NCBI GenBank assembly: GCA_019347895.1 | Contig: JAHWKM010000008.1 | Span: 1 to 50,279, forward strand | Direction of reading: 5' to 3' | DNA: 50,279 bases | Source of the DNA: Candidatus Parcubacteria bacterium | Lineage (GTDB): Bacteria; Patescibacteriota; Saccharimonadia; Saccharimonadales; 2-12-FULL-41-12 | Shown here: positions 1-50,279 of the stretch, one piece after another | Layout of the letters: each line of letters begins with the position of its first letter | Position numbering within the stretch: the stretch's first letter is position 1 | The notes under the pieces: generated by a model | The model's database searches: none | What the model was told of the DNA's origin: nothing | Seen by the model: only the letters and a program-made list of their open reading frames with translations | Position numbers and translations under genes: made by a program

Positions 1-330
1 AATTATTTAAAATACAAAGCCGAAGAGGTAATCGTGCCTAAAGCTAATTCGTTGGCTCGCCTGCATAAACTTAACCCGGCTTCTATAACGGTAAAAAAGC
101 TAAGGTCGCGCTGGGGCAGCTGTGATCACGGGAAAAATATAAAGTTAAGCCTTTATCTTTATAGCCTGCCGGAAGAGCTTTGGAATTATGTGCTCTGCCA
201 TGAACTGGCTCATCTTGAGCATCTCAATCATAGCCGGCAATTCTGGAATACTGTAGAATCAATGTATCCAAATTATAAATCAGCCAGAAAATCATTAAAA
301 GATCACGCCCCGGGCGTTTACTTATTTTGA
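1..330 (+). CDS. YgjP/DUF45-like zinc metallopeptidase, 5' partial
   Basis: The frame is open from the first base of the window (no stop before the GTG at 34), so this is the C-terminal 109 residues of a longer protein whose start lies outside. Two motifs mark the YgjP/DUF45 (WLM-like) family: RSRWGSC, and the zinc-binding HELAH followed by NHSRQFW. The usual Pro-Asn/Asp-Tyr-Lys stretch follows near the end. Members are predicted zinc-dependent hydrolases; the substrate is generally unknown. The following gene starts 60 bases downstream and has its own promoter, so the two need not be co-transcribed. Family assignment is firm, function is not. Confidence 0.85.
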   Translation, partial: NYLKYKAEEVIVPKANSLARLHKLNPASITVKKLRSRWGSCDHGKNIKLSLYLYSLPEELWNYVLCHELAHLEHLNHSRQFWNTVESMYPNYKSARKSLKDHAPGVYLF

Positions 331-332
331 TT

Positions 333-362
333 TTTACATTGTTACAATAGTTGTGCGATAAT
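333..362 (+). promoter_or_regulatory. promoter of the histidine kinase gene
   Basis: TTTACA (333-338), an 18-base spacer and GATAAT (357-362). A TG dinucleotide sits one base before the -10, giving an extended -10 box. It lies in the 60-base gap before the kinase start at 391. Seen in sequence; activity is inferred. Confidence 0.5.
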
Positions 363-390
363 AAGCAAAAGGGTTTAACTAAATACCAAA

Positions 391-1503
391 ATGGATAGTA
401 AAAATTCAAAAATTCATTCTGCTTCAGTAGCTTCGGCCGAGTTCGAGCGCGAGCGCCTTATGAGCTTGATAAATAGTATGGGCGACGCTGTTATCGCGGT
501 AGATGAAACTGCCAAGATCGTGCTCTACAATGCGGCCGCGTTAAGCATTTTTGACACCAATAAATCGCTGGTCGGTTTATCTATCAATGATGTAATGAAA
601 ATAATTGATAAGAATAACCAGCCAATTGACTTCAATGAATATATTTTGTCTTGCCGGACACAGCAATCCAACCGCGAATTCCGCTTTAAATACCCGGATG
701 AAACCTCAATAAATATATATATCAGCGTGGCGCCGGTAAAGCTTGGGTGGGGTAAAAGCGGACGCCAAGGATATGTCATCTTGATGCGCGACATTACCCG
801 GGAAAAATCGCTAGAAGAAGAAAGAGACGAGTTCATTAGCGTAATCAGCCATGAGCTTAGAACGCCCATAGCGATTTCCGAAGGCGAGGTCAGCAACGCG
901 CTTTACTTAGCAGAAAAAATAGGCGCCAACCAGCAAGTCACGGACGCTATAAACGCAGCTCACGAGCAAATTTTGTTCTTAAGCGAAATGGTTAACGATC
1001 TGGCTACCTTGTCGCGGGCCGAACGCGGCAAACTGGAAGTAGAGATTGAGAAAATTAACATCCATGATTTGCTGGAGGAACTTCGAACCGATTATGAGCC
1101 GCAAGCCGGCGAAAAGGGCTTGAAGCTAAATATTAAAGTGGACTCTGATGTCTCAATGCTCAGTTCAAGCAAGCTGTATGTCCGCGAAATACTGCAAAAT
1201 TTTATAACCAACGCTATTAAATACACTGAAGCCGGATCGGTTAGCGTTTCCGCGCACAAAAACGAAAGCGGCATACGGTTTGAAGTTTCAGATACAGGAA
1301 TTGGTATAAGCAAGCCCGATCAGCAAAAAGTTTTTGACAAATTTTTTCGCAGCGAAGATTACCGTACTAAAGCCAGCAGCGGCAGCGGACTAGGGCTTTA
1401 TGTCACCCTTAAGTTAGCCAGATTAATCCACGCCGAAATTGATATAAAAAGCGAGCTAAACGAAGGCTCGACATTTATAATAGATATACCCGATTTAAAA
1501 TAA
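391..1503 (+). CDS. cytoplasmic PAS-domain sensor histidine kinase
   Basis: A 370-residue sensor kinase that autophosphorylates on histidine and passes the phosphate to a response regulator. A PAS domain covers about residues 20-140. The H-box SHELRTP has the phospho-acceptor His at 154. The ATPase domain shows the N-box Asn near 274, the DTGIGIS G1 box from 301 and the GSGLGLYV G2 box near 331. There is no signal peptide or membrane segment, so it should sense a cytoplasmic or redox/ligand cue through the PAS domain. No response regulator gene is adjacent, so it is an orphan within this window. The ATG at 391 gives a full-length PAS domain and is preceded by a promoter-like sequence rather than a clear Shine-Dalgarno site. 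Confidence 0.93.
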   Translation: MDSKNSKIHSASVASAEFERERLMSLINSMGDAVIAVDETAKIVLYNAAALSIFDTNKSLVGLSINDVMKIIDKNNQPIDFNEYILSCRTQQSNREFRFKYPDETSINIYISVAPVKLGWGKSGRQGYVILMRDITREKSLEEERDEFISVISHELRTPIAISEGEVSNALYLAEKIGANQQVTDAINAAHEQILFLSEMVNDLATLSRAERGKLEVEIEKINIHDLLEELRTDYEPQAGEKGLKLNIKVDSDVSMLSSSKLYVREILQNFITNAIKYTEAGSVSVSAHKNESGIRFEVSDTGIGISKPDQQKVFDKFFRSEDYRTKASSGSGLGLYVTLKLARLIHAEIDIKSELNEGSTFIIDIPDLK

Positions 1504-1505
1504 TA

Positions 1506-1534
1506 TTGACTCTGTTAACGGCGTGTAGTAATAT
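1506..1534 (+). promoter_or_regulatory. sigma70-type promoter upstream of secE
   Basis: TTGACT (1506-1511), a 17-base spacer and TAATAT (1529-1534), directly after the kinase stop codon. Transcription would start near 1541, only a few bases before the hairpin-plus-T-run at 1548-1574. Confidence 0.55.
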
Positions 1535-1547
1535 TGACACTTGACGG

Positions 1548-1574
1548 CCTGCTCTATGCTAGAGTAGGTTTTTT
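1548..1574 (+). terminator. intrinsic terminator or leader attenuator before secE
   Basis: A 9-bp stem (1548-1556 with 1560-1568, one G-U pair) closes a 3-base loop and is followed by six T's. It could end the kinase transcript. If the 1506-1534 promoter is used, it lies at the very start of the secE-nusG leader and would act as an attenuator. Confidence 0.65.
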
Positions 1575-1600
1575 GCTTAAGGAGAGACTAAAGGACAAAA

Positions 1601-2032
1601 ATGGCTGAAGGCGATAATCAAAAACCAAGAAGACGGATAAGGCAGGAAAAAACCAAGCCGTCCATGCGTGAATTGGGTAAAATCCCGGAAAAAGTAAAAA
1701 AACCGGGAAGGATACGCAAAGTTGGTTCTAAAGTCAGCTCGCCATTGAATAAACCGTTTAACAAACTTCGTTCGCTATACGGCCGGGAGTATCTTTTCTT
1801 AAAGCTTCCCGAGAATAAAGCTGGAAAGATATTAAACAAACGCGTTAGGATTGTGCCGCAGTTTCTAAAGAATGCCTGGGCAGAAATACGCCAGACATCC
1901 TGGCCGAATAGGCATGAAACAATCCGGCTTTCATTCGCCGTTTTTGTTTTTGCGACAATTTTTGCAGTAATCATATCCCTGCTCGACCTCGGTCTTGACA
2001 AGCTGTTTCGTGAATTTATTATAAAGGTTTAA
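1601..2032 (+). CDS. secE: preprotein translocase subunit SecE
   Basis: SecE is the essential small subunit of the SecYEG channel. The diagnostic C-terminal part, residues about 80-143, has the amphipathic helix AEIRQTSWPNRHE followed by one membrane segment (about 106-130). At 143 residues it is twice the usual 60-70. The extra N-terminal 80 residues are basic and rich in Lys, Arg and Pro, with no recognised domain. The position immediately before nusG and L11/L1 is the classic bacterial order. AAGGAGAG lies about 15-20 bases before the ATG at 1601. It is 19 bases upstream of nusG, so they are almost certainly co-transcribed. Confidence 0.93.
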   Translation: MAEGDNQKPRRRIRQEKTKPSMRELGKIPEKVKKPGRIRKVGSKVSSPLNKPFNKLRSLYGREYLFLKLPENKAGKILNKRVRIVPQFLKNAWAEIRQTSWPNRHETIRLSFAVFVFATIFAVIISLLDLGLDKLFREFIIKV

Positions 2033-2051
2033 GGAGAAAGGGGCTTTTGAT

Positions 2052-2597
2052 ATGGGTTCTCAACGCTACGATGAAACAAAGCAGTGGTACGCCATTCATA
2101 CCTATAGCGGCTACGAAGAAAAAGTAGCTGAATCCATCCGCCAGCGGGCTGACAGTTTGGATATGAAAGACAAGATCTTTCAGGTATTAGTGCCGAAAGA
2201 AAAAATGATCGAGATAAAAAACGGCAAGCGCAAAGTCGTAGAAAAGCGAATCTTCCAAGGGTATGTTCTAGTGCATATGAAGCTAAGCGAAGATGCCTGG
2301 TATATAGTCCGTAACACTCCTAACGTTACGGGTTTCGTGGGAACCGGTATTGACCCGAGCCCGATTTCCGATGATGAAATGGATAAAATCAATAAGCGAA
2401 TGGGTCTCAAGGAACCAAAACATAAAATGGACTACAACCTGGGCGACGTCGTAAGCATAATAGACGGACCATTCAAAGGTTTTGACGGCAGCGTCAGCGA
2501 AGTAGACGAAACCAAGGGCAAGCTGAAAGTCCTAGTCAATATGTTTGGCCGCGAGACTCCAGTAGAGCTAGATAGCCTCCAAGTCAAGAGTGTATAA
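2052..2597 (+). CDS. nusG: transcription termination/antitermination factor NusG
   Basis: NusG binds RNA polymerase and modulates pausing, Rho-dependent termination and transcription-translation coupling. The 181-residue protein has the NGN domain (starting WYAIHTYSGYEEKV, with VRNTPNVTGFVG) to about residue 115. It ends with a KOW domain (DGPFKGFDGSVSEVD) at about 135-175. The length is standard. It follows secE by 19 bases, with AAGGAGAAAGG upstream of the ATG. The stop codon lies one base before the ATG of the next small gene, which suggests translational coupling. Confidence 0.97.
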   Translation: MGSQRYDETKQWYAIHTYSGYEEKVAESIRQRADSLDMKDKIFQVLVPKEKMIEIKNGKRKVVEKRIFQGYVLVHMKLSEDAWYIVRNTPNVTGFVGTGIDPSPISDDEMDKINKRMGLKEPKHKMDYNLGDVVSIIDGPFKGFDGSVSEVDETKGKLKVLVNMFGRETPVELDSLQVKSV

Positions 2598-2598
2598 T

Positions 2599-2949
2599 AT
2601 GCATCCAATTGAAGAACGCGCAGGTCACGAAAAGTTTATAGAAGCTCATATTAAAGAGGGTTCTGATATTCCACTCGAAACCATGATGTTCTATGTAAGA
2701 GATCCAATAATGCTTGAGGATGTTTTAAATATGAATCTAGCGACAGCAAGATTAATAGTTGAGCTTCAGCATGGCATTGATGCAAGAGATCGCCGGGATG
2801 GATTAGTCGAAGTTGCGATTGCGGGGTTAAAGCATTTTAGAACTAGCCAAGTTAGCGCCAATATGTTACGGAGTAGAGTAATCGGGTCAAATCCAAATAG
2901 ATATAGAGGCAATAAAGCCCAAGGTAAAAGCACTAGGCACAGAGGCTAA
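2599..2949 (+). CDS. unknown small protein inside the nusG-rplK operon
   Basis: A 116-residue protein with no family that I recognise. The ATG at 2599 is chosen because it lies one base after the nusG stop; a GTG at 2590 in the same frame would overlap nusG. The sequence is soluble and mixed alpha, with an acidic N-terminal half and a strongly basic Ser/Arg/Lys/Gly tail ending in QGKSTRHRG, typical of a nucleic-acid-binding tail. The frame is fully open and in step with the operon. Codon use is somewhat more AT-rich than in nusG. A possible role near ribosomes or RNA is inference from position and tail only. Confidence 0.6.
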   Translation: MHPIEERAGHEKFIEAHIKEGSDIPLETMMFYVRDPIMLEDVLNMNLATARLIVELQHGIDARDRRDGLVEVAIAGLKHFRTSQVSANMLRSRVIGSNPNRYRGNKAQGKSTRHRG

Positions 2950-2954
2950 TTCTG

Positions 2955-2963
2955 TGCTATAAT
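2955..2963 (+). promoter_or_regulatory. extended -10 promoter before rplK
   Basis: TG at 2955-2956, one base, then a perfect TATAAT at 2958-2963. No good -35 is visible at the expected place. Transcription would start near 2970, giving an rplK leader of about 80 bases that contains the GGAGG stretch near 3010 and a GC-rich hairpin. Confidence 0.5.
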
Positions 2964-3048
2964 ATGTTTGTTACGCACTTCTGTCTTTTATAAAGTAAAA
3001 AGAAAGGGAAGGAGGGCGGTTGAGCAAGGCTCCCGCTCGAAAAATTCA

Positions 3049-3477
3049 ATGGCAGAGAAAAAGATCAAAGCAAATCTAAAGATGAAGATTCCAGCCGGCA
3101 AGGCTACCGCCGCTCCTCCGGTAGGCAGTACTTTGGGTCAGTACGGTGTTAATATGATGGATTTTATCCAGCCGTTTAACGACGCCACCAAAGAAATGCG
3201 CGGCAATGTCACTGCGCACATTACTGTATTCGATGATAGAACTATGAAATTCCGTGTTGTTAGCGAGCCTGTCGACGATCAAATAAGATCAAAAGTGGGC
3301 ATACAAAAAGGTTCAGGCAAACCTAACACTGAGAAAATAGACAAAAAGCTATCGGATGCGGATTTAACGGCAATCGCCGAAACCAAAGCCCAGGATATGA
3401 ACACCGACGATATAGAATCAGTAAAAAAAATGGTAGCCGGAACCGCCCGCAGCATGGGAGTGGAGATAGAAAAATAA
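3049..3477 (+). CDS. rplK: 50S ribosomal protein L11
   Basis: L11 forms the stalk base and the GTPase-associated centre on 23S rRNA. The start MAEKKIKANLKMKIPAGKA with PPVGSTLGQYGVNMMDF is the standard L11 N-terminus, so the ATG at 3049 is preferred to an in-frame upstream start at 2968 that would add 27 unrelated residues. Length is 142, as usual. A GGAGG lies about 35 bases upstream. A hairpin (GAGC/GCTC with flanking GC pairs) between it and the start could bring it closer. The final A of the TAA stop is the first base of the next ATG. Confidence 0.96.
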   Translation: MAEKKIKANLKMKIPAGKATAAPPVGSTLGQYGVNMMDFIQPFNDATKEMRGNVTAHITVFDDRTMKFRVVSEPVDDQIRSKVGIQKGSGKPNTEKIDKKLSDADLTAIAETKAQDMNTDDIESVKKMVAGTARSMGVEIEK

Positions 3478-3707
3478 TGGCACCTGAAGCAATTCCCGCA
3501 AATGATCTAAACAGCGAGTCCGAAGCCCTTAAGCCTGCACTAGAGCTTGTTCAAAATGCGGAAGGTGTAAGAAATCTTAACAGAGTATTTGGAGATGATT
3601 TGAAAGCACTGGGCGATGTTGCTTCAGACGCCAGTTTAAATGATGCATTAATGAGGCAACCGCAAACGAGTGTTTTACAAACAATACGAGCCGCGAACGG
3701 ACAATAA
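3477..3707 (+). CDS. unknown small protein coupled to rplK
   Basis: A 76-residue acidic protein starting on the last base of the rplK stop (TAATG overlap), so its translation should be coupled to L11. It is predicted mostly helical, without membrane segments, cysteines or motifs I recognise. Composition is rich in Ala, Leu, Asn and Asp, ending in RAANGQ. It sits between rplK and rplA, which are normally adjacent in bacteria. It may be a lineage-specific ribosome-linked protein, or a recent gene that merely exploits coupling. The tight overlap favours a real gene. Confidence 0.55.
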   Translation: MAPEAIPANDLNSESEALKPALELVQNAEGVRNLNRVFGDDLKALGDVASDASLNDALMRQPQTSVLQTIRAANGQ

Positions 3708-3765
3708 AATAACTTACATATTGTGGGAGGTTGAATAGCCGCTTGAACCACTAAAGGAGATAACT

Positions 3766-4869
3766 ATGGCTAAGAAAGCCGAATTACTAAAAGAAGCTAA
3801 GAAGCTCAAGCTTGATGTGAGTGAAAAAAATAAAATTGCCGAAATAGAAGCGGCTATAAAAAAATCCAAAGCCAAAGAAGAACCGGCCAGGCAAACTACC
3901 GATACGCCCTTTAATACCGATGAGAAAGTCGATATCACAAAAGCAGCCATTGATTCAGCCCAGCAAGAAGCAGATGTTATTGCGGAAAAACGCTCGCCTG
4001 ATATTGTATCTGACCAAGCTGACCGCACACAAACGCAACAGTTAGCTAAAGCCGGCAAACGCAGCGAAAAAGGTTTAAAAGAGACTGAAGCCAGACAGGA
4101 GAAAATAGAGCACCAAAAACACCGCGAAGAGACAACCGATGAAGCCGAATCTAAACCAAAGCAACCCATAAAGCCTCCGCGCAGCAGGATAGAACGCCGC
4201 GGCAAGAAATACCGGGAAGCAGCCAAAGCAATTGAAAGAAACAAACTATATAGCCTGCCGGAAGCCATCGACCTAGCAATAAAATCTGCGACAACTAAGT
4301 TTGACTCGACTATTGAATTACACGTTAGGCTAAACGTAGACCCCAAGCAAGCCGACCAAAACATAAGAGACAATGTAGTCTTGCCGGCCGGTACCGGTAA
4401 AACACTGAGGGTTGCGGTACTTGCCGAGGAAGACGATGCTAAAAAAGCGCTGAAAGCCGGAGCTGACAAAGCCGGCAACGAGGATCTGTTAGCCGAAATC
4501 GCCAAGGAACAGCTGGACTTTGACGTACTAATAGCCACACCTAACCTAATGGTTAAACTAGCTAAACACGCTAGAGTTCTAGGGCCTCGCGGCTTAATGC
4601 CAAATCCAAAAAGCGGCACGGTAACCGCTGACGTTACTAAGGCTGTAGAGCAGTCTAAGGCCGGCAAAATAGAATATAGAGTTGACAGCACCGGGATCAT
4701 ACATGCCGGAGCAGGCAAGGTCAGCTTTGGCGCCCAGAAACTTCAAACCAACCTGGAAGCTGTATTAGATAGCATCAAACAGAACAAGCCATCAAGTATC
4801 AAAGGCGCTTTTATAAACTCTGCCTATGTAACAACCACTATGGGCCCCTCCATCAAAATCCAAACATAA
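3766..4869 (+). CDS. rplA: 50S ribosomal protein L1 with long N-terminal extension
   Basis: L1 forms the mobile L1 stalk and commonly represses its own operon by binding mRNA. The L1 core starts near residue 140 (RGKKYREAAKAIER) and contains KFDSTIELHVRLNVDPKQ, GTGKT and LGPRGLMPNPKSGTV, ending at TTMGPSIKI. The protein is 367 residues against about 230 normally. The first 140 are charged and Lys/Glu/Ala-rich. The opening 35 residues (KKAELLKEAKKLKLDV...) resemble a short helix-extended-helix (SAP/Rho-N-like) nucleic-acid module, which is inference. AAAGGAG precedes the ATG. After the TAA the same frame stays open with a Pro/Lys/Glu tail (see findings). Confidence 0.95.
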   Translation: MAKKAELLKEAKKLKLDVSEKNKIAEIEAAIKKSKAKEEPARQTTDTPFNTDEKVDITKAAIDSAQQEADVIAEKRSPDIVSDQADRTQTQQLAKAGKRSEKGLKETEARQEKIEHQKHREETTDEAESKPKQPIKPPRSRIERRGKKYREAAKAIERNKLYSLPEAIDLAIKSATTKFDSTIELHVRLNVDPKQADQNIRDNVVLPAGTGKTLRVAVLAEEDDAKKALKAGADKAGNEDLLAEIAKEQLDFDVLIATPNLMVKLAKHARVLGPRGLMPNPKSGTVTADVTKAVEQSKAGKIEYRVDSTGIIHAGAGKVSFGAQKLQTNLEAVLDSIKQNKPSSIKGAFINSAYVTTTMGPSIKIQT

Positions 4870-4905
4870 ACCCGTGATACCCTTGTCAATGATAATTTTG
4901 TAGCT

Positions 4906-4950
4906 CCAACCAAACCCGAACCCAAACCCAAACCCGAGCCTAAACCCAAC
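4906..4950 (+). repeat. AAACCC/GAACCC hexamer tract after rplA
   Basis: A short run of imperfect AAACCC and GAACCC units directly before the operon terminator. In the rplA frame it would encode Pro-Lys-Pro-Glu repeats. It may be a simple-sequence tract or the remnant of a C-terminal tail. Confidence 0.6.
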
Positions 4951-4961
4951 AAAGCGCAAAT

Positions 4962-5013
4962 AAAACAGTACCGAAAATTTGTCCGGCCGGACACAAAAGT
5001 GGTACTGTTTTTT
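4962..5013. terminator. bidirectional terminator between rplA and the dcd/dut gene
   Basis: An 11-bp perfect stem (4962-4972 with 5001-5011) encloses a second palindrome GTCCGGCCGGAC (4981-4992). A T-run follows on the plus strand, and an A-run precedes it (T-run on the minus strand). It lies between convergent genes and should stop both. Confidence 0.85.
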
Positions 5014-5061
5014 ATAATGTTAATTGAAAATTTATAATATTTAATTTTTAATTAAAAGGTG

Positions 5062-5709
5062 TTATTTGACTTTGTAGTTGGCTTTGAGGTCGCGGATTTG
5101 GCCGTTTTGGATTAGCTTGTTTTCGATGCGTTTTTCTTTAGCTACGCTTTGCACGTCCACGCCTTCTATAATGTCTTTTTTGTGGTAGCGGCTGGGGCGG
5201 GCTTTGGTTTCGCCTGTCAGTTTTTCAAAAACAATCTGGCAAAAACGTTCCCCCGGATACAAGCGCACAGTTTGTGATAAGGTGTTATTTTTGATCGGTA
5301 TCACCAGCTGGCCCTCGTAGCCGCTGTCGACTATGCCGGTCAAATCTACTGAGATGCCTTTACGGTTAGTGCTGGATCGAGGGTACATTACAGCCATAAG
5401 ATCAGACGGTATTTTGATAGTTTCCAAAGAGGAAACAAGCACGTGTTCGTTAGCCAGCAGGTCAAAATACTGTCCTTGCTCCAGCTCTATAATGTCGAAA
5501 TATTCAGGGCGGTCTTTAGCGTAATAATCCATATGCAGCGCTTCGCGCCCGGCCTTGGTCATATGCCAGGATTTAGGTATCAAAAAAGTAAACCCCAGCC
5601 GCAAATCAACCGAGTGAGCCTGCAGCTGGAACTCGTCCAAAGCCGGATTGAAGCCAATCTCACCCTTATGCGTATATTCTAATATTTCTTCACGCGTTAA
5701 TATCGCCAT
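5062..5709 (-). CDS. dCTP deaminase/dUTPase family protein, probably a dUTPase
   Basis: A 215-residue member of the trimeric dUTPase/dCTP-deaminase fold, which supplies dUMP for thymidylate synthesis and keeps uracil out of DNA. Motifs seen are QAHSVDLRLG, MYPRSSTNRKGISV and TGIVDSGYEGQLVIPIKN. The VDSGYEGQL segment fits dUTPase motif III with its catalytic Asp. Where dCTP deaminases have the catalytic Glu (the LEFYN-type strand), this protein reads IPIKN. Simple dUTPase activity is therefore the better guess, although overall length and N-terminus are deaminase-like. The ATG overlaps the DHFR stop by one base; it is third in a thyA-DHFR-dut operon, an arrangement that fits dTMP supply. Confidence 0.85.
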   Translation of the reverse strand: MAILTREEILEYTHKGEIGFNPALDEFQLQAHSVDLRLGFTFLIPKSWHMTKAGREALHMDYYAKDRPEYFDIIELEQGQYFDLLANEHVLVSSLETIKIPSDLMAVMYPRSSTNRKGISVDLTGIVDSGYEGQLVIPIKNNTLSQTVRLYPGERFCQIVFEKLTGETKARPSRYHKKDIIEGVDVQSVAKEKRIENKLIQNGQIRDLKANYKVK

Positions 5710-6203
5710 TATTTAATTACCTTATAGTGGAGCAGTACAGTATTTTCGTTAAACTTGCTCACACCGTTTAATGTCAATTTTGTATTTACATCCTCTTGCA
5801 GGAGCTTAATCCCTTTTCCAAACATTAAAGGTTCAAGAGTCAAGTATATATCAGTTACTACTCCGGCTTTTAAAAACATGGTGTAGATTGAACTTCCTCC
5901 GGCAATCGCGACTTGGCTGGCACCTTCAATTTTTAGTCTCTGAACTAACTGAGCCGGGGACTCACGGGTAGTCTCTACTTCCGGTTGTTCAATATTTTGG
6001 TGGCTGTAAACTATATTCCGGCGGCCGGGCAAAGGTTCCTTAAACGTCCGGTAGGTATTGCCTCCCATTATTAGTACGCCCGATTTCTTGGTCATTTCCC
6101 GAAAAAACTTTTTATCCTCAGAACTTGTCCAGTCAATAAGCTCATTGGAATTTCTGGCGATAAAGCCGTCGGCGGTCATAGCGGCAATAATATAAACTTT
6201 CAT
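5709..6203 (-). CDS. dihydrofolate reductase family protein
   Basis: A 164-residue DHFR/RibD-C fold protein. The N-terminus KVYIIAAMTADGFIARN, the active-site region IDWTSSEDKKFF with an acidic residue (Asp30) where DHFRs have theirs, VLIMGGNTY and the dinucleotide-binding AIAGGSSIY are all visible. It reduces dihydrofolate to tetrahydrofolate, the step needed because ThyA oxidises its folate cofactor. The ATG overlaps the thyA stop by four bases and its stop overlaps the next gene by one, so all three are coupled. A RibD-like reductase role is the alternative, but the neighbours favour DHFR. Confidence 0.85.
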   Translation of the reverse strand: MKVYIIAAMTADGFIARNSNELIDWTSSEDKKFFREMTKKSGVLIMGGNTYRTFKEPLPGRRNIVYSHQNIEQPEVETTRESPAQLVQRLKIEGASQVAIAGGSSIYTMFLKAGVVTDIYLTLEPLMFGKGIKLLQEDVNTKLTLNGVSKFNENTVLLHYKVIK

Positions 6204-7033
6204 AAGATTATTTTCAGTCCTTTTATCGCCTCCTTGGGCCGGTATTGCTGGTTTATGTTATCAAATATCTCTACTACAAGCTTTGTATCTTTGGACTGCG
6301 CGCGCTGGTATGATTTTTCGGGTAAGACAACTTTGATTTTTTTAGCAGAGACCTTGCGTCTGATCATTTCTTCCGCCGCACTATAATGCGTGTCGTAAAT
6401 GTGAGCGTTGGCAATTGTATGACTGTAGATACCCGGTTTTACGCCAAGTTTCTGCGCCAAAATAACCTGCAAAAGGGCAAAGCCGGCTACGTCATGCGGA
6501 AATCCTAAGATCATATCATTGGAACGAACAACATTCATAAAATGAAGTCGACCGCATATAATATTTACCACAAAAGTATAAGGGCAGGGAACATTGCCTT
6601 TGCTGACACCTCCCAAGCCATCGCTGGCCGGATCCCAGGTAATGACCACGCCCTGTCTGGATGACGGATCTTTAGCCAGCAACTCAACCAATTTGCCTAG
6701 CTGGTCGCGCCCGAAATGCCGGCGCCAGCGGTAGCCGTAAGCCACCGTTACGACGTCGCCTGGGTTGGTAAAATCATCCCAAATTTTTGTAAAATTCCGC
6801 AAGAAAATCTCCGGTTTGCGGGCGCCCGATATGAACCATATTTGCTCGGCAATAAACAGTTTTAGCGGTATTTTGCGCAGCGTTAAAAGCGGAAAACCGT
6901 CTTTTTCTATGTCGATGGAAAAATTTAGCCCGAAAGAAGCCGCCGTTTCATGGCCGGTGCGCGCATTTACTTCACGTGTACCTTCATTTAAAATTTTGCC
7001 AAGCAAATCTTGGTAGATTAAGTCAAAACTCAT
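6200..7033 (-). CDS. thyA: thymidylate synthase ThyA
   Basis: ThyA methylates dUMP to dTMP using methylene-THF. The 277-residue protein shows SSRQGVVITWDP, the nucleophile loop NVPCPYTF with Cys150, VRSNDMILGFPHDVAGFALLQ (dUMP and folate contacts) and HIYDTHY near the C-terminus. Length is close to the E. coli enzyme. It heads a minus-strand operon with the DHFR and the dUTPase-like gene. It is divergent from the deaminase gene starting at about 7048, with only 14 bases between the start codons. A second, unrelated thymidylate synthase domain (ThyX type) is encoded 0.6 kb away, which is unusual. Confidence 0.96.
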   Translation of the reverse strand: MSFDLIYQDLLGKILNEGTREVNARTGHETAASFGLNFSIDIEKDGFPLLTLRKIPLKLFIAEQIWFISGARKPEIFLRNFTKIWDDFTNPGDVVTVAYGYRWRRHFGRDQLGKLVELLAKDPSSRQGVVITWDPASDGLGGVSKGNVPCPYTFVVNIICGRLHFMNVVRSNDMILGFPHDVAGFALLQVILAQKLGVKPGIYSHTIANAHIYDTHYSAAEEMIRRKVSAKKIKVVLPEKSYQRAQSKDTKLVVEIFDNINQQYRPKEAIKGLKIIL

Positions 7034-7047
7034 TACCTTGGAATTAT

Positions 7048-7584
7048 ATGCAAAACACCTTAAAATTACTACACATGTCTGACGAAAACGCTATTAATTA
7101 CCCATACCTGCCAGCTGGCGAGAAAATTATATATGTCCGCGCCGACAACGAATATATGCAAGCTGCCAGAGAGTTTGCATTAAAAAACTCACTAGATAAA
7201 GTCATGCCAACCGGCAGCGTGATAGTTTTAGACGGCAAAGTAATCGGCAGGGGCGCCAACGGCAGTGACTACCACGACAAACATGGCTGTGAGCGCGTAC
7301 GACGCAATATACCGACAGGGCAAGGTTATGAACTATGCGTTGGCTGTCATCCAAAAAACCACAGCGAACCCAAAGCCATCGCTGAAGCATTAAAGAATTA
7401 CACTAAGGAAGATTTAGCAAAATCCGAGCTGTATCTATGGGGACACTGGTGGCTCTGCCAGCCTTGCTGGAATGCTATAACAGAAGCCGGAATAAAAAAG
7501 GTTTACCTTCAAACCGATAGCGAAAAGCACTTCAATAAGAACCACATAGAAAACATCGTCGGCACTCAATTCAACCTCGCCTAA
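7048..7584 (+). CDS. deoxycytidylate/cytidine deaminase-family protein
   Basis: A 178-residue zinc-dependent nucleotide deaminase relative. The zinc site is visible as HSE (His105, Glu107 as proton shuttle) and, later, CQPC (Cys137, Cys140) followed by ITEAGIKKVYL. The family usually shows H-A-E and P-C-x-x-C. An extra cysteine cluster (Cys81, Cys97, Cys100) sits just before the HSE motif and may bind a second metal. Conversion of dCMP to dUMP would feed ThyA/ThyX. I use the ATG at 7048; the ATG at 7075 (MSDEN) is equally possible, as neither has a clear ribosome site. Confidence 0.8.
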   Translation: MQNTLKLLHMSDENAINYPYLPAGEKIIYVRADNEYMQAAREFALKNSLDKVMPTGSVIVLDGKVIGRGANGSDYHDKHGCERVRRNIPTGQGYELCVGCHPKNHSEPKAIAEALKNYTKEDLAKSELYLWGHWWLCQPCWNAITEAGIKKVYLQTDSEKHFNKNHIENIVGTQFNLA

Positions 7585-7585
7585 G

Positions 7586-7608
7586 TGTGAAAGGTCAGAC
7601 CTCTCACA
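7586..7608. repeat. palindromic GGTCAGACC repeat, copy 1 (intergenic)
   Basis: Arms 7586-7596 and 7598-7608 pair around one central A with a single mismatch. It starts one base after the deaminase stop (7582-7584) and is followed by GATTTTG, so it could double as a weak terminator. A nearly identical perfect version lies inside purL at 48796-48820. Confidence 0.8.
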
Positions 7609-7671
7609 GATTTTGTACAACGATTTAGAGGTGGTTGATAATTTGGCGATTTGTTGTTTAAATAAGTGTTA

Positions 7672-9978
7672 ATGGATAAAGGAGTTTTTATAGCGCTGGA
7701 AGGAACTGACGGTTCCGGTAAAACCACCCAGTTCAAGCTGCTTAAAGAAAAGCTTGAAAAACAAGGTTACGACGTAGAAGTTTTTGATTTTCCGCAATAT
7801 GACAAACCCTCGAGCTTCTTCGTACGCGAATATTTAAACGGGAAATATGGTTCTTTGGATGAGGTGGGGCCCTACACGGCATCACTATTTTTCGCGTTAG
7901 ACCGATATGAAGCGGCTCCGAAGATAAAGCAGGCTTTAAGCGAAGGGAAAGTGATTTTAACCAACCGTTTTACCGGCTCCAACATGGCGCATCAAGGCGC
8001 AAGTTTTGACAGCTTGGAGCAGCTGCGCGGCTTTTTTCTATGGTTGGATCAGATAGAGTTTGAATTGTTTAAAATTCCCCGTCCGGACATTTCAATCGTG
8101 CTTCGGGTGCCGGCTGAAATTGCCCAAAAAATGGTAGATCAGAAAAAATCGCGAGAATATACCGAGAAAAAACGTGATTTGCATGAAGCAGACCTAAACC
8201 ATCTGAAACGCTCTGTGCAAGTTTATGATACGCTTTGCCAGTTATTTCCAAAGGATTTCAAACTGATTGACTGTGCCCGCGAAGGAAAGGTACTAGAAGT
8301 AGGAAAGGTGGAAAGCATGGTTTGGGAGACAGTCAAAGCATTTTTACCCGTTTCAGGGAATTTAAAAAAAAAGATAAGTCAAACAGCTAAATCAGAAAAT
8401 CCATATTTGTCAAAAACGGACGGTAATCTAGAAATTACCGAGGAAGGCAAGAAATATCTTGAGAAATACATTACTAACCTAAATAGCAATGTATACTCTT
8501 TTAATAACGAGTTATCGCCTCAAACTATCGCCGCTGCCATGGCTCGGCTCAGCCGCCGCTCAGACAGTTTGAAAATTACGCTGCTAGATGAGTTCGCGGA
8601 CAGTCAGCACAAGGATGAAAAATTAATCCAAAGGGTTTTAACAGCTTACGGGGACGACTCCGTGCAGCAGCTTTTAGGCCAGCATTTAGTACTTGAAGGC
8701 ATCAGTAATTTAATGACTAAGAAGGTGGAGCGCAGCCGCTTGGCGGCTTATCTGGAACAATCCACACGCTACATTTACTTTGATAAAAAAGATGCCAGCG
8801 GTAATTATCCCTTTTATATCCCGGCCAATTTTTCAAACCAGACAACTAAATATTACGTAGAGGCTATGAATAAACTGTTCGATAATTACAGCCGGATCGT
8901 CCATGGTTTGACGGACTATATCCGCAAGCATTCAGAGGTTGGAGAGCCTGAAAAGGACAGCGCTTGGCTTGCCGCCACCAAGGCGCAGGCTTGCGATGCA
9001 GCTCGCCACGCCTTGCCGGTCGCTTTAAAATCTACTCTCGGCATTTTTGCTTCGGCGCAAACAATAGAAGGTCTTATCATCCGGCTTTTAAGCGATAATT
9101 TGGCCGAAAGCCGGGATATAGGCCGGAAAATTTTAGATGAAGCCAGAAAGGTCTATCCGGCATTTTATGAAAAAGCCGATATGCAAAACCGAGGGTTGCA
9201 AAATATAGCCTACAAAGCTTCTACCAAAAATAAATCAGCCCTGCTAGCCGATAAATACTTAAGCCGCCGATACGGAGCTGGCGACCAGCTGGTAGAGTTA
9301 ACGGATTTCTGGCCCAAAAACGAGCTGGATATCGTAGCTGATATTTTGTATGAAAACAGTTCGTTGTCTCTTTTTGAGATCAGGCAAAATATCGAAAGAT
9401 GGACTCTGGATAAACGCAGGGGAGTAATAGAAACTTACATCGGCGAGCGCACCAATCGCCGCCATAAGCCAGGACGGGCATTTGAAAAAATCCACTATAG
9501 TTTTGATTTGCTTACCGATTACGGGGTTTTCCGGGATTTGCAGCGCCACCGCATAGTTGATGATTTGGAGTGGCAGAAATTATCGCCGCGTTATGGATTT
9601 GGCATTCCTAAAATAATTGAAGAAGCGGGATACTCTGAAATTTTTGAAAGCAGTTTTGATCTAAGTTTAAAATTGTATTCTAGACTGCAAGAAGATGGTC
9701 TTGATCAAGAAGCCCAATACGCCACGCTTCTTGGCCACAAAGTCCGCTGGAAGTTGACTATTAATGCCCGCGAGGCTTTTCATTTGCTGGAGCTGCGAAC
9801 CGGCCCCCAGGGACACCCCGGCTACCGCAAATTATGCCAGCAAATGTACGCTAAAATTGCCGAAACCCACCCCTTAATTGCCGAATCGATGAACTTTGTT
9901 AACAATAGCACCGACGAGCAGCTTACCAGGTTAAATTCAGAACTAAAATCAAATAAAAAGCTGCGGCAGATCAAATAA
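7672..9978 (+). CDS. thymidylate kinase fused to tandem ThyX-like domains
   Basis: A 768-residue multidomain protein. Residues 1-225 are thymidylate kinase (P-loop GTDGSGKTT at 11-19, LTNRFTGSN, a lid region with several basic residues), which makes dTDP from dTMP. After a short linker come two ThyX-like halves. The first carries RSRLAAYLEQSTRY at 354-367, aligned to the flavin-dependent synthase signature RHRxxSxNxxSxRY but without its His, first Ser and Asn. The second carries RHRIVDDLEWQKLSPRY at 625-641, with a three-residue insertion. Each half is followed by the expected helical region (LPVALKSTLG; HLLELRTGPQGHPGYR). The ATG at 7672 begins the P-loop strand directly; a GTG at 7666 is less likely. 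Kinase activity is likely, synthase activity uncertain. Confidence 0.9.
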   Translation: MDKGVFIALEGTDGSGKTTQFKLLKEKLEKQGYDVEVFDFPQYDKPSSFFVREYLNGKYGSLDEVGPYTASLFFALDRYEAAPKIKQALSEGKVILTNRFTGSNMAHQGASFDSLEQLRGFFLWLDQIEFELFKIPRPDISIVLRVPAEIAQKMVDQKKSREYTEKKRDLHEADLNHLKRSVQVYDTLCQLFPKDFKLIDCAREGKVLEVGKVESMVWETVKAFLPVSGNLKKKISQTAKSENPYLSKTDGNLEITEEGKKYLEKYITNLNSNVYSFNNELSPQTIAAAMARLSRRSDSLKITLLDEFADSQHKDEKLIQRVLTAYGDDSVQQLLGQHLVLEGISNLMTKKVERSRLAAYLEQSTRYIYFDKKDASGNYPFYIPANFSNQTTKYYVEAMNKLFDNYSRIVHGLTDYIRKHSEVGEPEKDSAWLAATKAQACDAARHALPVALKSTLGIFASAQTIEGLIIRLLSDNLAESRDIGRKILDEARKVYPAFYEKADMQNRGLQNIAYKASTKNKSALLADKYLSRRYGAGDQLVELTDFWPKNELDIVADILYENSSLSLFEIRQNIERWTLDKRRGVIETYIGERTNRRHKPGRAFEKIHYSFDLLTDYGVFRDLQRHRIVDDLEWQKLSPRYGFGIPKIIEEAGYSEIFESSFDLSLKLYSRLQEDGLDQEAQYATLLGHKVRWKLTINAREAFHLLELRTGPQGHPGYRKLCQQMYAKIAETHPLIAESMNFVNNSTDEQLTRLNSELKSNKKLRQIK

Positions 9979-9981
9979 TCC

Positions 9982-10010
9982 TTGACCGTTGGTACTTGAT
10001 AATTTATAAT
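9982..10010 (+). promoter_or_regulatory. rplJL promoter
   Basis: TTGACC (9982-9987), a 17-base spacer and a perfect TATAAT (10005-10010). The predicted start near 10016 coincides with the first base of the folded L10 leader. Confidence 0.8.
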
Positions 10011-10013
10011 AAA

Positions 10014-10153
10014 TTTTAGTTACCCGAAGACAGCGACCGGTGAGAGCCTTAATACGCAATAGCGAAGTCGCCGAGGCGAACGACATTTTTTGTCACTTTT
10101 GTCTTTGGTGAAACTTACCGTTTAACCAAAGACTTTTTAGTTGGTAACTAAAA
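10014..10153 (+). promoter_or_regulatory. L10 leader (autoregulatory rplJL mRNA leader)
   Basis: The segment from about 10020 has the conserved L10-leader pattern: CCGAAGACAGC, then GCCTTAAT, then GCCGAGG. In other bacteria this motif is the binding site of the L10(L12)4 complex that represses its own synthesis. An 11-base helix closes the leader: 10014-10024 is exactly complementary to 10143-10153. A terminator hairpin (10101-10138) lies inside, so control by attenuation is likely. Confidence 0.8.
10101..10138 (+). terminator. attenuator within the L10 leader
   Basis: A perfect 9-bp stem, GTCTTTGGT (10101-10109) with ACCAAAGAC (10125-10133), followed by TTTTT (10134-10138). It sits downstream of the L10-binding motif and 70 bases before rplJ. 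Confidence 0.8.
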
Positions 10154-10206
10154 CGTTTATTTCATGGTCGATTAAGCGTAAAAATATAAGAAGGAAGAAT
10201 TTTTAA

Positions 10207-10728
10207 ATGGCCTTAAGCAAACAAGCAAAAGAACAGATATTGAGCGAAGTTTCAGAGCTTCTTGATAAATCAAAGCTGACAGTCGTGGCAAATTACAAAG
10301 GCACGACAGTAAAAAACTTGCAAGACCTGCGCAAACAGGCAGGAGAAAGCGGAACCAAGGTAAGAGTAGTTAAGAATACTTTGGTTATCAAAGCCCTGGA
10401 GGCCAATGACAGGCTGAAAAACGCGGACACAAGCCAGCTGAGTGAACAGCTTTTATATGCATTCAATAGCGAGGATGAAGTAGCGCCGGCCCAAGTGCTG
10501 GCTAAATTCTCCAAAAAAGCTAAAAAATTACGGTTTATCGGCGCTATTACAGACGAGGGAGTTTTTATGGCTCCTGATGACGTGAAAGCCCTGGCTGAGC
10601 TTCCAAGCAAGCCGCAGCTGATTGCCAGCGTTGTCGCGACGCTTAATTCGCCGGTTAACGATGTTTTAGGAGGCCTTTCTAGCGGTATCAACGGCATATT
10701 GTCAGGCTTAGAGGCTCGAGCAGCTTAA
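10207..10728 (+). CDS. rplJ: 50S ribosomal protein L10
   Basis: L10 anchors the L7/L12 dimers of the ribosomal stalk and binds its own mRNA leader. The 173-residue protein shows the canonical N-terminus (KEQILSEVSELLDKSKLTVV with YKGTTVKNLQDLRKQ), VRVVKNTL and a C-terminal helix region that holds L12 (VNDVLGGLSSGINGILSGLE). Length is standard. AGAAGGAAG sits 10-15 bases before the ATG. The gene is preceded by a well-formed L10 leader and followed, after a 121-base repeat-rich gap, by rplL. Confidence 0.97.
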   Translation: MALSKQAKEQILSEVSELLDKSKLTVVANYKGTTVKNLQDLRKQAGESGTKVRVVKNTLVIKALEANDRLKNADTSQLSEQLLYAFNSEDEVAPAQVLAKFSKKAKKLRFIGAITDEGVFMAPDDVKALAELPSKPQLIASVVATLNSPVNDVLGGLSSGINGILSGLEARAA

Positions 10729-10735
10729 GGGCTGC

Positions 10736-10825
10736 AGTGGTTAGTTTTTAGTGATTAGTGCTTAGGAAAAAGCATTGGTCACATACGAAAGTCTAACCAC
10801 TAACAACTAATCACTAAACACTAAA
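10736..10825. repeat. TTAGTG-type low-complexity inverted tract between rplJ and rplL
   Basis: The left side has GTGGTTAGTTTTTAGTGATT and the right side its near complement (AACCACTAACAACTAATCAC). Both are built from imperfect TTAGTGn units and could form a long imperfect hairpin in the rplJL mRNA. Such tracts could tune the higher expression of rplL relative to rplJ; that is inference. Confidence 0.6.
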
Positions 10826-10849
10826 TTTTCAACGAAGGAGAAAATTCCC

Positions 10850-11233
10850 ATGGCAACAGATTTAAAAAAACTAGCAGACCAGCTTGTAGGACTTAGCGTC
10901 TTAGAAGTTAACGAATTAAAAAATATTCTAAAAGACGAACATGGCATTGAGCCGGCCGCAGCCGCTGTAGCCGTTGCTGGACCTCCATCAGGTGGTGAAG
11001 AAGAACCGGCTGAGGAGGCTAAAAGCGAGTTTGACGTTACTCTTAAAGACGCAGGATCACAAAAAGTCGCTGTAATTAAGGCCGTTAAGGACATCACGGG
11101 ACTAGGACTCGGCGAGGCCAAGGCATTAGTGGATGGAGCGCCAAAAGTTGTTAAAGAAAAGGCTCCTAAAGAAGAAGCCGAAGCAGCTAAAAAAACACTG
11201 GAAGAAGCCGGGGCAACAGTCGAACTGGCTTAG
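10850..11233 (+). CDS. rplL: 50S ribosomal protein L7/L12
   Basis: L7/L12 is the multi-copy stalk protein that recruits translation GTPases. The 127-residue protein has the N-terminal dimerisation helices ([20 protein letters not shown]), an Ala/Gly/Pro hinge near residues 38-60 and the C-terminal domain with [20 protein letters not shown] and the factor-binding [16 protein letters not shown]. Length is normal. GAAGGAG lies about 10-15 bases before the ATG. It shares the rplJ promoter and leader. Confidence 0.97.
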
Positions 11234-11292
11234 TATTAGATATCGCTTCCGTAGAGTAAGTGCGTTTATCCACATGATTAACTGGGGTAGTT

Positions 11293-11321
11293 TTGACTAT
11301 TGCAAAACTTCGTGATAGTGT
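11293..11321 (+). promoter_or_regulatory. candidate promoter upstream of the conserved gene at 11389
   Basis: TTGACT (11293-11298), a 17-base spacer and TAGTGT (11316-11321). The -35 is good and the -10 weak. It lies in the 155-base gap after rplL, in which I see no clear terminator. Confidence 0.4.
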
Positions 11322-11388
11322 AACGGATGAAACGGGAGAGATTCAAAATAAAATAAAAGAATGAGCCCAAACAAACCAGGAATAAATA

Positions 11389-11898
11389 ATGACAGACGTA
11401 CCAGATAAACAAGTTAAAAGACTCAGAGCTCTAATAGCTGAAGCTGAAACTTCTTTAGCTGCCGCTAAGGAGTTGCTGGTAAGTTTGCTCGGCGATGAAG
11501 CCAGCGAAACCAATGTTGATGTAGCTGAAAATATCGGCAAGGTCATCGAGGGCGTTTTTGACGGCCAGAACATGGTAGGCGGCGACGGCAAATCATACCC
11601 CGTACCTGCTAACTACGCCAGCAAGTCAAAATTAGTGCAGGGCGACATATTGAAGTTAACTATTTCCGATGACGGCACCTTTTTATATAAGCAAATCGGC
11701 CCTATCCCGCGAAAACAAGTGGTAGGCGTGCTGGAACTAACTGATGGACATTATTACGTCAAAGTCGGCGACCGGCATTACCGCGTACTGCTGGCTAGCG
11801 TTACATATTTTAAGGCCAAGCCTGGCGACCAAGTCAGCATAAACGTACCGCAAGAAGACGACAACGTCGAATGGGCAGCCCTAGAAGCCGCCCTGTAA
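11389..11898 (+). CDS. conserved hypothetical protein between rplL and dnaX
   Basis: A 169-residue soluble acidic protein that I cannot assign to a named family. Residues 1-45 form a predicted coiled-coil helix (KQVKRLRALIAEAETSLAAA). The remainder is beta-rich with two repeated small-barrel-like stretches: PVPANYASKSKLVQGDILKL with YKQIGPIPRKQVVGVLEL, then YYVKVGDRHYRVLLASVTYF with KPGDQVSINVP. The KLVQGDILKL and KPGDQV phrases recall OB/TRAM-like or SH3-like barrels. That is an impression from the sequence, not a match. Its place beside ribosomal stalk and replication genes suggests an information-processing role. Confidence 0.8.
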   Translation: MTDVPDKQVKRLRALIAEAETSLAAAKELLVSLLGDEASETNVDVAENIGKVIEGVFDGQNMVGGDGKSYPVPANYASKSKLVQGDILKLTISDDGTFLYKQIGPIPRKQVVGVLELTDGHYYVKVGDRHYRVLLASVTYFKAKPGDQVSINVPQEDDNVEWAALEAAL

Positions 11899-12003
11899 CA
11901 GCTTCACAAATCAGAAACCCGAAATTACGAAACTTGAAACTAAAATTGTTGTTTTATTGTTTGCCTGTTTCATATTTCGTGCTTCTAATTTCTTACTTTG
12001 CCG

Positions 12004-12009
12004 TATAAT
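12004..12009 (+). promoter_or_regulatory. TATAAT box for a leaderless dnaX transcript
   Basis: A perfect TATAAT ending 9 bases before the ATG at 12019. No ribosome binding site is visible, so the mRNA probably starts at or next to the start codon. Confidence 0.55.
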
Positions 12010-12018
12010 AATACGGAT

Positions 12019-13446
12019 ATGGGGCAGGCTTTTTATAGAAAATATCGATCAAAAACATTTGACGAAGTTGTCGGACAGGACCATCTGATTACAATTTTAA
12101 AAAACACTTTAAAAAACGATAATTTGTCGCATGCTTATTTATTTACCGGCCCCCGCGGAGTCGGCAAGACTTCGGTGGCGCGGATTTTGGCCAAGAATGT
12201 TAATGCCGTAGCACCTGAAGACACCAACTTTTACTCCGATATTATCGAAATAGACGCAGCTTCAAACAGGCGTATTGAGGAAATACGCGAGTTGCGCGAC
12301 AAAATTGCCATAGCCCCGTCCCAATTAAAATACAAGGTATATATTGTCGACGAAGTCCATATGCTAACCCGCGAGGCGTTTAACGCCCTGTTAAAAACCC
12401 TGGAGGAACCGCCGGCGCACGCTATTTTTGTTCTTGCTACGACTGATTTTCACAAAGTTCCCGATACTATAACTAGCCGCTGCATGCGCCTTAATTTCAA
12501 GATGATCTCTCAACAAGATTTAACTAAAAGCTTGAATAAGATCGCTAAAAAAGAGCAGATTAGCATTGAGGAAGAAGCGTTAGAACTGATAGCTGAATTC
12601 AGCGGGGGCAGCTTCCGCGACGCGCTCTCCTTGCTTGATCAGATGAGCTCTACCGGTAGTAAGATTGACGTCAGCTTGGTTGAATTAACCCTCGGGATAG
12701 CTAATAAGCAATCTATCGGCGAACTTATCGAGTCTATCGCGGCCTCTGATACTTCGGCGATTTTTCAGCAAATTCAAACCATGGTCGACTCCGGAGCCAC
12801 CCCCGACCAGATAAATGTGCAGCTGTCCGGCAAACTTAGAAAATCTCTCATAACCAAAGACGGGGTCAACATATCAAGCCGGCAAGCAATCGAGCTTATT
12901 GAGAATTTAAACAGCATGTATTCATTTCAAAATCACAGGATAGCTTTGGAGTTAGCTATATTAAAAGTCATAAAACCCGGGACTGTTGAGCCGGTTAAAG
13001 CCTCTGCAGAGCTAAACGAGCCGGCAGACAATAGCTACGAACCACCAGAGGCCAATCAACGCAGTTTCGATGAACCGGTCGAAAAAAAACCTGACCAAAA
13101 CTACAACGACGCCGGCAAGCTTTGGCAAGACATCTTGGTGAAATTAAAAACCGAGAATAGTACGCTATACGGTATCGCCAGAATGGCTGAACCGTCGCTG
13201 GAAGCAAACAAGCTGACGCTTACCTTCAAATTCCCGTTCCATTTAAAACAAATGACTCATCCAAAAAATAAATCGCTGGTAGAAAGAATATCGAAACAAG
13301 TAAAAAACGGAGTAGAGTTAGACGTGATTTCGTCTGGAAAAAAAGACGGCTCAAATCCGCCTGAAAAATTTAGCAGCAAAAAATCTTCCGACGACCTTAA
13401 AAGCATTAGCAATATTTTTGGTTCAGCTGAAGTGCTAGAATCATGA
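12019..13446 (+). CDS. dnaX: DNA polymerase III subunit gamma/tau
   Basis: DnaX is the ATPase of the sliding-clamp loader. The 475-residue protein begins FYRKYRSKTFDEVVGQDHL, with Walker A GPRGVGKTS, Walker B VDEVHML, LLKTLEEPP and the sensor TSRCMRL. Domain III follows to about 330, then an Asn/Glu/Pro-rich linker and a C-terminal tau-like domain (LWQDILVKLKTENSTLYGI). The cysteine zinc module normally found between Walker A and the EIDAAS strand is missing; the loop is only about 15 residues. The ATG at 12019 is chosen over a TTG at 11998 because the latter lies across the TATAAT box. Confidence 0.95.
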   Translation: MGQAFYRKYRSKTFDEVVGQDHLITILKNTLKNDNLSHAYLFTGPRGVGKTSVARILAKNVNAVAPEDTNFYSDIIEIDAASNRRIEEIRELRDKIAIAPSQLKYKVYIVDEVHMLTREAFNALLKTLEEPPAHAIFVLATTDFHKVPDTITSRCMRLNFKMISQQDLTKSLNKIAKKEQISIEEEALELIAEFSGGSFRDALSLLDQMSSTGSKIDVSLVELTLGIANKQSIGELIESIAASDTSAIFQQIQTMVDSGATPDQINVQLSGKLRKSLITKDGVNISSRQAIELIENLNSMYSFQNHRIALELAILKVIKPGTVEPVKASAELNEPADNSYEPPEANQRSFDEPVEKKPDQNYNDAGKLWQDILVKLKTENSTLYGIARMAEPSLEANKLTLTFKFPFHLKQMTHPKNKSLVERISKQVKNGVELDVISSGKKDGSNPPEKFSSKKSSDDLKSISNIFGSAEVLES

Positions 13447-13462
13447 CAATGACTAAGTCATT

Positions 13463-13560
13463 GCAATGTTCAATTACCAATTTTCAATTATCAATGAATA
13501 ATCAATTTTCAATTTTCAATATAACCCCTGACTTTCTACTTACTACTTGCTACTTGCTAC
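13463..13560. repeat. simple-sequence tracts between dnaX and dnaB
   Basis: Two degenerate tracts in a row: TCAATTTTCAATT-type units (about 13467-13525), then TACTTGC/TACTTAC units (about 13535-13560). A small reading frame through them is not gene-like. Confidence 0.6.
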
Positions 13561-13571
13561 TGCAACCGGCC

Positions 13572-13606
13572 GTTCGAGGCTCTGAGGAGCCCTCAGGCTC
13601 TCGAAG
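13572..13606 (+). repeat. hairpin just upstream of dnaB
   Basis: TTCGAG/CTCGAA outer pairs and TGAGG/CCTCA inner pairs, with a 4-base internal mismatch, about 10 bases before the GTG start of dnaB. The same type of hairpin, with the core TTCGA-CTCTGAG, occurs inside repeat copy B (31456-31494). Confidence 0.5.
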
Positions 13607-13617
13607 AGAGGTTGCAC

Positions 13618-14976
13618 GTGGCTGACGCTAAGATACCTCCTCAAAACTTGGACGCCGAAACCAGTTTGCTCGGCTCTATTTTGATTGATGCCGACGCTAT
13701 CGTGAAGGTTGCCGATACTGTTGACCCGGAGGATTTTTACGATAAAAAGCATGGAATAATATACGCCAGCGCTAAAAAACTCTACGCCAACCACAGTCCG
13801 ATTGATATCCTAACCTTATCCGACCAGCTAAAAGCTGATGGCAAGCTGGAAGATGCCGGCGGAGCAAAATATCTATCTGAGCTAACCAATTATGTTCCCA
13901 CTGCTACGCATGCCGCCCGTTATGCGCAAATAGTGAATGAAAAATCCCTGCGGCGAAGAATTATACATGCCGGTCAAGATATAGTTGAACTGAGCTACCG
14001 GGAAGACGACAATATACAAAACCTTATTGAATCAGCTGAAACTAAACTATTTGAGGTTAGCAATAAACACACCAAGCAAGATGTCGTAAGCCTTGAAAAT
14101 ATTTTGAGCGACAGTTTTGAGCGGCTTGATGAACTTCATAAAGACAAGGGTACTATCCGCGGAATACCGACAGGTTTCAAAGACATTGATAATATACTCG
14201 CCGGGTTGCAGCGCAGCGATCTTATAATTTTGGCGGCTCGGCCCAGCATGGGAAAAACCGCACTGTCGCTTAATATCGCCCACAATGTCGCGACTAAGGC
14301 CAAGCAACCTGTGCTGCTTTTTAGTTTGGAAATGAGCAAAGAGCAGCTAGTTGACAGACTGCTGGCCGCCGAGGCGGGCGTAGGGGCCTGGAATCTTCGA
14401 ACCGGAAATTTGAATGATAGCGACTTTGAGAAAATCGGCCAAGCAATGGGAACTTTGAGCGAAGCTCAAATTTATATCGATGATACGCCGGGTATAACGG
14501 TAAGCGACATGCGCACAAAAGCCAGGCGGGAAGCACACCAGCGGCCGCTCGGTTTAATAATAGTGGACTACCTTCAGCTAATGAGCGGCGGACGAAAATT
14601 TGGCGGAGATTTTTCAAACCGGGTACAGGAAATTTCCGAAATCTCGCGCGGCTTAAAGGGAATAGCCCGTGAGCTTAACGTGCCGCTGCTGGCCCTCAGC
14701 CAGCTTAGCCGCTCCGTAGAGAGCCGTCATCCACAAATCCCCCAGCTGGCTGATCTGCGAGAATCAGGATCTATTGAGCAGGATGCCGACGTGGTAGCAT
14801 TTATCTACAACGAAGACTATTATAATCCGGAAACAGATAGAAAAAATATTACGGATATCTTTATTAAAAAGCATCGAAACGGTCCGATCGGGGCCCTTGA
14901 GCTGTATTTTGACCGTGAAAAACAGCGTTTCCGAAGTCTTGAGAAAAAACGCTCGACTCCATTTGATGAAGCCTGA
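13618..14976 (+). CDS. dnaB: replicative DNA helicase DnaB
   Basis: DnaB is the hexameric 5'-3' helicase at the replication fork. The 452-residue protein starts ADAKIPPQNLDAETSLLGSI, the standard DnaB N-terminal domain. The RecA-like ATPase domain has GIPTGFKDIDNILAGL, Walker A ARPSMGKTALS, FSLEMSKEQL, Walker B IIVDYLQLM and RESGSIEQDADVV. Length is normal. The GTG at 13618 is preferred because GAGAGG lies 7 bases upstream and the homologous region begins there; a TTG at 13612 is the alternative. It is separated from dnaX by a 171-base gap of repeats. Confidence 0.96.
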   Translation: MADAKIPPQNLDAETSLLGSILIDADAIVKVADTVDPEDFYDKKHGIIYASAKKLYANHSPIDILTLSDQLKADGKLEDAGGAKYLSELTNYVPTATHAARYAQIVNEKSLRRRIIHAGQDIVELSYREDDNIQNLIESAETKLFEVSNKHTKQDVVSLENILSDSFERLDELHKDKGTIRGIPTGFKDIDNILAGLQRSDLIILAARPSMGKTALSLNIAHNVATKAKQPVLLFSLEMSKEQLVDRLLAAEAGVGAWNLRTGNLNDSDFEKIGQAMGTLSEAQIYIDDTPGITVSDMRTKARREAHQRPLGLIIVDYLQLMSGGRKFGGDFSNRVQEISEISRGLKGIARELNVPLLALSQLSRSVESRHPQIPQLADLRESGSIEQDADVVAFIYNEDYYNPETDRKNITDIFIKKHRNGPIGALELYFDREKQRFRSLEKKRSTPFDEA

Positions 14977-14984
14977 ACAAACAG

Positions 14985-14993
14985 TGGTACAAT
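14985..14993 (+). promoter_or_regulatory. extended -10 promoter for the membrane glycosyltransferase gene
   Basis: TG, one base, TACAAT (14988-14993), ending 12 bases before the ATG at 15006. The transcript would have a leader of only a few bases. Confidence 0.45.
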
Positions 14994-15005
14994 AGTTAAT
15001 AAATT

Positions 15006-16451
15006 ATGGATATAAAACCGCCCAAAAAGCGCCGGGTTAAAGATTTTAACAAAATCGCAAACCAAGCCCCCGCTAAACAAACAAAACAAAATATGGCACA
15101 AGACGACAATGATTTGCGGAGTAAAATAAGCGGCGTTATTGACAAGGCTAAGCCCTCAGGGGAGCTTCCTAAAATAAAAGAAGTCATTGGATCTCATCCG
15201 TCAGACCTTAAACAATTAATACTCGATAATAAATTATTAATCTTATACACGCTTTTGATTTTTTCCTTGGCGTTTTTTCTTTATCTTTATAGAATTTCCT
15301 CGCTGCCTAAACCAACCAGCTTAGACTCGCCGACGGCCTTAAATGTTCAGTCATTTACAGATCTTTCATCAAATATAGTATTTGGCCCTCCAAAATTTTT
15401 AGACTACTTGCTGCTTAAGCTCAATTTAGCCACCGCTTTGGGTCTCAGATTGTCATCGATTTTATTCACAGTTTTAGCACTAGTATTCTTCTTTCTTATT
15501 ATTAAACGCTGGCTTGGCATTAAAGTATCGGTCTTAGCGACGCTGCTGCTGGCCACGTCTACTTGGACTATCATGCAGACTCGCGACAGCAATTTTATGA
15601 ACGTTTTTTTTCTGATAGTTCCGACGCTTCTTCTAACAGGTTCATACATGAAACGAAAGCCTGAATCTTTATGGATTTTTCCTTTTGTGTTTCTGCTCGG
15701 CGTTTTGACATATGTTCCAGGTTTTATGTGGTTTTTATTATTTGCCTCTGCGGTGTACTTCAAAAATATTATCAATTTGTTCGATGAAAATCAGCTGAAA
15801 CGAAGCATCGGGATCGTATTCACTTATATTTTGCCGGTTTTGCCTCTAGCGTACTTTCTGGCCAATCGTGCTGAAAATGTGAAGCTATGGCTGGGTTTGC
15901 CGTCCGAAACTAGCTTTGAACTTCAAACTATTTTAAATAACCTGGCCGAATTGCCGGTCCAACTATTTATAACCGGCGTTAATGAGCCCCTTTTATGGCT
16001 GTTCGGCTCGCCTGTGTTTGACGCAGCGGCTGGAATTTTAGCGCTGGCCGGCATTTTGTTCATAGCCAAAGACAAATTGCATCCCGTCAGAAGGCTAACT
16101 CTAGGCGGACTATTCCTAATAACTCTAGGTTTGTTATCTGTAGGCGGCAGCGTGTATATTTCATTGCTGCTGCCATTTATTTATATTCTGGCCTCATTTG
16201 GAATATATTATTTACTTACCCAGTGGTTTTCAATTTTTCCTCTAAATCCCTTTGCGCGTTCGATCGGCTACGTTCTAATATGCGCACTGGTACTTGGCAT
16301 ATCTTTTTACCATGTCAGCCGCTACTTTATTGTCTGGCCCAGAAACGAAAGAGTTATAGAAGCCTTTGAATCGGTCTCATCTGATACAATTGATGAAAGG
16401 TTGAATAATAAATTTTATCTACCAAGAAGTAATGACAATGAGTCCCGTTAG
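15006..16451 (+). CDS. polytopic membrane protein, probable GT-C (ArnT/PMT-like) glycosyltransferase
   Basis: A 481-residue membrane protein. Residues 1-75 are cytoplasmic, basic and polar. They are followed by about 10-11 hydrophobic segments, the first near 79-97 (LYTLLIFSLAFFLYLYR). The layout, a large first loop after the first helix with an acidic residue (SLDSPTAL), then LRLSSILFTVLALVFFFLIIK and LLATSTWTIMQTRDSNF, resembles GT39/ArnT-type enzymes that move sugars from polyprenyl-phosphate donors to the outer face. No exact catalytic motif can be confirmed by eye. It probably contributes to cell-surface glycosylation. No clear Shine-Dalgarno site. Confidence 0.7.
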   Translation: MDIKPPKKRRVKDFNKIANQAPAKQTKQNMAQDDNDLRSKISGVIDKAKPSGELPKIKEVIGSHPSDLKQLILDNKLLILYTLLIFSLAFFLYLYRISSLPKPTSLDSPTALNVQSFTDLSSNIVFGPPKFLDYLLLKLNLATALGLRLSSILFTVLALVFFFLIIKRWLGIKVSVLATLLLATSTWTIMQTRDSNFMNVFFLIVPTLLLTGSYMKRKPESLWIFPFVFLLGVLTYVPGFMWFLLFASAVYFKNIINLFDENQLKRSIGIVFTYILPVLPLAYFLANRAENVKLWLGLPSETSFELQTILNNLAELPVQLFITGVNEPLLWLFGSPVFDAAAGILALAGILFIAKDKLHPVRRLTLGGLFLITLGLLSVGGSVYISLLLPFIYILASFGIYYLLTQWFSIFPLNPFARSIGYVLICALVLGISFYHVSRYFIVWPRNERVIEAFESVSSDTIDERLNNKFYLPRSNDNESR

Positions 16452-16517
16452 AACTTTCAAAAAGCGTTCTAGAGGGATTCATAATATAATTAAAGAATGA
16501 AGGGAGTTCTAACGGGA
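16443..16517. repeat. 75-bp inverted-repeat cassette ending on the ybaB start codon
   Basis: Perfect 13-bp arms: TCCCGTTAGAACT (16443-16455) and AGTTCTAACGGGA (16505-16517). The left arm contains the stop codon of the preceding gene and the right arm includes the A of the ybaB ATG. Between them lies a perfect TATAAT (16485-16490). In read-through RNA the arms would hide the ribosome site; RNA from the internal promoter carries only the right arm. Confidence 0.75.
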
Positions 16518-16810
16518 TGAATAAGTTTGATCAAGCCAAGATGCTTATGAAAGTAAAAAAAATGCAAAAAGAACTGCAAAAAGAAATTATTACAGTCTCA
16601 GCCGGAGACGAGGCGGTAATAGTGGAAATCACAGGCGAACAAAAGATAAAGAAAATTCATATAGACCCCGAAAAAGTTGATCTAAACGATATCCGCCAAA
16701 CAGAAAAATGGGTTGAAGAAGCTGTAAAAAACGCTATTTCCCAAAGTCAAAAATATGCCGCCGAAAAAATGCAGCCAATGATGGGCATGCTCGGCAATTT
16801 AGGACTATAA
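16517..16810 (+). CDS. YbaB/EbfC family nucleoid-associated protein
   Basis: A 97-residue DNA-binding protein of the YbaB/EbfC family, a tweezer-shaped dimer that binds DNA near recombination genes. Seen features are the start NKFDQAKMLMKVKKMQKELQ, the strand pair VEITGEQKIKKIHIDPEKVD and the C-terminal helix ending MQPMMGMLGNLGL. Length is typical. The adjacency dnaX - ybaB - recR is classic in bacteria and here is kept loosely, with dnaB and a glycosyltransferase gene inserted. The start codon forms the end of an inverted-repeat cassette that also carries its likely promoter. Confidence 0.93.
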   Translation: MNKFDQAKMLMKVKKMQKELQKEIITVSAGDEAVIVEITGEQKIKKIHIDPEKVDLNDIRQTEKWVEEAVKNAISQSQKYAAEKMQPMMGMLGNLGL

Positions 16811-16820
16811 GTTATTATTC

Positions 16821-17426
16821 GTGAGCGTTTTACCTAAAGCCCTTAATAATTTAATAGAAGCCCTGGGCTTGTTGCCGGGTGTCGGGCCGCGCAGTGCTGA
16901 ACGCTTTGCTTACTTCTTATTTAAAAATGATCTGTCAAAATCCCAAGCTATCGCTCAGGCCATAACCAGTTTATCGGACGAGGTAAAGATTTGTCCCGTG
17001 ACATTCGCATTAATAGATGCCCACGAAGAAGTATCGAGGCTTTATAGCGCGACTGAGCGGGACAAGCAAACTATAATGGTGGTAGCCGATCCGTTTGACG
17101 TAGCGGCAATTGAAAAAACCAATTCTTATAAAGGAACGTATCACGTGTTAAACGGCTTAATTTCTCCAATTGACGGTGTTACGCCTGAAACCCTACATAT
17201 CGCAGAGCTTGTTGCCAGAGTTAAAAAAGACCAAGCCCGCGAGCTTATACTAGCCACTAACGCCAGCGTGGAAGGCGAGTCAACCGCCCATTTTATTGCT
17301 AAGCAATTGGAATCAAGCAAAGTCCAAATAACCCGGCTGGCCCAAGGCTTGCCTATCGGGCTGGACATAGAATACGCGGATCAAATCACTCTCGGCAAAG
17401 CCTTGGAGGGCAGACGGGCGCTATGA
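16821..17426 (+). CDS. recR: recombination mediator RecR with a degenerate zinc finger
   Basis: RecR works with RecF/RecO to load RecA on gapped DNA. The 201-residue protein has the helix-hairpin-helix LLPGVGPRSAERFAYFL, the Toprim domain (VVADPFDVAAIE, ILATNASVEGESTA) and the C-terminal RLAQGLPIGLDIEYAD with GKALEGRR. The four-cysteine zinc finger between HhH and Toprim, normally two CxxC pairs, reads ICPVTFALIDAHEEVSRLY here, so only one Cys remains. The GTG at 16821 is 10 bases after ybaB. The end overlaps the next gene by 4 bases (ATGA). Confidence 0.95.
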   Translation: MSVLPKALNNLIEALGLLPGVGPRSAERFAYFLFKNDLSKSQAIAQAITSLSDEVKICPVTFALIDAHEEVSRLYSATERDKQTIMVVADPFDVAAIEKTNSYKGTYHVLNGLISPIDGVTPETLHIAELVARVKKDQARELILATNASVEGESTAHFIAKQLESSKVQITRLAQGLPIGLDIEYADQITLGKALEGRRAL

Positions 17427-18427
17427 TCAATCCGTCGCAAATTGACGAGCTGGTTAAGCAATCCAGCCGCATTGTTATTATCCAGGCCGATAATCCGGAC
17501 GGTGACAGCTTGGCCAGTACTTTAGCTCTTGAAGCCATCTTGACTGATATGGGCAAGCAAATTACGATGTTTTGCGGCGTTGATATTCCCGGCTATTTAA
17601 GATATTTAAGCGGCTGGGACAGGGTCGTTAATCAGCTGCCAGGTGAGTTTGATCTAAGTATTATAGTAGATACCAGCTCGCTTTTGCTTTTGGAATCACT
17701 GCAAAATACAGGACAAATTAACTGGCTAAAAACCCGTCCAAGCCTTGTTATTGATCACCATAGCTCTGAACCCACCATTGATTTTGCTAAGATTTATAAT
17801 GAGCCTAAGGCGGCAGCCTGCGGAGAGGTTATATACCAGCTGGCGAAGAAAAATAAATGGCCCGTCCCGGCGGACGCGGCCGAATTTATTACGATTGCGA
17901 TCTTAAGCGACAGCTTGGGCTTAATCTCCGAGTCAACCACCTCAAAAACAATTAATTTCTTAGCTGAGCTGGTAGAATCCGGCGTGAGTTTAGCCAAGCT
18001 GGATAGCACTAGGAAAATATTCCAAAAAAAACAACCGGAACTTTTAAAATATAAAGGCAGATTATTGCAAAGAATTGAATATACCGACGACCAATCAATC
18101 GCTCATATTACCATTCCGTGGGACGAGATTGAAAAATACAGTCCTCTATACAACCCGCCCATGCTGGTTATGGATGAGATGCGTCAGGTGGAAGGCGTCC
18201 GTCTGGCCATAGCTTTTAAAACATATCCGGACGGGCGGATAACTGGAAAAATACGCGCTAATTTTGGATTCCCGGTAGCCGACAAACTAGCCGAGAATTT
18301 CGGAGGCGGCGGCCACATTTACGCTAGCGGATTTCGCATAACAGACGGCCGCGATATCAACAATGTTAAATTAAATGTCCTTAAAAAGGCCGGCGAACTT
18401 TTAAGCGAACTAGAGACCGTAAAATGA
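17423..18427 (+). CDS. DHH/DHHA1 phosphoesterase, NrnA-like
   Basis: A 334-residue DHH-family phosphoesterase of the NrnA type (nano-RNase and pAp phosphatase, degrading 2-5 nt RNAs). The motifs are in order: QADNPDGDSLASTLAL, DTSSLLLL, the signature VIDHHSSEPTID, then TIAILSDSLGL. The C-terminal DHHA1 domain ends with the substrate-binding GGGGHIYASGFRI. Metal ligands (Asp, Asp-His-His, Asp) are all present. The start overlaps recR (ATGA) and the stop overlaps the cysS start by 4 bases, so it is translated within a recR-nrnA-cysS operon. Confidence 0.92.
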   Translation: MINPSQIDELVKQSSRIVIIQADNPDGDSLASTLALEAILTDMGKQITMFCGVDIPGYLRYLSGWDRVVNQLPGEFDLSIIVDTSSLLLLESLQNTGQINWLKTRPSLVIDHHSSEPTIDFAKIYNEPKAAACGEVIYQLAKKNKWPVPADAAEFITIAILSDSLGLISESTTSKTINFLAELVESGVSLAKLDSTRKIFQKKQPELLKYKGRLLQRIEYTDDQSIAHITIPWDEIEKYSPLYNPPMLVMDEMRQVEGVRLAIAFKTYPDGRITGKIRANFGFPVADKLAENFGGGGHIYASGFRITDGRDINNVKLNVLKKAGELLSELETVK

Positions 18428-19830
18428 AACTATACAATACGCTTACAAGAAAAGTTGAAAAATTTAATCCGCTAAAAAATGGCGCGGTTACTCTCTATAC
18501 CTGCGGTCCGACAGTTTACCACTTTGCGCATATCGGGAACCTGCGCAACGTCATTTTTAACGACACGCTTCGGCGAGCTTTAGAAATATCAGGTTATAAG
18601 GTAACCCACGTAATGAATATTACCGATGTGGGTCATTTGGTTAGCGACGCTGACGAAGGCGATGACAAGTTAGAGAAGGGCGCAAAAAGGGAAGGCAAGA
18701 CTGTGTGGGAGGTGGCTGATTTTTATATTGATGCCTTTTTAAAACACACCAATGCCTTGAATGTTTTACCGCCAACAAAAATTGTCCGCGCAACAGACGC
18801 CATTGATTCGCAGCAAGAAATTATAAAAATACTACTAAAAAAGGGTTTCGTATACCAAACCCAGCAGGCCATATATTTTGATGTAACGAAGTTAGACGAT
18901 TATGGCAAACTATCCGGACAAAAATTATCCGAAAAAGCAGTAGCTGTAAGAAGGGAAGTGGTGACCGATAAGGATAAAAAACACCCCCAGGACTTCGCGC
19001 TTTGGTTTTTTACTGTAGGACACTTTAGTGATCATCAAATGCGCTGGGATTCGCCTTGGGGCGAGGGCTTCCCCGGCTGGCACCTGGAATGCTCGGCGAT
19101 TATACACCAAGAGCTAGGCGAACCGATCGACATCCATACCGGCGGAGTGGACCACATCGGCACCCACCACACCAATGAAATCGCGCAGTCTGAAGCCGCC
19201 TTCGAAAAACCGCTGGCCAACTATTGGCTGCATAATGAATTCCTGCACCAGGACGGCGGCAAAATGTCCAAATCCGGCGAAACAACTATCACGCTTGATG
19301 ATGTAGTAAACCGCGGTTATGACCCGCTAGCTCTTCGCTTATTTTACCTGCAGTCCCACTACCGCAGCCACGCCAACTTTACCTGGGAAAACCTGACGGC
19401 CGCCCAGAACAGATTAAAAGATTACCGGGCAATGGCCGACATGCGCTTTCAGATAAAACCCGCGGCAGGCGATATATTTACCAGCTTCGAGGATTTTCAA
19501 AAATTGACCTTGGAAAAAATACAAAATGATTTGAATACCCCGGAAGCTATGGCCTCTATAAGCCAACTAGCGAACGATACAAAGGAAGTCGTATTTTCTA
19601 CAAATGAAAAGGAGTTTAATAAATTCCTGCAATTTATCGATGGTATTTTGGGGCTAAATTTGCTGGATTCAAAGGATATTTCAGATCAACAAAAAGATAT
19701 TATCACGGATAGGGAAAAAGCGAGAAAGAAAAAAGATTGGGCAAAATCGGATAAGCTGCGGGATCGACTAAAAGAACAAGGAATTGGACTACGCGACAGC
19801 GAGCACGGGCCTATTTGGTACCGGATTTAG
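18424..19830 (+). CDS. cysS: cysteinyl-tRNA synthetase
   Basis: CysRS charges tRNA-Cys. The 468-residue protein has the zinc/substrate strand [20 protein letters not shown] (HIGH motif as HIGN), [28 protein letters not shown] and the KMSKS motif (GGKMSKSGE). A helical C-terminal domain runs to HGPIWYRI. Length is standard. The start overlaps the preceding DHH gene by 4 bases. Its last 20 bases overlap, on the opposite strand, the 3' end of the permease gene. Confidence 0.97.
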
Positions 19831-20932
19831 CAGTGGTTAAATTTTTATCATTTCGTTTATCGTTTCGTTCCAAGTAATCATCAAACAAAACCTTTATGAT
19901 TCCAGCTGTAGGAATGGCCAAAAGCGCGCCTAAAATCCCGCCTAGACCGACACCGATAAGCGCAGCGACTAATACCGTTAGCGGTGTTAGATGATTGGTC
20001 CGGGCCTGGATATACGGCTGGATTGTGACGTTCTCGATTTGCTGGTAAACAATAAAGAAGATTGTGGCGGCGATCGCTAAAGGCAGCGAAACAAGCAAGG
20101 AAGCCAAAACCGCGATTGAAGCACCTATAATAGTGCCCACCATAGGCAGCAGCGCGAACAATCCAACAATTCCGCCCAGTGCTATAGCATTGATCGGTGC
20201 GTCAAAAATTTGGCTTAATATATATAAAGAAATTGCGGCAAACGTACCGCTGATAAAGGCGACAATAACCTGTCCGTTTACGTAGCCAACCACGACCTTA
20301 TACATTTTTAAGGCTAAGCCTTTTATATGGTCGCGCCGTCTTTTAGAGGATATCAGTTTGAAACTTCTTTGCAGCCACATAGGCCCTTCCACAAGCATCA
20401 TAAAAGTTAAGACAAATACTATAATCGCATTAACGACGGTAGTTCCGATTGTACCGGCCGTTTTAGCCAAGGCCGGAGCACCTATGTCCTTAAATTTATC
20501 ACGAAATTCGGCTGAAAATTCGTTGACTTGATCTTGTAATTCATAGCGCTGTATGAATTTGCTAAGCGAGGAATCTTCCCGCTGCAGACTGGATATCGTA
20601 GAGGGAACTTGTCTTATAAATACTGAAGTCTGGTTTATAAGCGGAGGCACAACCAAAGAAAAGAAGCCTGTTAGAAATAAAACAACCATTAAATACGCCG
20701 CTCCGGTGGCGCGAACCCGGCTGCGGCTTTTGAGCTTGCCGGCTATCCACGAAACGGCCGGATTTAATGCCATAGCCAAAAAGAATGAAACCATTATAAG
20801 GATTAATATGGGGGCAATAGTTTTAACGAAGGTCAAAGCTATCAATGTGACAACCACCAAAACTAACACTCGCAATACTGTTTGGGACTCTACATTGATT
20901 ACGACTTGTTTTTTGTTATCATTTTTACTCAT
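19811..20932 (-). CDS. AI-2E family transporter (UPF0118)
   Basis: A 373-residue polytopic protein of the AI-2E/PerM permease family. Hydrophobic segments start at LRVLVLVVVTLIALTFV and APILILIMVSFFLAMALNP, the latter carrying the typical ALNP. A long soluble loop (about 95-150) follows, then IIVFVLTFMMLVEGP, VNGQVIVAFISGTFAAI and the family C-terminus with PMVGTIIGA, QQIENVTIQPYI and GGILGALLAIPTAGIIKV. Members export small molecules or ions; the substrate is unknown here. The ATG at 20932 (MSKNDNKK) gives the normal length; an upstream in-frame start would run into a repeat element. The 3' end overlaps cysS by 20 bases. Confidence 0.92.
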   Translation of the reverse strand: MSKNDNKKQVVINVESQTVLRVLVLVVVTLIALTFVKTIAPILILIMVSFFLAMALNPAVSWIAGKLKSRSRVRATGAAYLMVVLFLTGFFSLVVPPLINQTSVFIRQVPSTISSLQREDSSLSKFIQRYELQDQVNEFSAEFRDKFKDIGAPALAKTAGTIGTTVVNAIIVFVLTFMMLVEGPMWLQRSFKLISSKRRRDHIKGLALKMYKVVVGYVNGQVIVAFISGTFAAISLYILSQIFDAPINAIALGGIVGLFALLPMVGTIIGASIAVLASLLVSLPLAIAATIFFIVYQQIENVTIQPYIQARTNHLTPLTVLVAALIGVGLGGILGALLAIPTAGIIKVLFDDYLERNDKRNDKNLTTAKSGTK

Positions 20933-20946
20933 GATTTCACTAGAAC

Positions 20947-21101
20947 CTATCCCAAAATAATAGTTTCGGGCCCAAAATCGCCCTTTTTGCCCAAAATCGA
21001 GCAAACTCTTCCGCAATGTAATTATGGTTACGTTTTGTCAGACTTTGTCTATTTTGATCAAAAATCATCACTTTTCGCCTCCGAAAATTATTTTGGGATA
21101 G
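20947..21101. mobile_element. 155-bp MITE-like element with 15-bp terminal inverted repeats
   Basis: Perfect 15-bp terminal inverted repeats CTATCCCAAAATAAT (20947-20961) and ATTATTTTGGGATAG (21087-21101). Inside, GCCCAAAATCG occurs twice in direct order. No coding capacity. It fills the gap between the GT4 gene and the AI-2E gene and must carry or replace the latter's promoter. No obvious target duplication at the ends. Confidence 0.65.
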
Positions 21102-21111
21102 TTTCTTGATA

Positions 21112-22266
21112 TTATCTGCCTTTTTTAGCTGTTATGCAATCATTATAAATATCCAGAAGTTTGGCTCCTACTGAATTGACATCAAACTGCTGAACTAATT
21201 CTTGCTGTTTTCGGTGTAATTTTCTCCTTGCATCTGCCGAGTTTATGAATATGCTTATTCTCTCGCTAAATTTATTTATGTCAAGTGGATCAACTAAACT
21301 TTCCTCTAAACTGCCCAAAACGCTTCTATAGCCTGGGTTATCCCCGCCTATAACGACCCCTCCGCCGGCGGCCATAGCCTCAAGCAAAACGATTCCGAAA
21401 CTTTCGCCGCTTATCGAAGGAAAGACTAATATATCCGCTTGCTGCATGAACTTAATCTTTTCACTCTCAGGGATAAAACCGTGGAATTTCACGCGACTGT
21501 TTAAGTTATTACCATTTGCATACCTCTTCAGCTTGTTCTTATGTGGTCCACCGCCGCATATATCGATATAAAACTCATTCTTGGCTAAATTTTTATCAAG
21601 CATATGTTTGACAGCTTCTAAAAATTTTCCGCAGCCTTTGCGTGAAACCAGACGTCCTAAAAAAAATATGCGGACCGGCGCGTTATTATTTGGAACGCGA
21701 GGCTTAGGCCGGTATTTATTTATATTGACGGGATTGGCTAAAATGTCACAGTTTATTTTAAAACTTTGTCTTGCGAATTGTTTGGCCGGCTCAGATACAG
21801 CCAGCTGTTTGTCAAATTTTTTTAGGTTCTTGGAAAGTGCTTTGCCGAGCAGTACGTTCCCCCAAAAAGAAGCAAAACCGCTCGGCAGTATATGAAAAGT
21901 CCCCACGAGCGCAGTTTTTTTATCGAGCCTTTTGATTAATCGTCCTGCCATAATTGGGCTATAAGGAACCTGGACGTGTAAAACATCAAATTTTTCAATT
22001 GTTAATACTGACTGGATTTTTCTAGCTGAGGAGAAAAGCGGGATACTCAGCCTGTTGCCGTTAAAGCTGACTTTAAGATTTTTGCTAAGAGGAATTACGG
22101 ACGGTATATCGGTTCGCCGAGTTTCACCGACTATATATACTACATCGTGGCCTTTATTTTTCAGCCATTTACCCAGGGTTAGTATATTCTGCTGGACGCC
22201 GTCCGGCTTATCTAGCCCGTCGTCAAGCACAAAGCCGATTTTAAGCCGAGTTATGGCGTTTTTCAT
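21112..22266 (-). CDS. GT4 family glycosyltransferase
   Basis: A 384-residue retaining GT-B glycosyltransferase of family 4. The N-terminal half begins LKIGFVLDDGLDKPDGVQQN, with the donor/acceptor loop and HVQVPYSPIMAGRL. The C-terminal half has IFFLGRLVSRKGCGKFLEA, then the nucleotide-sugar site FPSISGESFGIVLLEAMAAG (E-x7-E motif). Similarity in plan to PimA-like enzymes is clear. It overlaps the upstream GT4 gene by 26 bases; the two probably arose by duplication and act in sequence on a glycolipid or surface polymer. The substrate cannot be told from sequence. Confidence 0.92.
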   Translation of the reverse strand: MKNAITRLKIGFVLDDGLDKPDGVQQNILTLGKWLKNKGHDVVYIVGETRRTDIPSVIPLSKNLKVSFNGNRLSIPLFSSARKIQSVLTIEKFDVLHVQVPYSPIMAGRLIKRLDKKTALVGTFHILPSGFASFWGNVLLGKALSKNLKKFDKQLAVSEPAKQFARQSFKINCDILANPVNINKYRPKPRVPNNNAPVRIFFLGRLVSRKGCGKFLEAVKHMLDKNLAKNEFYIDICGGGPHKNKLKRYANGNNLNSRVKFHGFIPESEKIKFMQQADILVFPSISGESFGIVLLEAMAAGGGVVIGGDNPGYRSVLGSLEESLVDPLDINKFSERISIFINSADARRKLHRKQQELVQQFDVNSVGAKLLDIYNDCITAKKGR

Positions 22267-23380
22267 AGGCTAATTTGTAAAGTTTCAGATACTGGTCAAC
22301 AATTCTTAAGTAGTCGTATTTTTCTACCTCATGATTAGCCCAATTAAACCAGTGCTGGCGCAGGCCTTCGTCAGAAGCCATCAACAGCAGGCGTCTGGCA
22401 AACTCGCGGGTATCTTTGGGATTTACAATGGATATTTGGCCAGAACCGGTCATAACGCTTTCATAACCGGAATTATTTCCGCAAACCGCTACGCAGCCGC
22501 TAGCCATAGCTTCCAGCAAAACAATCCCAAAGCTTTCGCCGTACATGGCCGGCGAACAAAAAACCTCGGACTCATGCAGCAAGCGGATCTTTTGGGCATC
22601 GTCAACAAAGCCTAGAAATTTCACATTTCCTATTTTTTCGTTTTTTACGAATTCTTCTAATTTTGAGCGCTCCGGGCCATCGCCGGCTATTATTAACCGA
22701 TAATTTTTGTGTGAATGATAAAGCAGCGCGAATGCCTCCAGGAGCTTTCTTAGGGCCTTGCGTTTTTCCAGCCGGCCGATATATAAGATAGTTCTTGTTT
22801 TGCTCAGCTTGGAAACGTTGGCTTTTGATTTTGGTTTCTTAAATTTTTTTACTTCGATCCCGTTTGGAATAATGTAAATACTTCGATTTGTCAGTGCTTT
22901 GACATAATTAGTCGCCGTAGGAGAAACGGCGGTTAACACGTCCAAGTAGCTTAAAAGCGGCTTGGTGTACGGTGTAATTACGCGCTCAATCGTTCTGCTG
23001 GTACGGCGTTCGCTCATAGCCGCATGAAACGTGCCGAAATTTATGGCATTGGAGCGGGTCAATATCTGCCTGGATAATATAGGCACCCAGGGTTCGTGAA
23101 AGTGTAATATGTCGAAATTCTGTGCATCTAAAACAGCTTCCAGCTTGTCGGCGTCCACGCTGGCTGATATTTGCGAGTAAGTATGCGCGGCTCTGATTGG
23201 GCTGGCCCGGCCGATCATGATTATTCCCGGGACTTTTGGGCCGTCATAATTCAAGGGCTGAGGAGTTATAACGTAGGCTTTATGTCCTCTAGCTACCAGG
23301 CCGTTGCGCAATGCCAGCACATATTCTTGGACGCCGCCGCCGTGGAACATATTGTAGGGGCATATCAAACCTATTTTCAT
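22241..23380 (-). CDS. GT4 family glycosyltransferase, PimA-like
   Basis: A 379-residue GT4 enzyme. It starts MKIGLICPYNMFHGGGVQEY, the Gly-rich acceptor loop typical of phosphatidylinositol mannosyltransferase PimA and relatives. HFHEPWVPILSRQIL and FHAAMSE follow. The donor domain shows ILYIGRLEKRKALRKLLEAF and the E-x7-E motif in SPAMYGESFGIVLLEAMASG. PimA-type enzymes mannosylate phosphatidyl-inositol in Actinobacteria; assigning that substrate here is inference. It is preceded by the alpha/beta hydrolase gene (14 bases apart) and overlaps the second GT4 gene by 26 bases. Confidence 0.92.
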   Translation of the reverse strand: MKIGLICPYNMFHGGGVQEYVLALRNGLVARGHKAYVITPQPLNYDGPKVPGIIMIGRASPIRAAHTYSQISASVDADKLEAVLDAQNFDILHFHEPWVPILSRQILTRSNAINFGTFHAAMSERRTSRTIERVITPYTKPLLSYLDVLTAVSPTATNYVKALTNRSIYIIPNGIEVKKFKKPKSKANVSKLSKTRTILYIGRLEKRKALRKLLEAFALLYHSHKNYRLIIAGDGPERSKLEEFVKNEKIGNVKFLGFVDDAQKIRLLHESEVFCSPAMYGESFGIVLLEAMASGCVAVCGNNSGYESVMTGSGQISIVNPKDTREFARRLLLMASDEGLRQHWFNWANHEVEKYDYLRIVDQYLKLYKLAYEKRHNSA

Positions 23381-23394
23381 AGTAGTCTTGTTGT

Positions 23395-24315
23395 TTAGTT
23401 TAACAGTTCTCGGAGCTTTTGGGGAATAAACGGCTCGACTTCTTCTTTAGTCGCCACGATAGTTGGCATATGGGCCGGCAGAGTAGTCGGCATATCTATA
23501 AATTCCTTGTAGATTACCCGCATGTGCTGTTCAACGGTATGATTGTCGAAATAACGGTCGTTCTCGACTGAAATGTGATAAACCGGCAAATCAATTTTCT
23601 CGTCGCAAAGATTGACCTTAAACATTTCGCTTATGGTGAACATGCGGGTTCTGACGTCATTAATATGCCAGAGTTTTATTTCTGCCCTAATACGTTTTTC
23701 CAGCTCTTTGCTTGATTTTGCGTCATGCATTTTGCTGTGCCGATGAGCCACCGATTTATATATAGCCGATATCACCTTGCTGTTTAGCAGCGTGTGGCGA
23801 AAAACCGCAGCCGTAAGCCTGTATTGGCAAAAGCTCGCCAGTAGCCTGAGTCCGAAAATTTGCGGCCTTGGCAGCCTGAAATCCTGATAGTGCACAAAGC
23901 CGACAGCACTAATTACGAAATCTATTTTATCGGACAACTCAGGATATTTTTGCAGCATTCTCGTAACGATTAAAAATGAAAAAGACATCGACATAATAGA
24001 TAATCTTTTGCGCTTGAATTTCAATTTTATAAAAGAAGCTAAATAATCCGCATAGTTATCGATTGTCGGTTTTTTATTAATTTTATAAAGGCTCGCCATG
24101 CCTCCAAAACCCGGCAGATCCGGCAAGGTTACATTAGAATACTGGCTTAGATTTTGGGCGATACCTTCCATACGTTCCAGGCTGGCATGATGACCGTAAA
24201 TAAGCAGCAGCTCTCGTTTTTTATTCTTATCTTTAGCCGACAAGCGCAGCATGCGGCCCCGGAGTCCATTTATGTAAATCGTCGAAATAGTTTGCGAAGT
24301 CTTGTTTTCTGCCAC
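23395..24315 (-). CDS. alpha/beta-hydrolase-like protein with degenerate nucleophile elbow
   Basis: A 306-residue protein with an alpha/beta-hydrolase plan: LLLIYGHHASLERMEGIA (oxyanion strand), VTLPDLPGFGGM, then the elbow region LSIMSMSFSFLIVTRML. The elbow should read G-x-S-x-G and here is S-M-S-F-S. Serine is present but both glycines are lost. A late PVYHISVENDRYFDN and the near-terminal LPAHMPT could give the Asp and His. It may be an acyltransferase or an inactive relative rather than an esterase. The position upstream of two GT4 genes suggests a part in glycolipid or surface polymer metabolism. Confidence 0.7.
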   Translation of the reverse strand: MAENKTSQTISTIYINGLRGRMLRLSAKDKNKKRELLLIYGHHASLERMEGIAQNLSQYSNVTLPDLPGFGGMASLYKINKKPTIDNYADYLASFIKLKFKRKRLSIMSMSFSFLIVTRMLQKYPELSDKIDFVISAVGFVHYQDFRLPRPQIFGLRLLASFCQYRLTAAVFRHTLLNSKVISAIYKSVAHRHSKMHDAKSSKELEKRIRAEIKLWHINDVRTRMFTISEMFKVNLCDEKIDLPVYHISVENDRYFDNHTVEQHMRVIYKEFIDMPTTLPAHMPTIVATKEEVEPFIPQKLRELLN

Positions 24316-24359
24316 TGCTTAAATGTACTCAAAATATGGATTTCTAGCAATCATAAGGA

Positions 24360-25178
24360 TTATAGAACGAGCGAATCAAGTCCAACCCAGACGTATTCCC
24401 AAGATTCAGGCTCCGGTCCTTGTAGTTTGGTTCCTTCGGGGTAGCTCGGTATCCAGCCATATTGTTTGGCATTTTGGTAGTTATTTTTGTTAAGCCATTC
24501 AAAGCATACGGAGTTTTCAAATTTTATTGCCGGCTGGTTATCGCAGACTAAATCTATAGTGTAGCCGCTATGGTGTCTGGAGTATCCGGGCGGGGCAGTT
24601 TTTTCCAATACGCTGTTAACTTGAGCGTCAGCCAAACCGCTGGCAATAGAATCAGGCGAAATATTGCCAAGCCGACGCAAAAATATAGTTTTTTGATCTT
24701 TTGCAGAACGCAAAGCCTCCGTAATGCTTAGATTTATTTTGGATTTTTTAGCGGATAGAAATAGTTTTTGCCAGTCACTGGCAGCCCGTTGCTGTAGCAT
24801 ATTTTTATCGGAAACCTCAACGAAAGCATTGGTAACGGGTGCGCTTCTTAAGCGGTAGCCGCGAGCTTCCGCCAGCTGCCTTATGCGAGCGTCGGCTTTC
24901 GTATTGCCGGTAATAGGGGTACTCTCGTTTATTTGCTCGGCATTAGGGTAGGCGAAGTTATTATACATATCTTTAAATTCATCTGGTGTAAATAATCTCA
25001 ACTTATTGCTTTTTGCTTTGTCTGTTTTAAGTACGTTGTTTTGAGGCTTTGATGAGTCATTATTAGCCGGGGCGTTTAGCTTTTGATTGCCTATAAATAA
25101 AAAAACCAGTCCGAGCAACAAAACAAACACTAAGATAATTAGATATTTTGTAAATTTTTTTTTGGATTTCGCGGTCAT
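24360..25178 (-). CDS. membrane-anchored M15 (VanY/LdcB-like) carboxypeptidase
   Basis: A 272-residue peptidoglycan peptidase that would trim D-Ala or similar termini outside the membrane. One N-terminal membrane anchor (about 11-30) follows a Lys-rich cytoplasmic start. The catalytic domain runs from about 145 and shows SRHHSGYTIDL, with the expected zinc ligands His202 and Asp209. The third ligand region reads PESWEYVW instead of the usual E-P-W-H, so the His is replaced by Glu261. The SITEALRSAKDQ helix and the C-terminal length fit the family. It may use an altered metal site or be inactive. Confidence 0.85.
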   Translation of the reverse strand: MTAKSKKKFTKYLIILVFVLLLGLVFLFIGNQKLNAPANNDSSKPQNNVLKTDKAKSNKLRLFTPDEFKDMYNNFAYPNAEQINESTPITGNTKADARIRQLAEARGYRLRSAPVTNAFVEVSDKNMLQQRAASDWQKLFLSAKKSKINLSITEALRSAKDQKTIFLRRLGNISPDSIASGLADAQVNSVLEKTAPPGYSRHHSGYTIDLVCDNQPAIKFENSVCFEWLNKNNYQNAKQYGWIPSYPEGTKLQGPEPESWEYVWVGLDSLVL

Positions 25179-25348
25179 TTTATCCTCAATCTACGCCTCG
25201 CAGAAGTTTATGGATATATCCCTTATGTTATCAAATTCTAACAGGCTTTAGCTAATTGTGGAAAACCTAACAGCAAATTTACATTTTTAACATTAAACTT
25301 CTATAAATCAAGTTTTTATAGTAAAATAGATGCTGATTCGGAGGATAA

Positions 25349-25870
25349 ATGTATAACCAAAAAGGCAGCAGCTTTGCAGAAGCTAGGAATATTGCGCATA
25401 CATTACTTGGCAGCATATCAAAGAAGACTTTTTTTGTAACCTTCAATTTAGCCGCTGCGACCATATTAGCTGCCGCTGCCATCGCCAGCAGTGGAAAATC
25501 CGAATCAACCACAGCAGCGGAAGGCTCAGCCTCAAGCAGACAAACTGAATTAAAAGAGAAAATTGATATGGATATAGACAGTTCAAAACAACCTACTCTA
25601 TCTAAAATTAGTTCAAAAATTAAACAACCAAGCTCCTCAAATGCAGAGACTGAAGTAAATATAAACGGGCAATCCGTACCAATAAAGAAAAACGGCGTGA
25701 CCCAAAAGACAATTAGGTCCGCCGATGGAGAAACATTTCTAAGGGTTGAAAGCTATTCCAGTTCAAACGGCTCATCGACTAATTTATCCATGAACAGTTC
25801 CACGTCAAACTCAAATTCCAGCGGCAGCGCGAACTCATATTCGCATTCTTCCGTGTCAAGCAGCTGGTAG
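25349..25870 (+). CDS. small membrane/secreted protein with Ser/Asn-rich tail
   Basis: A 173-residue protein, not a family I recognise. One hydrophobic segment at about 28-47 (FFVTFNLAAATILAAAAI) acts as anchor or uncleaved signal. A polar region includes a short beta-like stretch (ETEVNINGQSVPIKKNGV then RSADGETFLRVESY). The last 40 residues are almost all Ser, Asn, Thr and Gly, ending SSVSSSW. The shape suggests a surface-exposed protein, perhaps glycosylated or adhesive. The ATG at 25349 has a strong GGAGG 5 bases upstream, rare in this window. Confidence 0.75.
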   Translation: MYNQKGSSFAEARNIAHTLLGSISKKTFFVTFNLAAATILAAAAIASSGKSESTTAAEGSASSRQTELKEKIDMDIDSSKQPTLSKISSKIKQPSSSNAETEVNINGQSVPIKKNGVTQKTIRSADGETFLRVESYSSSNGSSTNLSMNSSTSNSNSSGSANSYSHSSVSSSW

Positions 25871-26072
25871 CCAGACAGTTAACGGGCGGCAAGAAGCCGC
25901 CAATAACTAAAGACGGGGCACTTGTTTTAATTTCGAAATATAAGCGTATTGCTAATAAATTGTATTACCTCAATTGAAGCCAGCAGAGGTTACTGTTAGT
26001 ATTACTGATGTTGTTTTTATACGGTGCAAAACCTACCCTGAAAAATCTTTAACAAGCTATAATAAGTAAATT
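25871..26072. other. non-coding gap before repeat copy A
   Basis: No gene seen. It holds a GC hairpin GGCGGC-AAGAA-GCCGCC (25885-25901) without a T-run, then AT-rich sequence, and the TATAAT box at 26058-26063 near its end. Confidence 0.5.
26058..26063 (+). promoter_or_regulatory. TATAAT box placing a start at repeat copy A
   Basis: Perfect TATAAT; a start about 7-9 bases downstream falls on the first bases of repeat copy A (26073). The element and the tRNA-Gln behind it may therefore be one transcript. No good -35 is visible. Confidence 0.45.
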
Positions 26073-26241
26073 CACAACCTACGCACTTGAGTGCCCAGTG
26101 CATTTTCTCGACGAGAAACGGAGCGAGTTGTACAAGTGGTACTACTCGCGAGTATCGCAGACGAAAAATGTAATGGGGGCCAAGAACGACTTGCAAGAAC
26201 AAACTTGGTTTGGTCTGGAAAGGCGTGATGCGTAGGTTTTG
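26073..26241 (+). repeat. structured inverted-terminal element, copy A (full)
   Basis: The ends AACCTACGCA (from 26077) and TGCGTAGGTT (to 26238) are perfect complements. It shares long identical blocks with copy B, including CACTTGAGTGCCCAGTGCAT, and, near its right end, TTGCAAGAACAAACTTGGTT with copy D. Several internal palindromes (TTCTCG-A-CGAGAA, TTGTACAA, TACTCGCGAGTA). It ends 6 bases before tRNA-Gln. No protein coding. Confidence 0.85.
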
Positions 26242-26247
26242 GAGTAT

Positions 26248-26321
26248 TTCGGGATCGTCTAATGGTAGGACACTGGGTTTTGGTCCCAGCAATCTAGGTT
26301 CGAATCCTAGTCCCGAAGCCA
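26248..26321 (+). tRNA. tRNA-Gln (anticodon TTG)
   Basis: A full cloverleaf can be drawn: acceptor TTCGGGA/TCCCGAA, D-arm GTC...GAC with AATGGTAGG, anticodon arm CTGGG-TTTTGGT-CCCAG (anticodon TTG, reading CAA/CAG), and T-arm CTAGG-TTCGAAT-CCTAG. The discriminator is G and CCA is encoded (26319-26321). It lies directly after repeat copy A and directly before a long hairpin. Confidence 0.96.
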
Positions 26322-26378
26322 TTCGACTCACTTCTTTCGCTCATGGCCGTAGGCCCAGTAGAAAGAAGTTAGTCGAAT
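26321..26378 (+). repeat. long hairpin immediately 3' of tRNA-Gln
   Basis: 18-base arms (26321-26338 and 26361-26378) with one mismatch; the loop contains GGCC-GTA-GGCC. The left arm begins on the last base of the tRNA CCA. There is no T-run, so it is not a typical terminator; it may protect or set the 3' end during tRNA processing, or be a repeat. Confidence 0.75.
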
Positions 26379-26418
26379 GTGCTGAGTGAGCGTAGCGAAT
26401 CGAAGTACTTGTTTCTTG

Positions 26419-26424
26419 TATACT
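26419..26424 (+). promoter_or_regulatory. -10 box for a leaderless GIY-YIG transcript
   Basis: TATACT ends 7 bases before the ATG at 26432; no Shine-Dalgarno site lies between. Confidence 0.45.
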
Positions 26425-26431
26425 CTTATTC

Positions 26432-26716
26432 ATGTACTGTGTATATTTTCTGCGAAATTCAGTAAATCGTCTTTATATCGGGCAAACAGACGATCTCCAG
26501 AGAAGACTAATAGACCATCAAAGTAGTCATGGAGCTAAATTTATTAAAGATTATGGTAATTTCAAGCTTGTGTACATGGAGCAATTCGAGACAAGAGCCG
26601 AAGCAATGAAAAGGGAAAACCAACTTAAAAAATGGTCTCGTGCTAAAAAAGAAGCATTGATCATAGGCGACTTTAATCTTTTACAAAAGTTAAGTAGAAG
26701 CCAAAATATCCGTTAA
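26432..26716 (+). CDS. GIY-YIG family nuclease (UPF0213/YhbQ-like)
   Basis: A 94-residue single-domain GIY-YIG protein. The family signature is seen as YCVYFLRNSVNRLYIGQTDD with LQRRLIDHQ, followed by KLVYMEQFETRAEAMKRENQLKKWSRAKK, which contains the catalytic Glu-region of YhbQ-type proteins. These small proteins are structure-specific DNA nucleases of unclear cellular role, and are frequent near mobile or repeat-rich regions. It follows tRNA-Gln and a long hairpin, and appears to have its own leaderless promoter. Confidence 0.9.
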   Translation: MYCVYFLRNSVNRLYIGQTDDLQRRLIDHQSSHGAKFIKDYGNFKLVYMEQFETRAEAMKRENQLKKWSRAKKEALIIGDFNLLQKLSRSQNIR

Positions 26717-26755
26717 ATATATGACATACTAAAAACTGTAAATGTGTATGATAAG

Positions 26756-27766
26756 ATGATGAGGCAAATTTTGAAGCATAAGAAAAAGCTAATTGCCGGC
26801 GGCATTTTAGTAGTACTAGTGCTTGCCGCGTTGGTTTTTATTGTAATTAACAAGCAAGAAGAAACGAAACAGCCGACGCAGAAATATTATTCGCAGCTAA
26901 CAGGCCGAGAAGTAGCCCAAGACGTCTCTGAGCGGCCGATTCTGGGCGTTATGCTGGAAAACTCCAAGGCTGCCCGCCCGCAAACCGGCCTGGACTCGGC
27001 TGGAATTGTTTTTGAAGCCGTAACGGAGGGTGGTATAACCAGATATTTGGCACTTTATCAAGAAAATACCCCTGAAATTATCGGGCCGGTCCGAAGCCTC
27101 CGAACGCATTTCTTAAATTGGCTAATGGGTTTTGACGCGTCCGTAGCCCACGTGGGAGGCAGCGGGGAAGCCTTGCAGCTGGCTGATCAGCGCAACGCCA
27201 AAAGTCTAAGCCAGTTTAAATACGCCGAACCATACTACCGGGACAACAGCCGGGCATCTCCGCATAATATGTACACCCAAACGAGAGATTTGCGCGAATT
27301 GCAAAACGAACTAGATCATCAAACCAGCCAGTTTGCAGAAATTCCGCGTAGGGAGGCCAGCCCGATTAACAATGAACAATCCCAAGATAAGTCGCAGCAA
27401 GCCTCAGAAATCGAAATAAATTTCTCCAGCGCTCTTTACAGGGCGGAATTTCGTTATGATCCTGCCTCAAATTCCTATACTCGCTACCTGAGCGGCGAAC
27501 CCCACATTGATAAAGCTACGGACAAACCTATAACTGTAAAAAACCTGGTAGTTATAAAGGCTAAGGGCTTATCCGCCGGACTCGATGTGATTGGCAGCGG
27601 CGAAGCTCTAATATTCAACGACGGTAAGGTCGAAAAAGTCCGCTGGCAGCAAAACGATTTTCAAAAAAGAATCAAATTTTTTGATGATAATAATAACGAA
27701 GTAGCACTTCTGCGCGGGGACAGCTGGTTCGCCGGCGTAGGCTCTGACCGCCCCGTAAAATTCTAA
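26756..27766 (+). CDS. DUF3048 (YerB-like) membrane-anchored protein
   Basis: A protein of about 336 residues with a Lys-rich start, one N-terminal anchor (LIAGGILVVLVLAALVFIVI) and an extracellular DUF3048 domain (RPILGVMLENSKAARPQTGL, EGGITRYLALYQ, IGPVRSLRTHFLNWLMGFDA, HVGGSGEAL). The C-terminal part (NLVVIKAKGLSAGLDVIGSG, VRWQQNDFQKRIKFFD) is also typical of YerB. The function of the family is unknown; it is cell-envelope located. An in-frame GTG at 26744 lies inside a TATGAT box (26747-26752), so I place the start at ATG 26756 or the adjacent ATG 26759. Confidence 0.9.
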   Translation: MMRQILKHKKKLIAGGILVVLVLAALVFIVINKQEETKQPTQKYYSQLTGREVAQDVSERPILGVMLENSKAARPQTGLDSAGIVFEAVTEGGITRYLALYQENTPEIIGPVRSLRTHFLNWLMGFDASVAHVGGSGEALQLADQRNAKSLSQFKYAEPYYRDNSRASPHNMYTQTRDLRELQNELDHQTSQFAEIPRREASPINNEQSQDKSQQASEIEINFSSALYRAEFRYDPASNSYTRYLSGEPHIDKATDKPITVKNLVVIKAKGLSAGLDVIGSGEALIFNDGKVEKVRWQQNDFQKRIKFFDDNNNEVALLRGDSWFAGVGSDRPVKF

Positions 27767-27853
27767 AGTTAAATTTTATACAGTCTCATATCTTTTATTC
27801 TCTATAATTATAAATGCTCTTTAGCATTAAATTAGTATTAAAAGGAGGGAAAG

Positions 27854-27952
27854 ATGGCAGAAAAGAAAGATTTGGCTGACTACGGTGATGATGCCCGAAA
27901 AGGCTTAAAAGAATCTAGTTTGAAAGCTAAAGGTCAGCCACACGGGAATTAA
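27854..27952 (+). CDS. 32-residue charged small protein
   Basis: An open frame of 32 codons (MAEKKDLADYGDDARKGLKE, then a basic tail ending QPHGN) with the best ribosome site in the region, AAAGGAGGG about 5 bases before the ATG. A clear terminator follows 20 bases later. Composition is charged and helical. The combination of strong site, separate position and own terminator supports expression. No family recognised. Confidence 0.6.
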   Translation: MAEKKDLADYGDDARKGLKESSLKAKGQPHGN

Positions 27953-27972
27953 AAAGGCCCGAGTCGTAAATC

Positions 27973-28007
27973 AATTGCTTGTGTATTTATACATGAGCAA
28001 TTTTTTT
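27973..28007 (+). terminator. intrinsic terminator after the 32-residue gene
   Basis: A 14-bp stem (27973-27986 with 27989-28002, two G-U pairs) followed by a run of T's to 28007. Confidence 0.85.
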
Positions 28008-28027
28008 ATTGTTGAAGTTTAATAATT

Positions 28028-28081
28028 TGCGGTTTCGCCGCCTTATTTATTCGAGCTTTGACGAAACCGCATAAAATATGC
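28028..28081. repeat. inverted repeat TGCGGTTTCG / CGAAACCGCA
   Basis: Perfect 10-bp arms (28028-28037, 28072-28081) around a 34-base spacer, in the convergent gap between the small gene and the Rpf-like gene. It may reinforce termination or be a binding site. Confidence 0.6.
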
Positions 28082-28083
28082 TA

Positions 28084-28119
28084 GGTCTTTAGATAAATAA
28101 TAATAATTATCTAAGACCA
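28084..28119 (-). terminator. hairpin at the 3' end of the Rpf-like gene
   Basis: GGTCTT-AGATAA arms with a one-base bulge. One arm is the last codons of the gene itself, so the hairpin forms right across the stop codon. A weak T-rich stretch follows on the minus strand. Confidence 0.5.
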
Positions 28120-28742
28120 AGTTTGGCACTGCAGGCAGGCCACTGGCCCCATCCGCTGCGCTGTTGCAAGATCTTGCCTCGTTTGATTTGTTCAGCTTTG
28201 CTGGCATTGTGCGGTGAACCGCTGCCACCTACAGAATTCCAGGTTGCTTGGGTAAACTGCAATCCCCCGGAATAACCATTGCCGGTGTTAGTACTCCAAT
28301 TGCCGCCTGATTCACAGGCTGCTAAACGATCCCATACTCCACCGTTGTAGCTTGAGCTGGCACTTGAACCAGAAACCGGACGCGAAACCGAATTCGAGCT
28401 TGCCGATACTTTATTTGCGGATGTACTAGCAGATGTATTAGACGAGTAATTAGCGCTTGGGGATTGCGCCTGGACAGCTACGGTTCGCCTGGCTAATTCC
28501 TCGCTTGGATGCGGTATGCGGATTTTTTCGCCGGCATAAATCAAATCCGGATGCTTAATTTTTTTATTAGCGTCAAACAATCTAGGATAAGTCGTGTCGT
28601 GCTTTTGGGCAATTTTTTCTAACGTATCGCCGCGCTTGATTGTTAGCGTTTTATCTTTTTTATTTTCTTGAGCAGAAGCATTATCTGTCATAAAAATTAG
28701 GGCGGAAAATAATATCCCCGCACATATAGCAAATTTTCGCAT
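28107..28742 (-). CDS. secreted LysM and Rpf/transglycosylase-like protein
   Basis: A 211-residue exported cell-wall enzyme. A signal peptide at 1-25 (cut after NASAQ) is followed by a LysM peptidoglycan-binding domain (about 32-78, LTIKRGDTLEKIAQKHDTTY) and a Ser-rich linker (about 94-134). A C-terminal resuscitation-promoting-factor type domain spans 136-211: GVWDRLAACESGGNW with catalytic Glu144, GYSGGLQFTQATWNSVGG and GWGQWPAC. Cys143 and Cys204 match the family disulfide. Rpf domains cleave peptidoglycan glycan strands and are best known from Actinobacteria. The ATG at 28742 has GGAGG 5 bases upstream; an earlier in-frame start is discarded because it would bury the signal peptide. Confidence 0.93.
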   Translation of the reverse strand: MRKFAICAGILFSALIFMTDNASAQENKKDKTLTIKRGDTLEKIAQKHDTTYPRLFDANKKIKHPDLIYAGEKIRIPHPSEELARRTVAVQAQSPSANYSSNTSASTSANKVSASSNSVSRPVSGSSASSSYNGGVWDRLAACESGGNWSTNTGNGYSGGLQFTQATWNSVGGSGSPHNASKAEQIKRGKILQQRSGWGQWPACSAKLGLR

Positions 28743-28924
28743 TTGTCCTCCCGTTTCCAACCTAAAGCACACCTAGTAATTAGGTTTGTGCCGAGCCTTG
28801 ATTATTATTAGTTATGTGACATATTTTTTTGTAAGGTAACTCTGATAGGCTTGGATTTCGCGTCTTTTTACCCTACGGAAAAGACACAGATTTCCTATGC
28901 TACTATGTCAGAAACATAAGTCAA
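28743..28924 (-). promoter_or_regulatory. promoter and long leader of the Rpf-like gene
   Basis: On the minus strand, TTGACT (28919-28924) and TAGCAT (28897-28902) are 16 bases apart. The implied leader is about 145 bases long, unusually long for this genome. It contains a hairpin (28862-28868 with 28879-28885) and CCTAATTACTAGG-like palindromic sequence nearer the gene. I do not recognise a known riboswitch. Confidence 0.35.
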
Positions 28925-29045
28925 GCATTTACGGATAAATTAAACATCTTAATTTAGTTGTAATTTTATCTTCAAGAGCTAATTAGCTCTAAGATATTGA
29001 TTTTTCGGTCGCCATGAAAAATTTTAAGCTTGCGCCCCGGAGTCT

Positions 29046-29054
29046 TGCTATTAT
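29046..29054 (+). promoter_or_regulatory. extended -10 for a leaderless transcript
   Basis: TG, one base, TATTAT (29049-29054), ending 6 bases before the GTG start at 29061. Confidence 0.45.
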
Positions 29055-29060
29055 TAAAAG

Positions 29061-29342
29061 GTGTATGATATTGAAGTAGTACAAATTGACCAGGTTGACC
29101 GCCAAGATGACAGCAAGCTTAATTTTGAGGTTAATATTAATGGTTACAGCTACAGCGCGGGGATTTCGCGAGATTATTATCATAAACTGTCCAAAGGGAA
29201 AATTACTCCCCGGGAACTAGTAAAAAGATCATTTGAATTCCTGCTGAAAAGGGAAAGCCCGAAATCCATCCTTAAAAAATTCGATTTGTCGGTAATTAAT
29301 AAATATTTTCCCGAATACGAAGACGAAATCATCGTAAAATAG
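29061..29342 (+). CDS. conserved-looking hypothetical protein
   Basis: A 93-residue soluble protein: an N-terminal beta region (YDIEVVQIDQVDR, LNFEVNINGYSYSAGIS), then a helical part (ITPRELVKRSFEFLLKRE) and an acidic end. No family recognised. It starts with GTG close behind an extended -10 box. It is 28 bases upstream of the DUF3467-like gene and probably shares its transcript. Confidence 0.7.
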   Translation: MYDIEVVQIDQVDRQDDSKLNFEVNINGYSYSAGISRDYYHKLSKGKITPRELVKRSFEFLLKRESPKSILKKFDLSVINKYFPEYEDEIIVK

Positions 29343-29370
29343 TTAAAATAATAATGAAATGGAGTAGCAT

Positions 29371-29613
29371 ATGCCAGAAAAAGATGAGAAGCAACAACAG
29401 ATTAATTTTTCATTGGATGCTAATAAAACGCCGGTTTTATACGCTGACGGTTATCTAATCGGATCCAACCAACATGTCGTTACGCTTAATTTTGCCCAAG
29501 CCATGCCAGAACCAAGCCAGCAAAATATCGTAACGCGCGTCGCACTGACAAAAGAACAAGCCAAAGAATTTTTAAACAATCTTAAAGATCATATAGAAAA
29601 ATTCGAAGTTTAA
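29371..29613 (+). CDS. DUF3467-like protein
   Basis: An 80-residue protein with the pattern of DUF3467. It shows YADGYLIGSNQHVVTLNFAQ, then a Pro-rich turn (MPEPSQQ), VTRVALTKEQAKEFLNNLKD and a terminal helix ending EKFEV. Members are small proteins of unknown function in bacteria and archaea. GGAG lies about 9 bases before the ATG at 29371. Confidence 0.7.
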   Translation: MPEKDEKQQQINFSLDANKTPVLYADGYLIGSNQHVVTLNFAQAMPEPSQQNIVTRVALTKEQAKEFLNNLKDHIEKFEV

Positions 29614-29695
29614 AATTCCATTTACGGGACCCACGCTTACAAGCATTGTGACATTTATTACTGCGGTTCTTACGGCGCGCATTAATAATAGGCAG

Positions 29696-29723
29696 CATAA
29701 GTCGGGGTAAGGCCAGACTTATG
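29696..29723 (+). repeat. hairpin CATAAGTC / GACTTATG
   Basis: Perfect 8-bp arms with a 12-base loop in the gap 29614-29767. No T-run. It may be part of the leader of the next small gene. Confidence 0.45.
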
Positions 29724-29767
29724 GGAGCGGATAAGCAAATATTAGTTTATTTAGTGGGGGTACACAT

Positions 29768-29923
29768 ATGAAAAAGGTTCATGTAATAAATACACCTGTA
29801 AGAGTCGACGAATTATATCTTTACGACCCCGACGAAACCGGCATAACAGACTGGGACGACCATAGAGCTGAAGCGCTTCATATACGTAAATTGCGGGAAT
29901 TTAAGAAATCTGCCAAAGGTTGA
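29768..29923 (+). CDS. 51-residue small protein
   Basis: An open frame from ATG 29768 to TGA 29921-29923. The sequence begins MKKVHVINTPVRVDELYLYD, continues with an acidic part (DPDETGITDWDDHRAEA) and ends in a basic helix (IRKLREFKKSAKG). The ordered beta-then-helix layout and a GGGGG tract about 9 bases upstream favour a real gene. No family recognised. The phosphoribosyltransferase gene follows 39 bases later. Confidence 0.55.
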   Translation: MKKVHVINTPVRVDELYLYDPDETGITDWDDHRAEALHIRKLREFKKSAKG

Positions 29924-29962
29924 AAACCGTTCCTATATTGCGGCTTTAGTGGGAGGAAGTAA

Positions 29963-30619
29963 ATGTTTAAAGATAGAATTGAGGCGGGAAAACAGCTGGC
30001 TGCCAATCTTAAGCATTATCAGAAAGAAGATCCTGTAGTACTGGCCTTGCCAAGAGGCGGAGTTATACCGGGCAAAGTTGTAGCTGAAGAGCTAGAAGCT
30101 CCGCTGGGTCTTATGCTGGTCCGTAAAATTACTCATCCATTTCATCCGGAATATGCTATTGGTGCTGTGGTTGACCGCGAAAAAGCAATTTATAATCAAG
30201 CGCACGCAGCTTTCGTAAGCCCTAAGTGGCTGGAGAAATCCGAGGCAAGCGCACGTAAGCTTATGGAGTATCGCCGCGAGCTTTATTACGGCACCGATTA
30301 TCTTCCTCCGGATACGGAAGGCAAAACCATTATCATAGTAGATGACGGAATAGCGACAGGCCTTACTATGAAAGCAGCTGTTTTAGCTATGCGTGAAAAG
30401 CATCCGGAGCAAATAGTTGTGGCTGCACCCGTGGCTTCAAGCGAAAGTGTTGCGGCGCTGGAAGCAATAGCCGATGAAGTAGCCGTGCTATACGATCCGG
30501 CGCATTTTAAAGGCGCGGTTGGAGCCCATTATCTTATATTTAATCAAGTTGGCGATGAAGAAGTCCGAAAGATTGTCCTTGAAGAAGCTCGCGAATTTCG
30601 TAATATGGCAATGCGATAA
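29963..30619 (+). CDS. phosphoribosyltransferase-domain protein
   Basis: A 218-residue type I phosphoribosyltransferase-fold protein. VLALPRGGVIPGKVVAEEL near the N-terminus and the PRPP-binding motif TIIIVDDGIATGLTMKAA are both visible, with the usual IVVAAPVAS strand after it. This subgroup (often found alone or fused to a dienelactone-hydrolase domain) has no settled substrate. Nearby purine genes are 3 kb away and not linked in transcription. GGGAGGAAG precedes the ATG. Confidence 0.88.
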   Translation: MFKDRIEAGKQLAANLKHYQKEDPVVLALPRGGVIPGKVVAEELEAPLGLMLVRKITHPFHPEYAIGAVVDREKAIYNQAHAAFVSPKWLEKSEASARKLMEYRRELYYGTDYLPPDTEGKTIIIVDDGIATGLTMKAAVLAMREKHPEQIVVAAPVASSESVAALEAIADEVAVLYDPAHFKGAVGAHYLIFNQVGDEEVRKIVLEEAREFRNMAMR

Positions 30620-30649
30620 ATTAATATATAAAAATCTTGTGGATAAGTT

Positions 30650-30678
30650 TTGACAATTCAAATTATTAGGAAGATAAT
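30650..30678 (+). promoter_or_regulatory. strong promoter of the candidate small RNA
   Basis: A perfect TTGACA (30650-30655), a 17-base spacer and GATAAT (30673-30678). The predicted start (about 30684-30686) falls on the first bases of hairpin 1. It is the best -35 in the window. Confidence 0.8.
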
Positions 30679-30683
30679 TATAA

Positions 30684-30768
30684 GGTCATCGTGAGGTGAC
30701 CATTCGCCTAAAAACGAATGCGGGAGTGCTAAGGCACTCCCTGAAGCCCCGAAAGGGGCTTCTTTTTT
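30684..30768 (+). ncRNA. candidate small RNA made of four hairpins with own promoter and terminator
   Basis: Four stem-loops follow with almost no spacer. HP1 30684-30701 is a 7-bp stem with a GTGA loop. HP2 is about 30702-30719 (ATTCG/CGAAT). HP3 30722-30741 is a perfect 8-bp stem with a TAAG loop. HP4 30743-30762 is a perfect 8-bp stem with a GAAA loop, followed by six T's (30763-30768), a textbook terminator. With the promoter at 30650-30678 this would give an RNA of about 85 bases. It could also be a terminated leader of the Ala/Gly-rich gene at 30819. No known family recognised. Confidence 0.75.
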
Positions 30769-30818
30769 ATAATGCTTATGTGATATCTTGTTGTATATAC
30801 ATAAATAGGAGTTATACG

Positions 30819-31388
30819 ATGATAGATAAAATAATAAACGAGTCAACTAACGCTGTGGCAGCTGCTATTAGCGGAGTCGATAATGTGCTTGACGCGCTGA
30901 CCGGCGCCGTAAGAGGGCAAGTAGTAAATGTATTACAAACCGCTGGAGAAGTAGGTACCACGACCGTAGAGGCTGTCGCCTCAGTGGCTGATGGAGCTAT
31001 AAGAGGCGCAGGCAATGTAGGCGCTTCGCTGACTGATACGGTATTTAACACCATGTCCGGCATTGTAGCCGGCGTTAGCCAAGTAGGCGGTGATGTTATC
31101 GGGGCTATCCGCGGCGGGGCAGAAGGTGTTATAAAGGCAACCGCCGACACGGGCGGAGACATTGGTTCTGCGGCTGTTTCAACTGTAGAAGGCGCCATTA
31201 AAGCAGCCGGAGACGTTGGAGTAGATTCCGCCCAGGCAGCCCAAGCAGCAGCTAGCGGAGTCCTTGACGCCGCCACTGAAGTTGGCGGAGACGCGGCCAG
31301 CAAGGCCAGGGAAGCATTGCTTTCCGCAGCCTCTCTTCCTAGAGACGTAATCGAGTCGGTTATTAGCGGCAGCGACGAAAAAAAATAA
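30819..31388 (+). CDS. Ala/Gly/Val-rich repetitive helical protein
   Basis: A 189-residue protein built of loose repeats of about 11-22 residues, for example DGAIRGAGNVGASLTDTV, GDVIGAIRGGAEGVIKATAD and EGAIKAAGDVGVDSAQAAQA. It has very few aromatic residues, no Cys and a charged end (SGSDEKK). The pattern is like phasin, LEA or apolipoprotein-type amphipathic helices that coat a surface such as membrane, granule or nucleoid. That is inference. The ATG at 30819 has AGGAG 8 bases upstream; an earlier in-frame start would run through the hairpin RNA and is rejected. Confidence 0.75.
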   Translation: MIDKIINESTNAVAAAISGVDNVLDALTGAVRGQVVNVLQTAGEVGTTTVEAVASVADGAIRGAGNVGASLTDTVFNTMSGIVAGVSQVGGDVIGAIRGGAEGVIKATADTGGDIGSAAVSTVEGAIKAAGDVGVDSAQAAQAAASGVLDAATEVGGDAASKAREALLSAASLPRDVIESVISGSDEKK

Positions 31389-31392
31389 ACTT

Positions 31393-31603
31393 ACAGCCTA
31401 CACACCACGCCTTTCCAGATCAAAGCAAGTTTGCTCTTGCAAGGCGTTCTTGGTCTTCGACTCTGAGGGAAGAGCTCTCAGGCTCAGACTCGAACGAGCG
31501 CCCAGCACATTTTTAGTTTCCGCTACTCTCAAGTAGTACCTTTGTACAACTTGTTCCGTTGCTCAACGAGAAAATGCACTGGGCACTCAAGTGCGGAGGC
31601 TGT
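31393..31603 (-). repeat. structured inverted-terminal element, copy B (full, inverted)
   Basis: Read on the minus strand it aligns along its whole length with copy A, plus a 45-base extra hairpin (arms 31456-31467 and 31483-31494). Its ends ACAGCCT and AGGCTGT differ from AACCT/AGGTT of the other copies but still pair, a compensatory change. An 18-bp internal stem (GAGTGCCCAGTGCATTTT with its partner) pairs with three G-U pairs. Its plus-strand end runs into the -10 box of the gene at 31615. Confidence 0.85.
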
Positions 31604-31614
31604 AATATTAATAC

Positions 31615-32004
31615 ATGATCAATGAATATGTAGCTGGTAGGGTTAATATAGGCGATGAAGAGATTAAGCACAGGCGCTTAACTTACGGATGGGGCGGGTT
31701 GACCTTAGCAATTGCCCTGTTCTTAATTTTTATTTTTTTTAATGTTTCCTTTTACACCTATTTATTATTGTTTTTCCCGATTTATATTTCTTTTATTGGC
31801 TTTTTGCAGGCACGCGAAAAATTTTGCATAGCTTACGGTAAATCAGGCGTTTGCAACGTTTCCGGTCAGGTCGGAGAGACAAGAGATGTCGTAGGTCGGC
31901 TCAATAGAAACAAAGACAGGCAAAAAGCTAGCAAAATGCTTGCGGTTTCTCTGACGGGTTCAGGAATCATTACTTTGGCGATAGCGGCTTTAAGCTCGCT
32001 ATAA
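31615..32004 (+). CDS. small integral membrane protein
   Basis: A 129-residue protein with about three membrane segments: LTLAIALFLIFIFFNV with YTYLLLFFPIYISFIGFL, and a C-terminal one (AVSLTGSGIITLAIAALSS). A soluble middle loop holds REKFCIAYGKSGVCNVSGQV and a basic stretch (RLNRNKDRQKASK). Two Cys lie in that loop. No family can be named with confidence. A TAATAT box (31603-31608) ends 6 bases before the ATG, so the transcript is probably leaderless. Confidence 0.75.
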   Translation: MINEYVAGRVNIGDEEIKHRRLTYGWGGLTLAIALFLIFIFFNVSFYTYLLLFFPIYISFIGFLQAREKFCIAYGKSGVCNVSGQVGETRDVVGRLNRNKDRQKASKMLAVSLTGSGIITLAIAALSSL

Positions 32005-32007
32005 ATA

Positions 32008-32037
32008 TTGACTACGATAACGCGCCCATGCTTTAGT
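32008..32037 (+). promoter_or_regulatory. promoter of a leaderless gene at 32045
   Basis: TTGACT (32008-32013), an 18-base spacer and TTTAGT (32032-32037), ending 7 bases before the ATG. Confidence 0.45.
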
Positions 32038-32044
32038 AATTACT

Positions 32045-32602
32045 ATGAACGATAGCGAAAAATTACGCGAAACAACATTCAGAAAAGGCTTAATCGGCAT
32101 ATGCAAGGTTCATTTCGCTCTTGTCGCGCTAATTATCGTGCAAATCATCCTTTATGACGCGTCGAAACTTATACCTCCCGAGGTAGTTTTAGACCGCTGG
32201 GTTGTCGCGTCCATGCTTTTAGCTATTACGGGTGCAATTTGGTATTTTGCCAAGAGTGAAAATGGCAATTTAACATTCTATAAATCTTTTCTTATAACCT
32301 TAATCGGCAGCGATATAGCGCTAGCTTCATATTTTGTCTATGACACGCGCGGTATGGCCAGCCGGGCAGTCCTTTTATACGTCCTGCCGATTATAATAGC
32401 CGGCCTTTTGCTAAGCCGCAGCGCATTGTTCGCGACGGCGATTTTATGTATTGCCGCTTATTCTCTGACGGCCGTCGGCTATTTTGTTTTGAACTTCAAC
32501 GAAGGCTACAAAGTAGAACTCTATGGGGAAGTGGGCTTCTACAGCGCCCTATTCTTAATAGTAGCCGGCCTCCTCGCAGCCATCCTCCACCCCCGCAAAT
32601 AG
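32045..32602 (+). CDS. six-helix membrane protein, function unknown
   Basis: A 185-residue polytopic protein with about six hydrophobic helices: HFALVALIIVQIILYD, VVASMLLAITGAIWYFA, FLITLIGSDIALASYFV, AVLLYVLPIIIAGLLL, ALFATAILCIAAYSLTA and FYSALFLIVAGLLAAIL. The paired-helix layout with short loops resembles the N-terminal sensor of membrane histidine kinases, but no kinase domain follows. It could be a stand-alone sensor-like or structural protein. It probably has its own leaderless promoter. Confidence 0.75.
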   Translation: MNDSEKLRETTFRKGLIGICKVHFALVALIIVQIILYDASKLIPPEVVLDRWVVASMLLAITGAIWYFAKSENGNLTFYKSFLITLIGSDIALASYFVYDTRGMASRAVLLYVLPIIIAGLLLSRSALFATAILCIAAYSLTAVGYFVLNFNEGYKVELYGEVGFYSALFLIVAGLLAAILHPRK

Positions 32603-32626
32603 GACTAGTGCATTAAGTTTTCTCAA

Positions 32627-32635
32627 TGGTATTAT
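32627..32635 (+). promoter_or_regulatory. extended -10 for a leaderless phosphatase transcript
   Basis: TG, one base, TATTAT (32630-32635), ending 9 bases before the ATG at 32645. Confidence 0.45.
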
Positions 32636-32644
32636 TATTTATCA

Positions 32645-33235
32645 ATGAATAGGGAACCAGTGGAGACAATTGTTGATAGTGATTTAATAATGGGTAGGCA
32701 CGCCAAGGCTTTATCTTCTTGTGATAGTGATGGAGCTATGGGTCCTGGCTTAGGTCAGCCTGCCGAAGATGAAGCGCGTTTGGTTGCAGACGAGCTTAGA
32801 GATTCTGGAGTCGATACCAGTAAGATATATTCTTCTGCGTTTACAAGAGCTGTAAAGACTGCAGAGGCTCAAATTGAAGATGGTTGTTCTGCTATAGAAA
32901 CCAATCCCGTTTTAAATGAAGTAGAAACAAGTTTGAGCCGTCATAAAATAGCTGCTTTATTGTTCTTAGGAATTGTTCCAAAAGAGTTTAAACAAGCTGG
33001 AAGGGTAGTGCTAGAAGCTATTCAAAAAGGTAAAATTAGTGGCTACGCCATAAGTCATAATGGAACAATTGCCGGACTTCGCAAGGTTGTAGCTGATGGT
33101 GAGTTTGCTGGAGTTATGATAAAAGCGTTTACAGTTAAAGATGGTCTAATTATGCCCGAAAAACCTAGGACTAGACTTCGCAGATCTTTAGTAATGAAAA
33201 ACCTTGGCCTTGTCGCGGTTAAATTAGATACTTGA
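32645..33235 (+). CDS. histidine phosphatase superfamily protein
   Basis: A 196-residue phosphoglycerate-mutase-like phosphatase. The catalytic phospho-histidine motif, usually RHG, reads MGRHAKA. YSSAFTRAVKTAEAQ provides the second Arg and the later AISHNGTIAGLRKV gives the second catalytic His. The substrate is unknown; a small phosphorylated metabolite or protein phosphohistidine is possible. Codon use is more AT-rich than in neighbouring genes, a hint of a different history. It ends 40 bases from the convergent purB. Confidence 0.82.
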   Translation: MNREPVETIVDSDLIMGRHAKALSSCDSDGAMGPGLGQPAEDEARLVADELRDSGVDTSKIYSSAFTRAVKTAEAQIEDGCSAIETNPVLNEVETSLSRHKIAALLFLGIVPKEFKQAGRVVLEAIQKGKISGYAISHNGTIAGLRKVVADGEFAGVMIKAFTVKDGLIMPEKPRTRLRRSLVMKNLGLVAVKLDT

Positions 33236-33275
33236 GAAACCCGCCAAAAAAGTGTTTAAGCTGTAAGCCTATTAT

Positions 33276-34661
33276 CTAATTATGCCGACTGATAATATCT
33301 TTGGTTTTTTGGGCGGCTTGGCCGGTGTAGTATTTTTCCGGTTCGGAGATGATTTGTTTTTCTTTATCTGAGAATTTTTGCCAATAGCTGTCGGCTTCTT
33401 GGTCGGCCTCTATTACTTCGACCAGTGATTTACCGCTTTTTAGTGCTTCGTGGGCAAGGGCTTTGGATTTTTCGTGTGCCTGCGTGTGGCCGTACTTTTC
33501 CAATAATAAATAAAATGGTTCGGCGGCTATGGCTCCGCCTGTTAGTTTTAGGTTCCTTTGCATTGCCTCTTCATCGACTTCTATTTTATTCATAATTCTG
33601 TCCGTACGAGAAAGCATATTGCAGACAAGAGCGACGGGCAGCACATAAAAACGCGAGTTAGCCGAATCAGTCAGGTCACGCTGGTGGTCGCTTTGCAAAT
33701 TTTGGCTGGCGTTTAAAGCTTGAGCAAGGACTTGCTTGTTTAAGCTCACGACATTTTCAAAATTCCAGGGATTACGCTTGTGAGCCATGGTTGATGAGCC
33801 GGTTTGGCCTTCTTCAAATTTCTCGCGGATTTCGGCGATCTCGCTTCGCTGAAGGTTGCGCATATCATTACCGAGATTTGCCAAAATTCCTGACATGGTT
33901 TTGATTTCGTCAATAATTCTTACTAGGTTTTCCGGGGGAACAATTTGCGTAGAGTAGGGGGCAGGAGCCAAACCGACCTTATCAAGGACGGCTTTTTCAA
34001 AAGCTATTGGATCATCAACGAAAGTACTAAGTGCATTATAAGAACCGGTAGCGCCGGAGAATTTTCCACGCAGTTCATCCTTTAACCAGCGAAGAGCTTC
34101 AATGCTGTAACCTAAACGCTCAACATATTCTGCGACGGCAAAACCAAAAGTAATTGGTACGGCGTGCTGGCCGTGCGTGCGGCCGATTTGCGGGGTTTCG
34201 GCGTATTTTTCTGCAATTTTGCTTAACGTATTGAGCAAGTCTTTAGCACGAGGAATTAAGACGTTATCAATAACAGCCCGCATTTGAAGAGCATTGGCAG
34301 TGGCGATAATATCATAGCTGGTTGCGCCAAAATGGACGTACGGCTTAGCCTCATCGCTAATCCCGGTCTTTATGCAGTTAATCAGTGCCTTGATATCATG
34401 CCTGGTTGTTTTTTCCTCGGTATAGACTGTTTCGGCAGTAATTTTGCGGGCTGATTGCTCAATTTCTTCTGCCGCTTTACGGCTGCCTATACCAAATTCT
34501 GCCAAAGCGTACGCCAAAGCTGCTTCAACATATGCCTGGTAAGTTATCCGGGCTTCCTCTGACAAATACTTGGCGACTTCCGCGTCAAAATAGCGGCTAT
34601 CCAGCGGGTCAATTGACCCATAGCCCGGCTGGCTTGGTTCAGGTAAATCAAACGGCTGCAT
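33276..34661 (-). CDS. purB: adenylosuccinate lyase
   Basis: PurB releases fumarate twice in purine synthesis: SAICAR to AICAR, and adenylosuccinate to AMP. The 461-residue protein has ETVYTEEKTTRHDIKALI (His/Lys region), HFGATSYDI, GRTHGQHAVPITFG and the superfamily signature GSSTMAHKRNP. Length is normal. It overlaps the purC 3' end by 14 bases on the same strand, so the order is purC-purB in one transcript. Together they finish the pathway to AICAR present in this window. Confidence 0.97.
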   Translation of the reverse strand: MQPFDLPEPSQPGYGSIDPLDSRYFDAEVAKYLSEEARITYQAYVEAALAYALAEFGIGSRKAAEEIEQSARKITAETVYTEEKTTRHDIKALINCIKTGISDEAKPYVHFGATSYDIIATANALQMRAVIDNVLIPRAKDLLNTLSKIAEKYAETPQIGRTHGQHAVPITFGFAVAEYVERLGYSIEALRWLKDELRGKFSGATGSYNALSTFVDDPIAFEKAVLDKVGLAPAPYSTQIVPPENLVRIIDEIKTMSGILANLGNDMRNLQRSEIAEIREKFEEGQTGSSTMAHKRNPWNFENVVSLNKQVLAQALNASQNLQSDHQRDLTDSANSRFYVLPVALVCNMLSRTDRIMNKIEVDEEAMQRNLKLTGGAIAAEPFYLLLEKYGHTQAHEKSKALAHEALKSGKSLVEVIEADQEADSYWQKFSDKEKQIISEPEKYYTGQAAQKTKDIISRHN

Positions 34662-35625
34662 TGGTTTTCTCCTTAAGATATTTATTAACGCTATTTTCTA
34701 TTCTAGCCTCTATATTATCAGCTGGCGCTTTAATAAATTTTTCGCCCGTCATTTCTTCATATAATTTTATGTATCGCTCGGAGATCCGCATTAGAAATTC
34801 ATCTGTAAGTTCCGGAATATCCTGGCCGGATTTACCGCTGAAACCATGCGCAACCAGCCACTCGCGGACAAATTCTTTTGACAAATGTACTGGCTTGGTT
34901 TCAGATTTGCCAGCTATGTAAGTTTCATAACCATCACGATAAAAATAGCGGGAGGAGTCGGGCGTATGGACCTCGTCGATCAAAATCAGCTGTCCGTTTA
35001 AGCGACCGAATTCATACTTGGTATCGGCTAGAACCAAGCCGCGGTCTTTAGCCATTTCTTGACCGCGCGCGAAAAGCTTAAAAATATAGATCTTTAAGGT
35101 TTGCCATTCTTCCGGTGTTACTAATTTTTGGTTTAATATTTCAAATTCGCTAATGTCGTTATCATGGCCTGTTTCAGCCTTGGTTGAGGGCGTTAGTATC
35201 GGCTCTGCAAACTGGTCATATTCCTTCATACCTTCCGGTAAAACTACGCCGCAGATTAAGCGCTTACCGGCTTTATACTCGCGCCATGCATGCCCGGCTA
35301 AGCAACTTCGGATTACCCATTCAACCTTTACTGGCTCAGCATATAGACCGGCGCTGGCATTAGGGTCAATAGCAGCTTGAAACCAATTTGGCACAATATC
35401 GCTTGTAGCTGTCAAAAAATGTGCGGCCAACTGATTAAGAACTTGTCCTTTAAAAGGAATTTGCTTCGGCATAACTACATCAAAAGCAGAAATTCTATCT
35501 GTTGCCACTATGACGACGCGTTCATTCTCGAACGTATACACATCTCGAACCTTGCCGTGATAAACCCCTGTCTGGCCGGGAAACTTAAAATTAGTCCGAC
35601 TAAGGGTATTAGAGAGTTTATCCAT
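34648..35625 (-). CDS. purC: SAICAR synthetase
   Basis: PurC condenses CAIR with aspartate using ATP. The 325-residue protein starts MDKLSNTLSRTNFKFPGQTG then VYHGKVRDVY. It shows VATDRISAFDVVMP, VEWVIRSCLAGHAWREYKAG, LADTKYEFG and IDEVHTPDSSRYF. This is the longer (SAICAR-synthase/yeast-like) form, not the 240-residue Bacillus form. The start at 35625 is chosen because upstream codons run into the intergenic region toward purK. It is divergent from purK, with a 36-bp palindrome between. Confidence 0.95.
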   Translation of the reverse strand: MDKLSNTLSRTNFKFPGQTGVYHGKVRDVYTFENERVVIVATDRISAFDVVMPKQIPFKGQVLNQLAAHFLTATSDIVPNWFQAAIDPNASAGLYAEPVKVEWVIRSCLAGHAWREYKAGKRLICGVVLPEGMKEYDQFAEPILTPSTKAETGHDNDISEFEILNQKLVTPEEWQTLKIYIFKLFARGQEMAKDRGLVLADTKYEFGRLNGQLILIDEVHTPDSSRYFYRDGYETYIAGKSETKPVHLSKEFVREWLVAHGFSGKSGQDIPELTDEFLMRISERYIKLYEEMTGEKFIKAPADNIEARIENSVNKYLKEKTNAAV

Positions 35626-35674
35626 TATTAGGTTAATTATATAACAATCTCGCTTACGCCTCAAAACCAAAATC

Positions 35675-35710
35675 GTTAACAAATATGAGCGATCGCGCAT
35701 ATTTGTTAAC
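35675..35710. promoter_or_regulatory. 36-bp near-perfect palindrome between purC and purK, candidate operator
   Basis: Two 18-base half-sites (35675-35692 and 35693-35710) are complementary except at one position. The half-site starts GTTAACAAATATG and the centre is GCGATCGC. Its position between divergent purC and purK promoters is that of a shared repressor site. The element is seen; the role is inferred. Confidence 0.65.
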
Positions 35711-35721
35711 TCATAGGTTGA

Positions 35722-35751
35722 TTGAGGGATTGTACATATAGTTGGTAAGAT
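35722..35751 (+). promoter_or_regulatory. purK promoter, leaderless type
   Basis: TTGAGG (35722-35727), an 18-base spacer and TAAGAT (35746-35751) preceded by TG and one base (extended -10). It ends 7 bases before the ATG. Confidence 0.5.
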
Positions 35752-35758
35752 AATAACA

Positions 35759-36883
35759 ATGAATGCTAAAAAAACCCTCGGGATCGTCGGCGGCGGCCAG
35801 CTTGGCCGAATGCTGAGCGAGCCGGCTATAAAACTTGGTTACGGAGTTATTGTAGTTGACCCGACTGATAATTGTCCGGCCAAACAAGTCGGCGCGCGTC
35901 AGATTATAGCAGGCTTCAGAGATGAAAAAGCCATAAGAGAGCTGGCAAAAAATTCGGATTTTATAACTATTGAAAGCGAGCATGTTAATGTAAAAGCTCT
36001 TTCAGAAATTTTAGATAAAAAGGTTAATCCTAGCTCCCAAACTATTGAACTGATTCAGGATAAGTACAAACAAAAACAATTTCTAAAAGATAGCGGCCTC
36101 CCCGTTGCGGATTTTGTTGAAATAAACTCAGTTGAAAACGCCCGGTTAACCTTAGCTGGTTTCGGCGGAAAAATGATGCTGAAGTCAAAGACCGATGCTT
36201 TTGATGGACGAGGAAATGCTTTAGTTTCATCTGTTGAAGAACTGGATGCTGCTTTTTTGAGATTCGAAAAAAGAGAACTTTATGCCGAGCAAATCATTAC
36301 TTTTGAAAAAGAACTGGCCGTTATGGTTGCCAAAGATATCAAAGGCAATATAGTAAGTTATCCAGTGGTTGAAACGGTTCATAAGCGCAGTATTTGCATT
36401 GAAGTTTATGCCGCCGCTCAAATTGATGAACAAACAATCGAAAATGCCCGTCAAACGGCCGAAAAAGCCGTCAGCCTGCTTGATGGTGCCGGTGTTTACG
36501 GCGTGGAAATGTTTTTGAGCAAAAGCGAAATACTGGTCAATGAAATTGCGCCGAGAGTCCATAATTCCGGACATTACACTATGGATGCGTGTGCGACCTC
36601 TCAATTTGAGCAGCACATTCGGGCAGTGACGGAAATGGAACTTGGCAACACGGAAATGACTGCTCCAGCTTGTGTGATGGTTAATATTTTAGGTGAAAGA
36701 AACGGAGCTATAGCATTGACCGGAGTAGAAAAAGCCGAGGCTATCGATGGCGTTTCAGTTTATATATATGGTAAAACACCGACTAAAGTTGATCGCAAAA
36801 TGGGACATATTAACGCGGTTGCGGGTACAATAGAAGAAGCTAGAGAAAAAGCGCTAAAAGCAAGAAAGCTAATTAGTATTTAG
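35759..36883 (+). CDS. purK: N5-carboxyaminoimidazole ribonucleotide synthetase
   Basis: PurK carboxylates AIR with bicarbonate and ATP to N5-CAIR. The 374-residue ATP-grasp protein begins KKTLGIVGGGQLGRMLSEPA. It has KSKTDAFDGRGNALV (ATP-binding loop), YAEQIITFEKELAVMVAK, EMFLSKSEILVNEIAPRVHN and HYTMDACATSQFEQHIRA. Length and motif order are standard. It is followed 8 bases later by purE, the mutase that uses its product, so the bicarbonate-dependent two-step route is present rather than a one-step class II PurE. Confidence 0.97.
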   Translation: MNAKKTLGIVGGGQLGRMLSEPAIKLGYGVIVVDPTDNCPAKQVGARQIIAGFRDEKAIRELAKNSDFITIESEHVNVKALSEILDKKVNPSSQTIELIQDKYKQKQFLKDSGLPVADFVEINSVENARLTLAGFGGKMMLKSKTDAFDGRGNALVSSVEELDAAFLRFEKRELYAEQIITFEKELAVMVAKDIKGNIVSYPVVETVHKRSICIEVYAAAQIDEQTIENARQTAEKAVSLLDGAGVYGVEMFLSKSEILVNEIAPRVHNSGHYTMDACATSQFEQHIRAVTEMELGNTEMTAPACVMVNILGERNGAIALTGVEKAEAIDGVSVYIYGKTPTKVDRKMGHINAVAGTIEEAREKALKARKLISI

Positions 36884-36891
36884 GAGGCCAT

Positions 36892-37374
36892 ATGCCAGTC
36901 GTTGGAATTATAATGGGATCGAAATCAGACCTGGAAATAATGCAAGCCGCAGCCGATATTTTAGAAGAATTCGGGGTGGAGCATGAAGTAAGAGTCATTT
37001 CAGCTCATCGTACTCCGGATGAGATGAATGAATACGCCAAATCCTCCGCTGAACGAGGCCTGAAGGTTATTATAGCCGGCGCCGGCGGTTCCGCGCATCT
37101 GCCGGGGATGACCGCCTCGCATACAACTTTGCCGGTCCTAGCCGTACCGATTAAGAAAAACTCGCATGATCATGAGGCGCTATGGTCAAACATCAAAATG
37201 CCGCCAGGTGTCCCGCTAGCCACAATGCCAGAAAACGGCGCTAAAAACGCTGCCCTAATGGCAATCGAAATCTTGAGCCTAAACAACAGCGAGCTATTAG
37301 AGGGATATAAAAAATACAATCAGATCCAGCACGATAAGGTTCTTGCAGACGATAATTCAGTCAAAAATGCCTGA
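36892..37374 (+). CDS. purE: N5-CAIR mutase PurE (class I)
   Basis: PurE moves the carboxyl group of N5-CAIR to give CAIR. The 160-residue protein shows IMGSKSDLEIMQAAADILEE, VISAHRTPDEM (catalytic His), IIAGAGGSAHLPGMTASHT and MPPGVPLATMPENGAKNAAL. AGGAGG lies 6 bases before the ATG. The loop DHEALWSNI replaces the usual G-x-D-S-L. Its last 8 bases overlap the following HAD-like reading frame, and its stop is TGA. Confidence 0.97.
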   Translation: MPVVGIIMGSKSDLEIMQAAADILEEFGVEHEVRVISAHRTPDEMNEYAKSSAERGLKVIIAGAGGSAHLPGMTASHTTLPVLAVPIKKNSHDHEALWSNIKMPPGVPLATMPENGAKNAALMAIEILSLNNSELLEGYKKYNQIQHDKVLADDNSVKNA

Positions 37375-38223
37375 TCCGATAAAGGCTATTATCACAGACG
37401 TTGATGGTGTTATGGTTGGCAAAACAGAAGGTATTGATTTTCCTCTGCCTCGTAAAAATGTTATCGACAGATTAAAAAAGATTTCAAAAGACGATATACC
37501 AGTTGTCTTATGCACGGCGAAATTTGGAGATTCCGTAAAACAAATCGTCATTGAGGCAGATCTCCATAATCCGCATATTACAGATGGCGGCGCATTAATT
37601 ATTGACTACGTCGGTAATACTACAATTAAAAGCCATCTTTTAAACAATAAAATCGTAAATCAATTCACTGAAGAAACATTAAATTATGATATTTATACCG
37701 AAATCTATACGCCTATAAGCTACTTTGTTCAGAAATCTCAGTTGGGGAGTTTATTAACAAACGTATAAAAGTTATTCAATCCAAACCAAATTTAGCCGAG
37801 TCATTAGAAGAAGTAGTAAAAGTTAACGAAATCATAAAAATTATCTGTTTCGTCGAAGATAAGGACGTTCCAAGACTGGAATCTATAGCAAAAAAATATG
37901 AAAACAGCGTACATTATATTTGGTCGAGCCACCCATATTTAGAGCCGAAAAAAATTATGATTATTACTGCTCCCGGCGTTTCAAAAAAGCATGCTGCGGT
38001 TGAGATAGCCGAGTCTATCAATGTTCCTCTTCGGTCGATTTTGGGCATTGGTGACAATCTAGCTGACTGGCAATTTATGGAACTTTGCGGCTATACCGCG
38101 GCTATGGGTAATGCAACGGATGATTTGAAGGAACTTGTAAGCGCACGAGGCGACAAAGGATATGTAGGAAAATCCATAGATAAAAATGGAATTTTAGATA
38201 TATTGAATCATTATGCGCTATAG
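37367..38223 (+). pseudogene. HAD-superfamily phosphatase split by a frameshift
   Basis: From ATG 37367 the first frame encodes a HAD hydrolase start (KAIITDVDGVMVGKTEG with the catalytic DVDG) and ends at the TAA 37766-37768. The protein continues in the -1 frame: SEISVGEFINKRIKVIQSK from about 37729, through a helical cap region, to the HAD motif IV GIGDNLADWQFMELCGY and a stop at 38223. The shift lies near 37726-37738. The joined product of about 285 residues would be a normal Cof-like sugar-phosphate phosphatase. No classic slippery heptamer is visible, so a lost base, or a sequencing or assembly error, is more likely than programmed shifting. Confidence 0.75.
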
Positions 38224-38226
38224 AAT

Positions 38227-38296
38227 AACCACCTCCGCCAAGAACGGCTTGCAGAGTCTGGCTTTTCCAGGCTTGGAGAGTCGAGGTGCGTAGGTT
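38227..38296 (+). repeat. structured inverted-terminal element, copy C (short, diverged)
   Basis: Begins AACCACCTCCGCCAAGAACG and ends GAGGTGCGTAGGTT. The right end is identical to copy D; the left end has drifted but CACCTC/GAGGTG still pairs. It fills the gap between two HAD genes. Its terminal GTG (38286) is the likely start codon of the next gene. Confidence 0.7.
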
Positions 38297-38948
38297 CGAA
38301 GCGGTCATTTTTGATATGGATGGACTGATGGTGGATAGTGAGCATCTGCATTCGCGTTCCTTTGAAATTGTATTGAATAACCATGGTGTCAAGCCGGAAT
38401 TAAACGAATCCGGAATAATTCAAACGCTTGGAGTTGGCACTCCGAAGAATTGGGAAAAGCTTAAGGAAAAATATAATTTAAAAGATTCGGTCGAAAAACT
38501 GACGAGACAAAAGCACGACGCGTACGTAAAGCTTATCCCGGAAATCAGCGATATGCCGGGCCTTAAACCGCTATTAAAAGATTTGAAAAAATCAAAGATT
38601 AAACTAGCCGTCGCTTCAGGGTCCTCAAAGCACAATATAGACGAAATTTTAAATCTGCTGAATATTAAGAGTTATTTTGACGCGGTTGTTTCCGGGGAGG
38701 AGCTGGACAATGCCAAGCCGGCGCCCGATATTTTTTTAGAAGCTACGAAGCATCTAAACGTTACTCCGGCAAACTGCATAATTTTGGAAGACGCGCAGAG
38801 CGGAATCAAGGCTGGAAAGGCGGCCGGAGCCACAGTCGTAGCCGTACCGAATCGATTTAGCAAAAACCAAGACCTCTTTGAAGCGGATCACATTTTTAAT
38901 TCACTGGAAGATCTTTCGGCTGAGAAGCTAAAGAAATTGTTAGCCTGA
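38286..38948 (+). CDS. HAD-superfamily hydrolase, beta-phosphoglucomutase-like
   Basis: A 220-residue subclass IA HAD phosphatase or mutase. FEAVIFDMDGLMVDSEHLHS has the nucleophile Asp and is followed by a helical cap. LAVASGSSKHNIDEIL (motif II Ser), VVSGEELDNAKPAPDIF (Lys) and IILEDAQSGIKAGKAAGA (acidic pair) follow in order. The VDSEHLH sequence after motif I fits phosphoglycolate or beta-phosphoglucomutase-like members; the substrate is not settled. The start GTG at 38286 is formed by the end of repeat copy C, with no separate ribosome site except the AGAG/GAGG of the repeat. Confidence 0.9.
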   Translation: MRRFEAVIFDMDGLMVDSEHLHSRSFEIVLNNHGVKPELNESGIIQTLGVGTPKNWEKLKEKYNLKDSVEKLTRQKHDAYVKLIPEISDMPGLKPLLKDLKKSKIKLAVASGSSKHNIDEILNLLNIKSYFDAVVSGEELDNAKPAPDIFLEATKHLNVTPANCIILEDAQSGIKAGKAAGATVVAVPNRFSKNQDLFEADHIFNSLEDLSAEKLKKLLA

Positions 38949-38957
38949 TGATACAAT
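38949..38957 (+). promoter_or_regulatory. extended -10 for a leaderless transcript
   Basis: TG, one base, TACAAT (38952-38957), ending 7 bases before the GTG start at 38965. Confidence 0.5.
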
Positions 38958-38964
38958 CTAAGAA

Positions 38965-39525
38965 GTGGACAACTATACATTAATTGACTGGCTGAAATCA
39001 TTAGGAAGTAAAACACCGACGCCTGGAGGCGGGGCGGTCGCGGGGCTGAACGGTGCTATTGCCGCAGCCCAGCTAAAAATGGTTTGCGAGTACACTGAAG
39101 ACGAACTAGAAGGCAAACCGGATCTAATTGAGACGATCAAAAAATTTTTAAATCTAAGCGAGCAAGACAGCCAGGCTTATTTGGCTATTAAAGAAGCTTA
39201 TGGCTCCAAGAATAACGAAAAAATTCAACGAGCATTGTATAGTGCAATCAAACCGAGTGAAGAAATTGCCGCGCACTGCAAAATTATTTATAATTTTTGC
39301 GAAATAAATTCTGATAAATTTAATAAAAATTTGCTTTCTGATCTGGTTGTAGCGCTAGCCAATATTGCCGCTTCCATCGAATCCGCCCAAGCAATGATGA
39401 AGGTAAATGCCAGCTCAATGAATGAAGGACGAAATAGAGACGAAACATTAGAAAAAGTAGAACGTTGCGACCGGCTTATAGGGAAAGTCAATTCTCTAAA
39501 AAACAAAATTAAAGGACAGCTCTAA
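38965..39525 (+). CDS. FtcD-C-type cyclodeaminase/cyclohydrolase protein
   Basis: A 186-residue all-helical protein of the formiminotransferase-cyclodeaminase C-terminal family (FchA-like). The signature SKTPTPGGGAVAGLNGAIAA is at the N-terminus, followed by MVCEYT and a helical bundle ending with NEGRNRDETLEKVERCDRLI. FchA acts as methenyl-THF cyclohydrolase and FtcD-C as a formimino-THF cyclodeaminase. Fusion-like coupling to folD (last A of the TAA is the first base of the folD ATG) and nearby purN suggest a role in making 10-formyl-THF. It starts with GTG and has a leaderless promoter geometry. Confidence 0.87.
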   Translation: MDNYTLIDWLKSLGSKTPTPGGGAVAGLNGAIAAAQLKMVCEYTEDELEGKPDLIETIKKFLNLSEQDSQAYLAIKEAYGSKNNEKIQRALYSAIKPSEEIAAHCKIIYNFCEINSDKFNKNLLSDLVVALANIAASIESAQAMMKVNASSMNEGRNRDETLEKVERCDRLIGKVNSLKNKIKGQL

Positions 39526-40367
39526 TGGCGCAGATTTTAGATGGAAAAATTGTAGCCCAAAAAATCCGCGTTCAAATTGAGTCTGAGGTTTCTGCCATGG
39601 CACAAGCCGGCAAACAAGTAAAGTTAGCCATAGTCTTAGCCAGCGAAGACCCCTCAAGCATGTCGTATGTAAATGCAATAGTCAGGGCCAGCGAGAAAGT
39701 CGGCGTGATAACCCAGATAGAAAAGCCGAGTGATATTAACCAATCTAACCTGGAGCTGATAGTCGCAAACTTAGCTCAAGATACAGGTACGCACGGCATC
39801 ATTCTGCAGACACCGCTGCCAGAAGAAGTTAACGTTGATAAATTATCTTCTTTAATACCCCCCAAAAAAGACGTGGACGGGCTGAACCCGCTTAACGCCG
39901 GACGATTAGCCTTGGGCTTAGACTGTTTCGCTCCGGCGACAGCACAGGCAGTAATGGAAATTCTAAATTATTATGATATCGAGCTGTCTGGGAAAAATAC
40001 GGTGGTGATCGGGCGCAGCAACACTGTCGGCAAACCGGTCGCCCAGCTGCTGCTAAAGCGCAATGCTACTGTCAGCGTGTGCCACTCAAAAACTAAAAAT
40101 ATTAGTCAATTTAGCAATGCTGCCGACATTTTAGTTACGGCTATCGGCAAGTCAAAACTTATCACTTCAGAATTCGTTCATGAAAACCTAACTATAATTG
40201 ATGTCGGTACAAATTTTGATTCCTCGGGGAAAATGACGGGCGACGTAGACTTTGAAGGCGTTGAACCGATCGTTAAAGCTATCACGCCGGTTCCAGGCGG
40301 AGTTGGCCCTGTAACTACCGCCGTACTTCTCAAACATACTTGTGAATCCGCTATGAAATCCTTATAA
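39525..40367 (+). CDS. folD: bifunctional methylene-THF dehydrogenase/cyclohydrolase
   Basis: FolD interconverts 5,10-methylene-THF and 10-formyl-THF. The 280-residue protein shows the start AQILDGKIVAQKIRVQI, SYVNAIVRASEKVGV (the conserved YxxxK-like region with Ser-Tyr-Val), GIILQTPLPE, KDVDGLNPLNAG, GRSNTVGKPVAQLLL (NADP site) and TPVPGGVGPVTTAVLL. Length is standard. Its start overlaps the FtcD-C-type gene by one base. It sits just upstream of purF-purN, matching the need of PurN for 10-formyl-THF. Confidence 0.97.
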   Translation: MAQILDGKIVAQKIRVQIESEVSAMAQAGKQVKLAIVLASEDPSSMSYVNAIVRASEKVGVITQIEKPSDINQSNLELIVANLAQDTGTHGIILQTPLPEEVNVDKLSSLIPPKKDVDGLNPLNAGRLALGLDCFAPATAQAVMEILNYYDIELSGKNTVVIGRSNTVGKPVAQLLLKRNATVSVCHSKTKNISQFSNAADILVTAIGKSKLITSEFVHENLTIIDVGTNFDSSGKMTGDVDFEGVEPIVKAITPVPGGVGPVTTAVLLKHTCESAMKSL

Positions 40368-40403
40368 TAAAAAAGGCAGGTTAATGCTAATGCGGATTAA
40401 GGA

Positions 40404-41867
40404 ATGCTAGTGAATCCAGGCGACGAGCTTCAAGAAAAATGCGCGGTATTCGGAGCTTTTGGTTCGTCAAATGAAGCCGCCCGATTAACCTACTACGGTC
40501 TTTGGGCGCTGCAGCATCGGGGCCAGGAAAGTTCTGGAATTGCCAGCTCCGACGGCCAAGAAATTTATGACCATAATGATTTTGGCTTAGTAGCCACCGT
40601 TTACCACGAAGAAGACATTAAAAAATTAAAGGGTAACATCGCCATCGGCCACAACCGCTATTCGACTTCCGGCGGCCGCGATGAATGTTATAACCAACCT
40701 TATATTCGAAAATCACGCCTGTTTGCTTTCGCCCATAATGGCAATCTGCCAAGTACCGAAAAATTAGAAAAATTTTTAATAGAAAAAAATGTGGCAATAG
40801 AAGATCTCAATGATTCCGGCATGATGGCAGCGGCGATTAGCCACCACATTAAGCAAGGCTACACGCTCGAAAATGCCATCAAAAAATCTTATCCCCTTTT
40901 CGAGGGGATTTTTTCTGCCGTGGCAATGGATAAAAATAAGCTGGTAGCCTTTCGCGATGAATTTGGCGTCAGACCGCTATCGATTGCTAAATTCGATAAA
41001 GGCTACGTCGTGTCTTCCGAAACATGCGCCTTTGAAACTATAGGAGCTGAATTCGTCAGGGAAGTAAACCCCGGCGAATTAGTAGTAATCGACAAAAATG
41101 GCATAACTTCGCACCAAGTCGTCAAAGGCAACCAGAAGCTCGACATATTCGAGTTCGTATATTTCGCTCGCCCCGACAGTAAAATTATGGGCCGCAGTGT
41201 CAATAAAGTCCGCGAAAACTTTGGTAAAATCCTGGCCATGGAGTATCCAGTGCATGCTGATATCGTGGTGCCTGTGCCTGACTCATCCGTACCGGCCGCT
41301 CTCGGATATTCCCGCCAGAGCGGTTTGCCTTTTGAAATGGCGCTAGTCAAAAACCGCTACATTAACCGTACTTTCATTCGTCCAACCGCCGAACTCAGGG
41401 CCAGGGATGTAGCGCTAAAATTAAACCCTATCATACAAGCTCTACAGAATAAACGGGTTATTTTGATCGATGATTCGATTGTTCGCGGAACAACAATGAA
41501 ACAAGTCGTAAAAATGCTGCGCGGTGTAGGGGTAAGCGAAGTCCATTTAATGATCAGCTCGCCGCCGGTCATGTTTCCGGATTTTTACGGGATCAACACG
41601 CCTAATCAGAAAGACTTGATAGCTTCAAGAATGTCAGTAGAAGAAATAAGAAAATACCTGGATGCCGATTCGCTGGGCTTTTTGTCATTTGAAGGTATGG
41701 TTAAGGCCACCGGTATAGACGCGGACAATTTTTGCACCTCATGTTTTACAGGTGAATATCCGGCGCCTATTGGTAAAAGATCAAAAACTATCAGATACAT
41801 TAACGGGCGTCCCAGCGCTCGAAAATCTTCAGCCAAAAAGCTATCCGAAAACAAGGTTCTCGTTTAA
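40404..41867 (+). CDS. purF: amidophosphoribosyltransferase
   Basis: PurF makes phosphoribosylamine from PRPP and glutamine, the committed step. The 487-residue protein has a short propeptide (12 residues) before the catalytic Cys13 in KCAVFGAFG, as in the Bacillus enzyme. GLWALQHRGQESSGIA and GHNRYSTSG of the glutaminase domain follow. The PRPP motif is VILIDDSIVRGTTMKQ. The C-terminal CTSCFTGEYP resembles the cysteine pair that binds an iron-sulfur cluster in Bacillus-type PurF. A GTG at 40410 is a possible alternative start. It is 8 bases upstream of purN. Confidence 0.96.
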   Translation: MLVNPGDELQEKCAVFGAFGSSNEAARLTYYGLWALQHRGQESSGIASSDGQEIYDHNDFGLVATVYHEEDIKKLKGNIAIGHNRYSTSGGRDECYNQPYIRKSRLFAFAHNGNLPSTEKLEKFLIEKNVAIEDLNDSGMMAAAISHHIKQGYTLENAIKKSYPLFEGIFSAVAMDKNKLVAFRDEFGVRPLSIAKFDKGYVVSSETCAFETIGAEFVREVNPGELVVIDKNGITSHQVVKGNQKLDIFEFVYFARPDSKIMGRSVNKVRENFGKILAMEYPVHADIVVPVPDSSVPAALGYSRQSGLPFEMALVKNRYINRTFIRPTAELRARDVALKLNPIIQALQNKRVILIDDSIVRGTTMKQVVKMLRGVGVSEVHLMISSPPVMFPDFYGINTPNQKDLIASRMSVEEIRKYLDADSLGFLSFEGMVKATGIDADNFCTSCFTGEYPAPIGKRSKTIRYINGRPSARKSSAKKLSENKVLV

Positions 41868-41875
41868 ACATTAAA

Positions 41876-42562
41876 ATGCGAAAGCCTAGAGTCGCCATAC
41901 TCGCTTCCGGCGGCGGCACCACGGCTGAATCATTTATAAAATCATGCGCAGCAGGTGAGATTTCTGCCAGTGTAGCGGCCGTCATCTCAAATAAAAGACA
42001 AGCCGGCGTTTTTGAAAAAGTAAAAAAACTGAATGATGCCTTTGGGCTGGATATTAAATCTCTGCATATTGGCAAATCAAATTTTCCGGCTGAAGAAAAA
42101 GAAAAGGTAGATTATGGCCGTCAAACCAAGGCTGAGGAAAAAGCGATTTTAGACAAATTGGACGAACTGAAAATCGATTTGGTAATTTTACTCGGTTACA
42201 TGAAATTAGTCGGTTCCAGCATTGTAAAAAAATATGGTTGGCAGAAAGATTACACTTCTGTCTATCAGGCGCGCATGCTTAACACTCATCCTGGATTACT
42301 GCCTCATACCAAAGGCTTGTACGGAATCCATATCCAGCAGTTTGTGCTAATCAATAAAAAACCGGCCGGACACTGTATATTTGCCGTTGATGACGACTAC
42401 GATGACGGCCCGGTTATTTCTGAACATAAGGTATCGGTTGAGCCGGATGATACGCCGGAAAGGTTATTCGAACGAGTCAAACAATCTGAGAAATTTTATC
42501 TAGCTGAAGATTTTGAAAAGTTTATCAAAGGACAAATGAAATACGAAAATCATGGACAATAA
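41876..42562 (+). CDS. purN: phosphoribosylglycinamide formyltransferase
   Basis: PurN transfers a formyl group from 10-formyl-THF to GAR. The 228-residue protein starts KPRVAILASGGGTTAESF (phosphate loop), has the catalytic region MLNTHPGLLPHTKGLYGIH with Asn and His, and ends with FAVDDDYDDGPVISEHKV containing the Asp. An insertion of about 15-20 residues before the NTHPG motif (KKYGWQKDYTSVYQARM) makes it longer than the 200-210 usual. It follows purF by 8 bases. Four bases after its stop, repeat copy D begins. Confidence 0.95.
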   Translation: MRKPRVAILASGGGTTAESFIKSCAAGEISASVAAVISNKRQAGVFEKVKKLNDAFGLDIKSLHIGKSNFPAEEKEKVDYGRQTKAEEKAILDKLDELKIDLVILLGYMKLVGSSIVKKYGWQKDYTSVYQARMLNTHPGLLPHTKGLYGIHIQQFVLINKKPAGHCIFAVDDDYDDGPVISEHKVSVEPDDTPERLFERVKQSEKFYLAEDFEKFIKGQMKYENHGQ

Positions 42563-42565
42563 AAT

Positions 42566-42647
42566 CACAACCTACGCACTGGGTGCCAAGAACGCCTTGC
42601 AAGAACAAACTTGGTTTGGTCTGGAAAGGCGTGGTGCGTAGGTTGTG
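42566..42647 (+). repeat. structured inverted-terminal element, copy D (short), containing the purD start codon
   Basis: Perfect 14-bp terminal inverted repeats: CACAACCTACGCAC (42566-42579) and GTGCGTAGGTTGTG (42634-42647). The last GTG is the purD start codon. It lacks the roughly 90-base inner module of copies A and B but keeps the inner arms ACGCCTT/AAGGCGT and the CAAG/CTTG loop. Confidence 0.9.
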
Positions 42648-43913
42648 AAAAAGGTACTGGTTGTTGGTAGCGGCGGGCGTGAGCATGCTCTCGCCTGGAG
42701 ACTAGCTCAATCGCCGCAAGTAGCTAAGGTTTATATTGCTCCAGGAAATTCAGGTACGGCGCTGGTTGGAGAAAATGTGGATATCAACTTTACCGATTCT
42801 ATTAATCTTTTAAATTTTGCTAAGCAAAACAATATCGACTTAACCGTAATAGGCCAAGAGGCAGCAAGCGAAGCAGGTGTGGTCGATGTTTTTCAAGACA
42901 GTGGGCTGGCAATTTTTGGGCCGACGAAAAAGGCAGCGTTAATAGAATCATCCAAGGCTTTCTCTAAAGAATTAATGCGCGAACAAAATATCCCCACTGC
43001 TGAATTTAAAAGTTTTGACGATCCGGTCCAAGCCAAAAAATATATAAAGACAAAAGAATTTCCTCAGGTAATAAAAGCTGACGGTTTAGCTACCGGAAAG
43101 GGAGTCACAATCTGCTACAACTTTCTGCAAGCCGAACAAGCAATAGACGATATTATGGTTAGAAAGATTTTTGGAGAATCTGGCAATAAGGTCGTAGTTG
43201 AAGACTTTTTATCAGGACAGGAAATTTCAATCCACGTTTTGGCTGACGGTAAGAACTGCGCGGTTTTTCCTCCATCGCAGGACCATAAACAAATTTACGA
43301 CAGCGATAAAGGTCCTAATACGGGCGGCATGGGAGTTATTGCGCCAGTCGATTTGATTGACGATAGCCAGCTTAATGCAGTAGTTGAAAAAGTAGTAAAG
43401 CCCGCACTCACCGGATTAGCAGAAAAAAAAAGCCAGTTTGTTGGCTGTCTTTATCCAGGACTCATGGTTAACAACCAAGAAATCAATGTAATTGAATTCA
43501 ATGCGCGTTTCGGTGATCCCGAAGCGGAGGTATATATGAGACTGATAGACGGCGATTTATATGAAATCCTTTATTCTTGTACCCGGCAAAATTTACAGCC
43601 GTTAAAATGGAGGAATGGATACGCTGTTTCTGTTGTGCTTGCTTCAGCCGGTTACCCAGGCAGCTCAGACAAGGGAAAGGTGATCCATGGAATCAATGAA
43701 GCGGAAAAAATGCCGGATATAATTGTTTTCCATGCGGGAACCGCGAAAGACGGAGATAATTTCGTAACAGCCGGCGGCCGCGTACTTAACGTGACAGCTA
43801 TCGGCAAGACCAGGAACGAAGCGATTGATAAGGCTTATCAAGCCGTGAAACTAATTCATTTCGACGGCATGCAATACCGCACTGACATCGGCCGGCGGCT
43901 AGCGCCGCAGTAG
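42645..43913 (+). CDS. purD: phosphoribosylamine-glycine ligase
   Basis: PurD joins glycine to phosphoribosylamine with ATP. The 422-residue ATP-grasp protein begins KKVLVVGSGGREHALAWRLA and shows TVIGQEAASEAGVVDVF, IKADGLATGKGVTIC, EDFLSGQEISIHVLADG, PSQDHKQIYDSDKGPNTGGM and EFNARFGDPEAEVYM. Length is standard. The GTG start is the last three bases of repeat copy D, and no ribosome site other than the repeat's AGG is present. It ends 11 bases from the convergent prs gene. Confidence 0.96.
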   Translation: MKKVLVVGSGGREHALAWRLAQSPQVAKVYIAPGNSGTALVGENVDINFTDSINLLNFAKQNNIDLTVIGQEAASEAGVVDVFQDSGLAIFGPTKKAALIESSKAFSKELMREQNIPTAEFKSFDDPVQAKKYIKTKEFPQVIKADGLATGKGVTICYNFLQAEQAIDDIMVRKIFGESGNKVVVEDFLSGQEISIHVLADGKNCAVFPPSQDHKQIYDSDKGPNTGGMGVIAPVDLIDDSQLNAVVEKVVKPALTGLAEKKSQFVGCLYPGLMVNNQEINVIEFNARFGDPEAEVYMRLIDGDLYEILYSCTRQNLQPLKWRNGYAVSVVLASAGYPGSSDKGKVIHGINEAEKMPDIIVFHAGTAKDGDNFVTAGGRVLNVTAIGKTRNEAIDKAYQAVKLIHFDGMQYRTDIGRRLAPQ

Positions 43914-43924
43914 TTCGTACTAAA

Positions 43925-44899
43925 CTAGGCTTGGTTGTTGAGGTCGTCAAACAGTACGGACACCGAGGTCTGTTCGTAAATTGCTCTAACGGCATCTGAC
44001 AACAGATCGACTATTGAGACCACTTCTATAAAGTCGAGATTTTTAGCTACTTCAGGCAGCGGCAGAGTGTCAGTAACTAACAAATGCTCAATCGGGGATT
44101 TACTCAGCACGTCAACTGCTGCCTTTGAAAACAGCGGATGCGTAGCCGCGGCTGTTACCGACTTGGCCCCGCTCTTCATCAAAAGATCCGCGGCCGCGCA
44201 AATAGTACCGGCGGTATCAATCATGTCATCAATAATTATGCATCTTTTATCTTTTATGTTTCCGATTATATCAATGGCTTCGGCTTCGTTTTTACGGGAT
44301 CGTCTTTTGTGAACGATGGCAATATCGGCATTAAGCCGGCTGGCATAACGCTCGGTTAATTTTACGCGGCCGGCATCAGGAGAAACCACCACCAAGTCAT
44401 CGCCATGATACTTTTCTTTTAGGCGCTTAACGACCACCGGCAGCGCGATCAGATGATCAAACGGACCGTTAAAAAAGCCTTGTATTTGTCCGGCGTGCAA
44501 GTCGACGCAGGCAATTCTATCGGCGCCAGCAACAGATAAAATATCAATGACCAGTTTGGCCGTGATGGGCTCCCTTCCGGATGATTTGCGGTCCTGGCGG
44601 GCATATCCCAAAAACGGACAAACGGCAGTGATGTGCCGGGCGGAAGCACGCTTAGCAGCATCAATAATTATCGCTTGCTCCATGATTGCTTCAGCCACAG
44701 AGCCCACATGAGCCTGAAACACAAATACGTCGCCGCCACGGACAGATTCTTCCAAATGGCATTTTATTTCGCCGTTAGCGAAATGCTCGATTCCCGTATT
44801 GGATAATTTTATGCCCAGACGTTTTGCAACATTTTCAGCCAAAGCAGTATGATGTGAACCCGAAAAAATCAATAAGCGTTTATTATTATCTTCCTGCAC
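43925..44899 (-). CDS. prs: ribose-phosphate pyrophosphokinase
   Basis: Prs makes PRPP, the first substrate for PurF and for the phosphoribosyltransferase nearby. It shows FANGEIKCHLEESVRGGDVF, PFLGYARQDRKSSGREPIT, the flexible-loop/ribose region CVDLHAGQIQGFF, VVSPDAGRVKL and the PRPP loop IIIDDMIDTAGTI. Length is about 324 from the GTG at 44899, which follows GGGGAGG by four bases. A start at ATG 44920 or 44941 is possible; the latter is close to a TGTTAGAAT promoter-like box. It is divergent from purM, with which it probably shares a control region. Confidence 0.95.
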   Translation of the reverse strand: MQEDNNKRLLIFSGSHHTALAENVAKRLGIKLSNTGIEHFANGEIKCHLEESVRGGDVFVFQAHVGSVAEAIMEQAIIIDAAKRASARHITAVCPFLGYARQDRKSSGREPITAKLVIDILSVAGADRIACVDLHAGQIQGFFNGPFDHLIALPVVVKRLKEKYHGDDLVVVSPDAGRVKLTERYASRLNADIAIVHKRRSRKNEAEAIDIIGNIKDKRCIIIDDMIDTAGTICAAADLLMKSGAKSVTAAATHPLFSKAAVDVLSKSPIEHLLVTDTLPLPEVAKNLDFIEVVSIVDLLSDAVRAIYEQTSVSVLFDDLNNQA

Positions 44900-44980
44900 A
44901 CTACCTCCCCTTGGCTTCATAATCTTTTGGTATTCTAACATATCTGATACGGCAGTCTTACATTAAACAATAAAAACTAC

Positions 44981-44986
44981 TAGAAT
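44981..44986 (+). promoter_or_regulatory. -10 box for leaderless purM-purL transcript
   Basis: TAGAAT ends 8 bases before the purM ATG at 44995, with no ribosome site in between. Confidence 0.45.
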
Positions 44987-44994
44987 ATAAGTAG

Positions 44995-46101
44995 ATGGCG
45001 GACGAGAATAATAAAATCGATTACCACGCATTGGTTGATTACGATATAGCCGACCCGGCTAAAGTCCTGGCTCAAAACGAAGGCAAAGCAACCGCAGCTA
45101 ACATGCCGTTTGGCTTTTCTGAAGTAGAGGGAACCCGCGGAGAATCGGCTTACGTCTTTGATATGGGGGAGATGTACGGCGCGTTGGTACAGGAAGGTTT
45201 GGGCACGAAGAGTTTAATCGCCCAAAAAATCTACGATCAAACCGGACAATCATACTTTGCCAGCATTGCCCAAGACACTGTAGCCACGATCATTAACGAC
45301 CTTATTAGCGTCGGCGCTACGCCAGTAGTTAGCAACGCCTACTGGTCGTCAAGCTCATACGACTGGCTGGCGGACAGAAAACTAACCGAGGATTTCATAA
45401 AGGGCTGGCGGACAGCTTGCGATAAATCCAAAGTAGTGTGGGGCGGAGGCGAGACACAGTCCTTATCGGGAATTATCCAGGCTGGAGCATTGGAACTTGC
45501 CGGCAGCGGCTTTGGTGTTATCAAAGACAAAAGCCGCCTGGTGATGGAGAAAAACTTGAAAGCCGGCGACGCGGTGATTTTAATTGAATCAAGCGGCGTG
45601 CATGCCAACGGCATTAGCTTGGCCAGGAAAATCGCCGACAACTTACCCGGCGGATATCAGACCAAACTGCCCAGCGGCAAAACGTATGGCGAAGCTTTGC
45701 TGGAACCGACCCATATTTATGCGAAGGTTATTGAAAAGCTATTTGATGCCGGCATCGAAATACATTATCTATCAAATATAACCGGGCATGGCTGGCGCAA
45801 ACTTATGCGGGCAACTGCCGAGTTCAGCTACATAATTGAAGAAGTTCCGCCTGCAGGCGAAATTTTTGATTTTACTGCTAAGCATTCGGGCAACGACGAG
45901 CGCGAAATGTACGGCAACTACAACATGGGCGCCGGCTACGCCGTTTATTTGCCGGCCGAACAAGCACAAAAAGCCCAAGACATAATTTCGACTTGCGGCC
46001 TAAAGTCGTGGGTAGCCGGCCATGTTGAGCCAGGACCAAAACAAGTCGTCATTAAACCCAAAAAAATAACCTATAGCAGCGAGAGCCTGGAGCTACGCTA
46101 G
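44995..46101 (+). CDS. purM: phosphoribosylformylglycinamidine cyclo-ligase-like protein (PurM)
   Basis: PurM closes the imidazole ring to make AIR. The 368-residue protein has the PurM/PurL-type ATP-binding fold: AQDTVATIINDLISVGATPV, VWGGGETQSLSGII, LIESSGVHANGISLARKIAD and LSNITGHGWRKLMRA. It differs from common PurM in the N-terminal part and has a longer C-terminus, so it is a diverged form. The order purM-purL with a one-base overlap (TAGTG) and the presence of every other step make the assignment strong. Confidence 0.9.
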   Translation: MADENNKIDYHALVDYDIADPAKVLAQNEGKATAANMPFGFSEVEGTRGESAYVFDMGEMYGALVQEGLGTKSLIAQKIYDQTGQSYFASIAQDTVATIINDLISVGATPVVSNAYWSSSSYDWLADRKLTEDFIKGWRTACDKSKVVWGGGETQSLSGIIQAGALELAGSGFGVIKDKSRLVMEKNLKAGDAVILIESSGVHANGISLARKIADNLPGGYQTKLPSGKTYGEALLEPTHIYAKVIEKLFDAGIEIHYLSNITGHGWRKLMRATAEFSYIIEEVPPAGEIFDFTAKHSGNDEREMYGNYNMGAGYAVYLPAEQAQKAQDIISTCGLKSWVAGHVEPGPKQVVIKPKKITYSSESLELR

Positions 46102-49100
46102 TGCTAATATATAAGGAAATTAACGCTCTGGCGTCATTCCAAAAAAATAATCTACTTAAAAAACTAAAAAAATTAGACGAAAATATTACCGATGTTGGGG
46201 CCGAATATGTACACTTTGTCGATAGCGGCAAATTATCTACTAATGATGATAGAATCCTAGCCCAGCTGCTCACTTACGGCGAAAAATACCAGGGTGACCG
46301 GCAAGGTGAATTGATGCTAGTTTTACCCAGGCCGGGAACTATTTCGCCCTGGTCGTCGAAATCCACGGACATAGCACTTAACTCAGGGCTCAAAAAAATC
46401 CGACGGATTGAGCGGGGACGGGCTTATTATATAAAGTCCGCTAAGCCCCTTGCTAAAAATATAATCAGTGATCTGCTGCATGACCGCATGACTCAGTGTA
46501 TTGTCGAGAGATTTGAACAGGCGGCAGTTTTGTTCGAAGGTCATAAGCCCAAAACCTACCAAGTAATCGAAATTTTGGCTGGCGGAAAAGAGGTATTGAA
46601 CAAAGCTAATACATCACTTGGTTTAGCTCTGTCAGATGAAGAAATTGACTATCTATATGACGCCTACAAAGATATTGGCCGCAATCCGTCTGATGCAGAG
46701 CTAATGATGTTCTCAGTCGTAAACAGCGAGCATTGCCGGCATAAAATTTTTAATGCCAAATGGATAGTTGACGGCAAGCCCGCAGAAAAAAGCCTCTTTA
46801 AAATGATAAAAAACACTTACGAAAAAAATCCCGGCGGAGTATTGTCGGCCTATTCGGATAACGCCGCCGTATTGAAAGGCCCTAGTACTCAGCAGTTTTA
46901 TCCCGGCCAAAAACACGTCTATGATTATAGGAACGAGGCTGCTCATTTAGTTATCAAGGCTGAAACGCATAATCACCCGACGGCCATAGCGCCGTTTCCG
47001 GGTGCCGCCACCGGAATAGGCGGGGAAATTCGCGACGAAGGGGCTACTGGACGGGGCGCCCGGCCAAAAATGGGCTTCAGTGGCTTTAGTGTGTCTAATC
47101 TGAATTTAGCCGGCCTGCCGCAGCCTTGGGAAACAGATTACGGCAAACCGGATATTTTTAGTTCACCGCTGGATATCATGATCGACGGGCCGCTTGGCGG
47201 TGCCAGTTTCGCTAATGAATATGGCCGGGTAAATTTGGCTGGTTATTTCCGGACATTCGAGCAAGATTTTGACGGCGAAAGACGCGGCTATCACAAACCT
47301 TTGATGATAGCCGGGGGTTTAGGCGCAATTCGCGGCAATCAAGTACAAAAAAATAAAATTAGCGAGGGAGACCTGCTAATTGTGCTTGGCGGACCGGCCA
47401 TGCTTATCGGTTTAGGCGGCGGAGCAATCTCCAGTTTGCAGGCCGGAAAAGCTGACTCCCAACTGGATTTCGCATCCGTTCAGCGAGGCAACGGAGAAAT
47501 ACAACGCCGCGCTCAAGAAGTTATAGACTCCTGTTGGAGAGACGATGAGAACCCGATTATCTCAATTCATGATGTAGGTGCCGGCGGTTTGTCCAATGCC
47601 TTGCCGGAACTGGTGCATGACAATAGCTTAGGCGCCGAAATAGAGATGCGCGATATACCCAGTGCGGAGCCGGGTATGTCGCCGTTGGAGATTTGGTCCA
47701 ATGAGGCCCAAGAACGTTATGTACTGGCAATCAACGAAAAAAATTTAGATAAATTTAAAGATTTATGCGACCGTGAACGCTGCCCGTTCGCAGTTGTCGG
47801 CAAAGCGACAGAAAAAGAAATACTGGTAGTAAATGACCGTGATTTCAAAAATAATCCGGTAAATATACCTATGGATTTGCTATTCGGCAGTCCGCCGAAG
47901 ATGACAAGAAAAATAGACAGTAGACAGTTAACAGTAGACAGTAAAAAATTTGATGTAAAAAATATCAAATTTGAAGAAGCGATTGAAAGGGTGCTCCATA
48001 TGCCGTCCGTCGGCAGTAAAAAATTTTTAATCACTATTGCCGATCGAACAGTTGGCGGAATGAGCGTACGCGATCAAATGGTCGGACCGTGGCAAGTGCC
48101 GGTTAGCGACTTAGCGGTAACCGCCGCTTCATTTGAAAGTAATGCCGGCGAGGCTTTAGCAATCGGCGAACGTTCTCCTTTAGCATTGATTAACGCTCCA
48201 GCTTCAGGACGAATGGCCATTGGAGAAGCTATCACCAATATCGCGGCAGGCAAGATTAACAAATTATCGGATATTAAACTATCGGCAAACTGGATGGCCG
48301 CTAGTGGCTATAGGGGTGAAGACAAGAATTTATTTGAGACAGTAAAAGCAGTTGGCGAGGATTTTTGCCCGGCGTTGGGATTAACGATACCCGTCGGCAA
48401 AGATTCACTACATATGCGTACGGTCTGGGAAGAAGACGGCCAAGAAAAATCTGTTTCGTCGCCGTTATCGTTAGTGATTTCGGCTTTCGCTCCAGTTTAT
48501 GATACGGCCAAAACCCTGTCCCCGCAGTTAAAGCCTGATTTTGGCTGCCAATTGATAGCAGTTGATTTGGGCAAGGGTAAAAACCGTTTAGGCGGGTCGG
48601 CTTTGGCTCAGGCTTACGGCCAGGTCGGCAATGAATCACCGGATATTGACGCTGCCACACTAAAGCATTTCTTCGAAACAATCCAGAAACTAAACAATCA
48701 AGATAAAATATTAGCCTATCATGACCGCTCAGACGGCGGCTTTATAACCACACTGCTGGAAATGTCATTCGCTTCGCGGATCGGCCTGGAAATATCTGTG
48801 AAAGGTCAGACCTTTCACAGATTGTTTGCTGAAGAGCTTGGAGCCGTTATCCAAGTTAAAAACTCTGACGCAAAACAGGTCATAGGATTATTCGGCGGCT
48901 ACGCCTGGAAAATAGCACAGCCAGCAAGGTCGCAAAAAATTATTATCAATGATAGCGAAAACCACTACAGCTTCGATCGGGCAGAGCTAGAATCAATGTG
49001 GGCGGACACCAGCTATCACATTCAAAAACTGCGCGACAATCCAGAGACTGCCCAGCAAGAGTTCGACGCTATAAAAGACGACAACGACCCCGGCATATCA

Positions 49101-49934
49101 CCGCATATTACACCACATTTTTCTAATTTCCAAGGACAGTCCTTGGAAATAGTGGAGGAGAGGCCTAGAGTAGCTATATTTCGAGAACAGGGAATTAACG
49201 GACAGATAGAGATGGCGGCGGCATTTGATCGAGCAGGCTTTGAAGCGATTGACCTGCATCTGTCTGATCTTATGAGCGGTAAAAGATTCCTCGATGAATT
49301 TTCGGTGCTGGCAGCTTGCGGCGGCTTCAGTTACGGGGACGTATTAGGTGCCGGCGAGGGTTGGGCTAAATCGATTTTATTTAACGATAAATTGAGAAAT
49401 GAATTTAAAAAGTTTTTCCAAAGGGAAGATACCTTGTCGCTGGGCGTTTGCAATGGCTGCCAAATGCTTTCTGCGCTAAGGGAACTGATTCCCGGCGCAG
49501 AACACTGGCCGAGATTTTTGCAAAATCAATCAGGCCGCTACGAAGCCCGTTTGGTAAGCGTAAAAATAGGCGACAGCCGGTCTAAGCTATTTAAAAACAT
49601 GGCTGGCAGCATCCTGCCGATTCCTGTCGCCCACGGCGAGGGCAGGGCAGTTTTCAGCAGCGACAAAGATATTAAATATTCCCTGCAAAATAAATTAATC
49701 TGCGCAAACTACGTGGACAATTACAGAAACATTACTGAACAATACCCGCTGAATCCAAATGGTTCGGAAAAGGGAATTACCTCGCTAACTTCAGAAGATG
49801 GCCGAGCCACAATTATAATGCCGCATCCGGAACGGGTATTTCTAACAAAGCAGCTATCCTGGCACCCGGCAGACTGGTCCGAGGAAAGTCCATGGCTAAA
49901 AATATTTCAAAATGCCCGCGAATGGATCGGATAG
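46101..49934 (+). CDS. purL: phosphoribosylformylglycinamidine synthase, single-chain type
   Basis: A 1277-residue FGAM synthase of the large single-chain (Proteobacteria/eukaryote) type rather than the split PurS/PurQ/PurL. The first PurM-like half has SVVNSEHCRHKIFNA, KAETHNHPTAIAPFPGAATG, HDVGAGGLSNALPELVHD and LEIWSNEAQERYVL. The second half holds TVGGMSVRDQMVGPWQVPVS and YHDRSDGGFITTLLEMSFA. The C-terminal glutaminase has CGGFSYGDVLGAGEGWAKSI, LGVCNGCQM with Cys1117 and PHPERVF with His1242 and Glu1244. A GTG start overlaps purM by one base. Two repeat-like DNA segments lie in frame inside it. Confidence 0.96.
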   Translation: MLIYKEINALASFQKNNLLKKLKKLDENITDVGAEYVHFVDSGKLSTNDDRILAQLLTYGEKYQGDRQGELMLVLPRPGTISPWSSKSTDIALNSGLKKIRRIERGRAYYIKSAKPLAKNIISDLLHDRMTQCIVERFEQAAVLFEGHKPKTYQVIEILAGGKEVLNKANTSLGLALSDEEIDYLYDAYKDIGRNPSDAELMMFSVVNSEHCRHKIFNAKWIVDGKPAEKSLFKMIKNTYEKNPGGVLSAYSDNAAVLKGPSTQQFYPGQKHVYDYRNEAAHLVIKAETHNHPTAIAPFPGAATGIGGEIRDEGATGRGARPKMGFSGFSVSNLNLAGLPQPWETDYGKPDIFSSPLDIMIDGPLGGASFANEYGRVNLAGYFRTFEQDFDGERRGYHKPLMIAGGLGAIRGNQVQKNKISEGDLLIVLGGPAMLIGLGGGAISSLQAGKADSQLDFASVQRGNGEIQRRAQEVIDSCWRDDENPIISIHDVGAGGLSNALPELVHDNSLGAEIEMRDIPSAEPGMSPLEIWSNEAQERYVLAINEKNLDKFKDLCDRERCPFAVVGKATEKEILVVNDRDFKNNPVNIPMDLLFGSPPKMTRKIDSRQLTVDSKKFDVKNIKFEEAIERVLHMPSVGSKKFLITIADRTVGGMSVRDQMVGPWQVPVSDLAVTAASFESNAGEALAIGERSPLALINAPASGRMAIGEAITNIAAGKINKLSDIKLSANWMAASGYRGEDKNLFETVKAVGEDFCPALGLTIPVGKDSLHMRTVWEEDGQEKSVSSPLSLVISAFAPVYDTAKTLSPQLKPDFGCQLIAVDLGKGKNRLGGSALAQAYGQVGNESPDIDAATLKHFFETIQKLNNQDKILAYHDRSDGGFITTLLEMSFASRIGLEISVKGQTFHRLFAEELGAVIQVKNSDAKQVIGLFGGYAWKIAQPARSQKIIINDSENHYSFDRAELESMWADTSYHIQKLRDNPETAQQEFDAIKDDNDPGISPHITPHFSNFQGQSLEIVEERPRVAIFREQGINGQIEMAAAFDRAGFEAIDLHLSDLMSGKRFLDEFSVLAACGGFSYGDVLGAGEGWAKSILFNDKLRNEFKKFFQREDTLSLGVCNGCQMLSALRELIPGAEHWPRFLQNQSGRYEARLVSVKIGDSRSKLFKNMAGSILPIPVAHGEGRAVFSSDKDIKYSLQNKLICANYVDNYRNITEQYPLNPNGSEKGITSLTSEDGRATIIMPHPERVFLTKQLSWHPADWSEESPWLKIFQNAREWIG
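47917..47944. repeat. GACAGTA simple-sequence tract inside purL
   Basis: Repeated AGACAGT units (TAGACAGTAGACAGTTAACA and onward) encode IDSRQLTVDS in a variable linker of PurL. The unit style matches intergenic simple repeats of this genome rather than coding sequence. Confidence 0.55.
48796..48820. repeat. 25-bp perfect palindrome inside purL (GGTCAGACC repeat, copy 2)
   Basis: Arms CTGTGAAAGGTC (48796-48807) and GACCTTTCACAG (48809-48820) around one A. It encodes part of SVKGQTFHR. All but one base of its core match copy 1 at 7586-7608. Confidence 0.85.
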
Positions 49935-49982
49935 ACCTTAATATATTTGACTTATAGAGGTAGAAAACCCTAAGCTGTCTAC

Positions 49983-50279
49983 ATGGATTTATATAAGGCA
50001 AGTAAGATTAGAAAACGGATTAGTAATTTGCGCCCGTCTTCCAAGCATAAGCAACTGACGAGTAATGACGTACGGCCGGCGCTGGATTATATACAAGCTT
50101 ATTGGCACCGTCTGGAGCGTTACCACCCGCACGATGACGAGAACCAAATCGGGCTGCCTCATCCATTTTTGGTACCTTCGTTTGAAGAAGGCCATGAGTT
50201 TGATTACAACGAAATGTACTATTGGGATAGTTTTTTTATGGTGCAGGGCGTTTTAGACGAGCAGCACAGGGAACTGGTA
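49983..50279 (+). CDS. trehalase-like glycoside hydrolase (GH37), 3' partial
   Basis: The first 99 codons of a gene that runs off the window. From the ATG at 49983 the frame reads DLYKASKIRKRISNLRPSSK, then LDYIQAYWHRLERYHP, LPHPFLVPS and MYYWDSFFMVQGVL. The YYWDSFF-x-x-x-G-L pattern and the preceding PHPFLVPS are typical of GH37 trehalases, which split trehalose into glucose. A TTGACT lies about 30 bases upstream and a weak -10 (TAAGCT) just before the ATG, so leaderless expression is possible. Cellular location cannot be judged; there is no signal peptide. Confidence 0.8.
   Translation, partial: MDLYKASKIRKRISNLRPSSKHKQLTSNDVRPALDYIQAYWHRLERYHPHDDENQIGLPHPFLVPSFEEGHEFDYNEMYYWDSFFMVQGVLDEQHRELV

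Follow-up and report, generated by a model that had tools for sequence, protein, structure and literature searches.

Thymidylate kinase fused to a tandem ThyX with a divided active site, beside a predicted dCMP-type ThyA, in a patescibacterial genome

The flavin-dependent thymidylate synthase ThyX is a homotetramer with active sites shared between subunits (PMC6514825, PMC3498832): in the Mycobacterium tuberculosis (Mtb) enzyme, subunit A contributes the RHR motif and Arg199, subunit B Ser71 and Arg190, and subunit C Ser105, Arg107 and Tyr108 (PMC6514825). A duplicated ThyX has been reported as the sole synthase of most Chloroflexi (PMC3224940). In the ThyA family, position 177 sets the substrate, Asn specifying dUMP and Asp dCMP, so that a changed residue switches the enzyme (PMC8670742); the second residue to vary with cytosine modification is that at position 147 (PMC8670742, PMC5175136), and both MilA and the dCMP hydroxymethylase of phage T4 carry Asp at 177 (PMC5175136). 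Finally, in the DNA of phage Xp12 cytosine is replaced by 5-methylcytosine (PMC9206674, PMC11946847); this phage is reported to convert 5-methyl-dCTP to dTTP by deamination, and 5-methyl-dCMP is a substrate of human dCMP deaminase (PMC12088426).

The window, i.e. the entire 50,279-nucleotide stretch of patescibacterial DNA analysed here, contains a single uninterrupted reading frame which, as the original prediction had recognized, joins a thymidylate kinase (Tmk) to two ThyX-like halves. An alternative start at GTG 7666 would extend the product to 770 residues. The frame and its neighbours lie between rplA and rplJ, the usual location of thymidylate genes in this class:

3766–4869, plus strand: rplA (L1), left border of the usual thymidylate-gene site
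5062–5709, minus strand: Dcd/dUTPase-like protein, with Pro at the catalytic Glu of dCTP deaminase
5709–6203, minus strand: dihydrofolate reductase-like gene (PF00186 and RibD_C)
6200–7033, minus strand: D-type thyA homologue (Asp177, Pro147), a predicted dCMP methylase by residue comparison
7075–7584, plus strand: zinc deaminase of the dCMP-deaminase superfamily, HSE and CxPC motifs retained
7672–9978, plus strand: Tmk-ThyX-ThyX fusion, 768 residues from ATG 7672
7672–8349, plus strand: thymidylate kinase domain, residues 1–226
8407–9231, plus strand: ThyX half 1, residues 246–520 (profile, model, Foldseek to Thermotoga maritima ThyX)
8731–8772, plus strand: half-1 motif RSRLAAYLEQSTRY, Glu86, Ser88, Arg90 and Tyr91 retained (T. 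maritima numbering), His79 gone
8995–9018, plus strand: half-1 DAARHALP, Arg147 equivalent retained
9232–9975, plus strand: ThyX half 2, residues 521–768 (profile, model)
9541–9594, plus strand: half-2 motif QRHRIVDDLEWQKLSPRY, with Arg78-His79-Arg80, the FAD-binding RHR, retained
9763–9798, plus strand: half-2 NAREAFHLLELR, equivalents of Asn163, Arg165 and Arg174 retained
10207–10728, plus strand: rplJ (L10), right border of the usual site

We conclude with good confidence that the fusion is a bifunctional dTMP synthase–dTMP kinase, that its tandem ThyX is a pseudo-dimer with a split active site, two chains of which would together hold two complete sites and two dead ones, and that the adjoining D-type ThyA is a different enzyme. 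The Tmk domain matches Pfam family PF02223 (Thymidylate_kin; E 3.8e-23, residues 9–203), carries the P-loop GTDGSGKTT (residues 11–19, positions 7702–7728) and finds its closest solved structures in the mycobacterial (M. tuberculosis) type of Tmk. The remainder matches PF02511 (Thy1/ThyX) in two stretches above the cut-off (E 7.1e-41). Sequence searches of the PDB with each half returned weak ThyX matches only; a predicted monomeric model of the tandem part (mean pLDDT 86.8, pTM 0.82), however, has solved ThyX structures as its top Foldseek matches (TM about 0.7 when normalised by T. maritima ThyX), and the ThyX of phage Ma-LMM01 matches the tandem part along nearly its full length.

In a sample of 195 genomes of the class, many families of the order have the same architecture, at 44–60% identity, and other families possess a kinase-less tandem ThyX; relatives of the fusion that bear names are Candidatus Saccharibacteria. 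Since it recurs in many genomes, the fusion is not an assembly artefact, and with the frame intact a pseudogene is ruled out as well. One relative, G144, does show two stop codons in the half-1 region of its fusion (L005:1498-3807), where either an assembly error or a pseudogene is possible. Promoter and terminator scans of the locus yielded sites no more numerous than in shuffled sequence, and a search of the open-access literature found no direct report on ThyX-Tmk fusions or on ThyX or ThyA in Saccharibacteria.

The thyA-like/DHFR/Dcd-like operon, on the minus strand, starts 639 bp upstream of the fusion; the distance of about 0.6 kb given in the original prediction is thus right, but its description of the ThyA as normal is not. 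Compared with Escherichia coli ThyA, the window protein retains the catalytic Cys146 as well as Glu58, Arg21, Arg126, Arg166, His207 and Tyr209, and exhibits four replacements: Asn177 to Asp, His147 to Pro, Arg127 to Gln and Gln165 to Val. The dUMP-recognizing Asn177 is likewise Asp in all 15 homologues, with which the window protein forms a family of its own. Asp177 combined with an altered residue 147 is the pattern of dCMP methylases and hydroxymethylases, and the window ThyA is predicted to be a dCMP methylase rather than an ordinary dUMP enzyme; with Trp80 retained in D-type ThyA and roughly half of the loci having a linked DHFR gene, a methyl rather than a hydroxymethyl product is favoured.

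Asp177 is shared with the Xp12 dCMP methyltransferase and its relatives, T4 dCMP hydroxymethylase and MilA. The nearest phage relatives of the window ThyA belong to the Bradleyvirinae and include a phage of the Xp12 genus; they have the NVPCP motif and Asp177 in common with it, are likewise devoid of His147, and have a deaminase gene adjoining the thyA-like gene, as at the window locus. Nevertheless, D-type ThyA is encoded in cellular genomes, is 35% identical to its counterpart in DoCa10 (a member of the Xp12 genus, which was used for the Xp12-type comparison), and has a partner deaminase from a different branch than that of the phages.

Within the phylum, D-type ThyA was found in 16 genomes, the window's included, which are 84–100% complete (homologue loci: L083:9327-10229 and L141–L154); Asp177 is present in 16/16 and His147 is replaced. 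Neither ThyX nor a second full ThyA was found in the other 15, and D-type ThyA is thus the sole ThyA/ThyX-family enzyme found in 15/16. Homologues of the window deaminase, which has the HxE and CxxC zinc motifs and the deaminase fold, occur in 15/16; the deaminase is present in 13 of 15 D-type genomes versus 1 of 365 other sampled genomes of the phylum (Fisher p 3e-21). Its model belongs to the cytidine-deaminase superfamily, and the fold search pointed to no single subfamily, dCMP deaminase not being singled out. In each of the 13 cassettes in which a Dcd-like gene was found, the catalytic Glu of dCTP deaminase (E. coli Dcd Glu138) is replaced by Pro, whereas Dcd adjoining ThyX keeps it; the Dcd-like protein is predicted to be a nucleotide pyrophosphatase rather than a deaminase. 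One genome, G135, has the complete cassette at the rplA–rplJ site but lacks ThyX, and its Tmk is unfused. In L144 (G204:C51), another ThyA match, below the threshold (E 0.005), was noted at a distance of 0.7 kb from the D-type gene.

The simplest reading of the cassette, suggested by its gene content and residues, is a dUMP-bypassing route from dCTP via dCMP and 5-methyl-dCMP to dTMP. The Dcd-like pyrophosphatase would produce dCMP, D-type ThyA would convert it to 5-methyl-dCMP, and the linked zinc deaminase would convert the latter to dTMP, which Tmk would then phosphorylate. Xp12-infected Xanthomonas is similarly reported to obtain dTTP via deamination of a 5-methylated deoxycytidine nucleotide. 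Thymidylate synthesis in such infected cells was reportedly the subject of work by Kuo et al. in 1982, and a 5-methyl-dCTP deaminase that of Wang and Ehrlich, also in 1982. The Xp12 route is, however, a phage function operating at the triphosphate level, whereas the cassette is chromosomal, stands in for both the Asn177 form of ThyA and ThyX in 15 genomes, and would carry out its deamination step on 5-methyl-dCMP. We consider it an evenly balanced proposition that some Patescibacteria, including the window's lineage, possess a chromosomal dUMP-free thymidylate route, that this is the sole de novo route in at least 15 genomes, and that, of the genomes checked, the window's is the only one to add a kinase-fused, split-site ThyX. 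No direct report of cellular dTMP synthesis via 5-methyl-dCMP was found in the open-access literature. If confirmed, the cassette would be the cellular counterpart of a pathway described for a single phage group, and in some Patescibacteria the annotation 'thymidylate synthase' would conceal a different chemistry. The D-type ThyA beside the fusion may be a more important finding than the fusion itself.

Two other readings of the cassette have to be weighed. D-type ThyA might be the main dUMP methylase in spite of Asp177, with the zinc deaminase supplying dUMP and ThyX, where present, serving as a back-up. In the 15 genomes (of 16) where it has no other ThyA/ThyX-family enzyme beside it, D-type ThyA must indeed lead to dTMP, unless thymidine is salvaged. 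This reading is nevertheless unlikely in view of (i) the invariance of Asp177 and the replacement of His147, (ii) the near confinement of the deaminase to D-type genomes, and (iii) the loss of the Dcd-like catalytic Glu from the cassettes alone. Alternatively, D-type genomes might make 5-methyl-dCMP for DNA modification and take up thymidine from their hosts, as could be supposed from the phage relatives, which belong to the group of Xp12 with its 5-methylcytosine-containing DNA (PMC9206674, PMC11946847). A thymidine kinase, sought in all 16 D-type genomes, was found in only two, however (G291 and, weakly, G514), and the linkage of dcd-like, deaminase and tmk genes is indicative of a role in precursor supply, which makes such a use of 5-methyl-dCMP rather doubtful.

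The division of labour between the two ThyX halves becomes apparent when both are aligned to T. maritima ThyX, the numbering of which is used below. Window half 1 retains Tyr84, Glu86, Ser88, Arg90, Tyr91 and Arg147 and is devoid of Asn163 and Arg165; Arg78 and His79 are nearly always gone too, position 78 being Trp in most relatives. Conversely, window half 2 retains Arg78-His79-Arg80, Asn163, Arg165 and Arg174, and lacks Arg147 and the normal E-x-S-x-R register. The signature RHR(x7)S-x-R-Y is thus found within neither domain and is provided by the halves only jointly, RHR being whole in half 2 only and E-x-S-x-R-Y in normal register in half 1 only. Among 130 tandem ThyX sequences (98 from Saccharibacteria and 32 from other phyla), the retained residues are invariant or nearly so: Glu86, Ser88, Arg90, Tyr91 and Arg147 of half 1, where position 165 is Gln, and Arg78, Asn163, Arg165 and Arg174 of half 2 are each present in 130/130 (the half-1 Arg174 column is gap-sensitive). 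The tandem ThyX of phages Ma-LMM01 and Tunturi_5 show the core of this partition, with E/S/R/Y and Arg147 in half 1 and RHR and Arg174 in half 2. The original prediction had correctly placed the split signatures, RSRLAAYLEQSTRY at residue 354 and RHRIVDDLEWQKLSPRY at residue 625, yet calling them degenerate is misleading, as the halves hold different parts of the site, both strictly conserved; judged from their residues, the two signatures complement each other within a single active site.

Evidence for function comes from the class survey of 195 genomes, with tandem-ThyX lists compiled by hand, in which full-length ThyA occurs in 3 of 53 tandem-ThyX genomes versus 109 of 142 others (Fisher p 1.5e-20). 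At the sequence level, the tandem ThyX is hence usually the sole ThyA/ThyX-family enzyme of its genome, and it is very probably a working synthase. Within the window's own family, G109 has the fusion and lacks ThyA; in two genomes, G157 and G106, an intact fusion stands alongside another ThyA, that of G157 having Asn177.

The original prediction had instead proposed that the adjoining ThyA makes the synthase activity redundant and that the ThyX part may have been re-purposed, for instance to channel or regulate dTMP. On such a view it would regulate or scaffold the kinase, no dTMP being made. The window ThyX is indeed the fastest-evolving intact fusion compared: its end branch in the ThyX tree measures 1.06 against a median of 0.3 among relatives, and 9 of 136 conserved columns are altered, none of them catalytic, which may indicate early relaxation. 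Moreover, six genomes of the class (G119, G071, G075, G125, G132 and G172) contain a Tmk-fused ThyX with nearly all catalytic motifs gone, and all six have another synthase; decay is thus seen where a second synthase is present, and re-purposing or decay seems to have occurred in these six. For the window, however, re-purposing is improbable and finds no support: the two halves jointly supply all catalytic positions of the split site, 50 of the 53 tandem-ThyX genomes lack full-length ThyA, and the neighbouring ThyA does not make ThyX redundant, its predicted substrate being dCMP. At the sequence level, both findings that the original prediction would have taken as refutation, an intact site with its catalytic residues supplied elsewhere and close relatives without thyA, were obtained. 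The motif-less Tmk-fused ThyX themselves (L043:9164-11080, L087:7600-9234, L088:7800-9809, L089:6438-8504, L052:6351-8642 and L086:10935-12566) are candidate re-purposed or decaying domains.

For the intact, split-site ThyX, the Mtb residues can be assigned to their T. maritima equivalents (Arg199 to Arg174; Arg190 to Arg165; Ser105, Arg107 and Tyr108 to Ser88, Arg90 and Tyr91). If half 2 takes the places of subunits A and B, and half 1 that of subunit C, a pseudo-tetramer of two chains would therefore have two complete sites, the other two being without these residues. Half 2 would provide the FAD-holding residues (RHR, Asn163, Arg165) and Arg174, half 1 would provide the dUMP loop (Glu86, Ser88, Arg90 and the lid Tyr91) and Arg147, and the dTMP formed would be phosphorylated by the fused Tmk; the oligomer, its catalysis and any channelling are what we infer from this partition. 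The B role does not fall cleanly to half 2: the position of Mtb Ser71 (T. maritima Thr55) holds Ser in half 1 but Arg in half 2, unless the latter Arg substitutes for the serine, and the equivalent of T. maritima His53 is missing from both halves. Overall, the way in which the conserved residues divide matches what each subunit has to contribute in the ThyX tetramer, in line with the pseudo-symmetric enzyme arising by internal duplication that had been anticipated. That each half is an ordinary ThyX, yielding four complete active sites, is rejected as highly improbable although both halves match PF02511 and window half 2 still reads S-P-R-Y, because half 1 is without Arg165, Asn163 and usually Arg78, and half 2 without the Glu86/Ser88 register, Arg147 and, in several lineages, Arg90.

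The fusion thus shares with the homotetrameric ThyX of T. maritima (TM0449) and M. tuberculosis the fold, the FAD and dUMP motifs and subunit-composite active sites, and differs in having two unequal copies per chain, a divided site and an attached thymidylate kinase. A tandem ThyX with the same residue split is present in Acidimicrobiia, Acidobacteria, Rokubacteria and phage Ma-LMM01; the ThyX of Chloroflexi (PMC3224940) resembles that of the fusion in being duplicated. The tandem ThyX of these systems comprises about 490–540 residues and, in contrast to the fusion, the tandem ThyX sampled outside Saccharibacteria have no kinase domain. Among the best 80 loci of a genome-contig scan, those with a fused kinase are from Saccharibacteria or bacteria grouping with them, and those of Actinomycetota, Acidobacteria and others are unfused. 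Either of two Tmk types is attached to closely similar tandem ThyX; seven changes among the labels type A, type B and unfused are needed on the ThyX tree, many branches of which are weak, and the kinase was therefore probably swapped or gained more than once. That Tmk has become fused, in two different types, to such similar tandem ThyX is suggestive of selection for linking dTMP production to its phosphorylation.

Thymidylate synthesis is indispensable, and drugs are directed against its enzymes. The split-site tandem ThyX offers an example from nature of duplicated domains that have degenerated in complementary ways, and the three-subunit model of the ThyX active site becomes directly testable, since the halves can be mutated separately.

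Two minor observations were made on ThyA-like proteins. At L084:6727-7539, L086:6680-7639 and L110, ThyA has Lys126 and Ala/Gly127 in place of two phosphate-binding arginines, and two of these three adjoin a Tmk-fused ThyX. In addition, L085:2400-3026, L090:6556-7188 and L091:5866-6528 encode proteins of ∼210 residues with weak similarity to ThyA, in which the PC motif and Asn177 are retained.

Follow-up and report, generated by a model that had tools for sequence, protein, structure and literature searches.

Four regions of the window, a 50,279-nt stretch of a Candidatus Parcubacteria genome (contig JAHWKM010000008.1), were originally predicted to be copies of one structured, terminally inverted element lying directly upstream of genes. 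Are these repeats mobile DNA, an undescribed structured RNA, or both? We consider, with a probability of about three in four, that they belong to a non-autonomous mobile palindromic element of Patescibacteria, which has a deeply conserved fold and resembles the Rickettsia palindromic elements. The element seems to have dispersed among Saccharibacteria and other Patescibacteria by settling at the edges of genes, and at times in frame within essential genes, while leaving them intact.

Four copies of the element in the window

All four predicted copies (named A, B, C, and D) were identified with the covariance-model searches R1 and R2, and A, B, and D exist beyond doubt. Copy A (26072..26242, plus strand) is full length, with the helices P1, P2, and P3, and scores 170.8 bits (E 2.2e-38) in R1 and 131.6 bits in R2. 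The tRNA-Gln gene located by ARAGORN (26248-26321) lies 5 nt beyond its 3' end, and a TATAAT -10-like hexamer, read directly at 26058..26063 of the plus strand, lies 8 nt 5' of it. Copy B (31391..31605, minus strand; 148.4 bits, E 6.0e-33 in R1) is also full length and contains an extra 45-nt hairpin between P2 and P3 (minus strand, approximate limits 31454..31498), which was delimited by the copy alignment and the gap between BLAST pieces and is common to one other genomic copy, on contig C21. A one-base deletion in copy B shifts the reading frame present in its sister copies. Copy B had been taken for the leader of the gene at 31615; it is in fact inverted and antisense, with 2 nt between its 3' end and the stop codon of gene 30696-31388.

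Copy C (plus strand, 38204-38298 in R1 and 38202..38300 in R2) is a decayed, shortened, and weak copy, with 27.8 bits (E 9.3e-4) and 17.3 bits (E 0.045), respectively. It overlaps the beginning of a gene whose product, judged by eye, resembles a HAD hydrolase. An open frame of 26 codons crosses the copy (38213..38293, plus strand; translation MRYRITTSAKNGLQSLAFPGLESRGA, followed by a stop), and its stop falls just past the GTG start (38286) of the next ORF, 38286-38948. Copy D (42565..42648, plus strand; 71.1 bits, E 3.1e-14 in R1 and 52.1 bits in R2) is a short form without nearly all of P2, the second helix. The GTG start (42645) of ORF 42645-43913, purD by eye, sits in its 3' arm, and a 29-codon open frame across the copy (42552..42641, plus strand; translation MDNKITTYALGAKNALQEQTWFGLERRGA, followed by a stop) ends 3 nt 5' of this GTG.

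A three-way junction supported by covariation

In the covariance model, the element of about 171 nt forms a three-way junction with 70 base pairs. P1, usually 13-16 bp long, closes the structure, and its outer part varies among copies yet is self-complementary; P2, a long arm, contains an internal loop that is conserved and carries a GUA...UAC tip; P3 is the third helix. The compensatory change noticed earlier in copy B is real and general across copies. In 13 copies from the window genome, namely A and B plus 11 that lie beyond the window, 90.2% of the cells form pairs, and two-sided changes affect 150 cells, compared with 46 after shuffling and 21-45 with slid controls. Two-sided changes were found in 44 of the 70 pairs of alignment A1 and in 68 of the 70 pairs of alignment A5, formed by 64 held-out copies, for which the covariation score is 0.706 versus at most 0.094 for slid controls. 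Furthermore, G-U outnumbers A-C on one strand by 173:31 and 98:44 in stop-codon copies and by 235:80 in first-set start-codon copies, as counted on alignments fitted to a same-strand model, which favours G-U. No Rfam 15 family reaches the threshold over the element in the window and 28 loci, consistent with the proposal of an undescribed structured RNA-like family. Both further copies and covariation beyond the four initial ones were thus found.

Distribution and signs of mobility

The search R1 returned 35 matches in the window genome at E<=0.001. Across the 60 genomes compared, the window genome included, the element was found in 34 with R1 and 41 with R2; class-wide it occurs in 79 of 392 genomes, and in a sample of the phylum in 17 of 379. 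Eleven of the latter lie outside the class, so the element is not confined to the window lineage as had been supposed. Its hosts are Saccharibacteria and other Patescibacteria, not Rickettsia or Wolbachia, and two of the genomes searched hold more than 30 copies. Within the family of the window genome, G004 bears the element, and no match was found in G002 by either search. The blastn search of copy A against phages and plasmids and the search of viral contigs with the exact core pattern gave no match; each reaches close relatives only, and on these negatives a phage or plasmid carrier was rejected.

The dispersed copies, filled and empty sites, and patchy distribution support the earlier idea of a mobile element. 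Two pairs of filled and empty orthologous sites (L133/L134 and L120/L121) display precise gain or loss. In a tree of 151 sequences, restricted to copies of 150-200 nt, 49 copies have their nearest leaf in their own genome, a number that averages 7.8 and reaches at most 20 after shuffling, and most copies at the same site are not each other's nearest. Inspection of the insertion sites revealed no sequence target motif. ATG or ATGA flanks both sides at four filled start-codon sites, two of them with close empty relatives; this is only suggestive of target duplication, and selection may keep the start codon. The idea that the P1 arms are copied from the target, which arose from RarA, is unsupported: the arm in L133/L134 is not native sequence.

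Candidate movers

The searches for a transposase or other mover covered Y1_Tnp and RVT_1. The suggestion of a RAYT was supported in part, by an association across genomes: with R2, 17 of 41 element-bearing genomes have Y1_Tnp matches versus 2 of 19 element-free ones (Fisher p=0.019, ignoring relatedness), and RAYT-type matches over the cut-off in 17 of 41 versus none of 19 (p=5e-4, with a post hoc definition and ignoring relatedness). Five of the six scanned Y1 loci, however, have no element. The sixth, L202 with the RAYT gene of genome G037, has elements on both sides. A RAYT-type transposase is the leading candidate for the mover.

In its most specific form, this would make the repeats large REP/BIME-type elements moved by a RAYT, a Y1 transposase; it is a special form of our reading rather than its opposite. 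A Y1 enzyme would suit single-strand folding, and the position of the G037 gene between two elements fits as well. Against it, the association is weak with R1 (14/34 versus 5/26, p=0.095, ignoring relatedness), 24 of the 41 bearing genomes have no Y1 match, among them the copy-rich G001, G004, G015, and G050, and copy number does not differ clearly with Y1 (medians 6 and 5, p=0.10). Moreover, the RAYT gene of G037 has short palindromes of its own on its flanks, separate from the element. We raised this form from an unlikely to a tentative proposal, still short of even odds, once the association had been recounted with R2. A reverse transcriptase was rejected as the mover on the distribution of RVT_1, which is present in 10 of 60 genomes (9/41 bearing versus 1/19 free, p=0.15), with no match in G000, G001, G014, and G037.

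A more novel reading is a new class of mobile RNA, in which the RNA in its folded state, possibly together with a host protein, would itself be the mobile or targeting intermediate directed to gene edges, and one RNA family that encodes no protein would spread across the phylum. We regard this as unlikely, and slightly more so than before, since a DNA transposase became likelier when the RAYT association was recounted.

Placement at gene edges and within proteins

Placement was analyzed for 167 copies, 103 of the first set and 64 held-out, leaving out the contig-end copy L042 and the duplicate locus L033; two held-out copies (L302 and L303) come from genome G034, which also supplied one first-set copy. 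Placement counts and held-out open-frame counts followed fixed rules, and the class lists for the -10-like hexamers and for some open-frame analyses were compiled by hand. The 3' end of the examined copies tends to face a gene. It lies at the stop codon of an opposite-strand gene in 55 of 167 copies, versus 1.8-2.4% at random positions, and RNase J retains its native C-terminus with the element right next to its stop codon. In 44 of the 103 first-set copies, the 3' end lies on a same-strand start codon, versus 5.9% at random positions, and -10-like hexamers are commoner 12-24 nt 5' of these copies than elsewhere upstream. The start-codon placement was not replicated, with tight start copies amounting to only 4 of 64 among the held-out. 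An open frame crosses the whole element in 38 of 53 cases at start codons and in 2 of 14 held-out ones, again without replication; a leader ORF as a general mechanism was rejected, as the held-out copies do not support it. The predicted position directly upstream of genes thus holds as a leader position for many copies, and fails for the antisense copies at stop codons and for those inside coding sequence. Another 52 of the 167 copies lie outside the stop-codon, start-codon, and in-frame contexts.

Twelve of the 167 copies lie in frame within proteins such as GlmS, TsaD, DnaG, Fpg, and RarA. Ten of the interrupted proteins have Pfam matches, a UDP-sugar dehydrogenase has an NCBIfam match, and the protein at L272 was recognised as Fpg by similarity. 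In a scan with no requirement for an open frame, all eight cases whose flanks read as one protein were in frame and open; L086:1499, flagged as internal, was dropped because the runs on its two sides are short. Inserts at the same place of Fpg still fold, at 50-72% identity and with 9-26 two-sided changes. If the inserts were inherited vertically, these changes exceed the expectation for a dead insert, so that a retained function is possible.

Such a function is the core of another explanation, domesticated RNAs that act as 5' leaders or 3'-end elements and regulate or protect the adjacent transcript, with function keeping the fold. The covariation, including that between the Fpg inserts, the directional placement, the -10-like boxes and open frames at first-set start codons, and the copies that abut tRNA and 5S rRNA genes would agree with it. 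For 18 loci with no recognised protein neighbour, an Rfam search placed tRNA, 5S rRNA, 23S rRNA, an FMN riboswitch, and an L10 leader nearby. The neighbour genes of the copies are diverse, however, a genome of the same family (G002) has no match, same-site copies are mostly not mutually nearest in the tree, and copies may be antisense, within proteins, or broken, as copy B is. We therefore consider domestication improbable. A riboswitch was likewise judged unlikely, with no regulon seen among the neighbours.

An intron-like RNA, self-splicing or excised in some other way, would make insertions silent and account for a conserved fold whose two ends are joined by P1 and for insertions within conserved genes, but excision would not need an open frame, so the eight in-frame, open cases make it very improbable. 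A family of small protein genes of about 55 aa, with the fold secondary, is hardly credible: many copies of the window genome carry an open frame, but in many copies the frame is broken while the fold persists, the frame used differs between copies, and nearly all pairs of A5 change on both sides.

Comparison with known systems

REPs are far shorter than the element, which is five to eight times longer. The element shares with REP/BIME sequences its palindromic form and multiple copies, and RAYT-type genes occur in part of the bearing genomes, 17 of 41; unlike in those systems, the short palindromes at the G037 RAYT gene are separate from it. It covaries in structure like riboswitches and ribosomal leaders, part of the copies being at a start codon, and differs from them in showing no regulon and no Rfam match and in having antisense and internal copies.

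The Rickettsia palindromic elements are described as 105-146 bp long, with terminal inverted repeats and long stem-loops, and as lying between genes, fused in frame within conserved proteins, and also within RNA genes (PMC2229807, PMC10969869). A similar Wolbachia case appears as a title cited in a review. Judged by these descriptions, the present element is alike in being short, palindromic, and multi-copy with inverted ends, and in being both intergenic and in frame within conserved protein genes. It differs in its hosts, Patescibacteria instead of Rickettsiales, and in its length, its conserved three-way junction, and the tendency of its 3' end to face a gene. The MITEs ERIC, YPAL, NEMIS, and RUP are described with similar size, inverted ends, folded transcripts, open frames, and empty and filled sites (PMC2229807). 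The element is likewise small, with inverted ends and no transposase gene of its own. Searches for Y1_Tnp and RVT_1 have so far brought out no parent transposon that shares its ends; unlike MITEs, it keeps its outer ends in pairing and length rather than sequence, and spans more than one class.

Proposed mechanism and significance

On the reading as a mobile palindromic element, we infer that the copying machinery recognises the fold, either in RNA or in single-stranded DNA: P1 drifts in sequence, but its length is preserved, and so is the core. The mover would act in trans. In compact genomes, insertions may survive mostly at the edges of genes, by the stop or the start codon, and in tolerant protein loops. 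In first-set start-codon copies, a frame through the element would begin at an ATG close to its 5' end, in many cases preceded by a TATAAT-like box, and stop on or beside a new start codon supplied by the 3' arm. This position of the stop relative to the host start codon suggests that ribosomes may melt the fold and then re-initiate on the host gene.

Although the genomes of Patescibacteria are streamlined, the element can exceed 30 copies and interrupts conserved housekeeping genes. Protein-coding palindromes have so far been described in Rickettsia and Wolbachia; this family would add an independent instance, the second and a wider one, in a further group of host-dependent bacteria. The covariation suffices for a consensus fold, so that annotation pipelines can mask or label the element, and the movement, gene-edge location, and translatability of such elements become testable in cultured Saccharibacteria.

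Copies of the element in the window and its genome

The original prediction held that the window carries a family of four repeats, and these were both present on direct reading and recovered as repeat families: copy A (26072-26242, +), copy B (31391-31605, -), copy C (38202-38300, +), and copy D (42565-42648, +). Copy A gave 19 BLAST matches in its own genome (907,117 bases, 27 contigs). The covariance model R1, built from 13 aligned own-genome copies, gave 37 matches there at E ≤ 1 and 35 at E ≤ 0.001; what is found at the ends of contigs C27 and C20 may represent one copy that the assembly divided. Under the covariance models, window copies A, B, and D are strong and copy C is weak. Short forms of 75-128 nt under R1, comprising C, D, and four others, are without part or the whole of the arm P2. 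The copy before murB on contig C21 (L037:1501-1758) carries two additional hairpins inserted in frame, 42 and 45 nt long. The 45-nt hairpin recurs in window copy B, which indicates that hairpin modules are gained or lost.

A conserved three-way junction

The structure, drawn by hand as a three-way junction of 70 pairs, was counted on the alignment of the 13 copies. P1 is the closing helix, 13-16 bp long in 106/167 copies, and its outer part varies between copies while self-complementarity is kept. P2, the long arm, has an internal loop that is conserved and a GUA/UAC tip that hardly varies, and P3 forms the second arm. In the 13 copies, 90.2% of cells pair, compared with 74.4% for shuffled controls and 36-42% when partners are slid, and 150 cells show two-sided changes (46 in shuffles, 21-45 slid). 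For 64 distinct held-out copies the value is 85.8%, a percentage biased towards the model to which the alignment was fitted; aligned in this way, these copies show two-sided changes in 68/70 pairs and a covariation score of 0.706, against 0.061-0.094 in slid controls. G-U cells outnumber A-C cells on the element strand in every class of copies, including the antisense ones (173:31 in the first set, 98:44 held out; in P1 alone, 34:7 and 24:6). This excess, partly favored by the use of a model of the same strand, points to selection acting on the element strand, either as RNA or as single-stranded DNA. The element matches no Rfam family. Elsewhere in the window, a ribosomal protein L10 leader (RF00557) lies at 10006-10148 with 50.8 bits.

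R1 matched 34/60 genomes of the comparison set, which includes the own genome, and the number of matches per genome ranged from 0 to 32. R2, the model made from the held-out copies, matched 41/60 (28/40 in a smaller set), with the highest count, 37-38, in genome G037. Neither model matched G002, from the family of the window's genome. Genome G011 was missed by R1 and has four copies with R2; by eye, a sequence resembling a diverged element follows its RNase J stop codon (L216). Because seven candidates were scored per genome in the wider samples, the counts are lower bounds: at least 79/392 genomes of the class sample and at least 17/379 of the phylum sample, 11 of them outside the class (best E 7.8e-20).

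Placement relative to genes

Placement was noticed in a first set of 103 copies and scored by fixed code in the 64 held-out copies fetched later; both sets are biased to strong matches and do not amount to a census. An opposite-strand stop codon (frame of at least 100 codons) is found 10 nt or less from the 3' end in 29/103 and 26/64 copies, respectively, compared with 1.8% and 2.4% of random positions in the same loci. Copies whose 5' end faces a stop codon on the same strand number only 7/103 and 4/64. A start codon on the same strand, opening a frame of 100 codons or more, stands between -6 and +3 relative to the 3' end in 44/103 first-set copies and only 4/64 held-out copies (random positions, 5.9% and 4.3%). 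Internal copies number 6/103 and 6/64, leaving 24/103 and 28/64 in none of these classes. Some of the latter have the 3' end against an RNA gene or element, namely tRNA-Gln (copy A), a tRNA (L063), 5S rRNA (L074), and an FMN riboswitch (L105). At L105:1530-1834 the element 3' end adjoins the 3' border of the riboswitch on the opposite strand. At L074:1171-1671 two elements surround the 5S rRNA gene with both 3' ends towards it, one ending at its 5' end and the other about 42 nt past its 3' end. In G037, a pyruvate kinase gene (L117, C2:563800-568700) has an element on its start codon, which a RAYT gene adjoins, and an inverted element on its stop codon.

It is possible that selection alone explains this placement. 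Among the empty relatives at RNase J, some (e.g. L225, L229, L231) show by eye a TTGACA-like box about 10 bases or less from the stop codon, which would leave scant room there, but selection by itself leaves the orientation of the copies unexplained.

Open frames across start-codon copies

With a wider window, an ATG occurs close to the 5' end in 45/53 first-set start-codon copies, and a frame runs open across the whole element in 38/53; 49/67 such ATGs have an open frame, compared with a mean of 36% of frames open. Only 4/29 stop-codon copies have one (Fisher p=5e-7 vs start-codon copies). The frame's stop most commonly ends at -7 (27/49), with a TAG a few bases before the new start, or at 0 (10/49), and TATAAT-like boxes are most frequent 12-24 nt upstream. 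Window copies C and D have open frames of 26 and 29 codons. As the frame used differs from copy to copy, its openness, rather than the peptide, seems to be maintained. Judged from sequence, translation in the first-set genomes would pass through the element and then re-initiate on the host gene. Only 2/14 held-out start copies have an open frame, which does not replicate the first set, so we confine this reading to the first-set genomes.

Copies inside proteins

Scanning for internal copies with an open frame demanded across the element gave 13, or 12 after one with short flanks was left out. Internal copies were recorded in UDP-sugar dehydrogenase, methylpurine-DNA glycosylase, a ZIP transporter (antisense), GlmS, DNA primase, TsaD, an AAA ATPase of the MgsA/RarA kind, a NYN protein, PheT, PrmC, and twice in Fpg, the second (L272) recognized by similarity. 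The Fpg element occupies the same place in three genera of one family (L305, L309, and L310; 3/22 loci scanned) and is missing from Fpg of G224, although this genome is congeneric with one bearing it. Comparisons of these Fpg inserts with one another show two-sided changes at 9 to 26 pairs, and 6 to 11 pairs that form in only one of the two inserts. Removal by RNA splicing is disfavored: a second scan with no open frame demanded picked out 19 cases flanked by long runs on either side. Frame and openness are kept through the element in 8 of them but not in the other 11, which by our reading lie between different genes or involve chance frames.

Gain and loss of copies

The sugar-transferase gene has an element at its start in 3 of 80 named loci (L120, L133, and L137), and a fourth such gene is L119 in G037. 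Compared with L134 (86% protein identity), L133 has an insertion that separates the -10 region from the ATG, and L120 differs in the same way from L121 (87%). All four filled sites are flanked by ATG or ATGA on either side, suggestive of a short target duplication or of retained start codons. At RNase J, the C-terminal motif is kept in 27/30 loci (by eye), and the element starts at the stop codon in G014 and G037. Of 151 copies placed in a tree, 49 have their nearest leaf within their own genome (mean 7.8 and maximum 20 with shuffled labels), and same-site copies are mostly not each other's nearest leaf. The guaA copies and one glycosyltransferase pair are close in the tree and may have been inherited vertically.

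A candidate mover and known systems

From searches covering Y1_Tnp and RVT_1 proteins, the leading candidate for the mover is a RAYT, the Y1-type transposase of REP elements. Y1_Tnp matched 19/60 genomes (18 above the cut-off). With relatedness ignored, its association with the element is weak by R1 (14/34 bearing, 5/26 free, p=0.095) and stronger by R2 (17/41 and 2/19, p=0.019). RAYT-type proteins above the cut-off, by our reading of protein length, motif, and profile part matched, occur in 17/41 versus 0/19 genomes by R2 (p=5e-4; category defined afterwards, relatedness ignored). RVT_1, matched in 10/60 genomes, shows no association with element presence (p=0.15, relatedness ignored), and copy number shows no clear difference with Y1. 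Among six Y1 loci scanned, elements occur at L202 only, where the G037 RAYT has short palindromes of its own. The own genome has two RAYT-like genes (L203:1306-1917 on contig C20, and contig C23:57349-57591), one intact (203 aa) and one with an internal TGA; the contig C20 gene has no adjoining element within the 3.2 kb scanned. Separately, a 27-nt palindrome, TGTGAAAGGTCAGACCTYTCACAGATT, occurs twice in the window (7586-7612 and 48797-48823) and is probably a RAYT-associated repeat of the REP type. Palindromes resembling it lie on both sides of the G037 RAYT gene (L202, about 1225-1260 and 1925-1960).

Among the titles and abstract openings listed for published work on Saccharibacteria/Patescibacteria RNAs, repeats, and in-frame insertions, drawn mainly from outside subscription journals, none describes the element family. 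PMC10969869 and PMC2229807 provide Rickettsia palindromic elements (RPEs) and MITEs for comparison, and PMC11270868 concerns rRNA-gene insertions in these bacteria. By host, the element stands outside the RPE family. In conclusion, our analysis indicates that the element works like a Rickettsia palindromic element and has an unusually conserved fold and a wide host range.

Follow-up and report, generated by a model that had tools for sequence, protein, structure and literature searches.

In other phyla, small RNAs are known that are linked to DnaA or to the cell cycle, judging by the accessible parts of three reports. EcpR1 of Sinorhizobium meliloti is there described as a trans-acting sRNA encoded as an independent unit, with a dominant RNA of 101 nt, independence from Hfq and a tie to DnaA; its stable stem-loops, the first strongly conserved and the second variable, recur in at least five families of one order, and an unpaired conserved loop acts on the dnaA and gcrA mRNAs of this stress-induced RNA's host (PMC4414408). 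The term ‘DnaA box’ is absent from the main text of that report in its accessible form (PMC4414408). CcnA, a cell-cycle ncRNA of Caulobacter, is given as 182 nt long, located at the replication origin and presumably activated by CtrA, with weak DnaA boxes in its gene (PMC8959179, accessible part). ArrA of Bacillus subtilis is, according to the corresponding part of its report, cis-antisense to the dnaA leader and read from a promoter that has DnaA sites and is repressed by DnaA (PMC12112137).

The locus described here lies within 50,279 nucleotides of contig JAHWKM010000008.1 (assembly GCA_019347895.1, Candidatus Parcubacteria bacterium), the whole stretch of DNA that was analysed and hereafter the window. 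The reading that fits it best, and which we regard as probable, is an undescribed family of trans-acting sRNAs in Saccharimonadales, often controlled by DnaA and marked by a conserved first hairpin. Comparison of related loci shows four aspects of this reading, namely a conserved RNA architecture, the promoter, a lack of ties to the adjacent genes and an excess of DnaA boxes. Like EcpR1, the window RNA would be an independent unit with a conserved first and a variable second stem-loop and a tie to DnaA, but the conserved saccharibacterial element is a stem with a loop of four to five bases, and the DnaA link resides in the promoter. Like CcnA, it would be an ncRNA gene with DnaA boxes; unlike CcnA, it has varied neighbours, and dnaA and the RNA lie on different contigs in genomes G000, G001, G012 and G014 (all draft assemblies). 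DnaA sites at the promoter are shared with ArrA, which is cis-antisense, whereas the saccharibacterial RNA is trans-encoded. As far as the accessible parts of the three reports show, none of these RNAs is trans-encoded, built in this way and also read from a promoter preceded by DnaA boxes. A search of open-licence papers, as far as their text was accessible, yielded no earlier description of the family and no named sRNA regulator for Saccharibacteria or other Patescibacteria.

Promoter, hairpins and terminator at the window locus

All features of the transcription unit lie on the plus strand. A TTGACA -35 hexamer (30650..30655), part of a promoter conserved in the family, is separated by 17 bases from a GATAAT -10 hexamer (30673..30678), and from this geometry the transcript is inferred to start at or just before 30684. 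At that position begins H1, the 5'-terminal hairpin and signature of the family (GGUCAUC-GUGA-GGUGACC, 7 bp, 30684..30701), followed by H2 (AUUCG-CCUAAAAA-CGAAU, 5 bp, 30702..30719; loop CCTAAAAA in the DNA) and H3 (GGGAGUGC-UAAG-GCACUCCC, 8 bp, 30722..30741). The last hairpin, H4 (30743-30762, 8 bp, loop GAAA), forms an intrinsic terminator together with a run of six T residues (30763-30768), the whole spanning 30743..30768. The original prediction had placed the promoter, the four hairpins and the T-run at just these positions, as reading of the sequence confirms. An exact DnaA box, TTATCCACA on the minus strand (30638..30646; TGTGGATAA on the plus strand), ends three bases before the -35 hexamer and was missing from that account.

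The four stems are the exact minimum-energy fold of 30680-30775, at -47 kcal/mol. Dinucleotide shuffles of this segment (n=200) have a mean of -23.9 with a standard deviation of 3.4, giving a z-score of -6.8, and none is equally stable. Among 6692 segments of 90 bases, taken from both strands of the window in 15-base steps, the RNA segment ranks first for stability, in agreement with the earlier claim that its density of stems exceeds the background of the window. The further claim that the locus has no ORF holds only in part, since mechanical ORFs do cross it, one of them beginning at GTG 30696; the changes seen in the nearest relative preserve base pairs, which favours structure over protein at this position.

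This nearest relative, G001, is the sole genome of the same genus among the samples searched, and its element, at 68% DNA identity, is the only near full-length BLAST match in 60 relatives. The promoter and all four hairpins are kept, and the four hairpins fold there. Of 25 aligned pairs, 19 are unchanged, four are changed on both sides, two are changed on a single side and none is broken. The pair-preserving double changes fall one in each of the four stems and include T-A to C-G in H2 and G-C to A-T in both H3 and H4. The stretch from the box to the -35 hexamer, TGGATAAGTTTTGAC, is identical in the two genomes, with the same box at the same spacing. Loss of the stems in close relatives had been named beforehand as an outcome that would refute a structural RNA; their retention in G001 passes this test.

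The window RNA does not correspond to a catalogued family. No family of Rfam release 15 reaches its gathering cut-off at the window RNA, where the check had been proposed, or in the 20 pattern-defined loci (of 35; see below) that were tested; the best weak match for locus L053 is GibS at 24.9 bits against 115. Elsewhere in the window, at 10006-10148, lies a ribosomal protein L10 leader (RF00557, 50.8 bits). A chain of hairpins ending in a terminator also characterises protein sponges of the CsrB/RsmZ type, which carry GGA in their hairpin loops. In contrast to these, the window RNA has no GGA in its loops GUGA, CCUAAAAA, UAAG and GAAA, so that this defining feature is lacking, and it scores 8.2 bits for CsrB, whose gathering score is 71.

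Members and range of the family

A model built from the window and G001 sequences (R1) was searched in 60 genomes and gave 16 matches beyond the two, of which five are counted as family (L033, L034, L035, L036 and L039). These five sit in other taxonomic families; their promoters are of the TTGAC or TTGC type, and their 5' hairpin reads YCAYYGUGAGGUGR. A pattern combining the promoter with the first hairpin, TTGACN{20,46}CAYYGTGAGGTG, matches at 35 sites, which are spread over 34 of the order's 392 genomes and 27 of 156 genera, whereas the reversed control matches in 1 of 392. When trimmed to the RNA, all 35 loci form H1; three hairpins are predicted for 24 of them and four, as in the window, for 11, and in all 35 the last hairpin runs into a T-rich end. 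Folded together with downstream DNA, a few of them form other pairs.

A second model, R2, searched over 294 genomes, added divergent members, among them those of genus g77 with the loop GUUGA and a second small hairpin, and others with the loops GAUGA and CUGGA. Family f36 has paralogues, with up to three copies per genome. In three genomes (loci L253, L254 and L255 in G114, G101 and G117), two to three RNA copies with diverged bodies occur within 7 kb, as in paralogous small RNAs, and no common neighbour is visible for the f36 copy clusters. At loose E-values R2 returns mostly terminators (matches in at least 214 of 294 genomes at E <= 0.1), and because many weak matches are plain terminators, the true frequency of the family is uncertain. 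Forty R2 matches (L114-L153) were fetched; 23 were kept, and 17 without an accepted H1 text were dropped. With L105 from R2 and L036 from R1, these make up the 25 loci beyond the pattern, for which an accepted H1 text together with a T-run was the condition of entry, and no other R2 matches were included. The full set comprises 60 loci in 39 genera. Loci L100, L109, L113, L137 and L257 look related, failed the text filter and are excluded from all counts on the 60.

The layout of the 60 loci is a 5'-terminal hairpin, usually YCAYYGUGAGGUGR, then variable hairpins and a terminator. GAGGUG is found in 55 (missing in L116, L118, L120, L129 and L143). The H1 consensus is partly circular, 35 loci having been chosen by the H1 pattern and 25 by a list of H1 variants. 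The promoter did not enter the selection of these 25 members; TTGNNN-N16-18-TANNNT nevertheless stands at the right distance in 20 of them, against 149 of 10,721 random positions, with nine of the 25 belonging to one genus, g77. That the locus is no more than a terminator preceded by accidental hairpins is scarcely credible: terminator-like matches are indeed common, and many weak R2 matches consist of a terminator only, but chance would not account for the conserved promoter and H1 or for the pair-preserving changes.

Covariation was assessed in 23 three-hairpin relatives, in which 107 cells are double-changed against 43.8 in shuffles, and 86% of cells are paired, a share that falls to 39-50% when the 3' strands are slid. 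Pairs changed on both sides number 18 of 29 against 14.8 in shuffles, with 13 of 500 shuffles reaching 18, and the count of pair types does not exceed that of shuffles (66 of 500 reach it); two of five covariation measures thus exceed shuffles only weakly (13/500, 66/500). Columns of H1 fixed by the pattern carry no evidential weight. The pair beside them varies, being C-G in 11 and U-A in 10 sequences, and does count as evidence. G-U pairs outnumber A-C pairs by 66 to 25, or by 45 to 25 without two pattern-fixed columns (21 U-G cells), an excess that fits an RNA transcribed from the strand given above. In H2, 13 of the 23 have the tetraloop GCAA, four have TCGG, which is of the UUCG type, and six have something else, which leaves H1 as the sequence-conserved part.

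Beyond the order, the exact promoter-plus-H1 pattern was sought in one genome per species (84,980 species) and gave 54 stretches. Thirty of these have H1 and the family hairpins, 27 being labelled Saccharibacteria, Saccharimonadales or Saccharimonas and three only ‘bacterium’, and two of the 30 share one contig. They match the pattern loci by eye, and serve to place the family taxonomically without adding members. The other 24 come from other bacteria, and by eye none has the family hairpins in the 80 bases inspected; at least 15 of them, mostly from Clostridia, have an ATG a few bases after GAGGUG, which there resembles a Shine-Dalgarno sequence. Homology with Oscillospiraceae was rejected, and so was a viral source, as the exact pattern gave no stretches in viral contigs. 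In the rest of the phylum the pattern occurs at the level of the control (nine genomes against seven for reversed sequence). It finds nothing in the large family f34, where the weak R2 matches inspected have no accepted H1 texts. R2 was also run on 40 genomes outside the order, 23 of which have matches with E <= 0.01; among eight loci inspected, seven are without the family architecture, including L262, which has an H1-like hairpin and no terminator. The eighth, L257, has at about 1464-1576 the promoter TTGACA-17-TACAAT, then a 5' hairpin that differs in sequence from H1 and is capped by GCAA, a ACTAGCAATAGT hairpin and a terminator, and is possibly a remote relative.

Neighbouring genes and the case for a free RNA

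The ATG of a gene for an Ala/Gly-rich protein lies at 30819, 50 bases past the T-run, and the RNA had alternatively been proposed as a terminated leader of this gene. Such a leader, an attenuator or riboswitch controlling the downstream gene, should be recognisable by a conserved same-strand downstream gene or gene class, and none is found. In G001 the gene upstream of the RNA differs from that in the window, and downstream lies a relative of the window ORF 31615-32004; the Ala/Gly gene is missing there, indicating that the RNA is not tied to it. The family loci adjoin varied genes, and the commonest shared neighbour within 1.5 kb occurs at 5 of 35 loci, all in one family. With ORFs of at least 80 codons taken as genes, the downstream gene is on the same strand at 42 of 58 loci, which, like the strong terminator 50 bases before the ATG, would suit a leader, but the upstream gene is equally biased (42 of 59), and at 16 of 58 loci the downstream gene lies on the opposite strand. 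The leader explanation therefore no longer stands for the Ala/Gly gene, and as a general account of the family it is highly improbable. The Ala/Gly-rich repetitive protein itself (30819-31388) has no Pfam match and is absent at the corresponding place in G001.

The other proposal, a free structural or regulatory RNA, agrees with the promoter, stems and terminator conserved in many genera. A promoter and intrinsic terminator of its own, conserved irrespective of neighbours, are what would be expected of a trans-acting sRNA, and this expectation is met. We consider it very likely that the locus makes a free RNA, with the transcript itself inferred in the absence of RNA data.

DnaA boxes and possible modes of action

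Over the 102 bases that precede the -35 region at the 60 loci, TTATCCACA occurs exactly at 18 (12 of 39 genera), within one mismatch at 36 (21 genera) and within two at 46 (29 genera). Dinucleotide-matched resampling gives a mean of 0.08 loci for the exact box (maximum 1) and 1.94 within one mismatch, and among 71 further sigma-70-like promoters in intergenic DNA of the order, three have an exact box, six one within one mismatch and 15 one within two; the Fisher p-values of loci against these control promoters are 6e-5 (exact) and 2e-10 (within one mismatch), relatedness being ignored. Exact boxes reach 3.10 per kb in this upstream stretch; the remaining DNA of the same loci has 0.037 per kb, and the intergenic portion of that DNA 0.21 per kb. 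The looser motif TTWTNCACA has 42 sites in 32 loci, with a pile-up 63 and 75 bases before H1 that is partly due to nine g77 genomes, unlike the box of the window and G001, which adjoins the -35 hexamer. A box within one mismatch lies within 200 bases upstream of dnaA for all six genes in five genomes (exact in three), from which we infer that TTATCCACA is an expected target of the lineage's DnaA. The whole genome of the window has nine exact boxes against six for the reversed sequence; their total is not above chance, and their placement is.

A DnaA box at the promoter is thus present in the window and in much of the family, and we lean towards control of the promoter by DnaA in the window's genome, both binding and regulation being inferred. 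DnaA cannot be the sole regulator of the family, since a box within one mismatch is lacking at 24 of the 60 loci and CRP-like palindromes also occur. TGTGA-N6-TCACA with at most one mismatch is found at six loci (L115, L119, L124, L129, L131 and L143) and at none of the 71 control promoters. Five of the six lack a DnaA box within one mismatch, and the regulator accordingly seems to switch between lineages. CRP-family proteins are encoded in 14 of 18 genomes, both with and without CRP-like sites, and do not discriminate.

The strong enrichment of boxes would equally suit a locus whose functional part is the DNA itself, a DnaA-binding or titration site with an incidental transcript, as at datA and DARS. 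Boxes are few for such a site, however (the 42 TTWTNCACA sites in 32 loci), and the promoter, H1 and terminator persist where boxes are missing. The excess of G-U over A-C outside the pattern-fixed columns is, moreover, that of an RNA of the same strand. We consider a DNA site very unlikely.

For the preferred reading, an sRNA family, RNA synthesis and mode of action remain inferences. The locus would be the gene of a free trans-acting RNA of about 85 bases, read from a strong sigma-70-type promoter. The conserved hairpin, whose loop is usually of the GNRA type, would stand almost directly at the start of the RNA, followed by one or two stable hairpins that change fast and by the intrinsic terminator. 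Given the DnaA boxes upstream of the -35 hexamer in many lineages, the window included, its synthesis is probably coupled to initiation of replication and to the cell cycle. H1 is the probable recognition element, to be bound by a protein or to pair by means of its GAGGUG strand, and is inferred also to shield the 5' end, while the other hairpins may stabilise the RNA. Hfq was not detected in any of 13 genomes (the control search was positive in 5 of 14 known genomes), and this result and the scarcity of unpaired sequence make ordinary Hfq-assisted seed pairing unlikely.

One specific version of this mechanism has the H1 strand GAGGUG[A/G], which resembles a Shine-Dalgarno sequence, serve as a decoy or as a brake on translation by acting at the 3' end of 16S rRNA. 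GAGGUG is kept beside the loop variants GUGA, GUUGA, GAUGA and CUGGA, and all nine g77 loci fetched have it although the model match missed that hairpin; against this, the strand is paired within H1 and is missing in five of the 60 loci. A pattern for the 16S tail was found in 0 of 13 genomes, and a shorter form in 0 of 263 loci; with the E. coli 16S tail as a yardstick the pattern is too strict, and the assemblies may lack 16S. We regard this version as unlikely.

Another version, which we find doubtful, follows EcpR1: the sRNA would repress the mRNA of dnaA or of other cell-cycle genes by pairing with it. The DnaA-box promoter would then close a feedback loop, and EcpR1, as far as its report is accessible, offers a precedent of 101 nt that is independent of Hfq (PMC4414408). 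The saccharibacterial RNA, however, has little unpaired sequence, and CACCTC, CCACCT and TCACCT are absent from five dnaA leaders. Duplex scores with these leaders are inconsistent between genomes: of 200 simple letter shuffles, 0 were as good for G000, 5 for G001, 160 for G012, and 51 and 184 for the two leaders of G014. No target was found in the five leaders compared. The two DnaA genes of G014, on contigs C51 and C14 (L217 and L222), have long frames of 463 and 466 codons in one assembly and represent either contamination or a true duplicate.

The most far-reaching form of the sRNA reading, and one we hold only as speculation, is a lineage-wide cell-cycle sRNA switched directly by DnaA, or in some lineages by a CRP-like regulator, that adjusts translation without Hfq as H1 hides or presents GAGGUG. 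Were it true, a lineage-wide sRNA would link initiation of replication to protein synthesis. The family as such suggests an undescribed regulator tied to the cell cycle of Saccharibacteria and, if confirmed, would provide a handle on how bacteria with small genomes might couple gene expression to replication. It predicts a single RNA band of about 85-115 bases, binding by DnaA and a phenotype on deletion. The window has one more exact DnaA box, at 11266-11274, which lies upstream of a promoter-like TTGACT and of the ORF 11389-11898, and an ORF that by eye is DnaX-like begins downstream of it at 11998.
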